Assembly (NCBI GenBank): GCA_949130485.1
Contig: OX422183.1
Coordinates: forward strand, 8,398,636 to 8,462,635
Reading direction: 5' to 3'
DNA: 64,000 nucleotides
DNA from: Agelas oroides
Lineage: Eukaryota; Porifera; Demospongiae; Agelasida; Agelasidae
Shown here: one piece after another, positions 1-64,000 of the stretch
Layout of the letters: each line of letters opens with the position of its first letter
Position numbering within the stretch: the first letter of the stretch is position 1
Notes under the pieces: model-generated
Database searches by the model: none
Seen by the model: only the letters and a program-made list of their open reading frames with translations
What the model was told of the DNA's origin: nothing
Made by a program: the position numbers and the translations under genes

Positions 1-236
1 TCTAGCGCCAACAGGAAACAATGTGCGGGCGTCATTTTTGGTACACCAGGTACCACGTACCTCAGCTACAGTCTTGTGGTATCACCGAATGTTTACGCAG
101 TTTTCCCTCCGCATTTGAGTGTCCGAATATACCTGTCGTCCGATGATTGCTAACTTACTCTACATGGAAAATACAGTATATAGTTCTAATTCTGTATAGT
201 TCATGTGTGGCAGAAGGACTGAAAATGAGAATCACC

Positions 237-348
237 CTGTTAGGATATAGCCTCATTCCCAGGCTCTCCCCTTGCCCCGACGAAAAATAAAAATGGAGGG
301 TGAGAGCCTGGTATCAATTTGCCTGGGAATGAGGCTACTGTTAGGATA
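237..348. mobile_element. 90-bp foldback element with 11-bp target-site duplication
   Basis: The core 248-337 begins TAGCCTCATTCCCAGGC and ends with its reverse complement GCCTGGGAATGAGGCTA, giving 17-bp perfect terminal inverted repeats. It is flanked on both sides by CTGTTAGGATA (237-247 and 338-348), an 11-bp direct repeat that reads as a target-site duplication. A duplication of 9-11 bp is typical of Mutator-like elements, so a MULE-derived miniature element is the inference. Related short TAGCCTCGTTC elements occur near 57855 and 58031. It has no coding capacity. Confidence 0.8.
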
Positions 349-1320
349 ATGTTTGGTGCTCATTCTTTTTCCAGCTGCTTTATATGGAGAGTCTGTAGGC
401 TACTTCTGACAGTTCAAGATCAGAATTCTTAATTTGTGTGACTTAGCAATAGAACACCAGAATAGTTCTGTTGATTATGCTCCCTTGTGAATTTTATTCT
501 AGCAGAAAAAGTCCCATCAACATAGGTGCTCCTGTGTGTACGCACATGTGTGTGTGCATGTGTGTGGGAGGGGGAGGTCTTCCACATCACTCATTGCCTT
601 GTATGTGAACTTGAATGGTGTTGCACTTGTCAGAATCACCTGAGCCTCAACTTGTATCATTTCTAGTGTTAGCTATGTATGCCTCCCTTAGCAGTATATA
701 TATAGCCCACTTGCAGATAGCTCCAGACAGTGCATTCATAAAGCATACCAGGCTGATGTCAGCATGGACTTTCATCCAAGACTATAACAGCCTCCCAAGG
801 TGAAATTTTATGCCAGAGTCAGCTCCGGAGTCCCCCTTTCTCTACCTAAAAAATAAAAATCCGAATCTAGCCTTTCTAAGTGGTAGACTGACCTCATCCT
901 GTGACGAGAGGCCCTTTCAGCAACATTGCACCCATCGTGACTTTGTCAATGGAGTCGTTTATTTACCGCACTTCTTGGCCTTGGAATGTCAGTTAATCAC
1001 ATGATCATGTCCTATCCTCTGCGCTGTAACATTCAGAATGTCTCTGGTTTGAATACCAGCGCAATTTCACAATGATTTATCTGTCACTTTCTTGGTTAAT
1101 TTCAATGATCTAGAGAATGCTAGAGAAAATTCATGACCTCAATAATCCTTCACTCTCCTTCCCTCCCTACCCATCTCCCAGCTCTGATTCATCATCTTCT
1201 CTCGATCCTCCTCCTTCACCATCCCTTGCCACCTGCATTTTCACTTTTCTTCATCTCTTATGCAGTTATGCAACTAAACGGCTTGAATTTGCATTATCAG
1301 TTGTGCTTTCTCTGCTACAG
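349..1320. other. Stretch without recognisable gene
   Basis: I see no convincing exon here. A short TG/CA-rich simple repeat lies at about 535-570. The final ~130 bases are strongly pyrimidine-rich and end in TGCTACAG at 1320, the 3' splice site of the next exon, so at least the right part is probably intron. Confidence 0.5.
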
Positions 1321-1635
1321 TCCCACCCTCCCAGCCTACAAATGTCTCCATTCAGAGCATGGATATTGGACCGACATTTGCAAGAGTCTGCTGGCAGCTT
1401 CCTATATCCAAAGGCATCCCTACCGTCTCCCACCATGTGATCACAATCACTCAAGTTAATGGATTGGCAGACCCTCTCACTTTCACCACTACTGATGCTA
1501 CTAGAGACTTCAATGTGACCGGGCTGGCTCCAGGTACCACTTATGAGTTCCGTGTGGCGGCCATTTCTGAATCTGGGATGCTTGTTGGGCAAAGTCTACA
1601 GAGTGATCCATTATCAGTCACTACAAATTTCACTG
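1321..1635 (+). CDS. Fibronectin type III domain exon (exon A), partial gene
   Basis: Internal exon of about 105 residues encoding one fibronectin type III domain. The splice acceptor is TGCTACAG ending at 1320 and the donor is CACTG|GTACTA after 1635. It enters and leaves in phase 1, the usual symmetric pattern of FnIII exons. Visible family features are the N-terminal proline-rich start (PPSQPTNVSIQS), the core Trp in ARVCWQLP, and the F/G-strand signature LAPGTTYEFRVAAISESG. FnIII domains are beta sandwiches, usually extracellular, that mediate adhesion or ligand binding. Exons B and C follow in the same phase and strand and are probably part of the same protein. The start codon and any signal peptide lie outside the window or were not recognised. 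Confidence 0.8.
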
Positions 1636-1788
1636 GTACTATGGAGTTGTGTGTGTGTGTGTCTGTGTGTCTGTGTGGGTAACTGCACAAATAATGAGTT
1701 ATTGATCTGCAAAGTGCCAAAGGTAACTGTGAATGGTCACAGTGTGTACCTGACGAATCTAGTGTAACTGAGTCTCTCCTGTCCTCAG

Positions 1789-2079
1789 TTCCTGCTCCTG
1801 TGTGCCCCGCTCCACCAACTTCCTCCAATGGTGTGATCACAGTCCATTGGAACTACACACACACAGGGGGTCTGAAGCTCACACAGGTCATCGTAACTGC
1901 AACCAACGGCATATTTCTAACTGAACTAGATGTTCCAAATGGAAACCTGACAGACCCCTCTCGGACGTACCTCAACATAAGCAACTTCATTGCAGGGTTT
2001 ACGTACACCTTCACTGTGACTGCATACAATCAGCTTGGCAGCAGCACTACACAGTGTAATCCTGTTATGCATCGAATAG
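1789..2079 (+). CDS. Fibronectin type III domain exon (exon B)
   Basis: Internal exon of 97 codons, phase 1 to phase 1. The acceptor is CTGTCCTCAG ending at 1788 and the donor is GAATAG|GTACAT. It begins with proline-rich residues (PAPVCPAPP), then has the core Trp of the B strand in ITVHWNYTHTGG. The C-terminal half shows the FnIII pattern IAGFTYTFTVTAYNQLGSS. Candidate N-glycosylation sites are NYT, NLT and NIS, consistent with an extracellular protein. The preceding intron (1636-1788) holds a GT-rich simple repeat at about 1648-1680. A partial, decayed copy of this exon lies downstream at about 2469-2590. Confidence 0.8.
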
Positions 2080-2304
2080 GTACATGTCAGAATGTATTTT
2101 CACCTACAGATCTCATTATTCGGTTGTGAGTTTCAATTGCATCACTTCATTCAATGTGCTATAGTAGCACCTAGCTGTACGTGCTGTGTAGATGCGTCAG
2201 GTATTCATGCGTCTATGAAATGCATATATGCCCTGAGGGGGGTGGGGGTAGAGTGTTACCAATGCTTGGCGTTCAAGTGTGCCAGCTGTGTTTGGTTCTA
2301 ATTT

Positions 2305-2455
2305 ACAAACAAGTTACATTTCCCAGACGGAACAGCATTTGCTCTTTGGGTACATGCTGCTCCTTCTGGAAAATGTAACTATTATTTTTGTTTCTAACCT
2401 CCATATAAGGAACAAAAATAATAGTTACATTTTCCAGGAAATGTAACTTGTTTGT
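2305..2455. repeat. Nested double inverted repeat (foldback element)
   Basis: Two inverted repeats sit one inside the other. The outer arms 2305-2323 and 2437-2455 are 19-bp perfect complements (ACAAACAAGTTACATTTCC). The inner arms 2368-2392 and 2411-2435 are 25-bp perfect complements. Both arm sets share the ..GGAAA(A)TGTAAC.. core, so the unit looks like one small inverted-repeat element inserted into, or duplicated with, another copy of itself. It lies directly before the decayed copy of exon B. Confidence 0.75.
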
Positions 2456-2468
2456 TGGATTCTTGCGG

Positions 2469-2590
2469 CTGATGTTCCAAATGGAAACCTGACCAACCCC
2501 TCTCATATATACCTCAACATAGACACCTTCATTGGAGGGTTTTCGTACACCTTCAGTGTGAATCAGCTTGGCAGTAGTGTAATCCTGTTA
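2469..2590 (+). pseudogene. Decayed partial duplicate of FnIII exon B
   Basis: This stretch matches the 3' half of exon B (from GATGTTCCAAATGGAAACCT onward, through the CTTCATTG.AGGGTTT and GTACACCTTCA segments). It has lost the middle of the last strand (a deletion before AATCAGCTTGG) and a further run before GTGTAATCCTG. It has no own acceptor or in-frame context, so it is best read as a dead exon copy from a local tandem duplication. Confidence 0.65.
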
Positions 2591-2803
2591 GACATCAAGC
2601 ATATTATGTCTTCACTTTCTATGGATTGTTATTTTAATTGTGTCAGCAAAAACGGTACAATGCACTTTGGTCAACCAGTTTGTTTTGAACACTTGTACAA
2701 TCATGTATTTTGGTGTTCTCTCCAAAAGGAGGGAGGGACATAGGTATATGGTCATTTGATGATGTTGCTCTTTTGTCAAGCAATAAACACATCCCTTCTA
2801 CAG

Positions 2804-3112
2804 GTATCCCCCAAGTCCCTGAGACTCCCTATGGCAGACCAAATGGTGCTGGCCATGTCTTACTTACCCTTCGCACACCAGCTTCTGGTAGAATGCCTTC
2901 TGGGATGTTTTATTTCATTGTCAGCTTCACGCAAGCATCCAACAGTATGGAGGGTTCCCGTGCACTAGATGCCTCTGACTACATGGATGGACAGGATCGT
3001 CACTTCACGATAGATGGTCTGATGGAGGGAGAGCGATATCTGTTCAGTGCACAGGCACAAAATCAGTTTGGTTCCTCACCATTCTCAGGAAATTCTGACT
3101 TACTTGAAGCTG
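2804..3112 (+). CDS. Fibronectin type III domain exon (exon C)
   Basis: Internal exon of 103 codons, phase 1 to phase 1. The acceptor is CCCTTCTACAG ending at 2803 and the donor is GAAGCTG|GTATAAGT after 3112. The translation starts IPQVPETPYGRPNG and ends with the FnIII F/G-strand pattern MEGERYLFSAQAQNQFGSS. The A/B strand Trp is replaced (HVLLTLRTPASG), so this is a divergent domain. It is the third consecutive symmetric exon of the same plus-strand gene. A decayed copy of its 3' third follows at about 3145-3256, the same arrangement as seen after exon B. Confidence 0.7.
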
Positions 3113-3144
3113 GTATAAGTTGTATGTGTGTGTGTGTGACCAAC

Positions 3145-3256
3145 TGGACGGTTTGATGGAGGGATAACAGTATATACCTGTTCATTGCACAAGCACAAAA
3201 TCAGTTTGGTTCTTCGCCATTCTTCTGAAATCCTGGTTTAATTGTTGCTGGTATAC
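3145..3256 (+). pseudogene. Decayed partial duplicate of FnIII exon C
   Basis: Matches the last part of exon C: GGTTTGATGGAGGGA, then GTTCATTGCACAAGCACAAA, then CAGTTTGGTTCTTCGCC, followed by a premature TGA in the equivalent of the SGNSD segment. Several substitutions and small indels are visible and there is no credible acceptor, so this is a non-functional copy. The end resembles the exon donor region (GCTGGTATAC). Confidence 0.65.
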
Positions 3257-4562
3257 AGGTAGCTATGATGTGTGTTGCACTTTGAGTCGGGTATTTGATT
3301 TGCTTTCTTCTTTGGAGGCACTTGTTTGTGCGTGATGTAGTTTTCAAGCACCTTAATGTGAGGCTGCTAATCTTGCACTGTCTGTTCTTGGTGGTGTGGC
3401 TTACATAGTTACACACGAATGTTTGTCACACTTAGAAATGCAAACATCTGTCATGCTTAGGAATGCAATTGTCCCCAGTGAAGCAGCAGTGCTATAGCAG
3501 CCTTATTGCTTCATACCAAGGTTAGCAGAGTGCAGCCAGTACATGCTAGCACCAAAAAAGCAAGGCAAAGAGCTAGATAGAGTGGACCAAAAACTGAAGG
3601 AAGTGGAGTCCAAGGGGCCAGCAGAGCACAGTTAATGCCTTGCAACAACGGCAAGAGGCAAGCAGACTAAATTGAAAAGACAGCGTAATGAAGTTACTAT
3701 ACCAGACCATTGCACTAGGCGAAAACTGCAACACCTTGCTAATGTCTGCAAACTTCATAAGAAACCACATGCACGTGAATTATGCTGTCCTAGTGGTATA
3801 TGGCCCTTTGTAGTTGCCTGACATCACTTATTTGTGGCCAGGTGAATCCTCCAACACTTAAAAGGAAACACTAAGAACCCTTTTTAGCTCATTGTGATGC
3901 TTGGCTATTTGTGTGTGCAAAGCTAGCTGGAGTGAGTTTGAATGTTTGTGAGTATGCTGGAAAGGCTGAGAGCCATCCTGGAAAAATGAGTTTCATCACA
4001 CAGTTTATGAATTTTCATCAGCCATGTTGGCTCTGCCTGTAAATATGATAAGCTCTGAAAATGCTGCAGTACAAAACGAGAGCTTTTTCTAATGTACACT
4101 TGCACCTAAAATGGCTTCATGTTGAGTATAGCTATCTACTATCAACTGCTGATTGTCTACAACATACTGTCCAGATGGTGGGTGTAGAAACTATATGGGA
4201 GTTGCACACTCTTATTGTAATGAACTTTTGATCTGAGATACAATCCCTGTGATGTCTAGCATAAGTCTAGACACAGTCTCTTTGACATCTGGCACTACCG
4301 ACAGTCAACACTGAATGAACCATTGGCTTACGAAATGCTCAAAATCAAGGGCGTAAACTGAGACATTGCTCTTATCCTTCCACAATATAGATATAGTGGA
4401 TTAAGGAAGCATTTATTTTTGTTTTAGTTTTAATTACTAAAATGAAGAATGTATTACTAAAATGCATTTTAGTTTTAGGTTTAGTTAACTATGAAACAAC
4501 ACTTCTATAGAAACCTTCAACTGGGTCATTGCTCAAGATGATCTTTTCGTCTTTTTCATCAG
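3257..4562. other. Probable intron, no gene recognised
   Basis: No exon could be supported. A patch at about 3650-3790 has a short basic open stretch on the plus strand (lysine/arginine-rich, TKLKRQRNE) that may be an old coding remnant, but stops lie close upstream and it is not assigned. At about 4410-4490 there is a TTTTAGTTTTA-like low-complexity run. The stretch ends in TTTTTCATCAG, the acceptor of the next exon. Confidence 0.4.
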
Positions 4563-4670
4563 GTGTCATGACACAGACTACTCCCAACACAGATATAACA
4601 CCAACTACCCTAAGTACAGATGTCACACCAACTACCCTCAGAACAGATGTCACACCGACAACCTTCACAG
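4563..4670 (+). CDS. Thr/Pro-rich stalk-like exon, 3' end interrupted by a repeat
   Basis: The acceptor TTTTTCATCAG ends at 4562 and the reading frame (phase 1, as in the FnIII exons) gives GVMTQTTPNTDITPTTL followed by two more copies of an imperfect unit TD(I/V)TPTTL. Such Thr/Pro repeats are typical of O-glycosylated stalks between extracellular domains and the membrane. The frame runs on into an interspersed repeat that starts at about 4668 and stops at a TAG at 4784-4786. I see no good donor before the repeat, so the true 3' end of the exon may have been lost or replaced by repeat sequence. Membership of the FnIII gene is an inference from strand and phase. Confidence 0.5.
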
Positions 4671-5887
4671 CTTGTCTACGGGAGGAGCTCATTCACGAGT
4701 GGAAGCAAGCGTTACTAAAACTAAACAACTCACGGCTCTGTTCCACATACAACCACTCTTCAGCTTTCTTCTCTACTGCAGTGTAGTACCAACGATCATA
4801 GATAATAGAGAAGGATATGGATTGGAAACGCAATGATTTCGCGTTCTATTCACGTTACGCATTATGTCGTTTTAGAATAGACAAGTGAAGCTACCAGAAT
4901 TGACGAAAATCGCTTCTACAAGCTGTTCCTCGACCCAGGAGGTCTCACAAGACTTGAATAAAGCCGGCGTAGTGGCATTAAATTTGATCTAAATGGAACT
5001 CGACCAATTCTTTGCCTGGTATGCATTTCAGAGCGGCTTGTCAGCGTTCGAAAGCTACTATTGGAAGCTACTGCTCCGCCCCCTACTAGATCCACTGCTC
5101 CTTGCTAATGCCACGTTGCAACACAGTGAGCCCAGTACGAATTATATCTCTGATATGAAACCTTGGGAAGCTACCGTTACTGACTTGTAGTCCCACAAAC
5201 ACTTGTACCGTGTACCGTCTACAAAGCTGGATTTCTCCCGGCCTATCATCCGTTATTTTTTGCCAATGCCATGTTGCAATACAACAGCTCCAGTACAAAT
5301 TATATCTCTGAAATGGAACTTTGAGAAGCTCTTGATAGTGACTTGTAGTCCCACAAAGGTTTGTTTTGCCATTTTACACATAAAAGGCTGGATTTCTCCC
5401 ATCTTACACTGCTTATGGGGACTTGTTATTAACTTCGTACAATATAACAATGCATGACAAATTGCATGATCCTACTAGCTGGTTCTGGTATAATGGCTAC
5501 AGTCCCACAAAGGTACCGCATTCCTGTGATTTTCAATGCGTAACGCATAACACGGATAAGATCAAAGGGCATGCCGCATTCAGTATGGGCGTTAATGGCA
5601 GATTGATCACGTGAGTTACGTGCGTTTCCAATCCATATCCTACTCTACTATCTATGCAACGATATATTGCGCATTCTAGTTAAAGCCCAGCCCAGCACTC
5701 GAAGCACCGGGCCACGGTCACCTACTAGGCTTGGTATACGATCGCAAGGCCTGGGCCTACCCAATGAGTACAGCCTTGGCCACTGTGGCCTTTCTGCTGC
5801 TTCTAGACACAAGCTTGCTTTCACAAGCAGGCATTACGCACTACTCACAGCTACTAACACTACAGCACTCTACTAAACTCCTTTTTT
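4668..5887 (+). mobile_element. Interspersed repeat copy 1, split by an inner element
   Basis: The halves 4668-4796 and 5657-~5887 together match, in the opposite orientation, the uninterrupted copy at 7837-8174. Shared landmarks are CAGCTTGTCTA at one end, AACAACTCACGGCT, GCCCAGCCCAGCACT, GGCCACTGTGGCC, and CACTCTACTAAACTCC at the other end. The insertion of the inner element (4797-5656) is shown by the intact sequence ACCAACGATATATTGCG in copy 2. No clear target duplication of the outer repeat was found, so its class is unknown. Its left end abuts the Thr-rich exon. Confidence 0.7.
4797..5656. mobile_element. 860-bp inverted-repeat element nested in the repeat above
   Basis: The terminal inverted repeats are 36 bp (4797-4832 and 5621-5656), starting CATAGATARTAGAG and containing GGATATGGATTGG, with two mismatches. 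They are flanked by the direct repeat CAACGAT (4790-4796 and 5657-5663), extended to 8 bp with one mismatch. A 7-8 bp duplication suggests hAT-like transposition. Inside are two diverged direct copies of about 160 bp, both ending GACTTGTAGTCCCACAAA. No transposase frame is visible, so it is non-autonomous. Confidence 0.8.
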
Positions 5888-5905
5888 TTTTTCTTTTCTC
5901 TTTTA

Positions 5906-6243
5906 AGTCGATCTAAGCTTATCTTCAAAGTTCCGACCACCACATGAGGCACCCTGTATTTTTGAGGTCGACAAACCTGAAATCCAAGCTGATAGACTTC
6001 TTTGTCTTCTTAATCGGTTAGCAAATAGTCAGTTTTGGGAGTCTTCAACTGTTCTCGGTCCATATAATTGGAAATTTTCCCAGCTTCCTGTCGGCATTGG
6101 CATCCAATAATGCATTTATAATTGGCATCCAATAATTTATAGTTGGCATCCAATAATGCAATTATAATTAAGTTAATTAAGATGTGGCCTGGCAGAATCC
6201 CTGGTGTGGTGGTCGGAACTTTGAAGATAAGCTTAGATTGACT
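5906..6243. mobile_element. TA-flanked MITE with ~39-bp terminal inverted repeats
   Basis: The terminal repeats 5906-5944 and 6205-6243 (start AGTCRATCTAAGCTTATC, end CCGACCACCACA) differ at one position. TA dinucleotides flank both ends (5904-5905 and 6244-6245), as expected for Tc1/mariner-type insertion. The interior contains three short tandem units based on GGCATCCAATAAT at about 6099-6165. It has no coding capacity. Confidence 0.8.
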
Positions 6244-6885
6244 TATTTATTTTATTTATTTTATTTTTATTTTTTGTGGAAAAAAAAGCAGTGACTAGAG
6301 TGGTAACTGCATCCCAAGTGAAAAGTATCGGGTGTAGGTGGCAGGCCATTTCGTCCTACCCATAACAGACCATTGAGCAGATCCACTAGAGGCACACACT
6401 TCCATGGTGCATGGTGAGCAAGCAGCAAGGGCACAAACTTTGACTAAGAGAAACCCACTAACTACACATAGTGTGGAAGCCTGGCTAGATTAGGGCAAAA
6501 GTGGAACAGGGAACAGGGGATTGGGGTTAGGTGCACAATCCAACTTCTAACATTACATAGTCATTGGGTGTAGAGTGAAGTGAAGCTTACTTTGTATTGC
6601 CAATTAGAAGAGGGGTGCTAATAGGTGGTAATTGAAGCCATGTAGAGGCAAGATGATACAAAGGCAGCCAACTTGCTGGGCAGAAGATGGCCATGCTACT
6701 GTTGTATGCATCTATATCTAAATTGTATAGAAAATAAGAACACCACACATATGCTATACTGAAAGACATCAGTCGGTGTTGTAAAGAAGCACCATTGCCA
6801 TCAAAAGCTCTGTGGAGGCATGGCATGTGCTGTAGTGAGCAAGCCTGTAGCGAAGTGCGCACTTCACTTAAGTATCAAAGTGACT
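6244..6885. other. Stretch without gene; repeat-like remnant
   Basis: An AT-rich start is followed by sequence whose part AGCAGCAAGGGCACAAA ... GGTGCACAATC at about 6420-6542 resembles the segment at about 59858-59922. It is therefore probably another old interspersed repeat. No gene is supported. Confidence 0.4.
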
Positions 6886-7397
6886 CAGTGGCGTAGCCAG
6901 ATTACAGTCGATGCTAGGGCACAGCGTGGGCACAGTACGTTTGTGGGAATTTCAGCGCAAAACGAAGGAACAAAGTTGGGGGGTGAGGGGGGGGGATGCT
7001 CCCCCAGAAAATTTTGGAATTTTTGAGCTTACCAGGTCAGTTCTGAGTCTATTTCAGGCCATACCATCGCCTTGAATCAGGAGCATTCCCACTATGCCGG
7101 ATTTGTGCGCGGTGTAAAGTCGCTTCATTACTCACGGCAAACTCGCGTGCAGTGAGATCAGGGGAGAGTACGAGACTTCGTTATAATAACAGTAAGTCTC
7201 GTACGCTCCCCTGATCCCACTGCACGCGATTTCTGAGGATACAGATAGCTATCTGCGCTGCTAGATTAGCACCCGATCGCGGTCGACAACGGCACTTTCG
7301 GCGTCGATAATTTGCAAGCGCGCCTGCAGTTGGTGGGGCACGGCCTCCAGTTACTGGGGCACGTGCCCCAGTGTGCCCCAGCTTGGCTACGCCACTG
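6886..7397. mobile_element. hAT-type MITE with 8-bp target-site duplication
   Basis: The element begins CAGTGGCGTAGCCA and ends TGGCTACGCCACTG, a perfect 14-bp terminal inverted repeat of the form seen in many animal hAT elements. It is bounded by the 8-bp direct repeat AAGTGACT (6878-6885 and 7398-7405), the duplication length expected of hAT transposases. The interior has a G-rich tract at about 6977-6998, a long hairpin (7144-7228), and GGGGCAC/GTGCCCC segments near the right end. No transposase frame is visible, so it is non-autonomous. Confidence 0.9.
7144..7228. repeat. Long hairpin inside the hAT MITE
   Basis: The arms 7144-7177 and 7195-7228 are 34 bases each, complementary except for two positions, with a 17-base loop. 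The arm ends read CGCGTGCAGTG and ACTGCACGCG. It could be the TIR pair of a smaller element inserted in the MITE, or a structural feature of the MITE itself. Confidence 0.7.
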
Positions 7398-7836
7398 AAG
7401 TGACTTGTAGCTCAGTGTGGCTGTGCTGTATCGGTAATCTGCTACCAGAAAGTTGTAGCTAATAGACCTAGCTTGTTAACAGTGTACCTACCTTAGTTAT
7501 TATACAAGGCTCCAGAGCTGCAAGTCAGGATGAAGTTTAGTGTGGTCACTGAAGTGTCAACGTTTTTGATCATAACTCAGGTTAGCAGTGGTTTTAAAAA
7601 AATATCGCATGTTATCATTTTTGTTGACAAATGTATGGTTCTGTGGATTAGCTCTCGACCTTAGTGCTTGCACAGTAGATACTTCAATGATAACTTTTTC
7701 AAGCTGTGGTGTCAAACTTCCGTAAGTCCTCTCAGGCTTGGAAAGAAAGGCTAAAACATTGAACAGACACATGCACTTTTGTGGCTTTTCATTCATTCAT
7801 TACTATTTCTTTCCACTTGGGGTGTAATTTGCAAAG
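7398..7836. other. Stretch without gene
   Basis: After the 8-bp target duplication, no coding exon, RNA gene or clear repeat is visible. Confidence 0.4.
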
Positions 7837-8174
7837 AAGGAGTTTAGTAGAGTGCTGTAGTGTCAGTAGCTGTAGCTAGAAGCAGCAGAAAGGCCACAGT
7901 GGCCAAGACTGTGTTTGTTGAGTAGCCCTAGGTCTCGAGGCCATATGCCTAGCCTAGTTGGTGACCGTGGCCAGGTGCTTCAAGTGCTGGGCTGGGCTTT
8001 AACTAGAATACGCAATATATCGTTGGTACTACGCTGTATTATCTATCGCCAAAGGAGGTGCAGAGTGGTTGTGTGTGGAACACAGCCGTGAGTTGTTTAG
8101 TGACACAAGGGGGAGAGGTGGGGCTAGTAATGCTTGCTTCCACTCATGAATGAGCCCCTCCCATAGACAAGCTG
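7837..8174 (-). mobile_element. Interspersed repeat copy 2 (uninterrupted)
   Basis: Reverse-complement counterpart of the split repeat at 4668-5887, spanning AAGGAGTTTAGTAG to ATAGACAAGCTG. It is about 338 bp long and shows the empty insertion site ACCAACGATATATTGCG (read on the minus strand). It contains an additional AGCCCCACCTCTCCCCC segment absent from copy 1. No target duplication could be assigned. Confidence 0.7.
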
Positions 8175-8599
8175 AAAATATGCATTCATTGCAGTCAAAG
8201 TTGTCCATTCCAAAAGTAGTGACAAACATGAGTCCAGCCTAACTTTAAGAGTAGCTCTGAACAAAAGCTGGCATCCAGTTGTATTGATTTGAGATACATT
8301 GGTGGTTAGGATGCTACCTACAGTGAGCATGTAGATGCGTCCATCGAGTGGCAATTTTGGGTTCATGAATATATTAATGAGCCACTAAAGCCCTTTTTAA
8401 AATCAGGCAAAGTAAGATTGCCCTAAAGCAAACCCTAACCCAGAAACTAGGAGTAACCCTGGTCCTGACTGTAACCCAGGTTTAAGTTTTCATTAACCTC
8501 TGCCGAGTGACACCTTAAAAACCAAAAGAGATTTAGGGATACATGTAGTACACCAAAAAGTACACAAACAAGGGAGGGGAGTGAAGGGAAATATATAAT
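8175..8599. other. Stretch without gene, left border of the satellite
   Basis: No gene is supported. The part at about 8518-8590 (TTTAGGGATACATG ... CCAAAAAGTACACAAACAAGG) resembles a diverged copy of the inverted-repeat arm at 57686-57827, so an old element may abut the satellite here. Confidence 0.4.
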
Positions 8600-11500
8600 A
8601 TGATACATGTGCACATTGTCATATGATGTCACTCGTAGGCAAACATTAGTAAGAAACTCTGTCACATGCCGTCCATGTAGCTAGATACCTTCCCCCATTT
8701 CTACTCTTCTTATTTGCCTTCTCCCATCCCCCACTTCTCTTTCCGTCCCATGTCCCACCCTCTCTAACATTTTTATGATGTCACTGTCACAAGTGATTAC
8801 AATACATCCCACCCGTATTAGCAAGCAAGCCAGATAATTATGCAATAGAACAGTGAGCATGATAACACAACTAGTGTGTGATAAACAATGGCATGTGCAG
8901 AATTTAACACAAAATCTTTGGTTGGTATTGTCATATTGTAGACCTTCATCAGTATAATTTCTGTGATGATGTCACATAATAATATTGTTTCACTTGTTTA
9001 TCTTCTTTTCCCACATGAACTGGTTCATTCCCTCCTACTCAGCGGGTAAGTTGACTATTCGAATGATACATGTGCACATTGTCATACGATGTCACTTATA
9101 AGCAAACACGCAATAATTAGTAAGAATCTCTGTCACATCCCGTCCATGTAGGTACGTGGATACCTTTCCCCATTTCTCCTCTTCTAATATGCCTTCTCCC
9201 ATCTCCCTCTTCCCTTCCCTCCCAAGTCCCACCCTCTTCCGTCTCCATTCTAACATTTTATGATCTCACTGTCACAAGATATTACAAAACCACCCACCCG
9301 TATTAGCAATCAAGCCAGATATGCAATAGAACAGTCAGCATGATAACACAACTAGTGTGTGATAAACAATGGCATGAGGAGAATTTAACACAAAAATCTT
9401 TGGTTGGTATTGTCATATTGTAGACTTTCATCAGTATAATTTCTGTGATGAGGTTACATTGTCATAGAATGTCAGCACATTGTCATAGAATGTCACTCCT
9501 AGACAAACACGCAACAATTAGTACGAGCCTCTGTCACATGCTGTCCATGTAGGTAGATACCTTTCCCCATTTTTCCTCTTCTTATTCGCCTTCTCCCATT
9601 CCCCACTCCCATCCCATCCCTCACTGTCACTACAATACCACCCATATTAGCAAACAAGCCAGATATGCAGTGAGCATGCTAATACGCAACTAGTGTGTGA
9701 TAAACAATGGCATGTGCATAATTTGACACGACAGTCTTTGGCTGGTTTTATCATATAGTAGACCTTCATCAGTATAATTTCTGTGATGACGTTACATAAT
9801 AATGTTGTTTCACTTGTTTATCTTATTTTCCCACATGAACTGGTTCTTTACCTCCTACTCATGCAGGAGGTAAGTTGACTATTCATATGATACGTACATG
9901 TGCACATTGTTATATGATGTTACTCGTAGGCAAACATGTAATAATTAGTACGAAACTCTGTCACATTCCGTCCATGTAGGTAGATACCTTTCTCCAATTT
10001 TCCTCTTCTTATTCGCCTTCTCCCATCCCCTACTTCTCTTTCCCTCCCATATCCAACCCTCTCTAACATTTAATGATCTCACTGTCGCAAGAGATTAGAA
10101 TTACCACCTACCCGTATTAGCAAACAAGCCACATATACAATAGAACAGTGAGCATGATAACACAACTCATGTGTAGAAAGGCAATGGCATGTGCAGAATT
10201 TAGCACGAAAATCTTTGGTTGGTATTGTCATATTGTAGACTTTCATCAGTATAATTTCTGTGATGAGGTTACATAATAATATTGATTCACTTGTTTATCT
10301 TCTTTTCCCACATGAACTGGTTCATTCCCTCCTACTCAGCGGGTAAGTTGACTATTCGAATGATACATGTGCATATTGTCATACAATGTTATTCATAGTC
10401 AAACACGCAACAATTAGTACGAAATTCTCACATACCGTCCATGTAGATAGATACTTTTCCCCATTTTTCCTCTTCTTATTCACTTTCTCCCATCCCTCAC
10501 TTCTCTTTCCCTCCCATATCCAACCCTCTCTAACATTTAATGACTTCACTGTCACAAGAGATTACAATTACCACCCACCCGTATTAGCAAACAAGCCAAA
10601 TATACAATAGAACAGTGAGCATGATAACACAACTCGTGTTTGGAAAGGCAATGGCATGTGCAGAATTTAACACAAAAGTCTTTGGTTGGTATTGTCATAT
10701 TGTAGACTTTCATCAGTATAATTTCTGTGATGAGGTTACATAATAATGCTGTTTCACTTGTTTATCTTCTTTTCCCAAATGAACTGGTCCATTCCCTCCT
10801 ACTCAGCGGGTAAGTTGACTATTCGAATGATACATGTGCACATTGTCATACGATGTCACTCGTAGGCAAACACGTAATAATTAGTTAGAAACTCTGTCAC
10901 ATTCCGTCCATGTAGGTAGATACTTTTCCCCATTTCTTCTTATTCGGATTCTCCCATCCCCCACTTCTCTTTGTGTCCCATGTCCAGCCATTTCTAACAT
11001 GACCTTACTGTCACAAGAGATTACAATTACCACCCACCCGTATTAGCAAACAAGCCAGATATGCAATAGAACTGTGATCATGATAAAACAACTAGTGTGT
11101 GGAAAAGCAATTGCATGTGCAGAATTTAACACGAAAAGTCTTTGTTTGGTATTGTCGTATTGTAGACTTTCGTTAGTATAATTTCTGATGAGGTTACATA
11201 ATAATGTTGTTTCACTTGTTTATCTTCTTTTCCCACATGAACATGTTTCATTCCATCCTACTCAGCTCTATTCATATGATACATGTGCACATTGTTATAC
11301 AATGTTATTCATAGTCAAACACGCAACAATTAGTACGACATTCTCACATACCGTCCATGTAGGTAGATACTTTCCCCCATTTTTCCTCTTCTTATTCGCC
11401 TTCTCCCATCCCCCAATTCTCTTTCCCTCCCATATCCAACCCTCTCTAACATTTAATGACCTCACTGTCACAAGAGATTACAATTACCACCCACCCGTAT

Positions 11501-13540
11501 TAGCAAACAAGCCAGATATGCATAAACAGTGAGCATGATAACACAACTAGTGTGTGGAAAGGCAATGGCATGTGCAGAATTTAACACAAAAATCTTTGGT
11601 TGGTATTGTCATATTGTAGACTTTCATCAGTATAACTTCTGTGATTAGGTTACATAATAATATTATTTCACTTGTTTATCTTCTTTTCACACATGAACTG
11701 GTTCATTCCCTCCTACTCAGGAGGTAAGTTGACTATTCATATCATACATGTGCACATTATTATACGATGTTACTTGTATGCAAACACGTAATAATTAGTA
11801 CGAAACTATGTCAAATGCCATCCATGTAGGTAGATAGTTTTCCCTATTCTCCTCTTCTTATTCACCTTCTCCCATCCCCTACTTCTCTTTCCCTCCCATA
11901 TCCAACCCTCTCTAACATTTAATGATCTCACTGTCACAAGAGATTACAATTACCACCCACCCGTATTAGCAAACAAGCCAGATACGCAATAGAACTGTGA
12001 TCATGATAACACAACTAGCGTGTGGAAAAGCAATGGCATATGACACAAAAATCTTTAGTTGGTATTGTCATATTGTAGACTCTCATCAGTATAATTTCTG
12101 TGATGCGGTTAAATAATAATGTTGTTTCACTTGTTTATCTTCTTTTCCCACATAAACTGGATCATTACCTCCTACTCAGGAGGTAAGTTGACTATTCATC
12201 TGCACTTTGTCATACGTACATGTACAATGACACTCGTAGGCAAACATGCAACAGTTAGTACAAAACTCTGTCACATGCCGTCCATGTAGGTAGGTACTTT
12301 TCCCCATTTCTCCTCTTCTTATTCGCCTTCTCCCATCCCCTACTTCTCTTTCCCTCCCATGTCCAACCGTCTATAACAATTAATGACCTCAGATTGCAAC
12401 CATACTAGCACACAAGCCAGATATACAATAGAACAGTGATCATGATAACACAACTAGTGTGTGGAAAGGCAAAAATCTTTGTTTGGTGTTGTCATATTGT
12501 AGACTTTCATCAGTATAATTTCTGTGATGATGTTACATAATAATGTTGTTTCACTTGTTTATCTTATTTTCCCACATGAACTGGTTCTTTCCCTCCTACT
12601 CATGCAGGAGGTAAGTTGACTATTCATGTGCACATTGTCATACGATGACACTCATAATAGGCAAACACCCAAGAATTAGTACGAAACTCTGTCACATGCC
12701 GTCCATGTAGGTAGATACCTTTCCCCATTTTTCCTCTTCTTATTCGCCTTCTCCCATCCCCCACATGAACTGGTGGTTCATTCCCTCCTATTCAGTTGGT
12801 AAGTTGATACATGTGCACATTGTCATACAATGTCACTCATAGGTAAACATGCAAGAATTGGTAACAAACACTATCCCTGCAGGTAGATACTTATTCTATT
12901 TCTCCTCTTCTTATTTACCTTCTCCCACCCCCCACTTCTCTTTCCCTCCCATGTCCCACCCTCTCCCATGTCCAATGTAACATTTTATGATCTTACTGTC
13001 ACAAGTGATTACAATACCACCCACCAGTGTTAACAAACAAGCCAAATATGCAATAGAACAGTGAGCATGATAATACACAACTAGTGTGTGATAAACAATG
13101 GCAGGTGTAGAATTTAACACAAAAGTCTTTGGTTGTTATTGTTGTATTGTAGACTTTAATCAGTATAATTTCTGTGATGATGTTACATAATAATGTTGTT
13201 TGACTTGTTTATCTTCTTTTCCCACATGAACTGGTTCATTCCCTCCTACTCAGCGGGTAAGTTACTTATTAGAATGATACATATGCACATTGTCATTCAA
13301 TGCCGCTCGTAGCCGAATTAGAAAGAAATTTGGTCACATACCGTCCATGTAAGTAGATACCTTTCCCCAATTCTCCTCTTCTTATTCACCTTCTCCCACC
13401 CCCCACTTCTCTTTCCCTCCCATGTCCCACCCTCTTCCATGTCCTGTCTATCATTTATGACCTCCCTGTCACAAGATATTACAGTACCACCCACCCATAT
13501 TAGCAAACAAGCCAGATATGCAATGGAACAGTGACCATGA

Positions 13541-14311
13541 TTGGGGCAAGCCTGAGCGAGTCCCACACTAGCGTGACTGCATTGCGCACGCGTGTGTGTA
13601 TCTATGCGCATATATATATATATGCTTGCTTGGACCGACCACTTACCGGAAATTTTAAATGAGCGCATTCAAATATTTCACGAAGATCGATATCGCGATA
13701 TCGTAAAGCATGTGGAGGCCAGTGGAGGGCTACTGTCAGAGTGCAGCGTCATGGACCCGGAGCGAAGACGACTGAAGTTGAAGCACGCGTGGCACTGGTT
13801 TGTGCTTCTAACGACGACAGCAGGCCGCTCACAGGCGGTGCAAATTTAATATGGAAGGTTGTTGACTACTCAGAAACCAGCGGTGTAAAGCTTATTCCAT
13901 GCATGTGTAGCCACGTTAGCAGCCCTGGCAGGTCGGTTTCAGGTCAGGGCCATGCATATTAAAACGGCACTCATAAACGCCATGAAATCCAGCTCATGAT
14001 TTCAGTATAAAGCTTGGTCCATGCATGTGTAGCCCAGGATGGAGAAATTGCTGCAACTTGTTGGCATATGCGTCATCAGGTTTGGCTTATTACGCTCATG
14101 TAACAGTAGACAGTGACAAATCCTGCTGTGTGCCATGAAAAGTTAATACGACATTTAAAGCAAATCAAAAACCATTTTAAAGCCCCCTGTGAATGGTAAA
14201 TGAATGTGCATGTAGGAGGATAATTGACTTTGTATTACATCACTCATCAGTGACATAATATCCTGTATCAGCTTGCTCAGGCTCGCCCCCACAATGTTCT
14301 ACATTTTCTAG
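13541..14311. mobile_element. Inverted-repeat element inserted in the satellite, copy 1
   Basis: Interrupts a monomer between CAGTGACCATGA and TAATACACAAC. The ends carry an imperfect inverted repeat: TTGGGGCAAGCCTGAGCGAG on the left against TTGTGGGGGCGAGCCTGAGC read inward from 14293. About 17 extra bases separate the right repeat from resumed satellite. A (TA)n run and an open frame of about 75 codons (MLAWTDHLPEILNERIQ ... to 13849) lie inside; no family was recognised for it. The same element sits at the same monomer position at 19973-20755. Confidence 0.7.
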
Positions 14312-17300
14312 TAATACACAACTAGTGTGTGATAAACAATGGCATGTGCAGAATTTAGCACGAAAATCTTTGGTTGGTATTGTCATATTGTAGACTTTCA
14401 TCAGTATAATTTCTGTGATGAGGTTACATAATAATATTGCTTCACTTGTTTATCTTCTTTTCCCACATGAACTGGTTCATTCCCTCCTACTCAGTTGGTA
14501 AGTTGACTATTCGAATGATACATGTGCACATTGTCTTACAAAGTCACTTGTAGGAAAACATGCAACAATTAGTAAGAATCTCTATCACATCCCGTCCATG
14601 TAGGTACGTGGATACCTTTCCCCATTTCTCCTCTTCTAATATGCCTTCTCCCATCTCCCTCTTCTCTTTCCCTCCCAAGTCCAACCCTCTACCGTCTCCA
14701 TTCTAACATTTTATGATCTCACTGTCACAAGAGATTACAATACCACCCACCCGTACTAGCACACAAGCCAGATATGCAATAGAACAGTGAGCATGATAAC
14801 ACAACTAGTGTGTGATAAACAATGGCATGTGCAGAATTTAGCACGAAAGTCTTTGGCTGGTATTGTCATATTGTAGACTTTCGTTAGTATAATTTCTGAG
14901 ATGAGGTTACACAATAATGTTGTTTCACTTGTTTCTCTTCTTTTCCCACATGAACTGGTTCATTCCCTCCTACTTAGGATGTAAGTTGACTATTCAAATG
15001 ATACATGTGCACATTGTCATACAATGTCACTCATAATAGGCAAACACCCAAGAATTAGTACGAAATTCTCACATACCGTCCATGTAGGTAGATACGTTTC
15101 CCCATTTTTCCTCTACTTATTCACTTTCTCCTATCCCCCACTTCTCTTTCCCTCCCATATCCAACACTCTCTAACATTTAATGACCTCACTGTCACAAGA
15201 GATTAGAATTACCACCCACCCGTATTAGCAAACAAGCCAGATATGCATAAACAGTGAGCATGATAACACAACTAGTGTGTGGAAAGGCAATGGCATGTGC
15301 AGAATTTAGCACGAAAATCTTTGGTTGGTATTGTCATATTGTAGACTTTCATCAGTATAATTTCTGTGATGAGGTTACATAATAATATTGATTCACTTGT
15401 TTATCTTCTTTTCCCACATGAACATGTTTCATTCCATCCTACTCAGATCGTAAGTTGACTATTCATATGATACATGTGCATATTGTTATACAATGTTATT
15501 CATAGTCAAACACGCAACAATTAGTACGAAATTCTCACATGCCGTCCATGTAGGTAGATACCTTTCCCCATTTTTCCTCTTCTTATTCACTTTCTCCCAT
15601 CCCCTACTTCTCTTTCCCTCCCATATCCAACCCTCTCTAACATTTAATGACCTCACTGTCACAAGAGATTAGAATTACCACCCACCCGTATTAGCAAACA
15701 AGCCAGATATACAATAGAACAGTGAGCATGATAACACAACTCGTGTTTGGAAAAGCAATGGCATGTGCAGAATTTAGCACGAAAATCTTTGGTTGGTATT
15801 GTCATATTGTAGACTTTCATCAGTATAATTTCTGTGATGAGGTTACATAATAATATTGCTTCACTTGTTTATCTTCTTTTCCCACATGAACTGGTTCATT
15901 CCCTCCTACTCAGTTGGTAAGTTGACTATTCGAATGATACATGTGAACATTGGTCACTTGTAGGAAAACATGCAACAATTAGTAAGAATCTCTATCACAT
16001 CCCGTCCATGTAGGTACGTGGATACCTTTCCCCATTTCTCCTCTTCTAATATGCCTTCTCCCATCTCCCTCTTCTCTTTCCCTCCCAAGTCCCACCCTCT
16101 ACCGTCTCCATTCTAACATTTTATGATCTCACTGTCACAAGAGATTACAATACCACCCACCCGTACTAGCACACAAGCCAGATATGCAATAGAACAGTGA
16201 GCATGATAACACAACTAGTGTGTGATAAACAATGGCATGTGCAGAATTTAGCACGAAAGTCTTTGGCTGGTATTGTCATATTGTAGACTTTCGTTAGTAT
16301 AATTTCTGAGATGAGGTTACACAATAATGTTGTTTCACTTGTTTCTCTTCTTTTCCCACATGAACTGGTTCATTCCCTCCTACTTAGGATGTAAGTTGAC
16401 TATTCAAATGATACATGTGCACATTGTCATACAATGTTATTCATAGTCAAACACGTAAGAATTAGTACGAAATTCTCACATACCGTCCATGTAGGTAGAT
16501 ACGTTTCCCCATTTTTCCTCTTCTTATTCGGATTCTCCCATCCCCTACTTCTCTTTGTGTCCCATGTCCAGCCATTTCTGACCTCACTCTCACAAGAGAT
16601 TACAATTACCACCCACCCGTATTAGCAAACAAGCCACATACGCAATAGAACAGTGAGCATGATAACACAACTCGTGTGTGGAAAAGCAATGGCATGTGCA
16701 GAATTTAACACAAAAGTCTTTGTTTGGTATTGTCATATTGTAGACTTTCATCAGTATAATTTCTGTGATGAGGTTATATAATAATATTGCTTCACTTGTT
16801 TATCTTCTTTTCCCACATGAACTGGTTCATTCCCTCCTACTTAGGCGGTAAGTTGACTATTCATATGATACATGTGCACATTGTTATACAATGTTACTCA
16901 TAGTCAAACACGCAACAATTAGTAAGAAACTATGTCCCATACCGTCCATGTAGATAGATACTTTTCCCCATTTTTCCTCTTCTTATTCGCCTTCTCCCAT
17001 CCCCCAATTCTCTTTCCCTCCCATATCCAACCCTCTCTAACATTTTATGATCTCATTGTCACAAGAGATTAGAATTACCACCCACCCGTATTAGCAAACA
17101 AGCCAGATATACAATAGAACAGTGAGCATGATAACACAACTCGTGTTTGGAAAGGCAATGGCATGTGCAGAATTTAACACAAAAATCTTTGGTTGGTATT
17201 GTCATATTGTAGACTTTCATCAGTATAATTTCTGTGATGAGGTTACATAATAATATTGCTTTACTTGTTTATCTTCATTTCCCACATGAACTGGTTCATT

Positions 17301-19972
17301 CCTTCCTACTCAGATCGTAAGTTCACTATTCGAATGATACATGTGCACATTGTCGTACAATGTTACTCATAGTCAAACACGCAAGAATTAGTAAGAAACT
17401 ATGTCCCATACCGTCCATGTAGATAGATACTTTTCCCCATTTTTCCTCTTCTTATTCGCCTTCTCCCATCCCCCAATTCTCTTTCCCTCCCATATCCAAC
17501 CCTCTCTAACATTTAATGACCTCACTGTCACAAGAGATTAGAATTACCACCCACCCGTATTAGCAAACAAGCCAGATATACAATAGAACAGTGAGCATGA
17601 TAACACAACTAGTGTGTGGAAAGGCAATGGCATGTGCAGAATTTAACACAAAATCTTTGGTTGGTATTGTCATATTGTAGACTTTCATCAGTATAATTTC
17701 TGTGATTAGGTTACATAATAATATTGATTCACTTGTTTATCTTCTTTTCTCACATGTACTGGTTCATTCCCTCCTACTCATGCAGGAGGTAAGTTGACTA
17801 TTCAAATGATACGTACATGTGCACATTGTTATATGATGTTACTCGTAGGCAAACATGTAATAATTAGTACGAAACTCTGTCACATGGTGTCCATGTAGGT
17901 AGATACCTTTCTCCAATTTTCTTCTTATTTATTCGCCTTCTCCCATCCCCTACTTCTCTTTCCCTCCCACATCCAACCCTCTCTAACATTTAATGATCTC
18001 ACTGTCACAAGAGATTAGAATTACCACCCACCTGTATTAGCAAACAAGCCACATATACAATAGAACAGTGAGCATGATAACAAAACTCGTGTGTAGAAAG
18101 GCAATGGCATGTGCAGAATTTAGCACGAAAATCTTTGGTTGGTATTGTCATATTGTAGACTTTCATCAGTATAATTTCTGTGATGAGGTTACATAATAAT
18201 ATTGATTCACTTGTTTATCTTCTTTTCCCACATGAACTGGTTCATTCCATCCTACTCAGCGGGTAAGTTGACTATTCATATGATACATGTGCATATTGTT
18301 ATACAATGTTATTCATAGGCAAACACGCAACAATTAGTACGAAATTCTCACATACCGTCCATGTAGGTAGATACGTTTCCCCATTTTTCCTCTTCTTATT
18401 CACTTTCTCCCATCCCCCAATTCTCTTTCCCTCCCATATCCAACCCTCTCTAACATTTAATGACCTCACTGTCACAAGAGATTAGAATTACCACCCACCC
18501 GTATTAGCAAACAAGCCAGATATACAATAGAACAGTGAGCATGATAACACAACTCGTGTTTGGAAAAGCAATGGCATGTGCAGAATTTAGCACGAAAATC
18601 TTTGGTTGGTGTTGTCATATTGTAGACTTTCATCAGTATAATTTCTGTGATGAGGTTACATAATAATGTTGTTTCACTTGTTTGTCTTCTTTTCCCACAT
18701 GAACTGGTTCATTCCCTCCTACTCAGCGGGTAAGTTGACTATTCGAATGATACATGTGCACATTGTCTTAGAAAGTCACTTGTAGGAAAACATGCAACAA
18801 TTAGTAAGAATCTCTGTCACATCCCGTCCATGTAGGTACGTGGATACCTTTCCCCATTTCTCCTCTTCTAATATGCCTTCTCCCATCTCCCTCTTCTCTT
18901 TCCCTCCCAAGTCCCACCCTCTACCGTCTCCATTCTAACATTTTATGATCTCACTGTCACAAGATATTACAATACCACCCACCCGTATTAGCAAACAAGC
19001 CAGATATGCAATAGAACAGTCAGCATGATAACACAACTAGTGTGTGATAAACAATGGCATGAGGAGAATTTAACACAAAAGTGTTTGGTTGGTATTGTCA
19101 TATTGTAGACTTTCATCAGTAATAATTTCGATGAGGTTACATAATAATGTTGTTTCACTTGTTTATCTTCTTTTCCCACATGAACTGGTTCATTCCCTCC
19201 TACTCAGCGGGTAAGTTGACTATTCAAATGATACATGTGCACATTGTTATACGATGTTACTTGTAGGCAAACACCTGATAATTAGTAAGAAACTCTGTCA
19301 CATACCGTCCATGTAGGTAGATACCTTTCTCCAATTTTCCTCTTCTTATTCGCCTTCTCCCATCCCCCACTTCTCTTTCCCTCACATGTCCCACCCTCTT
19401 CCATGTCCTGTCTGTCATTTATGACCTCACTGTCACAAGAGATTACAATACCACCCACCCGTACTAGCACACAAGCCAGATATGCAATAGAACAGTGAGC
19501 ATGATAACACAGCTAGTGTGTGATAAACAATGGCATGTGCAGAATTTAGCACGAAAGTCTTTGGCTGGTATTGTCATATTGTAGACTTTCATTAGTATAA
19601 TTTCTGTGATGATGTTACGTAATAATGTTGTTTGACTTGTTTATCTTCTTTTCCCACATGAACTGGTTCATTCCCTCCTACTCAGCGGGTAAGTTACTTA
19701 TTAGAATGATACATATGCACATTGTCATTCAATGCCGCTCGTAGCCGAATTAGAAAGAAATTTGGTCACATACCGTCCATGTAAGTAGATACCTTTCCCC
19801 AATTATCCTCATCTTATTCACCTTCTCCCACCCCCCACTTCTCTTTCCCTCCCATGTCCCACCCTCTTCCATGTCCTGTCTATCATTTATGACCTCCCTG
19901 TCACAAGATATTACAGTACCACCCACCCATATTAGCAAACAAGCCAGATATGCAATGGAACAGTAACCATGA

Positions 19973-20755
19973 TTGGGGCAAGCCTGAGCGAGCCCCACAC
20001 TAGCGTGACTGCATTGCGCACGCGTGTGTGTATCTATGCGCATATATATATATATATGCTTGCTTGGACCGACCACTTACCGGAAATTTTAAATGAGCGC
20101 ATTCAAATATTTCACGAAGATCGATATCGCGATATCGTAAAGCATGTGGAGGCCAGTGGAGGGCTACTGTCAGAGTGCAGCGTCATGGACCCGGAGCGAA
20201 GACAACTGAAGTTGAAGCACGCGTGGCACTGGTTTGTGCTTCTACCGATGACAGCAGGCCGCTCACAGGCGGTGCAAATTTAATATGGAAGGTTGTTGAC
20301 TACTCAGAAACCAGCGGTGTAAAGCTTATTCCATGCATGTGTAGCCACTTTAGCAGCCCTGGCAGGTCGGTTTCAGGTCAGGGTCATGCATATTAAAACG
20401 GCACTCATAAACGCCATGAAATCCAGCTCATGATTTCAGTATAAAGCTTGGTCCATGCATGTGTAGCCCAGGATGGAGAAATTGCTGCAACTTGTTGGCA
20501 TATGCGTCATCAGGTTTGGCTTATTACGCTCATGTACTCATGTAACAGTAGACAGTGACAAATCCTGCTGTGTGCCATGAAAAGTTAATACGACATTTAA
20601 AGCAAATCAAAAACCATTTTAAAGCCCCCTGTGAATGGTAAATGGATGTGCATGTAGGAGGATAATTGACTTGATGTATTACATCACTCATCAGTGACAT
20701 AATATCCTGTATCAGCTTGCTCAGGCTCGCCCCCACAATGTTCTACATTTTCTAG
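19973..20755. mobile_element. Inverted-repeat element inserted in the satellite, copy 2
   Basis: Nearly identical to the element at 13541-14311, at the same position within its monomer and with matching flanking monomer sequence (for example TATTAGAATGATACATATGC upstream in both). Differences are a few substitutions, (TA)n length and a short duplication CTCATGTACTCATGTAAC. Shared flanks mean that this copy arose by duplication of a satellite block, not by a second insertion. The ~75-codon open frame is kept. Confidence 0.75.
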
Positions 20756-23440
20756 TAATACACAACTAGTGTGTGATAAACAATGGCATGTGTAGAATTT
20801 AACACAAAAGTGTTTGGTTGGTATTGTTGTATTGTAGACTTTCGTTAGTATAATTTCTGTGATGAGGTTACATAATAATGTGGTTTGACTTGTTTATCTT
20901 CTTTTCCCACATGAACTGGTTCATTCCCTCCTACTCAGCGGGTAAGTTACTTATTAGAATGATACATATGCACATTGTCATACAATGCCGCTCGTAGTCG
21001 AATTAGAAACCTCACTGTCACAAGAGATTACAATACCACCAACCCGTATTAGGAAACAAGCCAGATATGCAATAGAACAGTGATACACAACTAGTGTGTG
21101 ATAAACAATGGCATGTGCAGAAATTAACACAACAGTCTTTGGTTGGTATCGTTGTATTGTAGACTTTCGTTAGTATAATTTCTGTGATGAGGTTACATAA
21201 TAATGTTGTTTCACCTGTTTATCTTCTTTTCCCACATGAACTGGTCCATTCCCTCCTACTCAGCCGGTAAGTCACTTATTAGAATGATACATATGCACAT
21301 TGTCATACAATGCCGCTCGTAGCCGAATTAGAAAGAAATTTGGTCACATACCATCCATGTAGGTAGATACTTTCTCCGTTTCTCCTCTTCTTATTTGCCT
21401 TCTCCCATCCCCCACTTCTCTTTCCCTCACATGTCCCACCCTCTTCCATGTCCTGTCTATCATTTATAATCTCACTGTCACAAGAGATTACAATACCACC
21501 CACCCGTATTAGGAAACAAGCCAGATATGCAATAGAACAGTGATACACAACTAGTGTGTGATAAACAATGGCATGTGCAAAAATTAACACAACAGTCTTT
21601 GTCTGGTTTTGTCGTATTGTAGACTTTCGTTAGTATAATTTCTGTGTTGAGGTTACATAATAATGTTGTTTCACTTGTTTATCTTCTTTTCCCACATGAA
21701 CTGGTCCATTCCCTCCTACTCAGCGGGTAAGTTGACTATTCGAATGATACATGTCCACATTGTCATACAATGTCACTCATAGGCAAACATCAAGAATTAG
21801 TAAGAAACTCTGTCAAATGCCGTCCATGTAGGTAGATACTTTCTACGTTTCTCCTCTTCTTATTTGCCTTCTCCCATCCCGCACTTCTCTATCCCTCCCA
21901 TGTCCCACCCTCTTCCATGTCCTGTTTATCATTTATAATCTCACTGTCACAAGAGATTACAATACCACCCACCCGTATTAGGAAACAAGCCGGATATGCA
22001 ATAGAACAGTGACCATGATAATACACAACTAGTGTGTGATAAATAATGGCATGTGCAGAAATTAACACATTTTGCTGGTATTGTCGTATTGTAGACTTTC
22101 GTTAGTATAATTTCTATGATGAGGTTACATAATAATGTTGTTTCACCTGTTTATCTTCTTTTCCCACATGAACTGGTCCATTCCCTCCTACTCAGCCGGT
22201 AAGTTACTTATTAGAATGATACATATGCACATTGTCATACAATGCCGCTCGTAGCCGAATTAGAAAGAAATTTGGTCACATACCATCCATGTAGGTAGAT
22301 ACTTTCTCCGTTTCTCCTCTTCTTATTTGCCTTCTCCCATCCCCCACTTCTCTTTCCCTCACATGTCCCACCCTCTTCCATGTCCTGTCTATCATTTATA
22401 ATCTCACTGTCACAAGAGATTACAATACCACCCACCCATATTAGGAAACAAGCCGGATATGCAATAGAACAGTGACCATGATAATACACAACTAGGGTGT
22501 GATAAACAATGGCATGTGCATAATTTGACACAACAGTCTTTGTCTGGTTTTGTCGTATTGTAGACTTTCATTAGTATAATTTCTGTGTTGAGGTTACATA
22601 ATAATGTTGTTTCACTTGTTTATCTTCTTTTCCCACATGAACTGGTCCATTCCCTCCTACTCAGCGGGTAAGTTGACTATTCGAATGATACATGTCCACA
22701 TTGTCATACAATGTCACTCATAGGCAAACATCAAGAATTAGTAAGAAACTCTGTCAAATGCCGTCCATGTAGGTAGATACTTTCTCCGTTTCTCCTCTTC
22801 TTATTTGCCTTCTCCCGTCCCGCACTTCTCTATCCCTCCCATGTCCCACCCTCTTCCATGTCCTGTTTATCATTTATAATCTCACTGTTACAAGAGATTA
22901 CAATACCACCCACCCGTATTAGGAAACAAGCCGGATATGCAATAGAACAGTGACCATGATAATACACAACTAGTGTGTGATAAATAATGGCATGTGCAGA
23001 AATTAACACATTTTGCTGGTATTGTCGTATTGTAGACTTTCGTTAGTATAATTTCTATGATGAGGTTACATAATAATGTTGTTTCACCTGTTTATCTTCT
23101 TTTCCCACATGAACTGGTCCATTCCCTCCTACTCAGCCGGTAAGTTTCTTATTAGAATGATACATATGCACATTGTCATACAATGCCGCTCGTAGCCGAA
23201 TTAGAAAGAAATTTGGTCACATTCCATCCATGTAGGTAGATACCTTTCCCCAATTCTCCTCTTCTTATTTGCCTTCTCCCATCCCCCACCTTCTCTTTCC
23301 CTCCCATGTCCCACCCTCTTCCATGTCCTGTCTATCATTTATGACCTCCCTGTCACAAGATATTACAATACCACCCACCCATATTAGCAAACAAGCCAGA
23401 TATGCAATGGAACAGTGAGCATGATAATACACAACTAGTG

Positions 23441-23901
23441 CAGCCGTTCCGCCAGTGACAAGTATACGGGGAATTATTGAAAAACAGGAAGTTAAAACAC
23501 AGACGCATTCCAGCGTTTAATTAACGGCACCTTGTCTTCCGGTGAGTTTTCAAAGTCTCTTGCCAACAAACAAGAAGCTGTAGGCGCCTACATTGCCAGC
23601 GGTTTTATAGACCAATGAGTCTACTATCAAGATCCAACGTTTCAAGTTGTAGCCTCTTACCGCTTTGTGTAGGGAAGCCGTTGTACACAAACGGTTCGAT
23701 CGCACCGCGTGCAAGAGGGGTGCAGTTCTTTGTTGCGCGTTTTTGTTCGCCCCCCCTGAGCTGCATGAAACAGGTACCATTTGAAAGCACTGGAATAGGG
23801 CTACAAAATATGCAAAACCTAGGCATTGGAATTTCTGCACGTATATATACACTTTCCGTTTTTCAATAATTGTCAGTATATTGTCACTGGCGGAACGACT
23901 G
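23441..23901. mobile_element. 461-bp element with CAG..CTG inverted ends, 4-bp duplication
   Basis: The ends read CAGCCGTTCCGCCAGTGACA and, inverted from the right, CAGTCGTTCCGCCAGTGACA. Similarity continues for about 50 bp through AATTATTGAAAAAC. The direct repeat AGTG at 23437-23440 and 23902-23905 reconstructs the uninterrupted monomer sequence ACTAGTGTGTG exactly, so AGTG is the target duplication. A 4-bp duplication with CAG ends does not identify one superfamily by itself. Open frames inside lack recognisable domains, so it is treated as non-coding. Confidence 0.85.
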
Positions 23902-24668
23902 AGTGTGTGATAAACAATGGCAGGTGTAGAATTTAACACAAAAGTCTTTGGTTTGGTTGGTTTGGTTGTTGTATTGTAGACTTTAATCAGTATAATTTCT
24001 GTGATGAGCTTACATAATAATGTTGTTTCACTTGTTTATCTTCCTTTCCCACATGAACTGGTCCATTCCCTCCTACTCAGGAAGTAAGTTAACTATTCGA
24101 ATGATACATGTGCACATTGCCATACAATGTCACTCGTAGACCAACATGCAAGAATTAGTAAGAAACTCTGCCAAATGCCGTCCATGTAGGTAGATAGTTT
24201 CTGCATATCTCCTCTTCTTATTTGCCTTCTCCCATCCCCCACCTTCTCTTTCCCTCCCATGTCCCACCCTCTTCCATGTCCTGTCTATCATTTATGACCT
24301 CACTGTCACAAGAGATTACAATACCACCTGCCCGTATTAGGTAACAAGCCAGATATGCAATAGAACAGTGATACACAACTAGTGTGTGATAAACAATGAC
24401 ATGTGCAGAAATTAACACAAAAATCTTTGGTTGGTATTGTCGTATATGTAGACTTTCGTTAGTATAATTTCTGTGATGAGGTTACATAATAATGTTGTTT
24501 CACTTGTTTATCTTGTTTTCCCACATGAACTGGTTCATTCCCTCCTACTTAGGGGGTAAGTTGACTATTAGAATGATACATGCGCACATTGTCATACAAT
24601 GTCACTTATAGGCAAACATGCAAGAATTAGTAAGAAACTCTGTCAAATGCCGTCCATGTAGGTAGATA

Positions 24669-25308
24669 CCGTATAGCTAGAAAGTTTCGCGGGGTAAAAT
24701 TTTCGCGGAAACTCATTCGACGAAGTTTTCGCGATTTTATTTTCGCGGATCCGTATCAGGACTAACCCCGCCCACTTAAATGATCTGCTGCACAGTTACG
24801 AGTCTCTATTATCTATGGCTGCACCGCCTATATAAGGGGTGGAGTCTATCACGTGCTATGCAGGAGCGATTCGAGTAGAAATGGCGGAGTATACCTTCGA
24901 AGCAATGGTTCGTAGCTATCACGTTTACCGCGAGATATGGAGCTCCACTGTCGGAGAGAGGTTATCGAAGCCGAAAACCGTTGGGACCCTTTTGCTGTGG
25001 CAGTGGAAAGATCTGGAGTAACCGTTGGCCACGTCCCAAGAAGAATATCGTCCATATGTTCTATGTTCTTGAGACGGGGTGGTCGTATAGACTGCGAAAT
25101 AACCGGAGATAGGCGCTATTCTGAAGACCTTTCCCAAGGAGGACTAGAGATCCCATGCAAGCTGACGCTAATGCGCGCTCGCATGCGAGATCAATGACGT
25201 AATATAGATCTAATGTTGTTATTTTTCGCGGATTAAAATTTTCGCGGGCGGAGACAAATCCGCGAAATCCGCGAAAATTTTACCCCGCGAAACTTTCTAG
25301 CTATACGG
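24669..25308 (+). mobile_element. 640-bp TA-flanked element with 41-bp perfect TIRs carrying a HIRAN-like frame
   Basis: The terminal repeats 24669-24709 and 25268-25308 are perfect over 41 bp, starting CCGTATAGCTAGAAAGTTTC. Several further TTTTCGCGG motifs lie just inside both ends. TA at 24667-24668 and 25309-25310 reconstructs the monomer sequence GTAGATACTTTCTC, so the target duplication is TA. Between the repeats lies one short coding-like segment (24881-25197). No transposase is visible. The six outermost bases, CCGTAT, are shared with the element at 50715-51105, suggesting that one transposase family moved both. Confidence 0.9.
24881..25197 (+). pseudogene. HIRAN-like domain reading frame, frameshifted, inside the TA element
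   Basis: From ATG 24881 the frame reads MAEYTFEAMVRSYHVYREIW..TVGERLS. After a one-base frame change at about 24967 it continues EAENRWDPFAVAVERSG, then VTVGHVPRRISSICSMFLR, then LSQGGLEIPCKLTL to a TGA at 25195-25197, about 105 residues in all. The pattern 'N.(x)DP.AVAV....VGHVPR' is the core signature of HIRAN domains, which bind DNA ends or stalled forks in HLTF/Rad5-type proteins. Recognition is from memory of the motif only. The frameshift and the loss of a few residues at the junction suggest that this copy is dead, or that a short intron or sequence error intervenes. It may be a captured host gene piece or cargo of the element family. Confidence 0.55.
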
Positions 25309-25310
25309 TA

Positions 25311-28300
25311 CTTTCTCTGTTTCTTCTCTTCTTATTCACCTTCTCCCATCCCCCACTTCTCTTTCCCTCCCATGTCCTGTCTATCATTTATGACCTCACT
25401 GTCACAAGAGATTACAATACCACCCACCCGTATTAGGAAACAAGCCGGATATGCAATAGAACAGTGACCATGATAACACACAACTAGTGTGTGATAAACA
25501 ATGGCATGTGCATAATTTGACACAACAGTCTTTGTCTGGTTTTGTCGTAGTGTAGACTTTCATCAGTATAATTTCTGTGATGAGGTTACATAATATTGTT
25601 GTTTCACTTGTTTATCTTCTTTTCCCACATGAACTGGTTCATTCACTCCTACTCAGTTTGTAAGTTGACTATTTGAATGATACATGTGCACATTACCATA
25701 CAATGTCGCTCGTAGGCCAACATGCAAGAATTAGTAAGAAACGCTGCCAAATGCCGTCCATGTAGGTAGATACTTTCTCCGTTTCTTCTCTTCTTATTCA
25801 CCTTCTTCCATCCCCCACTTCTCTTTCCCTCACATGTCCCACCCTCTTCCATGTCCTGTCTAGCATTTATGACCTCACTGTCACAAGAGATTACAATACC
25901 ACCTGCCCGTATTAGGTAACAAGCCAGATATGCAATAGAACAGTGATACACAACTAGTGTGTGATAAACAATGGCATATGCAGAAATTAACACAAAAAAA
26001 TCTTTGGTTGGTATTGTCGTATTGTAGACTTTCGTTAGTATAATTTCTGTGATGAGGTTACATAATATTGTTGTTTCACTTGTTTATCTTCTTTTCCAAC
26101 ATGAACTGGTTCATTCCCTCCTACTCAGCGGGTAAGTTGACTATTAGAATGATACATGCGCACATTGTCATACAATGTCACTTATAGGCAAACATGCAAG
26201 AATTAGTAAGAAACTCTGTCAAATGCCGTCCATGTAGGTAGATACTTTCTCCGTTTCTTCTCTTCTTATTCACCTTCTCCCATCCCCCACTTCTCTTTCC
26301 CTCCCATGTCCTGTCTATCATTTATGACCTCACTGTCACAAGAGATTACAATACCACCCACCCGTATTAGGAAACAAGCCGGATATGCAATAGAACAGTG
26401 ACCATGATAACACACAACTAGTGTGTGATAAACAATGGCATGTGCATAATTTGACACAACAGTCTTTGTCTGGTTTTGTCGTAGTGTAGACTTTCATCAG
26501 TATAATTTCTGTGATGAGGTTACATAATATTGTTGTTTCACTTGTTTATCTTCTTTTCCAACATGAACTGGTTCATTCCCTCCTACTCAGCGGGTAAGTT
26601 GACTATTAGAATGATACATGCGCACATTGTCATACAATGTCACTTATAGGCAAACATGCAAGAATTAGTAAGAAACTCTGTCAAATGCCGTCCATGTAGG
26701 TAGATACTTTCTCTGTTTCTTCTCTTCTTATTCACCTTCTCCCATCCCCCACTTCTCTTTCCCTCCCATGTCCTGTCTATCATTTATGACCTCACTGTCA
26801 CAAGAGATTACAATACCACCCACCCGTATTAGGAAACAAGCCGGATATGCAATAGAACAGTGACCATGATAACACACAACTAGTGTGTGATAAACAATGG
26901 CATGTGCATAATTTGACACAACAGTCTTTGTCTGGTTTTGTCGTAGTGTAGACTTTCATCAGTATAATTTCTGTGATGAGGTTACATAATATTGTTGTTT
27001 CACTTGTTTATCTTCTTTTCCCACATGAACTGGTTCATTCACTCCTACTCAGTTTGTAAGTTGACTATTTGAATGATACATGTGCACATTACCATACAAT
27101 GTCGCTCGTAGGCCAACATGCAAGAATTAGTAAGAAACGCTGCCAAATGCCGTCCATGTAGGTAGATACTTTCTCCGTTTCTTCTCTTCTTATTCACCTT
27201 CTTCCATCCCCCACTTCTCTTTCCCTCACATGTCCCACCCTCTTCCATGTCCTGTCTAGCATTTATGACCTCACTGTCACAAGAGATTACAATACCACCT
27301 GCCCGTATTAGGTAACAAGCCAGATATGCAATAGAACAGTGATACACAACTAGTGTGTGATAAACAATGGCATGTGCAGAAATTAACACAAAAAAATCTT
27401 TGGTTGGTATTGTCGTATTGTAGACTTTCGTTAGTATAATTTCTGTGATGAGGTTACATAATATTGTTGTTTCACTTGTTTATCTTCTTTTCCAACATGA
27501 ACTGGTTCATTCCCTCCTACTCAGCGGGTAAGTTGACTATTAGAATGATACATGCGCACATTGTCATACAATGTCACTTATAGGCAAACATGCAAGAATT
27601 AGTAAGAAACTCTGTCAAATGCCGTCCATGTAGGTAGATACTTTCTCTGTTTCTTCTCTTCTTATTCACCTTCTCCCATCCCCCACTTCTCTTTCCCTCC
27701 CATGTCCTGTCTATCATTTATGACCTCACTGTCACAAGAGATTACAATACCACCCACCCGTATTAGGAAACAAGCCGGATATGCAATAGAACAGTGACCA
27801 TGATAACACACAACTAGTGTGTGATAAACAATGGCATGTGCATAATTTGACACAACAGTCTTTGTCTGGTTTTGTCGTAGTGTAGACTTTCATCAGTATA
27901 ATTTCTGTGATGAGGTTACATAATATTGTTGTTTCACTTGTTTATCTTCTTTTCCCACATGAACTGGTTCATTCACTCCTACTCAGTTTGTAAGTTGACT
28001 ATTTGAATGATACATGTGCACATTACCATACAATGTCGCTCGTAGGCCAACATGCAAGAATTAGTAAGAAACGCTGCCAAATGCCGTCCATGTAGGTAGA
28101 TACTTTCTCCGTTTCTTCTCTTCTTATTCACCTTCTTCCATCCCCCACTTCTCTTTCCCTCACATGTCCCACCCTCTTCCATGTCCTGTCTAGCATTTAT
28201 GACCTCACTGTCACAAGAGATTACAATACCACCTGCCCGTATTAGGTAACAAGCCAGATATGCAATAGAACAGTGATACACAACTAGTGTGTGATAAACA

Positions 28301-31150
28301 ATGGCATGTGCAGAAATTAACACAAAAAAATCTTTGGTTGGTATTGTCGTATTGTAGACTTTCGTTAGTATAATTTCTGTGATGAGGTTACATAATATTG
28401 TTGTTTCACTTGTTTATCTTCTTTTCCAACATGAACTGGTTCATTCCCTCCTACTCAGCGGGTAAGTTGACTATTAGAATGATACATGCGCACATTGTCA
28501 TACAATGTCACTTATAGGCAAACATGCAAGAATTAGTAAGAAACTCTGTCAAATGCCGTCCATGTAGGTAGATACTTTCTCTGTTTCTTCTCTTCTTATT
28601 CACCTTCTCCCATCCCCCACTTCTCTTTCCCTCCCATGTCCTGTCTATCATTTATGACCTCACTGTCACAAGAGATTACAATACCACCCACCCGTATTAG
28701 GAAACAAGCCGGATATGCAATAGAACAGTGACCATGATAACACACAACTAGTGTGTGATAAACAATGGCATGTGCATAATTTGACACAACAGTCTTTGTC
28801 TGGTTTTGTCGTAGTGTAGACTTTCATCAGTATAATTTCTGTGATGAGGTTACATAATATTGTTGTTTCACTTGTTTATCTTCTTTTCCCACATGAACTG
28901 GTTCATTCACACCTACTCAGTTTGTAAGTTGACTATTTGAATGATACATGTGCACATTACCATACAATGTCGCTCGTAGGCCAACATGCAAGAATTAGTA
29001 AGAAACGCTGCCAAATGCCGTCCATGTAGGTAGATACTTTCTCCGTTTCTTCTCTTCTTATTCACCTTCTTCCATCCCCCACTTCTCTTTCCCTCACATG
29101 TCCCACCCTCTTCCATGTCCTGTCTAGCATTTATGACCTCACTGTCACAAGAGATTACAATACCACCTGCCCGTATTAGGTAACAAGCCAGATATGCAAT
29201 AGAACAGTGATACACAACTAGTGTGTGATAAACAATGGCATGTGCAGAAATTAACACAAAAAAATCTTTGGTTGGTATTGTCGTATTGTAGACTTTCGTT
29301 AGTATAATTTCTGTGATGAGGTTACATAATATTGTTGTTTCACTTGTTTATCTTCTTTTCCAACATGAACTGGTTCATTCCCTCCTACTCAGCGGGTAAG
29401 TTGACTATTAGAATGATACATGCGCACATTGTCATACAATGTCACTTATAGGCAAACATGCAAGAATTAGTAAGAAACTCTGTCAAATGCCGTCCATGTA
29501 GGTAGATACTTTCTCCGTTTCTTCTCTTCTTATTCACCTTCTCCCATCCCCCACTTCTCTTTCCCTCCCATGTCCTGTCTATCATTTATGACCTCACTGT
29601 CACAAGAGATTACAATACCACCCACCCGTATTAGGAAACAAGCCGGATATGCAATAGAACAGTGACCATGATAACACACAACTAGTGTGTGATAAACAAT
29701 GGCATGTGCATAATTTGACACAACAGTCTTTGTCTGGTTTTGTCGTAGTGTAGACTTTCATCAGTATAATTTCTGTGATGAGGTTGCATAATATTGTTGT
29801 TTCACTTGTTTATCTTCTTTTCCCACATGAACTGGTTCATTCACTCCTACTCAGTTTGTAAGTTGACTATTTGAATGATACATGTGCACATTACCATACA
29901 ATGTCGCTCGTAGGCCAACATGCAAGAATTAGTAAGAAACGCTGCCAAATGCCGTCCTTGTAGGTAGATACTTTCTCCGTTTCTTCTCTTCTTATTCACC
30001 TTCTTCCATCCCCCACTTCTCTTTCCCTCACATGTCCCACCCTCTTCCATGTCCTGTCTAGCATTTATGACCTCACTGTCACAAGAGATTACAATACCAC
30101 CTGCCCATATTAGGTAACAAGCCAGATATGCAATAGAACAGTGATACACAACTAGTGTGTGATAAACAATGGCATGTGCAGAAATTAACACAAAAAAATC
30201 TTTGGTTGGTATTGTCGTATTGTAGACTTTCGTTAGTATAATTTCTGTGATGAGGTTACATAATATTGTTGTTTCACTTGTTTATCTTCTTTTCCAACAT
30301 GAACTGGTTCATTCCCTCCTACTCAGCGGGTAAGTTGACTATTAGAATGATACATGCGCACATTGTCATACAATGTCACTGATAGGCAAACATGCAAGAA
30401 TTAGTAAGAAACTCTGTCAAATGCCGTCCATGTAGGTAGATACTTTCTCCGTTTCTTCTCTTCTTATTCACCTTCTCCCATCCCCCACTTCTCTTTCCCT
30501 CCCATGTCCTGTCTATCATTTATGACCTTACTGTCACAAGAGATTACAATACCACCCACCCGTATTAGGAAACAAGCCGGATATGCAATAGAACAGTGAC
30601 CATGATAACACACAACTAGTGTGTGATAAACAATGGCATGTGCATAATTTGACACAACAGTCTTTGTCTGGTTTTGTCGTAGTGTAGACTTTCATCAGTA
30701 TAATTTCTGTGATGAGGTTACATAATATTGTTGTTTCACTTGTTTATCTTCTTTTCCCACATGAACTGGTTCATTCACTCCTACTCAGTTTGTAAGTTGA
30801 CTATTTGAATGATACATGTGCACATTACCATACAATGTCGCTCGTAGGCCAACATGCAAGAATTAGTAAGAAACGCTGCCAAATGCCGTCCATGTAGGTA
30901 GATACTTTCTCCGTTTCTTCTCTTCTTATTCACCTTCTTCCATCCCCCACTTCTCTTTCCCTCACTTCTCTTTCCCTCACATGTCCCACCCTCTTCCATG
31001 TCCTGTCTAGCATTTATGACCTCACTGTCACAAGAGATTACAATACCACCCACCCGTATTAGGAAACAAGCCAGATATGCAATAGAACAGTGACCATGAT
31101 AATACACAACTAGTGTGTGATAAATAATGGCATGTGCAGAAATTAACACA
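25311..31150 (+). repeat. Higher-order satellite block, 934-bp dimers
   Basis: Two monomer types alternate: one with CAG-TTT-GTAAG at its junction and one with CAG-CGG-GTAAG. Corresponding points recur at exactly 934-bp steps, for example 27045, 27979, 28913, 29847 and 30781 for one type, and 26728, 27662, 28596, 29530 and 30464 for the other. Copies differ by only a few bases, so the block expanded recently. Around 26266-26728 two CGG-type monomers follow each other (462-bp step), the footprint of an out-of-register exchange. Confidence 0.9.
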
Positions 31151-33027
31151 AAAGTCTTTTGCTGGTATTGTCGTATTGTAGACTTTCGTTAGTATAATTT
31201 CTATGATGAGGTTACATAATAATGTTGTTTCACTTGTTTATCTTCTTTTCCCACATGAACTGGTTCATTCCTTCCTACTTAGGTGGTAAGTTGACTATTC
31301 GAATGATACAGGTGCACATTGCCATACAATGTCACTCGTAGGCCAACAAGCAAGAATTAGTAAGAAACTCTGCCAAATGCCGTCCATGTAGGTAGATACA
31401 TTCTGCATATCTCCTCTTCTTATTTGCCTTCTCCCATCACCCACCTTCTCTTTCCCTCCCATGTCCTGTCTATCATTTATGACCTCACTGTCACAAGAGA
31501 TTACAATACCACCCACCCATATTAGGAAACAAGCCAGATATGCAATAGAACAGTGGCCATGATAATACACAACTAGCGTGTGATAAACAATGGCATGTGC
31601 ATAATTTGACACAACAGTCTTTGTCTGGTTTTGTCGTATTGTAGACCTTCATCAGCATAACTTCTGTGATGAGGTTACATAATAATGTTGTTTGACTTGT
31701 TCATCTTCTTTTCCCACATGAACTGGTTCATTCCATCCTACTCAGATGGTAAGCTGACTATTCGAATGATACATGTGCACATTGCCATACAATGTCACTC
31801 GTAGTCCAACATGCAAGAATTAGTAAGAAACTCTGCCAAATGCCGTCCATGTAGGTAGATACTTTCTGCATATCTCCTCTTCTTATTTGCCTTCTCCCAT
31901 CCCCCACCTTCTCTTTCCCTCCCATGTCCCACCCTCTTCCATGTCCTGTCTATCATTTATGACCTCACTGTCACAAGAGATTACAATACCACCCGCCCGT
32001 ATTAGGTAACAAGCCATATATGCAATAGAACAGTGATACACAACTAGTGTGTGATAAACAATGGCATGTGCAGAAATTAACACAAAATTCTTTTGTTGGT
32101 ATCGTCGTATTGTAGACTTTCGTTAGTATAATTTCTGTGATGAGGTTACATAATAATGTTGTTTCACTTGTTTATCTTCTTTTCCCACATGAACTGGTTC
32201 ATTCCCTCCTACTTAGGCGGTAAGTTGACTATTCAAATGATACATGTGCACATTGCCATACAATGTCACTCGTAGGCCATCATGCAAAATTAGTAAGAAA
32301 CTCTGCCAAATGCCATCCATGTAGGTAGATACTTTCTGCATATCTCCTCTTCTTATTTGCCTTCTCCCATCCCCCACCTTCTCTTTCCCTCCCATGTCCT
32401 GTCTATCATTTATGACCTCACTGTCACAAGAGATTACAATACCACCCACCCGTATTAGGAAAGAAGCCAGATATGCAATAGAACAGTGATACACAACTAG
32501 TATGTGATAAACAGTGGCATGTGCAGAAATTAACACAAAATTCTTTTGTTGGTATCGTCGTATTGTAGACTTTCGTTAGTATAATTTCTGTGATGAGGTT
32601 ACATAATATTGTTGTTTCACTTGTTTATCTTCGTTTCCCACATGAACTGGTTCATTCCTTCCTACTTAGGCGGTAAGTTGACTATTCGAATGATACATGT
32701 GCACATTGCCATACAATGTCACTCGTAGGCCAACAAGCAAGAATTAGTAAGAAAGTCTGTCAAATGCCGTCCATGTAGGTAGATAGTTTCTGCATATCTC
32801 CTCTTCTTATTTGCCTTCTCCCATCCCCCACTTCTCTTTCCCTCCCATGTCCCACTGTTTTCCATGTCCTGTCTATCATTTATGACCTCACTGTCACAAG
32901 AGATTACAATACCACCTGCCCGTATTAGGAAACAAGCCAGATATGCAATAGAAGAGTGATACATAACTAGTGTGTGATAAACAATGGCATGTGCAGAAAT
33001 TAACACAAAAGTCTTTGGTTGGTATCA

Positions 33028-33978
33028 GTAACCCTCGGCGCGCATGCGCAGCGAGGGTTACAGTACTTCGTTTGTCTGTGTGTCTGTCTGTGTGTCTGTG
33101 TGTTACAACTAGCTTGGCTTACCAGGCGGCTAAATCTCTGAAGTTTGAACACAGATAGGCTTTAAACTGAATGAGGATGTGTTTAAATTGAGCCGATTTC
33201 ACCAAGAACGTTTCGTTCAAGAGTTATGCTGCAGTTCATTTGCCACAGCGACCGCTAGTCGGCCATATTCTGGTCTGGGAACGAGTTCACGCGCCCTGGG
33301 CTGGGTGGGGTCTGGGCACGAGACTAGTCAACTTTGACCTTCTAACTTGACAATATTGATTGAAACCGGCTTATAAGTCGGAGCTGTGAGTATCCAGTGG
33401 TAGAATCAGACCGTTTGAAATTGCTAGTCCGCTACGATGTATAGCGAGCAGCGAATGGCAATTAGAAATGGCTTACTTGGCAGTGATAAGCTACTGAGAT
33501 AAACCAATCCAGCCTAGTTACACGCTATGTACACAATTCAAACCACTGACTGGCACTGCCCAGGGCTTGCTAGCACGCTTGTTAACTTTGACCCGACTTG
33601 ACAACGCTGATTATGAGCAATTTATACCATTGAGCTGTTTTGTCACTGCTCTGTTGACTTCAGAGATAGCCTGTGATTGTCGTTATAATATGCAATGATT
33701 TAAGACTATAATAAGCCTGGTATGCATAAATAGAACTTACCATGAACAAAATTTGTTAAACCTCATCAGATGCAGAGGAGGTTGGACACACACATGCTCT
33801 GATATAACTTGCGCAGTTACGTACATGTACTGCCCTAATTGCATTCTCCATTGCATTCCAGCTTACAATTAGCTGCTGAAATGAACTAGCTCTACATCTA
33901 TAACCGCTAGCCCCATGTCATCCCCAGCATGAATTGCACCCAGTATCTGCGCCGAGGGTTCAGCACTTCAGTGCTTTT
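33028..33978. mobile_element. ~950-bp element with AACCCTCGGCGC inverted ends in the satellite
   Basis: Splits a monomer between GGTTGGTATCA and CATTGTATTGTAG. Near the left end is AACCCTCGGCGC, and near the right end its complement GCGCCGAGGGTT. The left end itself forms a hairpin (GTAACCCTCG ... CGAGGGTTAC with a GCGC-rich loop), followed by a TGTC/TGTG-rich run at about 33070-33110. Flanks suggest a 2-3 bp duplication (CA or TCA). No coding frame is recognised. Confidence 0.7.
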
Positions 33979-36900
33979 CATTGTATTGTAGACTTTCGTT
34001 AGTACAATTTCTGTGATGAGGTTACATAATATTGTTGTTTCACTTGTTTATCTTGTTTTCCCACATGAACTGGTTCATTCACTCCTACTCAGTTTGTAAG
34101 TTGACTATTTGAATGATACATGTGCACATTGCCATACAATGTCGCTCGTATGCCAACATGCAAGAATTAGTAAGAAACGCTGCCAAATGCCGTCCATGTA
34201 GGTAGATACTTTCTCCGTTTCTTCTCTTCTTATTCACCTTCTTCCATCCCCCACTTCTCTTTCCCTCCCTTGTCCTGTCTAGCGTTTATGACCTCACTGT
34301 CACAAGAGATTACAATACCACCCACCCGTATTAAGAAACAAGCCGGATATGCAATAGAACAGTGACCATGATAATACCCAACTAGTGTGTGATAAACAAT
34401 GGCATGTGCATAATTTGACACAACAGTCTTTGTCTGGTTTTGTCGTATTGTAGACTTTCGTTAGTATAATCTCTGTGATGAGGTTACATAATAATGTTTT
34501 TTCACTTGTTTATCTTCTTTTCCCACATGTACTTGTTCATTCCCTCCTACTTAGGTGGTAAGTTGACTATTCGAATGATACATGTGCACATTGCCATACA
34601 ATGTCACTCATAGGCAAACATGCAAGAATTAGTAAGAAAGTCTGTCAAATGCTGTCCATGTAGGTAGATACTTTCTGCATATCTCCTCTTCTTATTTGCC
34701 TTCTCCCATCCCCCACTTCTCTTTCCCTCCCATGTCCCACCCTCTTCCATGTCCTGTCTATCATTTATGACCTCACTGTCACAAGAGATTACAATACCAC
34801 CCACCCGTATTAGGAAACAAGCCAGATATGCAATAGAACAGTGATACACAACTAGTGTGTGATAAACAGTGGCATGTGCAGAAATTAACACAAAAGTCTT
34901 TGGTTGGAATTGTCGTATTGTAGACTTTCGTTAGTATAATTTCTGTTATGAGGGGTTACATAATAATGTTGTTTCACTTGTTTATCTTCTTTTCCCACAT
35001 GAACTGGTTCATTCCCTCCTACTCAGATGGTAAGCTGACTATTAGAATGATACATGCGCACATTGTCATACAATGTCACTCATAGGCAAACATGCAAGAA
35101 TTGGTAAGAAAGTCTGTCAAATGCTATCCATGTAGGTAGATACTTTCTGCATATCTCCTCTTCTTATTTGCCTTCTCCCATCCCCCACTTCTCTTTCCCT
35201 CCCATGTCCCACCCTCTTCCATGTCCTGTCTATCATTTATGGCCTCACTGTCACAAGAGATTACAATACCACCCACCCGTATTAGGAAACAAGCCAGATA
35301 TGCAATAGAAGAGTGATACACAACTAGTGTGTGATAAACAATGGCATGTGCAGAAATTAACACAAAAGTCTTTGGTTGGTATCGTCGTATTGTAGACTTT
35401 CGTTAGTATAATTTCTGTGATGAGGGGTTACATAATAATGTTGTTTCACTTGTTTATCTTCTTTTCCCACATGAACTGGTTCATTCCCTCCTACTCAGAT
35501 GGTAAGCTGACTATTAGAATGATACATGCGCACATTGTCATACAATGTCACTCATAGGCAAACATGCAAGAATTAGTAAGAAAGTCTGTCAAATGCTGTC
35601 CATGTAGGTAGACACTTTCTGCATATCTCCTCTTCTTATTTGCCTTCTCCCATCCCCCACTTCTCTTTCCCTCCCATGTCCCACCCTCTTCCATGTCCTG
35701 TCTATCATTTATGACCTCACTGTCACAAGAGATTACAATACCACCCACCCGTATTAGGAAACAAGCCAGATATGCAATAGAACAGTGATACACAACTAGT
35801 GTGTGATAAACAATGGCATGTGCAGAAATTAACACAAAAGTCTTTGGTTGGTATCGTCGTATTGTAGACTTTCGTTAGTATAATTTCTGTGATGAGGGGT
35901 TACATAATAATGTTGTTTCACTTGTTTATCTTCTTTTCCCACATGAACTGGTTCATTCCCTCCTACTCAGTTTGTAAGTTGACTATTCAAATGATACATG
36001 TGCACATTGCCATACAATGTCACTCATAGGCAAACATGCAAGAATTAGTAAGAAACTCTGCCAAATGCCGTCCATGTAGGTAGATACATTCTGCATATCT
36101 CCTCTTCTTATTTGCCTTCTCCCATCCCCCACCTTCTCTTTCCCTCCCATGTCCTGTCTATCATTTATGACCTCACTGTCTCAAGAGATTACAATACCAC
36201 CCACCCGTATTAGGAAACAAGCCGGATATGCAATAGAACAGTGACCATGATAATACACAACTAGTGTGTGATAAACAATGTCATGTGCATAATTTTACAC
36301 AACAGTCTTTGTCTGGTTTTGTCGTATTGTAGACTTTCATCAGCATAACTTCTGTGATGAGGTTACATAATAATGTTGTTTGACTTGTTCATCTTCTTTT
36401 CCCACATGAACTGGTCCATTCCCTCCTACTCAGATAGTAAGCTGACTATTAGAATGATACATGCGCACATTGTCATACAATGTCACTCATAGGCAAACAT
36501 GCAAGAATTAGTAAGAAACTCTGCCAAATGCCGTCCATGTAGTAGATACTTTCTCCGTTTCTCCTCATCTTATTCACCTTCTCCCATCCAGCACTTCACT
36601 TTCCCTCCCATGTCCCACTGTTTTCCATGTCCTGTCTATCATTTATGACCTCACTGTCACAAGAGATTACAATACCACCCACCCATATTAGGAAACAAGC
36701 CAGATATGCAATACAACAGTGATACACAACTAGTGTGTGATAAACAATGGCATGTGCAGAAATTAACACAAAAGTCTTTGGTTAGTATCATTGTATTGTA
36801 GACTTTCGTTAGTATAATTTCTGTGATGAGGTTACATAATAATGTTGTTTGACTTGTTCATCTTCTTTTCCCACATGAACTGGTCCATTCCCTCCTACTC

Positions 36901-39900
36901 AGATGGTAAGTTGACTATTCGAATGATACATGTGCACATTGCCATACAATGTCACTCGTAGGCCAACATGCAAGAATTAGTAAGAAACTCTGCCAAATGC
37001 CGTCCATGTAGGTAGATACTTTCTCCGTTTCCCCTCTTCTTATTCACCTTCTCCCATCCAGCACTTCACTTTCCCTCCCATGTCCCACTGTTTTCCATGT
37101 CCTGTCTATCATTTATGATCTCACTGTCAAAGAGATTACAATACCACCCGCCCGTATTAGGAAACAAGCCGGATATGTAATAGAACAGTGATACACAACT
37201 AGTGTGTGATAAACAATGGCATGTGCAGAAATTAACACAAAAGTCTTTGGTTGGTATCGTCGTATTGTAGACTTTCGTTAGTATAATTTCTGTGATGAGG
37301 TTACATAATATTGTTGTTTCACTTGTTTATCTTCTTTTCCCACATGAACTGGTTCATTCCCTCCTACTTAGGCGGTAAGTTGACTATTCAAATGATACAT
37401 GTGCACATTGCCATACAATGTCACTCGTAGGCCAACATGCAAAATTAGTAAGAAACTCTGCCAAATGCCATCCATGTAGGTAGATACTTTCTGCACATCT
37501 CCTCTTCTTATTTGCCTTCTCCCATCCCCCACTTCTCTTTCCCTCCCATGTCCCACCCTCTTCCATGTCCTGTCTATCATTTATGACCTCACTGTCACAA
37601 GAGATTACAATACCACCCACCCGTATTAGGAAACAAGCCAGATATGCAATAGAACAGTGATACACAACTAGTGTGTGATAAACAATGGCATGTGCAGAAA
37701 TTAACACAAAAGTCTTTGGTTGGTATCGTCGTATTGTAGACTTTCGTTAGTATAATTTCTGTGATGAGGGGTTACATAATAATGTTGTTTCACTTGTTTA
37801 TCTTCTTTTCCCACATGAACTGGTTCATTCCCTCCTACTTAGGTGGTAAGTTGACTATTCGAATGATACATGTGCACATTGCCATACAATGTCACTCGTA
37901 GGCCAACATGCAAGAATTAGTAAGAAAGTCTGTCAAATGCTGTCCATGTAGGTAGATACTTTCTGCATATCTCCTCTTCTTATTTGCCTTCTCCCATCCC
38001 CCACCTTCTCTTTCCCTCCCATGTCCTGTCTATCATTCATGACCTCACTGTCTCAAGAGATTACAATACCACCCACCCGTATTAGGAAACAAGCCGGATA
38101 TGCAATAGAACAGTGACCATGATAATACACAACTAGTGTGTGATAAACAATGGCATGTGCATAATTTGACACAACAGTCTTTGTCTGGTTTTGTCGTATT
38201 GTAGACTTTCATCAGCATAACTTCTGTGATGAGGTTACATAATAATGTTGTTTGACTTGTTCATCTTCTTTTCCCACATGAACTGGTCCATTCCCTCCTA
38301 CTCAGATGGTAAGCTGACTATTAGAATGATACATGCGCACATTGTCATACAATGTCACTCATAGGCAAACATGCAAGAATTAGAAAGAAACTCTGTCAAA
38401 TGCCATCCATGTAGTAGATACTTTCTCTGTTTCTCCTCATCTTATTCACCTTCTCCCATCCAGCACTTAACTTTCCCTCCCATGTCCCACTGTTTTCCAT
38501 GTCCTGTCTATCATTTATGACCTCACTGTCACAAGAGATTACAATACCACCCACCCATATTAGGAAACAAGCCAGATATGCAATACAACAGTGATACACA
38601 ACTAGTGTGTGATAAACAGTGGCATGTGCAGAAATTAACACAAAAGTCTTTGGTTGGTATCATTGTATTGTAGACTTTCGTTAGTATAATTTCTGTGATG
38701 AGGTTACATAATAATGTTTTTTCACTTGTTCATCTTCTTTTCCCACATGAACTGGTCCATTCCCTCCTACTCAGATGGTAAGCTGACTATTAGAATGATA
38801 CATGCGCACATTGTCATACAATGTCACTCATAGGCAAACATGCAAGAATTAGTAAGAAAGTCTGCCAAATGCCGTCCATGTAGGTAGATACTTTCTCCGT
38901 TTCCCCTCTTCTTATTCACCTTCTCCCATCCAGCACTTCACTTTCCCTCCCATGTCCCACTGTTTTCCATGTCCTGTCTATCATTTATGATCTCACTGTC
39001 AAAGAGATTACAATACCACCCGCCCGTTTAGGAAACAAGCCGGATATGTAATAGAACAGTGATACACAACTAGTGTGTGATAAATAATGGCATGTGCAGA
39101 AATTAACACAAAAGTCTTTTGCTGGTATTGTCGTATTGTAGACTTTTGTTAGTATAATTTCTGTGATGAGGTTACATTATAATGTTGTTTCACCTGTTTA
39201 TCTTCTTTTCCCACATGAACTGGTCCATTCCCTCCTACTCAGCGGGTAAGTTGACTATTCGAATGATACATGTGCACATTGCCATACAATGTCACTCGTA
39301 GGCCAACAAGCAAGAATTAGTAAGAAAGTCTGTCAAATGCCGTCCATGTAGGTAGATAGTTTCTGCATATCTCCTCTTCTTATTTGCCTTCTCCCATCCC
39401 CCACTTCTCTTTCCCTCCCATGTCCCACTGTTTTCCATGTCCTGTCTATCATTTATGACCTCACTGTCACAAGAGATTACAATACCACCCACCCGTATTA
39501 GGAAACAAGCCAGATATGCAATAGAAGAGTGATACACAACTAGTGTGTGATAAACAATGGCATGTGCAGAAATTAACACAAAAGTCTTTGGTTGGTATCA
39601 TTGTATTGTAGACTTTCGTTAGTATAATTTCTGTGATGAGGTTACATAATAATGTTTTTTCACTTGTTTATCTTCTTTTCCCACATGAACTGGTTCATTC
39701 CATCCTACTCAGCTGGTAAGTTGACTATTCGAATGATACATGTGCACATTGCCATACAATGTCACTCGTAGGCCAACATGCAAGAATTAGTAAGCAACTC
39801 TGCCAAATGCCGTCCATGTAGGTAGATACTTTCTCCATTTCCCCTCTTCTTATTCACCTTCTCCCGTCCAGCACTTCACTTTCCCTCCCATGTCCCACTG

Positions 39901-42039
39901 TTTTCCATGTCCTGTCTATCATTTATGACCTCACTGTCACAAGAGATTACAATACCACCTACCCGTATTAGGAAACAAGCCGGATATGCAATAGAACAGT
40001 GATACACAACTAGTGTGTGATAAACAATGGCATGTACAGAAATTAACACAAAAGTCTTTGGTTGGTATCATTGTAATGTAGACTTTCGTTAGTATAATTT
40101 CTGTGATGAGGTTACATAATAATGTTTTTTCACTTGTTTATCTTCTTTTCCCACATGAACTGGTTCATTCCCTCCTACTTAGGAGGTAAGTTGACTATTC
40201 CAATGATACATGTGCACATTGCCATACAATGTCACTCGTAGGCCAACATGCAAGAATTAGTAAGAAACTCTGCCAAATGCCGTCCATGTAGGTAGATACT
40301 TTCTCCGTTTCCCCTCTTCTTATTCACCTTCTCCCATCCAGCACTTCACTTTCCCTCCCATGTCCCACTGTTTTCCATGTCCTGTCTATCATTTATGATC
40401 TCACTGTCAAAGAGATTACAATACCACCCGCCCGTATTAGGAAACAGGCCAGATATGCAATAGAACAGTGATACACAACTAGTGTGTGATAAACAATGGC
40501 ATGTGCAGAAATTAACTCAAAAGTCTTTTGCTGGTATTGTCGTATTGTAGACTTTCGTTAGTATAATTTCTGTGAGGAGGTTACATAATATTGTTGTTTC
40601 ACTTGTTTATCTTCTTTTCCCACATGAACTGGTTCATTCCCTCCTACTTAGGTGGTAAGTTGACTATTCGAATGATACATGTGCACATTGCCATACAATG
40701 TCACTCGTAGGCCAACAAGCAAGAATTAGTAAGAAAGTCTGTCAAATGCCGTCCATGTAGGTAGATAGTTTCTGCATATCTCCTCTTCTTATTTGCCTTC
40801 TCCCATCCCCCACTTCTCTTTCCCTCCCATGTCCCACTGTTTTCCATGTCCTGTCTATCATTTATGACCTCACTGTTACAAGAGATTACAATACCACCCG
40901 CCCGTATTAGGAAACAAGCCAGATATGCAATAGAACAGTGATACACAACTAGTGTGTGATAAACAATGGCATGTGCAGAAATTAACACAAAAGTCTTTGG
41001 TTGTTATCATTGTATTGTAGACTTTCGTTAGTATAATTTCTGTGATGAGGTTACATAATATTGTTGTTTCACTTGTTTATCTTGTTTTCCCACATGAACT
41101 GGTTCATTCACTCCTACTCAGTTTGTAAGTTGACTATTTGAATGATACATGTGCACATTGCCATACAATGTTGCTCGTAGGCCAACATGCAAGAATTAGT
41201 AAGAAACGCTGCCAAATGCCGTCCATGTAGGTAGATACTTTCTCCGTTTCTTCTCTTCTTATTCACCTTCTTCCATCCCCCACTTCTCTTTCCCTCCCTT
41301 GTCCTGTCTAGCATTTATGACCTCACTGTCACAAGAGATTACAATACCACCCACCCGTATTAGGTAACAAGCCAGATATGCAATAGAACAGTGATACACA
41401 ACTAGTGTGTGATAAACAATGGCATGTGCAGAAATTAACACAAAAGTCTTTGGTTGGTATCATTGTATTGTAGACTTTCGTTAGTATAATTTCTGGGATG
41501 AGGTTACATAATAATGTTTTTTCACTTGCTTATCTTCTTTTCCCACATGAACTGGTTCATTCCCTCCTACTTAGGGGGTAAGTTGACTATTCGAATGATA
41601 CATGTGCACATTGCCATACAATGTCACTCCTGGCCAACATGCAAGAATTAGTAAGAAACTCTGCCAAATGCCGTCCATGTAGGTAGATACTTTCTCCGTT
41701 TCCCCTCTTCTTATTCACCTCCTCCCATCCATCACTTCACTTTCCCTCCCATGTCCCACTGTTTTCCATGTCCTGTCTATCATTTATGATCTCACTGTCA
41801 AAGAGATTACAATATCACCCACCCGTATTAGGAAACAAGCCAGATATGCAATAGAACAGTGATACACAACTAGTGTGTGATGAACAGTGCCATGTGCAGA
41901 AATTAACACAAAAGTCTTTGGTTGGTATTGTCATATTGTAGTCTTTCGTTAGTATAATTTCTGTGATGAGGTTACATAATATTGTTGTTTCACTTGTTTA
42001 TCTTCTTTTCCCACATGAACTGGTTCATTCCCTCCTACT

Positions 42040-44855
42040 CAGCTGGTAAGTTGACTATTGGAATGATACATGTGCTCATTGCCATACAATGTCACTCGTA
42101 GGCCAACATGCAAGAATTAGTGAGAGACTCTGCCAAATGCCGTCCATGTAGGTAGATACTTTCTCCGTTTCCCCTCTTCGTATTTGCCTTCTCCCATCCA
42201 GCACTTCACTTTCCCTCCCAATCCCACCCTTCTTCCATGTCCTGTCTATCATTTATAATCTCACTGTCACAAGAGATTACAATACCACCCGCCCGTATTA
42301 GGTAACAAGCCAGATATGCAATAGAACAGTGATACACAACTAGTGTGCGATAAACAATGGTATGTGCAGAAATTAACACAAAAAGTCTTTGGTTGGTATC
42401 GTTGTATTGTACACCTTCATCAGTATAATTTCTGTGATGAGGTTACATAATAATGTTGTTTCACTTGTTTATCTTCTTTTCCCACATGAACTGGTACATT
42501 CCCTCCTACTTAGGCGGTAAGTTGACTATTCGAATGATATATGTGCACATTGCCATACAATGTCACTCGTAGGCCAACATGCAAGAATTAGTAAGAAACT
42601 CTGCCAAATGCCGTCCATTTAGGTAGATATTTTCTGCATATCTCCTCTTCTTATATGCCTTCTCCCACCCCCCACTTCTCTTTCCCTCCCATGTCCCACT
42701 GTTTTCCATGTCCTGTCTATCATTTATGACTTCACTGTCACAAGAGATTACAATACCACCCGCCCGTATTAGGTAACAAGCCAGATATGCAATAGAACAG
42801 TGATACACAACTAGTGTGTGATAAACAATGGCATGTGCAGAAATTAACACAAAATTCTTTGGTTGGTATCTTCGTATTGTAGACTTTCGTTAGTATAATT
42901 TCTATGATGAGGTTACATAATGTTGTTTCACTTGTTTATCTTCTTTTCCCACATGAACTGGTTCATTCCCTCCTACTTAGGCGGTAAGTTGACTATTCAA
43001 ATGATACATGTGCACATTGCCATACAATGTCACTCGTAGGCCAACATGCAAAATTAGTAAGAAACTCTGCCAAATGCCATCCATGTAGGTAGATACTTTC
43101 TGCACATCTCCTCTTCTTATTTGCCTTCTCCCATCCCCCACTTCTCTTTCCCTCCCATGTCCCACCCTCTTCCATGTCCTGTCTATCATTTATGACCTCA
43201 CTGTCACAAGAGATTACAATACCACCCACCCGTATTAGGAAACAAGCCGGATATGCAATAGAACAGTGACCATGATAATACACAACTAGGGTGTGATAAA
43301 CAATGGCATGTGCATAATTTGACACAACAGTCTTTGTCTGGTTTTGTCGTATTGTAGACTTTCATCAGTATAATTTCTGTGATGAGGTTACATAATAATG
43401 TTGTTTCACTTGTTTATCTTCTTTTCCCACATGAACTGGTTTATTCCCTCCTACTCAGCTGGTAAGTTGACTATTGGAATGATACATGTGCTCATTGCCA
43501 TACAATGTCACTCGTAGGCCAACATGCAAGAATTAGTGAGAGACTCTGCCAAATGCCGTCCATGTAGGTAGATACTTTCTCCGTTTCCCCTCTTCGTATT
43601 TGCCTTCTCCCATCCAGCACTTCACTTTCCCTCCCAATCCCACCCTTCTTCCATGTCCTGTCTATCATTTATAATCTCACTGTCACAAGAGATTACAATA
43701 CCACCCGCCCGTATTAGGTAACAAGCCAGATATGCAATAGAACAGTGATACACAACTAGTGTGCGATAAACAATGGTATGTGCAGAAATTAACACAAAAA
43801 GTCTTTGGTTGGTATCGTTGTATTGTACACCTTCATCAGTATAATTTCTGTGATGAGGTTACATAATAATGTTGTTTCACTTGTTTATCTTCTTTTCCCA
43901 CATGAACTGGTACATTCCCTCCTACTTAGGCGGTAAGTTGACTATTCGAATGATATATGTGCACATTGCCATACAATGTCACTCGTAGGCCAACATGCAA
44001 GAATTAGTAAGAAACTCTGCCAAATGCCGTCCATTTAGGTAGATATTTTCTGCATATCTCCTCTTCTTATATGCCTTCTCCCACCCCCCACTTCTCTTTC
44101 CCTCCCATGTCCCACTGTTTTCCATGTCCTGTCTATCATTTATGACTTCACTGTCACAAGAGATTACAATACCACCCGCCCGTATTAGGTAACAAGCCAG
44201 ATATGCAATAGAACAGTGATACACAACTAGTGTGTGATAAACAATGGCATGTGCAGAAATTAACACAAAATTCTTTGGTTGGTATCGTCGTATTGTAGAC
44301 TTTCGTTAGTATAATTTCTATGATGAGGTTACATAATGTTGTTTCACTTGTTTATCTTCTTTTCCCACATGAACTGGTTCATTCCCTCCTACTTAGGCGG
44401 TAAGTTGACTATTCAAATGATACATGTGCACATTGCCATACAATGTCACTCGTAGGCCAACATGCAAAATTAGTAAGAAACTCTGCCAAATGCCATCCAT
44501 GTAGGTAGATACTTTCTGCACATCTCCTCTTCTTATTTGCCTTCTCCCATCCCCCACTTCTCTTTCCCTCCCATGTCCCACCCTCTTCCATGTCCTGTCT
44601 ATCATTTATGACCTCACTGTCACAAGAGATTACAATACCACCCACCCGTATTAGGAAACAAGCCGGATATGCAATAGAACAGTGACCATGATAATACACA
44701 ACTAGGGTGTGATAAACAATGGCATGTGCATAATTTGACACAACAGTCTTTGTCTGGTTTTGTCGTATTGTAGACTTTCATCAGTATAATTTCTGTGATG
44801 AGGTTACATAATAATGTTGTTTCACTTGTTTATCTTCTTTTCCAACATGAACTGG
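42040..44855 (+). repeat. Two near-identical 1416-bp trimeric satellite units
   Basis: Three consecutive monomers (junction triplets CTG, GCG, GCG) are repeated once at a 1416-bp offset: 42563 and 43979, and 42977 and 44393, are equivalent points. Rare shared variants include CTCTTCGTATTTGCC, TTGTATTGTACACC and CCGTCCATTTAGGTAG. Very few differences were seen between the two copies, so the duplication is recent. Confidence 0.9.
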
Positions 44856-46289
44856 TCCATTCCCTCCTACTCAGCGGGTAAGTTGACTATTAGAATGATA
44901 CATGCGCACATTGTCATACAATGTCACTCATAGGCAAACATGCAAGAATTAGTAAGAAACTCTGCCAAATGCCGTCCATGTAGGTAGATACTTTCTCCGT
45001 TTCACCTCTTCTTTTTGCCTTCTCCCATTCCCCACCTTCTCTTTCCCTCCCATGTCCCACCCTCTTCCATGTCCTGTCTATCATTTATGACCTCACTTTG
45101 ACAAGAGATTACAATACCATCCACCCGTATTAGGAAACAAGCCAGATATGCAATAGAACAGTGATACACAACTAGTGTGTGATAAACAGTGGCATGTGCA
45201 GAAATTAACACAAAAGTCTTTTGCTGGTATTGTCGTATTGTAGACTTTCGTTCGTGTAATTTCTGTGATGAGGTTACATAATATTGTTGTTTCACTTGTT
45301 TATCTTCTTTTCCCACATGAACTGGTTCATTCCCTCCTACTTAGGGGGTAAGTTGACTATTCGAATGATACATGTGTACATTGCCATACAATGTCACTCG
45401 TAGGCCAACATGCAAGAATTAGTAAGAAAGTCTGTCACATACCGTCCATGTAGGTAGATACTTTCTCCGTTTCTCCTCTTCTTATTTGCCTTCTCCCATC
45501 CCGCACTTCTCTTTCCCTCCCATGTCCCACCCTCTTCCATGTCCTGTCTATCATTTATGACCTCACTGTCACAAGAGATTAAAATACCACCCACCCGTAT
45601 TAGGAAACAAGCCAGATATGCAATAGAACAGTGACCATGATAATACACAACTAGGGTGTGATAAACAATGGCATGTGCATAATTTGACACAACAGTCTTT
45701 GTCTGGTTTTGTCGTATTGTAGACTTTCATCAGTATAATTTCTGTGATGAGGTTACAAAATAATGTTGTTTCACTTGTTTATCTTCTTTTCCAACATGAA
45801 CTGGTCCCTTCCTTCCTACTCAGCGGGTAAGTTGACTATTAGAATGATACATGCGCACATTGTCATACAATGTCACTCATAGGCAAACATGCAAGAATTA
45901 GTAAGAAACTCTGCCAAATGCCGTCCATGTAGGTAGATACTTTCTCCGTTTCACCTCTTCTTATTTGCCTTCTCCCATCCCGCACTTCTCTTTCCCTCCC
46001 ATGTCCTGTCTATCATTTATGACCTCACTGTCACAAGAGATTACAATACCACCTGCCGTATTAGGAAACAAGCCAGATATACAATAGAACAGTGATACAC
46101 AACTAGTGTGTGATAAACAATGGCATGTGCAGAAATTAACACAAAAGTCTTTGGTTGGTATCGTCGTATTGTAGACTTTCGTTAGTATAATTTCTGTATT
46201 GAGGTTACATAATAATGTTGTTTCACTTGTTTATCTTCTTTTCCCACATGAACTGGTTCATTCCCTCCAATTCAGGAAGTAAGTTGACT

Positions 46290-46715
46290 ATTCGAATGAT
46301 ACATGTGCACATTGTCATACAATGTCACTCGTAGGCATACAATGTCACTCATAGGCAAACTTCACTCTGTCAACATTCTGTCCATGTACACTGTAAGTAG
46401 ATACCATCTCTTGCTATTTTCCTCTCCCATATTGCTCTTTTCCCTTTGTCTCCCATTACCCTTCCTATTTTATTCTCTTATGTTTTAAGACCCCACTGTC
46501 ACAAGGGATTATGCCCCTCCATATTGGCAGACAAGCCTCCGAGCATGGTGACTAGTGTGCGATAAACAGCTCCCCCCCCCTCCCAGTTCTCCCCTTCTCA
46601 TTTCCTATCCCCTTTTTCCTTTGTTTTCTGTTTTTGTATACAATGTTGCAGTTTACTAATCACCTCAATTTCCCACTTGTGAATTGGTCCATAAATTCAT
46701 TCCTACTTTAATCCA
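46290..46715 (+). repeat. Degenerate terminal satellite monomer
   Basis: The right border of the array is strongly diverged. The order of landmarks is kept (GTCCATGTA.., pyrimidine block, CACTGTCACAAGGGATTA, ACTAGTGTGCGATAAACA, ..CACTTGTGAATTGGTCC.., ATTCCTACTTTA), but identity is low. A 20-bp segment CATACAATGTCACTC is duplicated at 46318-46350. Divergence at the edge, with homogeneity inside, is the usual pattern of unequal exchange. Confidence 0.75.
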
Positions 46716-48509
46716 CTGGTATTCCACTACTTTTTTGATAGGCACTGCAAGAGAAGAAGATGAAAGGTGAAGTCTTCATCCACGGTTTTTACATGCCAGC
46801 CCTTGTGTGAACTGCAATAATGAAAACATAAGTTTCTTCCTGGGAAGCTTGGGGAGTGGGGAGAGATATTGGAGAGTTGCCTCACCCAACTAGCAGCCAA
46901 TGGTAGCTGGGTTGCTTGTGATTTTAAATCACCAAAGTGTATTTCATTGGGTGAGAAAGAGATCAAGTGTCAAGTGGGCAGTACTGTTTTTATTACAACA
47001 CTACAGAAGGACAATAATATTTCAATTCCTGCTTCTAGATTAGATGAATTATTGTGGTAGAAGTACTTCCAAAGAAAGCACTAGCCTCGCTCACATAAGA
47101 CTACTCACCTAAATCATCTTAGGCTCTCCCAAAGTGTGTAAGGTAACCATCTGATTGGCTCTCTGTCTGCTGGAGGTACTTGCTTTGATAAGAACAGAAT
47201 CACTCTTAACAAGGGGGTGCTGTAAAGAGCGGAATATGGATTAACAGAACAACAGAATAACTTTGATTGACCAGAAATGAAAAATGCTGACACTCCACTT
47301 GGAGCTGCCATCCAGCATGGTAGGTCTGCCACCGCTGTTTGAACCTGAAGTTGTAGAGGGGCTACAAACACTGGGTAATCCTTGTGGAAGACGTCGATAA
47401 TTACAAAACTAAAGTCTTATGAGCCAAGAAGCACTGTAGGTGAGGTGCACTAGAAAATTGTACAGAATTTAGCAGTTTGACCCTGGTTTGATTTAGACTG
47501 GGGTCCTTTCTTAAGGCTTGAAACTGCCTCAGTGAGCCTGACTTTATGAATAGAAGGCCTTTTGTCACTCTCACAATATCCATGCGCCTATATCATGCAT
47601 GGGCAAGTGAATGAAGAGACCCCCGATACTTGCTGGCCTAACCGCAATAGCGCAAGTTACATGCAGCCTTGTATGTTAGTTTCTAATGCTGCGCCGCTGT
47701 TTTGTTGCTTTAGCCAAGCAGTGCCCAGCTTTTGTATCAACAACTATGATTTACTTTCTGCTCGTCCTCTTCTTACTGGATACGATTTACAATGCTAATT
47801 TTAGTGGCAGTCCAAGTTTAGAGCAACACTCGAGGTCTTCGACAAAGTTTGTAGCATTTGTAGTCCCTGTAAAACTTCAGAATACATATGGTAGTGCCAG
47901 GATTAGCAAACTACCTTACTACACAGCAGTGTTCACATGTGCAATACTGGCAATTAAAAAAGTGACTTGAGCATAATTGGACAACAAAAATTCTAGGTTA
48001 TTGGGACAAGACTAAGTGAGCCCCATATGAGTATTGAGGTGCACCAAGCTTGGGTCTGTTGGTTTGCAATAAGATTTCGTATATACACTCCAACCTTCCA
48101 TTAACATGTTTGAGCGGTGCAACAGGCAGGTTTGCAAGACTAACTTGAATGCTTGATGACTTGTGACAAGTGTTCTATATACAGGGTAAACTCATGCTTT
48201 CACTCTGTGACTCTTCTCACTACAACTATAGTATGTGCAAACTTTTTACAGTGTACCATTGTCGGGAAGGCAACTAGCTCAGGCTTACACCCACAATGCC
48301 CTAGTATCTACTATTGTATTTAAACTGTAAAAATGTTATTTGATCAAGTAACTAGGCTACTGTGAGCATTTAATTCCTGTAGACCATACTAGGCTCCTCC
48401 CTCCATGCACATGCACACAACTGTTCAATTTTTGTATGGCAGGTCAAATGTTGCATGCTAACACATGATAGTATATTCTCATGTAACATTGGTTGACTGC
48501 TGTTTGCAG
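46716..48509. other. Stretch without recognised gene, between satellite and ROCO exon
   Basis: A plus-strand open stretch of 63 codons at 46869-47060 (..ANGSWVACDFKSPKCISLG..) has balanced composition but no recognised family and no clear splice sites. I do not call it a gene. No exon upstream of 48510 could be supported. The 3' end TGCTGTTTGCAG is the acceptor of the ROCO exon. Confidence 0.35.
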
Positions 48510-50641
48510 ATTATCAAGAAGCTTTGAAACTTGGTGAGGTGTTGGTAGCTTATGCACGAGTGATGATGGTCGGTCCAGGAGGAGTTGGCAAGAGCAGTCT
48601 TCTTAGGGGACTCATGAACCAGGGTCTACCTCAAGATGCTAAGAGTACTATTCTAGCAGACACAAAGGTAGTCAAACGACAGTTTTGGGCCAAAGCAGGA
48701 GAGTCTGCTGACAGCTACTGGGCTGAAGTCACTGATGAAAATGAGATTGAAGAACTTGCTGGACTCTTCCAGCTAGTACTAGCAAAATTGCATCCAGCTA
48801 AAACTGTCTCTCTTACTGAGTTCAACCCACCAAGCGTTCAAACCATCAGTGATGAGCATGTGTCCAGTATCAAGGACAACGAAGTTCAAAGTGTGCTCCG
48901 ACAGGTAGCAGAGCATTCCATGAGTCCTTTTCTTGTCACAAGTCACTCAGAAAATTTACATTCAGAAGTGCTGATGCATGTGTGGGATTGTGGTGGCCAG
49001 CCTGTCTTTCTTGATGTCCTCCCAGCCTTTCTGACATCCAGGACAATGTTTCTCCTTTTCTTTGATGCACGGCAAAATCTACTTGACAAATGCAGTTCAT
49101 TGTCTCACAAAGCAGGGAGAGTAGTTTCGAAATCTGAAGAGAATTTCACAACACTGCAGCTCCTAACTCAGTGGATGACCAGCATTCATGCTATGTCCAT
49201 ACGAAAAGATACAATTGAGGATCCCAACCTAGAGGCATCTACTACACCATCTGAAAGTAAAAGTCCAGCTACACAAGGAAGGAAAACACCAACGTCTGAT
49301 CCCGCTCATGATCACAAAGGGCCACAAATTTCTGCCAGAAACCAGCACAGCTTTGGAGAGAACATCATCCCAAAGTTCCCATGCATTATTCCAGTTGGTA
49401 CACATGGTGATGAAGTACAAGAAAAAGAGAAAATCCTCAGCACCCTCCTATCTCATTGTGAGGGTAAAGCATACACTCCTCTACTTGTGGATGGTGTCAT
49501 TGTTGACAACACCACTGCTGGCCATGGCAAAGAGCATGAAGATAAAGGGTTCAGATATATCCGAGAACAAGTGCACCAATTAGCCTCTGAGCATCTTAAA
49601 GTTCGAACACCAGTAGCCTGGGTTTTATTCAGAAAAGTTCTTCAGAAGGTAGCAAAAGATAATCCCATTGTTGCATACAACCGAGCAGTTGCAGTGGGAC
49701 AAGCTTGTGGGATAGCAGAAGATGTTGTTCCCAGTGTCCTTCAATTCTACCACGAACTAGCTGTCTTCCTCCACTACATTCAGATTAGGAGCCTCTCTGA
49801 CCAGGTGATTGCTGATCCACAGTGGCTGGTTAAGCAGCTGGGTAGGCTACTAGCACCAAGAGGGTTAGAAGAAAAAGTTTCCAACCAATTGCTTTGGAAA
49901 CCACTGCATGAGAAGGGCATCCTTACTCAACCTTTGTATGAAGAAGTCTGGAAAAAAAGCATCCTAAAACCACAGTCACTTGCTGATCTTCTTGAACACT
50001 TCCTTCTTGCAGCACCAATTAACCCTCCAAGAGCAGTTTCTGAAATTCAAGGTCGAAAATACTTTGTCCCCTCTGTTCTTCAGCTCTCATCTCAGAGTTC
50101 TCCTCCTAGCTTGTCCACTCACATGGCAGAATACAGAATGCAGAGTATGACAACAGTTGTGAAGAAGTCCTCTCCTCTCCATCTTACATTCAGCACAAAG
50201 TATGTACCACCTGGCTTCTTCACTCGCCTAGCAACCACTCTGACAAGGGAACCAAAGTGTGAACCACTCTTTGAGCAAGGTGTCTTCCGCAACAAGATAA
50301 CGTTTGCCTATGACCAAATTGATGAATTAACAATCTGTGAACAGTCCTCAAGTGTACAAATCAATGTAGTTCGAATTCAACATCGCCAGTCACACAAGAA
50401 TAGGACATTTGGAAGCACCTGCTGTGATATCATGGAACTGATTCAGGAATGTTCTGCCACAGTTCGTGAATGGCTACCTTCAGTAGAGGTAAAGGCAGCC
50501 TTCCTCTGTGAGCAGTGTCCGGACTTCATCACCATTCCACATGGTGCCGATACAGATTTAAATATCTACTGTAAAGCACGTCATCACAGCAATCTCACCA
50601 GGGAAAAACAGTACTGGCTGAAAATACCTATTACTCCAGAG
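48510..50641 (+). CDS. ROCO-family GTPase exon (Roc-COR), partial gene with C-terminal Death-like domains
   Basis: Large internal exon of 710 codons, acceptor TGTTTGCAG at 48509 and donor CCAGAG|GTTTGT. No ATG precedes the domain, so the N-terminus lies in upstream exons not recognised here. Counting from Leu at 48524, the Roc G1/P-loop GPGGVGKS is at residues 17-24, the G3 motif WDCGGQP at 154-160 (DxxGQ type), and THGD, a Roc-type G4, at 293-296. Between G3 and G4 is a Ser/Thr/Pro-rich insert of about 60 residues. A COR domain follows from about residue 365, with VIADPQWLV at 428-436 and YFVPSVLQ later. ROCO proteins are GTP-regulated scaffolds. Exons at 51253, 51593, 51977, 52316 and 52799 continue the frame to a stop at 53151, for about 1,036 residues visible. 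Confidence 0.85.
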
Positions 50642-50714
50642 GTTTGTTGTTTGTGTAGATGTTATAGGTGTTGGTTTGCATATCACCGCTATTGTGATAC
50701 ATCAGCAGTGCATA

Positions 50715-51105
50715 CCGTATTTCTTTGAATAGACGCCGCCCTCAAATAGTAGCCGCACAATCAGGAGCTCTGAGTGAAATAAACGCTGCTATCAAATAGT
50801 AGCCACGGCTACTCTTTGTGGCATGCACACACATATGTGAATAGTTTCTGACGACGGTCACTGAGCTAGCGCTAGGGCTGTTCGTGTTGTATGACTTGTT
50901 TCCACCGCTGACAGCAGACTGAGAGGCTGCGCTTACTATTGACAGCGTCTAACAGTCATCACTAATTGCTTGTATGTACCTTATCTAGCCCTTGTTGATG
51001 TCAGTGGGCTTGCCAAAGAAATAAACGCCACCCTTGAATAGTAGCTGCACGAAACATGCAACGAAAAAATAGCTGCGACATCTAGATCTGATCGAAGAAA
51101 TACGG
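50715..51105. mobile_element. 391-bp TA-flanked MITE in a ROCO intron
   Basis: The ends are CCGTATTTCTTTGA and, inverted, CCGTATTTCTTCGA, flanked by TA (50713-50714 and 51106-51107). The interior has several imperfect copies of an AATAAACGCC..CAAATAGTAGCCGCAC unit in both halves. It lies in the intron between the ROCO exon and the first Death-like exon; reading the ROCO exon past its donor runs into this element. A degenerate partial relative lies at about 53938-53992. Confidence 0.85.
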
Positions 51106-51252
51106 TAAGTATTTTGCATTCCTGATGTTTTTGATAGCATTCCAATTTCAGTAGTCATTGTACTTGTTACATCCCTCAGACTAAATACATTATTTCAATA
51201 GTCATTGACTAAATACATTACAGGGAGATACTCATCACACATATTTCTGTAG

Positions 51253-51506
51253 CATCTTGCACAGAAGGGTGACCTCAGTGATACAGAGTTGCAAGGAGTA
51301 GCTGATGATGTCAAGAGAGATGGGAAACTAAAAGAACTAGCAGATGAACTGGAAATGGTTCCCCAGCTACAGTCACTACAACATAATGTGAATCCTCCAT
51401 TAACACTACTTCATCGTTGGCGTTGTGGGATAGAGAATGCAGTAGAAGCTCACTCCCTCTTGGTACACCATCTCAAGTGCATTGGATTGACAGGAACATC
51501 TGACAG
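51253..51506 (+). CDS. Death-like domain exon of the ROCO gene
   Basis: The acceptor is ATTTCTGTAG (51252) and the donor TCTGACAG|GTACCA; it enters in phase 0 and leaves in phase 2. The translation continues the ROCO exon as HLAQKGDLSDTELQGVADDV, then LKELADELEMVPQLQSLQ, then LLHRWRCGIENAVEAHSLL. The pattern of short amphipathic helices, with LADEL early and a central 'LLHRW' (compare L..W in Death domains), fits a Death-fold module of about 80 residues, the type that docks to other Death domains in signalling assemblies. An alternative acceptor (TTGCACAG) 12 bases further on would remove four residues. Confidence 0.7.
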
Positions 51507-51592
51507 GTACCATTTGCATTACAAGATATAGAGCCTAACATGTGGAAAATGCAAAATGGTAATACTTTGTGTCACCTTTATGTTTTCTACAG

Positions 51593-51632
51593 CCTCTATT
51601 ATCGAGAGTTTCTTGGAACAAGTCACATTGCA
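51593..51632 (+). CDS. Short ROCO exon (end of first Death-like domain)
   Basis: A 40-base exon, acceptor TTTTCTACAG and donor ATTGCA|GTAAGT, encoding (S)LYYREFLGTSHIA. Its phase (2 in, 0 out) joins 51506 to 51977 without frame loss. It probably completes the last helix of the first Death-like domain. Confidence 0.65.
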
Positions 51633-51877
51633 GTAAGTTCAATGACATAAGAGCATCTTTTGTGGTAAAGTATTTTACTGTGCAAGGAGCATGTTATGTT
51701 TATGCCGTAGTTATTTTCTGGACAGGACATACTAAATTAATCATGCAACGTTATAATTCCTCTGATACTTAATGTGAATTTACATAATAATAGTGCATGG
51801 CATCCTATTACGATATGACCACCAGTACATTCCATAATTGCTGAATTGCCTTTACTTGCTAGATATTAGTTACTTTG

Positions 51878-51937
51878 TGTCATTTAACAGTGATGCAAGT
51901 ATGCTATATAGCATACTTGCATCACTGTTAAATGACA
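51878..51937. repeat. 60-bp perfect palindrome in a ROCO intron
   Basis: The two 30-base halves (51878-51907 and 51908-51937) are exact reverse complements with no spacer; the outer end is TGTCATTTAACAG and the centre GCTATATAGC. It lies 39 bases before the exon at 51977. Perfect spacer-free palindromes of this length are rare and unstable in cloning. It could fold into a hairpin in RNA or be a head-to-head duplication. Confidence 0.9.
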
Positions 51938-51976
51938 TACTCCACATATGGAAAGTGCCTTAATTTATTCCTGTAG

Positions 51977-52058
51977 GAAAACAAGGGAGCTACAAGAGGT
52001 AGTGACCGTGCCCATGAAATAGTCACTTCAGTTGACAATACTTCCAGGACAACCGGAG
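51977..52058 (+). CDS. ROCO linker exon 1
   Basis: The acceptor is TTCCTGTAG and the donor ACCGGAG|GTATAG; phase 0 in, 1 out. It encodes a polar, probably disordered stretch (ENKGATRGSDRAHEIVTSV ...) between the two Death-like domains. Confidence 0.6.
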
Positions 52059-52315
52059 GTATAGTGTTTACCACTATAACAGTACTTCTTTAAATACTTT
52101 ACCATTGTCCATTGTGTAGCACAACCTTCCGGTCTAGTTAGGTACTGAACTCTACTAGAAGATATATAGAGGCATAACAGGTGCCCTATCCTAAAGGTGG
52201 TGGACAAACTCAGCACTCTCAACTGAGTGAAGGCTTCATTTTGCTACATGACTGTACACTTACACATTGTATATGAGAGCTGTAAATGACACACTCTCTA
52301 TCCATTCATCAGTAG

Positions 52316-52567
52316 GGCATATCCCACCATATTCATATCACCACCCTGAAAACTATCAGCTTCCTGTTGGTCCCACTCATCAACCAACATACCATCAACC
52401 ATTACACCCTGGCTGCCCTCCACCAGGACACCAATACCCACCTCAGCATGTTTGTCACTATGGATACCCACCACCTACCCAGCTTCCACCAACTAACAGT
52501 CCACATCATACCAGCTTCCCACCATACCAGCACACTGGAGCTCAAGTACAACAACCAAGTTATCAAG
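52316..52567 (+). CDS. ROCO linker exon 2, Pro/His/Tyr/Gln-rich
   Basis: Acceptor CATCAGTAG and donor TATCAAG|GTAACA; phase 1 in, 1 out. The 84 residues are dominated by Pro, His, Tyr and Gln (GHIPPYSYHHPENYQ, then HPGCPPPGHQYPP, FPPYQHTG). This is a low-complexity linker with PPY-like motifs that could contact WW or SH3 domains (inference). It separates the two Death-like domains. A second possible acceptor three bases upstream (CATCAG|TAG) would introduce a stop, which supports the chosen one. Confidence 0.65.
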
Positions 52568-52798
52568 GTAACATTTGTTGCTCTACAGTTGTGCTTCCAT
52601 GCTAAGTTTTGGGGGAAGCATAGAAATGCATTGTGAACAGGATTGTGGTGGTCTCTTAGCATTGAGAATGATTATACTGAACTTTGTTTTCCTTGCCTAG
52701 GAATATGAGAGTGTCACAACTCCATGTTCTTATTTCTAGTATCATAGAGTTACCACTGTGTTTCTGCTATTCCCACTAACACACCACGTATAATCCAG

Positions 52799-53151
52799 GC
52801 ACTGAACCCACCCTACCAGAACTGCTGAGGTTTACATGTACTGATGGAAGAGTGGTCAGCGTTCCTGTTGAAGTAGCAACCAAGTATGTCCAGTTTGGTA
52901 CCTTCCTCCTAGATGACCGAAATGGATCGAGGATCAAGATCATGGCCCATGAACACTTGAACAATGCTGAACAAATCAACATAGCAATACTCCAGGAATG
53001 GCTGACTGGAAGAGGCAAGAAGCCAGTGACCTGGACAACTCTTGTTGAGGTCTTACGTGACATTGAACTCTCCACCCTCGCTGATGATATTGAAGCTGTC
53101 AAATGTCCAGGAAGACCAAATCCCAAAAGACCAAGTTACTGTAAAGTTTAA
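52799..53151 (+). CDS. C-terminal Death domain exon of the ROCO gene, with stop codon
   Basis: Acceptor TATAATCCAG at 52798, phase 1 in; the stop TAA is at 53149-53151. It encodes GTEPTLPELLRFTCTDGRV, then a Death-domain core YVQFGTFLLDDRNG, IKIMAHEHLNNAEQINIAIL, QEWLTGRGKKPVTWTTLVEV and LRDIELSTLADDIEAV. The 'I..eWl....k.pvTW..Lv..Lr.iel..lA..Ie' pattern is a classic Death-domain helix 4-6 signature. The protein ends with a basic tail (PGRPNPKRPSYCKV). Two Death-like modules C-terminal to Roc-COR suggest recruitment of Death-domain adaptors upon GTPase activation. Confidence 0.8.
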
Positions 53152-54630
53152 CCTCTTGTTATTTTTTCTTGTAGTTTTTTTATGTTTACTCGACATTGTA
53201 CAGCTTTTTGCATACTTATTATTATGGGAGCTTTTTCCACAAGTTTGTTCCCTCCAATATTAATGGGTCTGTGTGAAGTTGTTGTAGACCTATAGTCAGT
53301 TGTTGAATGTGTAAAAGTATATATATTATGTTTTGCTCTCTATGGTCTGTTGTGTTTTATATCACGTTATAAAGTTACTATGCCAGCAATGTCACCCAAG
53401 AAAGCCATTTTTTAATACACTGAAAGTGAGTGGAAAACCATGGTAGCCAACACTTGCACGTACGGCACTGTTTCTGTCCTTGAAAAAGCAAAGATGAAGC
53501 TTAGAAGCTATAGTGGAGAAGACCTATATATGTACGTGCAGAGCGACTGATCGGGATACTAGCTTGATTGAACTGCTTCATCTGCTTGCAATATATGCAT
53601 GAGACTTTCAGAAATGCATGTTTATAAATTACCAATGACAGAGGAGGCACTGCAATAATCATCAGTACATTTCCTTATATGGAGTGATTTTTATTTTCAA
53701 CCCAGAGGAATTAAAATGGTAGAGTGAAGAATGCTTCCATACATTACATTGACTACACTGAGCATGATTGAGCCAATGTGTATAGTTACACAAGAGTATC
53801 TGCAGCAGTACAGCAATTACAGTTGGTATCTTATAATTGTGAGATAGCAGTAAGAATAACAGTTCCTAAATGCAGGATACCATAATATATATTTCCCGAT
53901 CAGATTTATGCTGTAGCTACTATTTGTTTCTTTGTATAATGGCTACAATTCAAGGGTGGAGTCTATTTGAGGGTGGCATTTATTCATTTCCTGACTAACA
54001 CTCCATAGGGGTTGTGCAACACCATCCTGGGTAGTAGCTAACACCGTTTAGGTGTTCTCATAATCCTGGGGTAACACTCTTCAGATTGCTACCCTGCACC
54101 ATGGGTAACACAATTTGCATGTGAGCTACTGCTGACTATTGTTTACAGTACAATACACTTGATACAATATGCAGAGTGGATAGGTGGGTGATAGGAGCCC
54201 AAACGCTTCTGGTTTGCGTATTTTGTGCATCATTACATTTGAAGCACTGCATCACTGCATGCAGTTTCATTAGTGGGGCTAATGCACATCTCATGAAACA
54301 TTAGTTATTGATGTGCCTATATGAATCACGCATGAGTCCTGCCCTGGGAAGATTGGTGATGCAGCACTTTGAGCATGGCCCGGGAATTGTGCTTGAAAAT
54401 ACACAATGGAACGGTATTTTGTTTCTATCCGGGACTGCCACAGTTCTTTTCAGATTGCTTGCAACAAACTAGACATGAAAAGCTGGCAAATCGGTTTGGG
54501 CTACGTCACACATATTTTGCCATCATGCACAAGCACATCTAGGTCTGCCTTTTCATTAAGGGTGATGTGGTTCATTGATTGTTCATGCAACAACATGCAG
54601 CTGTAAAAACTCTAGATTTTATTTCTCACC
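53152..54630. other. Intergenic stretch downstream of the ROCO gene
   Basis: No gene is supported. The segment at about 53938-53992 (GGCTACAATTCAAGGGTGG, then GGGTGGCATTTATTCATTTC) resembles the interior units of the MITE at 50715-51105 in inverse orientation, so it is a remnant of that family. Confidence 0.4.
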
Positions 54631-54689
54631 TGACTATGCATGCAGGCATGATGGTGGTGGTTCTGATGGGTCGGGCAGGCCAGGGTGAA

Positions 54690-56780
54690 AACTGTGTCAC
54701 CATGACAACCAGTACCACACCATGCAAAAGATACTGGAAGAACAGCTCCGACATTCCCTCTCCCTCACTTATGTCATTCCAGAGCATGTTGATATACCAG
54801 GCAAATATTATGTAATATCATTGGTGGATGGTATTGTATAGATAATTATAGGGTCATTGCTATGTAGTTATTTAGAACTCATTCAGACCGACAGAATTAT
54901 AGCAGAGAATGTTTCATTTCAAGAGCTGTTGTTAGCTACTTAGTTGGCACAACTTTTAAGCAGCTGATGAAATTCTCACACTGAAAAATTCTGTTGTAAG
55001 GCTGTTCACAATGCCTATACTTTATTGACGTCTGAAGCTCTGACATATTACAAGTTTGATCATAAAGTCCATCCAAACTTTGATGATTGTACTTTTGATG
55101 AGAAATAAAAGCATTTCTTGAAAATCATTGAAGAACAGTCTTCATGAAACCAAACATGGAAATTTTTTAGTCAGTACATTTTTCATGATTATTCTACATA
55201 GCTACATTACTCTGCACCTTGCCATACAAAGTAGTAACTGGAATTTGAGATTGGCAGCCATGAAATGAATGGCAGCACTTTTTACAGCCTCTGACAGAAA
55301 CAACCACCATGGATCAACAGTTAATACCACAGCATACTGCCGACATACTCACCATCCCACAGGAAGTTCTTGATCTTCTTTGCAATGGAGGATTCACAGT
55401 GAGCATAATGGGACGGGCATGCCACTCCATCGGTATTGATGAAGCTCACGAAATGTGCATTAACAGAGACTGTAAGGAGTTCTTCACAAAACCATCTAGA
55501 GAGCACATCAACTGTGTTGCAAGATTTTTGCCAGTGCGAGCAAAGGTAATGTAAAATATTGAATCCCAAATATTTCCTGAAAGAAACCAAAGTCAGAAAA
55601 TCAGATGATTACAACCATCTACACCACACAACTGATGTGGGAACCAAAATGTGAATAAGTGGAAGAACAATGTCTAACAATGGAAAGTGGAGACAACTCC
55701 CTCCATCACCTTTTCAACTCTATAAAACCAACTCCTGAGCAAATACAAGACCTCATGAACTTCAGGCAAATAGAGTCCACGCAGTACTACACATTGTCAA
55801 ACCCCAGTGTCAGATCACCAAATGACACAAGAGTTTGCTGACTTTTATCAAAAGAAAGGAAGAAATCGAGAGAGAAAGGAAACTACAAATAGAGTGTTGG
55901 AAGAAGTGAGTACATATAGAATTTGCATGTAGCACTGGGACACAACTATAAGTCATGCATGTGAGCAGTGCATAGAACTGCCACAAGCACTTGCAACATG
56001 TGATGGCCATCCCAATAAAGGCTCAAAAGCAAATGCAACAACATGCAGTGTATGCTAAACGACATGAAAGCACAACCTCTTAGAACATCATTTCCACCAG
56101 GGTGGGTGCCCTCAACCGTAATTATTGAGGGAATGCTTCTTATCAACATTTCCCCATGGTGAGTTCACACAAACATGGGTGAATATGCTGACTTCTTTCT
56201 CAAGCAGTACATTTTACCAGACTACCACACTTCAGAAATGGGACAACAGAAGTACACCTACCCTGAATGTCAAGTTCACAGTTCTAAATATTTTGAAAGA
56301 ATCACTGACACTCAAGCAATCCTACTCTAGTTGATCACTACTGTGATAATTTCAAGGCATGCAGACATGCTCATCCCAACAAGGTGGAGACTAGGTTGTA
56401 GAATGCGAGTGCAAAAGAGATCTAGTTTGTTTTCTCATTTACAACCAAACCAACGGTTTATGACAGCTGGAGGATTTGATGGTACCCTACAGAACCATGC
56501 TATGTTTACAGAATTCAATGCACATCCTCAGCCTGACAGCCGCTTAATGTGCAATGTTGAAGAGACAGACTTTAGGATTCGGCTGCATGTTTTGAATTCT
56601 GCTGGTGACAAGAAACTGGTATTAAGTCTGGACGCATACAGATGTCTATCACATATGCTTGCCACACATTGTGGGAAGAAAAATTATGTCAATTCAATTG
56701 TAAGGAGCTGCATGTTCTACAATTCCCGAGTCACTGACTCCATTAGCCATGCAAACTCTTTATGTATGCACTGGCTGTAA
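54690..56780 (+). pseudogene. Decayed gene of a repetitive, transposon-like protein family
   Basis: Protein-like segments occur in order on the plus strand but in different frames, separated by stops. They are YHTMQKILEEQLRHSLSL to GKYYVISLVDGIV (about 54714-54838), then MDQQLIPQHTADILTIPQEV with GGFTVSIMGRACHSIGIDEA (55309-55550), SGDNSLHHLFNSIKPTPEQI (about 55683), EYADFFLKQYILPDY (about 56182), and a part with FMTAGGFDGTLQNHAMF and CNVEETDFRIRLHVLNSAGD (about 56456-56640). The 'DEAHEM' and 'AEE.DTRIWLH' type motifs recall a large uncharacterised family common in cnidarian and sponge genomes (recognition from memory, unverified). The acidic residues after KKLVLSLD are eroded. The gene is not translatable as one frame. 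Confidence 0.5.
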
Positions 56781-56880
56781 TTTTTTCAGAAAAAAGTTGT
56801 GGGTGTAATACATGACAGCTTGCTGTTAATGTAAGAGAGTGGTAATCACTTGTGGCCAAGGCTGTGCTTGATTGCACACC

Positions 56881-56916
56881 CAACTCAAGATATTGTAATG
56901 GACCTATCTTGAGTTG
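56881..56916. repeat. Small inverted repeat
   Basis: CAACTCAAGATA (56881-56892) and its complement TATCTTGAGTTG (56905-56916) form a 12-bp hairpin. Just after it, GTGCTTGCTTGCACATAGCTAG recurs imperfectly at about 56918-56939 and 56963-56984. The rest of 56781-57277 shows no gene. Confidence 0.6.
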
Positions 56917-57277
56917 TGCTTGCTTGCACATAGCTAGCTGAGACATTGAACCATGAGAGTGATGTGCTTGCTTACACATAGCTAGATGTGGTTGGTTATT
57001 CGTGAATGTGCCGACTTGGACTACTGCAGCAGTAGTGAACTCGCAGTGATGATGTAGACTTTGTGCGACATTGTTTCACCAACAAAGCATGTAAATATTA
57101 TTGTTTCATGGTTAATGGTTAACGATTAACGTAGATATGGCTCACTATCTATGCAAATTACAGCACCCTGAAGATGAGCTAGTTGCTGTGGGCAACACTG
57201 TTCCATTTCCTATCCCAGTTATCCCAGAGACCTAGGACCTATAGAGCAGCACAAGGATGTTCTTTTGGATATGTGGT

Positions 57278-57293
57278 GGCTTTTAAAAAAGCC
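57278..57293 (-). terminator. Histone-type 3' stem-loop
   Basis: On the minus strand the sequence is GGCTTTTTTAAAAGCC: a 6-bp stem with a TTTA loop, matching the metazoan replication-dependent histone 3'-end consensus (GGYYYUUHHARRRCC form). It lies 25 bases after the canonical H4 stop position. A purine-rich CCAAAAGAACA follows about 11 bases further on, in the place of the histone downstream element. Confidence 0.85.
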
Positions 57294-57317
57294 GTGTGGA
57301 GAAAGAAAAGGTGCCGT

Positions 57318-57671
<354 letters not shown>

Positions 57672-57854
57672 CGATCGTAAAACCTAAACAAGACTTAAAA
57701 AACATTAAAAATGTAAAAAGATGTAGGGATGGCATGCCAAAAAGTATGCAAACAAGGTAGGGATAATGCAGGAAAGCAAAGGTCAACATATTGGCAAAGC
57801 CCCATCCCTACATCTTTTTCACACTACAGCTGATGCAATGCTGCTAGATCATAT

Positions 57855-57910
57855 TAGCCTCGTTCTGAGCCAGCATGTGGGAGAAGAAAAGTGGCCTGGG
57901 GACGAGGCTA
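57855..57910. mobile_element. Short TAGCCTCGTTC foldback element
   Basis: Starts TAGCCTCGTTC and ends GACGAGGCTA, imperfect terminal inverted repeats over about 56 bp. It is related to the 90-bp element at 248-337. It lies in the spacer of the large inverted repeat; no target duplication is seen. Confidence 0.6.
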
Positions 57911-58030
57911 AAACCATGCCATATACTTTAAAGACACACACATATATGATAAGTCTGCAGTCTACTCCAAGTAACTGCTTAAGTTGTTGAAGAGGTTCCG
58001 TATAACATAATGCTACCAAGAGGGTCATAC

Positions 58031-58082
58031 TAGCCTCGTTCCCAGACCACGTGCGAGGAGGAAGTGACCTGAGAACAAGGTT
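58031..58082. mobile_element. Second short TAGCCTCGTTC foldback element
   Basis: Starts TAGCCTCGTTCCCAGAC and ends with the diverged complement GAGAACAAGGTTA. It belongs to the same small family as 57855-57910, also within the spacer. Confidence 0.55.
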
Positions 58083-58297
58083 ACAGCCATGAACTGCCAG
58101 GAAAGGTTGTGAACTTGTTGTACGTTTTAGGAAGACCCCCATGCACTGTCTAACCGTAGTGTGAAAAAGATGTAGGGATGGGGCTTTGCCAATATGTTGA
58201 CCTTTGCTTTCCTGCATTATCCCTACCTTGTTTGCATACTTTTTGGCATGCCATCCCTACATCTTTTTACATTTTTAATGTTTTTTAAGTCTTGTTT

Positions 58298-58872
58298 CTG
58301 TACTTTTTTGATGTTAATCTCAGTTACAGTTAGACCTAAGCCTAAGAAGAATATTTCAAGTGTAACCACAACACCAGAACTTGAAACGGCGTTGACAGTT
58401 TTAATAGTAGTGGTTATAGGCATGTAATAATATAGCCAGCTACAACCTGATGAAGGGCCAACCACTCTCCGTACCAAACTTTGTGAAACCAATTTCATGA
58501 TTCAGTTGTCAATCACATGACGACTGACCAGCTGCAGCACAGAAAACTATCATACTGACAACTGACCATCCTAGCTTTACAGTTCACTAAAGCTGTGAGT
58601 AGGCTATATAATACAGTATAGCCTGCAGATGATAAATTCTGTTGTTAACAGCAGGTCATGTAAAAGCAGCAGAACCTCACGAGGTATAGCTTTAGAGTAA
58701 GAAATCATGTTTGCTATTGTGCATACTAAACTAGCATAGCTCTTTGATACTGTGAGAGGTAGATGCAAACAATGAAGACTTTCGTTCTTCCTAGCTATAA
58801 TATGTCTGCCCATGTGGGTTGGCATACAAACTAGATATACAAATGCAATGATTTTTAAAGCTCAGTATCAGT
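58298..58872. other. Stretch without gene
   Basis: No exon, RNA gene or clear repeat could be supported. Confidence 0.4.
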
Positions 58873-59990
58873 CAAAACTCAGTCCAAAAATCAGTCCATA
58901 CTCCAGTCCATGGTCCAGTCCAAAAAAAAAACCAAAAAAAAAAAAAAACACAGCAGTCTAACAAGATCCACAAACCAGATCAGATAGAGTCAATTACACA
59001 CACCAGAACACCAAAACACACAAACACACACAGACAGGAGTCTGCCAAGATCCAGAAACTGCATCAGATAGCATGATATAGTCAATTACTGTGTACATTA
59101 TCACCAATTAGTATCCATAAGAATGTTACTCATGTACAGTGTGTTGCCTGGTCTTATGTGGTAGCTGACATATAGCAACTAATCTGAGATAGGCGACATA
59201 ATAGCCTCCCACACACTGTCTACCCTTGTTTCTGAAACGGCAAAGGTGTATCAATTTGGTCCAAGAATTGTGTTACTCTTTGTTACTTTGTCTACCTAGA
59301 CGTTATTCACATAGACCAGGCCTTTCCCCAGTGTTTTTCAAGCCTACTTACATGTGAGTGGGTGCCTTACCAGTTTTAGTCAAATCATCTAGCTTTTCAG
59401 TCCACTCAGTATCAGTCAAAATTCAGTCCAAAAATCAGTCCATAGTCCAGTCCAGAACCAACACACACACACCACACAAAACACATACATGCATAACAAC
59501 TAGACACAGACTCATTCACAGGCTTTCTCAATCTCTAGTTTTGATTGCTTGCAGTATGCAAAGATGGACAGAGGGGCGAGCCTTTATTTATTTCGAGGCT
59601 AACTTCAATGGGAAAGAAAATGACTTGAATGCATGTGGTAACCATATCCTGAGCAGAGGTCAGACACAGTTGAACTTTACTAATTAAAAAGGCTGGGTCA
59701 TCACTAATTGATGTTGGATATTGCAAGGTAGAAAAGTTTTTTTTTTGTTTTTTTCTATGACGGGATTGGAAAGAATCAACTGTAGGACAGCTGATCTTAT
59801 CCTGCCCATAATAAATGATTAAAAGCAAAGCCACTACACACATCCAGGTTGTAAGCAGCAAGAGCACAAATGTTGACCGAGAGAAAAGATTTGAAGAGGG
59901 AATCAGGTGCATAATCTAGCTCTTACCAAAAAGGTAGTCTACAATCACTGGACTGGGTGGACTGGAGTGGTGGACAGGACTGGTGGACTG
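58873..59990. repeat. Region bounded by CAGTCCA motif clusters in opposite orientation
   Basis: CAGTCCA-like units cluster at about 58873-58922 (followed by poly-A and CA-rich DNA) and again at about 59398-59456 (followed by CA-rich DNA). The complementary GGACTG units cluster at about 59948-59990. Inverted clusters suggest subterminal repeats of one or two nested elements. The segment at about 59858-59922 resembles 6420-6542. A minus-strand open frame of 125 codons inside is not supported as a gene. Confidence 0.5.
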
Positions 59991-61087
59991 ACATAAAATC
60001 AATTTTGTGCTCTCTAATTAACCTTACTCCTGTAGGTTTAGCCACGATGCATTTTAGTCTTCATAAACCTTGACATGCAAGACTTAAGTGATGAACTGTA
60101 ATGCTACAACAGTGGTGAGGCCTCACTTTACTTTGTGCTTAGTGTGCAGTATGGTGGGAAGTAGTTTCAGTCTCTCACCCAGGTTCCTTTTTTTTTTCTG
60201 GAAACTGCAACTTTCTATTGTGTAGACAACTGTCTGAGTACAGGTCTTTTGTGAAAGCTCTATGGTCATTAGCTACATGTGACACTTTCAGTTGGATAAA
60301 TGACGTGTATGCTTGTTAATAAGCTTTGAGTACACTGTAATGCCTAATCTGTGTTATCAGAGTGTTGTGAATGGCTTTTGTTGACCAGGGTGAATTTGAA
60401 GCTGTAGTGTGTCCGTTAGTGGATGTGGCGGTTAGTGGAGCGATATAAATTGAGCGTGGGCGTACGATTAGTCCGAAGGCCCCACTCATTTCCGGTTTGC
60501 GCTGCGTGCAATGCGCGGTCCAGTTGCGCCAACGTTCGCTGCACCGTGCTTCGGTATTCTTTTTTCTGTTGATTTGTGAAGTTTGTCTATACCTATATAT
60601 GAAGTTGATGTACACTGTGTACTGGCTTAGTACTGCATTATCTTTGTCTTCTGAAAATCTTTTCCGGTGTGTCATCTGGAAGTGCTGTTGCAAGAAATTA
60701 CATGGCTAAATAAGAGCCTTGCACAAAGCAAAAAGTGCAGCTTCCTTGTGACTACTTTTCCTTATACATTATGGCCACAATCCTTGGGAATCCCTTCTGC
60801 ATGCAACTTGTGTACAACTATAATTTCTTTTGCTGGTTGTCAAGAAACGTAATTGATATGCACATGATGAACAGTGATACAATAAGTATAGAAAAACAGT
60901 GATATAGCAGATGACTGGTTTAAGTTTGTGGGGACATAATCATTACTATAAATCATCAGAATGATAGTGTCATATATTATTCATTCATGACTAGTACCTC
61001 AAATTTAATGGGCAATTTATGTATTTTGTTATTCATTACAGTCATGATTGCTAATTGATTGTATTCCTGCATGCATGCACATGCGTA
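59991..61087. other. Stretch without gene; CpG-rich patch near 60.45 kb
   Basis: At about 60400-60560 the sequence is much richer in CpG than its surroundings (for example GAGCGTGGGCGTACGATTAG), and GATATAAATT lies at about 60442. This could be a promoter of an unrecognised plus-strand transcript. No coding exon could be assigned, so this is only a suggestion. Confidence 0.3.
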
Positions 61088-63929
61088 TCAAAGAGTCTTC
61101 TCGTCATACATAGCTTTTCCCATGTACCAGTCAATATTGTATGCTTCAACTATTACTGAGATCATGGCCTGCAAGTATAGGAAAGAATAGGCATAGTATG
61201 AAAAAGTGAAACACAGGCTGTAATTTCTAATGTACCTCAGGCCAGAGCACCATCTTAGCAACTCTGGAATGTGGATATGAGTGCCCACATTTGACATCTT
61301 CTGCAATTGCACAGAGATATAGAAAAACTTCATTTATCTGCATGCATGGGAAGAGAGTGTCTGGATCACTCTAATACAAGGTAATGAGTCCGTGATATAG
61401 AGCTTACAATGATTGAATTTGTAAAGGGCCATGGATTTTCTGGCAGGGATATCTCTTTAAGAGTTTTGCAGATGTTCAATGATGGCCCATAAGGACTTTT
61501 CATCGGTTGAGCTGCCAGTATTCTGAGTTGAATCTGTATTAGATTGTCAAGTTTAGTACAGAACACATGCACACAATGACATGAACTTCAATACCTCAGT
61601 GTACTTTAAGGCTTTGTGTATCACAGCCCTTGGAATATCACCATCCCTACAGTAACATGAATTCAATTGTGAGTGATGCTATAGACATTATTACTTGTTC
61701 CATACTTTTGTGGAGGTCCAAGACTTGAAGTGACTAGCTGCTGCATTGTGTGAATGTAGCATCTTTTTCGAGTTGTGAAGTGGAACAATTGCTCATCACT
61801 GGGAACTCTTTTGGCCTCCTCTGAAAACTCAGGTATTAGCATAGGTATATCTACAGATAATAAAGTGTACAAATATGTCTGCAAATCAATGCATAATTAT
61901 GTTGACGGAAGTTTTAGATTGTGAATAACCTTCCAATGAATGCCCTCCCTCATTGTCACTGCTTCCATTTGATTCAGAGGTATCAGTGTATGTATCCATG
62001 TCACAATCACCTCCTGTGGGTGCAAATCAGGATATCAAATTATTATTAATTGTAGATAACTTTTCTAAAAAGTCAATGTAGTAGTAATACCATTACTGTC
62101 CTGCATTTCTCCATCCTACAAAAAAGGCAGAGAGTACAGTCTAATTAAATGAAAATGGTAATTAGAAGTAATAAATTGAAAATTATCCGCATATTTAGGC
62201 TCCTCCCCAGTTTTTGCATACTGGATGCAACAAAAGCTGGGGACAAGCTGTATAGGATGAGCCTAATGTTAATATTCAATTCAAAGTGTCTGGATTCCAA
62301 CACAAGATGAGCTGATCAGGGTTGCATGTGAAAAAAGGAAACAATTATTATGTCCGTGAAATTCTACTAATCTATGGCATATTAGGAAATTATAATGCTT
62401 TGGCTTAGCTTTGATGTTACAATCTACTTTCTTACTATGTCTTCATGTCACTATAAAGACTGTAAGGGTAGTGATGTATGTAGCAGGTCAGAACAACATG
62501 CTTTTATATTTGTGATAGCTATTGAGACTAAAACCATAGTCTTAACAGCAAGCATGCACTATGCCAAAAACCAGAAATAGTTTTTGCTGCAAAGTGTTAA
62601 CACTTATAACTGTTGTGCTTTCAATCACGTGAAACAATTAATTTTAACTCTATTATCAATTTGGTTGTGGCTATACCTGAAATGTTTTGGTAAAAGTAAT
62701 TGTCAGGTTTGTGGACAACTCTGCCTTCAGCTTCTCATATCCATTCTCTGCCTGAACCATTTCAGGCTTAGTGACTGGGCTGTACAGAAGGAACATGAGC
62801 TGGTAGTGTATGTTGTACATAGTTAACTGCATGTAAGTATACCTCATTATTATCTCTTTCAGTAACCACTGTCTGACATATGCCTGAGTTGGCTAAAGAA
62901 CAGTGAAATATTAGTATTCATGCAAAAGCGTCCCGAAAAGCTTATACAAAGTGTGTACCTCAAAAGCAATCTTTTCACCGCGAGTTATGCATGCTGCAAA
63001 CTGTAGAGGAATACATAACTGCAAGTGTTGTTGAGATCTGCAACAGTATTACCTAATTACCTTGCAGATAAACACTCCACAGTCATCACTATTCTGTTGC
63101 TGGGGTAGGCTCTAAAAATGTTAAGAAGTGTAGCTTTAGACTGAAGGCATAGCCTTACAAATACATATATACACACCAGCTTTGCTTGCATTCGCCAACT
63201 GCAAGGATTCTGTACGTAACCTTCTTCCTTGTAGATCAAGCATAGCACTTCCCTATAAGTATAAAATATAAGCCAAATCATATGGCATTTCACAATTAAC
63301 ATACTATACATATACGCACCCGATCATTGCCATGACATTGGTGTATGGACTTCTTGAAGAAGTCCGGTCACCCATATAAGAGTCATATGAGTATATAGTT
63401 TTCCTTTCAATGTCATACACCTGTACACATTTACAAATGCATTTTTTGAAAATACAAAATATTAAGATCAAAGAATTATATCCTACCAACAATATCCAGT
63501 GATATCCCAAGTTCACGGGAATCAGTAGCTTTTGAATGCTCGTGATATCCTGTGGAAGACAAGCAGGATACATGCTGGCACTCAGCAGGCAATGACATGC
63601 AGACCTACCACTCCTACTGAAATTCTTACAAGGATTTGAATTTGAGTGTTGTGAAGTTTTAAGCAATAATTATGAACTGACCTTGACGTATGCAGCTAAT
63701 GTGTTTGAAGCTTTACCCCAACGCTTCCACCTTTGCACAGCCTCATAGAAGAAGGATGAGGTACAGACCACTTTCTTTGCAAAGGATCTCTTCACAAGTG
63801 AAAGCTATATATTTTGAAGTGTAAAATAACGTGATTAAGTTAACTGTAATGCCACTTTGAGCAATGGTCTACCTTCGCCACTCTGTCACATTCTTCTTGA
63901 TTCAGAAGTTGTAAAAAGAAGTTGATAAC
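61088..63929 (-). CDS. Ulp1/SENP-like C48 cysteine protease gene, 5'-incomplete, ~15 exons
   Basis: Minus-strand exons with GT-AG borders and continuous phase: 63929-63873, 63804-63682, 63549-63487, 63420-63320, 63252-63177, 63111-63061, 63000-62959, 62892-62843, 62779-62677, 62115-62091, 62013-61930, 61850-61706, 61646-61595, 61533-61408, 61300-~61236 (or on to a stop at 61088). The N-terminal part reads VINFFLQLLNQEE, FFYEAVQRWKRWGK, IPVNLGYHWILL, VYDIERKTIYSYDSYMG and QQNSDDCGVFICK. This is the papain-like Ulp1 fold with catalytic His (GYHW), Asp (YDSYMG), oxyanion Gln and Cys (DCGVF), which cleaves SUMO or related ubiquitin-like modifiers. About 190 extra residues follow the catalytic domain, beginning with an acidic Ser/Asp-rich stretch, an unusual extension. 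Exons upstream of 63929 lie outside the window. Confidence 0.8.
62195..62266. mobile_element. 72-bp foldback element in a protease intron
   Basis: Starts TTAGGCTCCTCCCCAG and ends GGATGAGCCTAA. Inner pairs CCCCAG and CTGGGG, and TTTTTGCATAC and GCAACAAAA, give an imperfect hairpin over the whole length. It lies in the intron between the exons at 62677 and 62115. No target duplication is clear. Confidence 0.5.
63061..63111 (-). CDS. Protease exon with oxyanion Gln and catalytic Cys
   Basis: A 51-base exon, acceptor ATTTTTAG and donor TGCAAG|GTAATT, phase 0. It encodes SLPQQQNSDDCGVFICK, with the D-C-G-V-F nucleophile motif and an upstream Gln at the expected distance. The next exon (63000-62959) gives FAACITRGEKIAFE, the typical continuation. 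A second possible acceptor would add six residues (LCIPLQ) in frame. Confidence 0.8.
63320..63420 (-). CDS. Protease exon with catalytic Asp
   Basis: A 101-base exon, acceptor GTGTACAG and donor ATCGG|GTGCGT, phase 0 in and 2 out. It encodes VYDIERKTIYSYDSYMGDR and continues to VMAMI. The YDS motif holds the catalytic aspartate of the C48 triad. Confidence 0.8.
63487..63549 (-). CDS. Protease exon with catalytic His
   Basis: A 63-base exon, acceptor CTTCCACAG and donor TTGTTG|GTAGGA, phase 0 on both sides. It encodes DITSIQKLLIPVNLGYHWILL. The PVNLG.HW pattern is the histidine motif of Ulp1/SENP proteases. Confidence 0.8.
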
Positions 63930-64000
63930 CTGCAAGTTGATATTCCCTACTGTGAGCATACGAAATTGCTCTGTGCATGTATTTAGCTAGTTAAAATTTC

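Follow-up and report, generated by a model that had tools for sequence, protein, structure and literature searches.

Candidate one-codon exons in intron-like satellite arrays upstream of ROCO genes in the sponge Agelas oroides

In the genome of the sponge Agelas oroides, a satellite places three variable bases between a motif resembling a 3′ splice site and one resembling a 5′ splice site, which raises the question of whether these triplets are exons that are only one codon long. We addressed this question in a window of 64,000 nucleotides (the whole stretch of DNA analyzed; contig OX422183.1, positions 8,398,636–8,462,635), and at related loci of the same genome. A preliminary description of this DNA had read each monomer as a one-codon microexon, and the sequence supports that reading through the placement of the array 5′ of a ROCO exon, the phases of the flanking candidate exons, the absence of stops, and the choice of third bases. 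On these grounds, we consider it likely that the array represents alternatively spliced one-codon exons, carried in a gene family by the intron that separates the start exon from the ROCO exon.

Results

Structure of the window array

The pattern YAG-N3-GTAAG occurs 73 times on the plus strand of the whole window and never on its minus strand. The array holds 72 of these sites (YAG starts 9040–46273; Table 1), and the remaining one, at 59845, lies outside it. This is in line with the preliminary description, which reported about 72 such monomers on the plus strand, and whose hand tally of the triplets equals the program count for all 14 values, i.e. CGG (20), TTT (9), GCG (8), GAG and ATG (6 each), GTG (4), TTG, CCG, GGG, and CTG (3 each), GAT, ATC, and GAA (2 each), and ATA (1; n = 72). 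A profile search of the window array returned 73 junction-spanning matches, 72 of them intact, and the defective one corresponds to a monomer near 11255 that had already been singled out as lacking the site.

The spacing of three bases, said earlier to be invariant, is also the only one found with exact YAG and GTAAGYT ends when spacings of 0–30 are searched in five arrays. Spacing 0 is thus absent from these arrays, i.e. they do not have the AG directly before GT that defines a zero-nucleotide recursive splice site. At 3 junctions of the window (9864, 12605, and 17783), 4 additional bases stand ahead of the acceptor (CTACTCATGCAG), and the 3-base spacing is kept.

Table 1. Features of the array and of its putative host gene in the window.
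Feature	Position	Strand	Remarks
Tandem array of intron-like monomers of about 470 bp, with several insertions	8600..46708	+	BLAST homology stops at 46537; degenerate last monomer traced by eye to about 46708
72 candidate 3-nt exons	9043..46278	+	Three bases after YAG; first 9043–9045, last 46276–46278
Single window-array junction without YAG-N3-GTAAG (1 of 73)	11196..11327	+	Profile search
Candidate 25-nt exon after the array	46742..46766	+	TAG, then GCACTGCAAGAGAAGAAGATGAAAG, then GTGAAG; ALQEKKMK plus G, phase 0 to 1
Roc-COR (ROCO) coding exon	48510..50728	+	Acceptor TTTGCAG; read as opening in phase 1, (G)AT TAT CAA; 3′ end is the ORF stop
Candidate downstream exon	52780..53148	+	Death-domain match below the Pfam cut-off (E = 0.0038)

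Host gene and flanking exons

The exon downstream of the array encodes a Roc GTPase domain (PF08477, E = 5.1e-11) followed by COR (PF16095, E = 1.1e-12), as expected of a ROCO protein. The genome holds 17 close copies of this exon, the window's included, with identities of 66–100% and an internal stop in 2 of them. Pairwise dN/dS of the ROCO exon is 0.42 between the window and locus B, 0.40 between the window and locus C, and 0.77 between B and C. At locus C, the exon downstream of the ROCO exon has a Death-domain match above the Pfam cut-off (E = 2.8e-07). Among the matches listed, array sites are present 5′ of at least 14 of the 17 copies and lie on the strand of the gene in all 14; related, diverged arrays of like design are found on 3 contigs, with 23 to 72 sites per array in the 5 arrays. 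An array at C9:8.68–8.70 Mb has no ROCO exon to its 3′ side in the genome search. An FN3-domain gene of the window (1287–3156) was rejected as the host, because only the window's own copy, out of 10 genome matches, adjoins an array.

A candidate start exon encoding an MSDSESSEDE-like peptide, with 27 or 30 nt from ATG to donor and ending in phase 0, is found at 9 loci, and an array is seen 3′ of the start-exon block in 8 of these. Four of the 9 contain an internal GTGAG, a possible earlier donor that would end in phase 1; the outer donor was preferred here, as all 9 loci have it in common. For the window gene itself, a search of the 18.6 kb that lie 5′ of the window array did not reveal a start exon. 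On the other side, the candidate 25-nt exon (ALQEKKMK-like, phase 0 to 1) is present at 7 of 17 loci and was not found in the DNA examined at the other 10, 4 of which have unrelated sequence in its place, as judged by eye. Exons of 19 and 18 nt between array and ROCO were also considered, and the 25-nt exon was preferred since homology skips that stretch in 6 paralogs. Directly after the ROCO acceptor, ATTATCAAGAAG is found in 15 of 17 copies.

Wherever these parts are found, they follow the order start exon, array, 25-nt exon, and ROCO exon on one strand. Under the chosen donors and acceptors, phase is 0 on either side of the array and, because the flanking candidate exons meet it in this phase, each triplet would be a whole codon.

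Variability of the triplet

Entropy was computed in the window array from 61 of the 71 inter-site units (440–500 bp), the 10 units of other lengths being left out. The 3 triplet columns reach 1.85, 1.82, and 1.00 bits (mean, 0.24), and rank 1, 1, and 12 among single columns. When 3 adjacent columns are taken together, the triplet is the most variable position in the window array (4.67 bits, next 2.82), as well as in arrays A (61 units), B (25 units), and C (22 units), and it ranks second in array D (19 units; 2.86 vs 3.11). This comparison had been named beforehand as a check on the microexon reading, with a triplet no more variable than its neighbors counting against it, and we find that the triplet exceeds the neighboring sites. 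Divergence from the consensus is 0–1% for AG and GTAAG, 2–7% on average for the other flank sites (individual ones diverge up to the level of the triplet), and 36–57% for the triplet.

Coding signatures

Exact matches with TAA, TAG, TGA, or TGG as triplet number 34 in all. Array loci contain 22 of these, each with TGG, and 8 of the 12 outside array loci are stops. The earlier observation that no triplet is a stop therefore holds for exact-pattern matches across array loci, and so does the caution that came with it, as this absence alone is not significant when distinct triplets only are counted (P = 0.054 per array and 0.275 overall).

The third base is G in 91 of 93 triplets from four-fold boxes vs 62 of 120 from split boxes. 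Counting each triplet once per array gives 19 of 21 vs 14 of 32 (permutation P = 0.00045), and counting each once overall gives P = 0.055. Within triplets with T as second base, P is 2.6e-6 for all triplets, 0.16 per array, and 0.47 overall. Third-base use thus appears to obey the genetic code, if weakly under the strictest counts, i.e. it departs from the donor-preferred G mostly where the amino acid changes. The idea that CAG triplets are avoided as competing acceptors was refuted, since one array contributes 5 of them to the first 100 of 221 places. Full inclusion of the triplets as a helix was likewise rejected, as an amphipathic codon order is not clearly above shuffles (fraction at least as high as the real order, 0.064 to 0.931 in 5 arrays).

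Variability and codon use both bear on recursive splicing, where the junctions would only relay the removal of a long, satellite-filled intron, with 3-nt exons that are usually skipped and whose content has no role in the protein. Relay sites in long introns are known (PMC13149111, PMC6224609), and the YAG/GTAAG pair is like a zero-nucleotide recursive site save for the 3 bases. However, recursive splicing predicts neither a triplet far more variable than the intron, nor stop-free exact matches in arrays, nor a third base that follows the genetic code, and we regard it as unlikely.

Exchange between monomers

One old microexon and its intron might also have been amplified by unequal crossing-over into an ordinary intronic satellite that is now mostly unused and neutrally diverse. 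Monomers do show higher-order repeats and exchanges, and the 5 arrays differ in copy number (23 to 72 sites). Most of the closest monomer pairs share their triplet: of 72 pairs with introns less than 1% apart, 62 have equal triplets and 10 have different ones, the window contributing 30 pairs, of which 0 differ. Neutral diversity, however, should equal that of the intron, whereas the triplet differs at 0.27–0.86 of its sites in pairs that are 1–2% apart there (A, 0.55; B, 0.35; C, 0.86; window, 0.43; D, 0.27). Furthermore, both splice motifs are intact in 213 of 215 junctions of the 5 arrays, as found with a profile trained on intact sites, despite drifted introns. A neutral satellite is accordingly quite improbable.

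In 10 close pairs, the triplets are different although the introns downstream are nearly equal; 9 of these pairs differ upstream of the junction (8 to 41 substitutions per 300 bases), and one (GAG/GAT) is alike on both sides. Because these 9 pairs differ upstream, exchange accounts for their triplet differences, and hypermutation of the triplet was rejected. Half-junctions without the other half are almost absent (2 and 2 exact matches in the 259-Mb genome), which argues against transposon ends; dispersed copies with free ends, as in introners or transposons, were not seen with these exact patterns, which would miss diverged ends. It is very improbable that the triplet serves as spacer in a junction for site-specific recombination or transposition, i.e. 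a hot spot of recombination or mutation whose variation belongs to DNA and has no role in RNA: the arms CTACTYAG and GTAAGTTG form a loose palindrome (by eye, 6 of 8 for CTACTTAG) and exchanges end near the junction, but half-sites with the exact patterns hardly occur alone, orientation matches that of the ROCO gene in all 14 cases observed, coding is consistent with the exon phases and the codon rules, and homologous crossing-over needs no special enzyme.

Discussion

Our best reading is that the triplets are candidate one-codon exons under diversifying selection, which would make a residue or peptide at the N-terminus of a ROCO GTPase variable. In the predicted transcript, one or more triplets would follow the start exon and precede the 25-nt exon, which in turn would be joined to the ROCO exon, and the predicted protein would start with MSDSESSEDE-X(n)-ALQEKKMK-DYQEALKLG..., where X(n) is variable and 0, 1, or many triplets may enter a transcript. 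The next GTAAG lies 3 bases beyond each join, and repeated splicing could add one codon each time. Codons would be reshuffled by crossing-over between monomers, with their diversity kept by selection on the protein. If the exons are used, one gene might yield many protein versions, and the arrays would show selection on single codons carried by satellite repeats.

We propose only tentatively that splicing is stepwise with random skipping, so that every splicing event adds one amino acid and each transcript builds its own peptide at the N-terminus of a ROCO-Death protein. If true, this would create a combinatorial tag that varies somatically and might serve in self/non-self recognition or in immunity. 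A role of this kind, immune or in recognition, may be hinted at by the host family, i.e. by its Roc-COR domains, Death-domain exon, and clusters.

The host family resembles ROCO proteins in that its main exon matches Roc and COR-A in Pfam and a downstream exon has a Death-domain match; to our knowledge, no hypervariable spliced N-terminus is known for ROCO proteins. Dscam-type clusters of mutually exclusive exons likewise place tandem alternative exons within one gene, as the candidate exons identified here by sequence would do, but the latter are one codon each.

The nearest known kind is the micro-exon genes (MEGs) of flatworms. According to one study, MEGs of schistosomes and tapeworms contain series of small exons, each a multiple of three in length, whose skipping can alter the protein by just one residue, and they are defined by at least 7 exons, at least half of them micro and divisible by three, with a run of at least 4 (PMC7653826). 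Runs of at least 4 consecutive candidate microexons divisible by three are present in the 5 arrays, which hold 23 to 72 putative 3-nt exons each. The arrays share with MEGs, as these are described there, candidate exons that are small and divisible by three in length, but these are all exactly 3 nt, are tandemly duplicated along with their introns dozens of times, carry a hypervariable codon, and belong to a ROCO family. With recursive splicing and RS exons, they share an acceptor and a donor nearly back to back in a long intron (PMC13149111, PMC6224609), but here 3 variable, codon-like bases lie between, dozens of times per intron. Mouse Ncam has a 3-nt exon, also one codon (PMC8042270), but the exon mentioned there is a single one and not an array. 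The portions of the literature reached by our searches on microexons, 3-nt exons, and ROCO in sponges contain no report of tandem one-codon exon arrays. Single one-codon exons are already known, and arrays that hold dozens of them and vary strongly in the codon would open a new route to protein diversity via splicing. Because gene callers and read aligners struggle with exons this small, other genomes may hold more.

Variable triplets between fixed splice-site-like motifs

Across the whole window, the pattern YAG-N3-GTAAG occurs at 73 plus-strand and 0 minus-strand sites, and 72 of the 73 form one array, 5' of a Roc-COR coding exon (the ROCO exon). A recount of these 72 sites returned the same tally of N3 (the triplet, a candidate one-codon exon) as the preliminary description, and the distance from YAG to GTAAG is always 3, as was claimed there. 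The triplet columns carry 1.85, 1.82, and 1.00 bits of entropy vs a mean of 0.24, and the triplet is the top-ranked 3-column window in 61 aligned units (of 71 inter-site units; 10 of odd length were left out). Because the site definition itself requires YAG and GTAAG, we added a search with a junction profile trained on intact sites. Over five arrays (W, the window's own, and A–D elsewhere), 213 of 215 junction-spanning matches are intact; in W the figure is 72 of 73, in agreement with the single lost junction reported earlier. Two insertions of ~780 bases in W share their monomer position, which suggests that one insertion was copied by a higher-order repeat.

Throughout the assembly (259 Mb, 141 contigs; the window is 8398636-8462635 of contig C1), ACTYAGNNNGTAAG has 502 forward and 542 reverse matches, and a reversed-pattern control has 169 and 104. 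The triplet ranks first in A, B, and C (consensus units of 332, 447, and 476 bp; 61/64, 25/27, and 22/24 units aligned) and second in D, the fifth array (23 sites; 19/22 units aligned). At the consensus level, arrays A, B, C, and W are fully identical over GTAAGTTGACTATT and TCCTACTCAG, and large indels separate their units in the middle. Exact-pattern genome searches find a half-junction without its other half at 2 and 2 places.

Coordinates of features in the window and elsewhere in the assembly
Feature	Position	Strand	Remarks
Array W	window 9040-46273	plus	
ROCO exon	window from 48510	plus	
~780-base insertions	window 13540-14313, 19972-20757		
Fibronectin type III exons	window 1287-3156		belong to a small C1 family of their own (10 matches)
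ROCO copies	C1:6067144, C1:6130234, C9:8739270		no 5' array sites among places listed
Start-exon block	C1:6155051		belongs to ROCO copy C1:6130234
ROCO copies	C1:6130234-6132441 and 6198527-6200713		one internal stop each (TGA, TAG)
Distant Roc-COR relatives	C20:6346526-6705004	19 minus	20 among matches scored, 25-28% identity
Tenth start-block place	C1:8536457		match lies wholly beyond exon
Series of sites, triplets ATA and AAA	C9:8682600-8703891	minus	known through a pattern restricted to such triplets; no ROCO exon found 3' by protein search with the window ROCO exon
396-aa ORF	C1:1771411-1772598		5' of array C; resembles reverse transcriptase (by eye)

Triplets as candidate codons

The five arrays hold 213 triplets of 24 kinds and 0 stops, vs an average of 8.0 stops in column shuffles. 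With each triplet taken once per array, 2.3 stops are expected (P of none = 0.054); for distinct triplets only, P of none is 0.275. ACTYAGTRRGTAAG, which catches the triplets TAA, TAG, TGA, and TGG, is present at 34 places; all 22 at array loci are TGG, and 8 of the 12 elsewhere are stops.

G ends 91 of 93 four-fold-box triplets vs 62 of 120 split-box triplets. Of the triplets with another third base, 53 of 60 either encode a different amino acid from their G-ending counterpart or lack a coding G-ending counterpart. Counting each triplet once per array leaves 19/21 vs 14/32 (P = 0.0005 by Fisher's test and 0.00045 by permutation), and grouping by the genetic code then beats 99.3% of the possible 8/8 groupings; when each triplet counts only once overall, P = 0.055. 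For triplets with T as second base, the test gives P = 2.6e-6 over the full set, 0.16 with one count per array, and 0.47 with one count overall. Read most simply, these counts mean that the donor favors G as the last exon base, and that G is yielded where the amino acid demands otherwise.

For monomer pairs with introns 1–2% apart, the triplet difference per site is 0.55 in A (94 pairs), 0.35 in B (17), 0.86 in C (7), 0.43 in W (7), and 0.27 in D (5); in pairs <1% apart, the triplet differs in 10 of 72. Much of the difference between close monomers is reshuffling: in 9 of the 10 close pairs inspected, the two monomers differ upstream of the junction. Reshuffling creates no diversity by itself, so the excess over the intron requires either selection or an elevated mutation rate; given the codon tests, we favor selection. 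AG and GTAAG diverge 0–1% from consensus and other flank sites average 2–7%, with single ones reaching 32–52%.

Host gene and flanking exons

The window ROCO protein has at least 59 matches (60 best of 250 candidates scored), including, with the window's own, 17 close copies at 66–100% identity among the matches scored. Among the array places listed, array sites lie 5' of at least 14 of these 17, on the same strand in 14/14. The converse exception is the array at C9:8.68–8.70 Mb, for which the protein search placed no ROCO exon 3'. ROCO exon dN/dS is 0.42 (window vs B), 0.40 (window vs C), and 0.77 (B vs C).

The block 5' of array B, used as start-exon query, gave at least 42 matches (40 best of 458 candidates scored). 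Ten places are at ROCO/array loci, and most others cover only the query's 3' part, apparently a dispersed repeat. At nine loci the block combines an acceptor and an ATG with a GTGTGT or GTATGT donor, outlining a candidate start exon whose length is 27 or 30 nt and whose end phase is 0. An internal GTGAG, which could act as an earlier donor and would end the exon in phase 1, is present in the four MSDSE loci and absent from the other five. For the window gene, the 18.6 kb 5' of the array yielded no start exon.

A candidate 25-nt exon, bordered by AG and GTGAAG, lies 3' of the array at 7 of 17 loci, with entry phase 0 and exit phase 1. It was not found in the DNA examined at the other 10, and at 4 of these, by eye, unrelated sequence occupies its place. 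ATTATCAAGAAG directly follows the ROCO acceptor in 15/17 loci, opening in phase 1 (by eye); across the join, DYQ is encoded as G/AT TAT CAA, and the two divergent C9 ROCO copies spell it in full (by eye). Since the candidate start exon ends, and the 25-nt exon enters, in phase 0, a 3-nt exon between them would be a codon.

Predicted peptides of the candidate flanking exons (contig loci in Mb)
Locus	Start exon	25-nt exon
Window		ALQEKKMK
D		ALQEKKMK
A	MSDRKPSHNQ	EQEEKKLK
B	MGNGESSEK	EQREKKMK
C	MSRIELPEE	ELQEKKMK
C17	MSDRESSEK	
C1 6.155, C1 5.944	MSDSEPSEDE	
C1 8.519, C1 5.397	MSDSESSEDE	
C9 9.279	MSDRESYEK	
C1 8.628		VLQEKKMK
C1 6.132		KLQEKKLK

Proposed splicing and known parallels

We infer that one-codon exons would be included alternatively between the candidate start exon and the 25-nt exon. 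Stepwise splicing through the array could work, because a fresh GTAAG follows each joined triplet; in mammalian cells, sites of this kind are repressed by the exon junction complex (PMC6224609), so stepwise splicing would have to overcome such repression. With every triplet included, the gain would range from 23 to 72 residues across the five arrays, and the order of these residues follows no clear helical pattern. Among the open-licence papers listed for microexons or 3-nt exons, we found no report of tandem one-codon exon arrays; the closest known parallels are the micro-exon genes of flatworms (PMC7653826).
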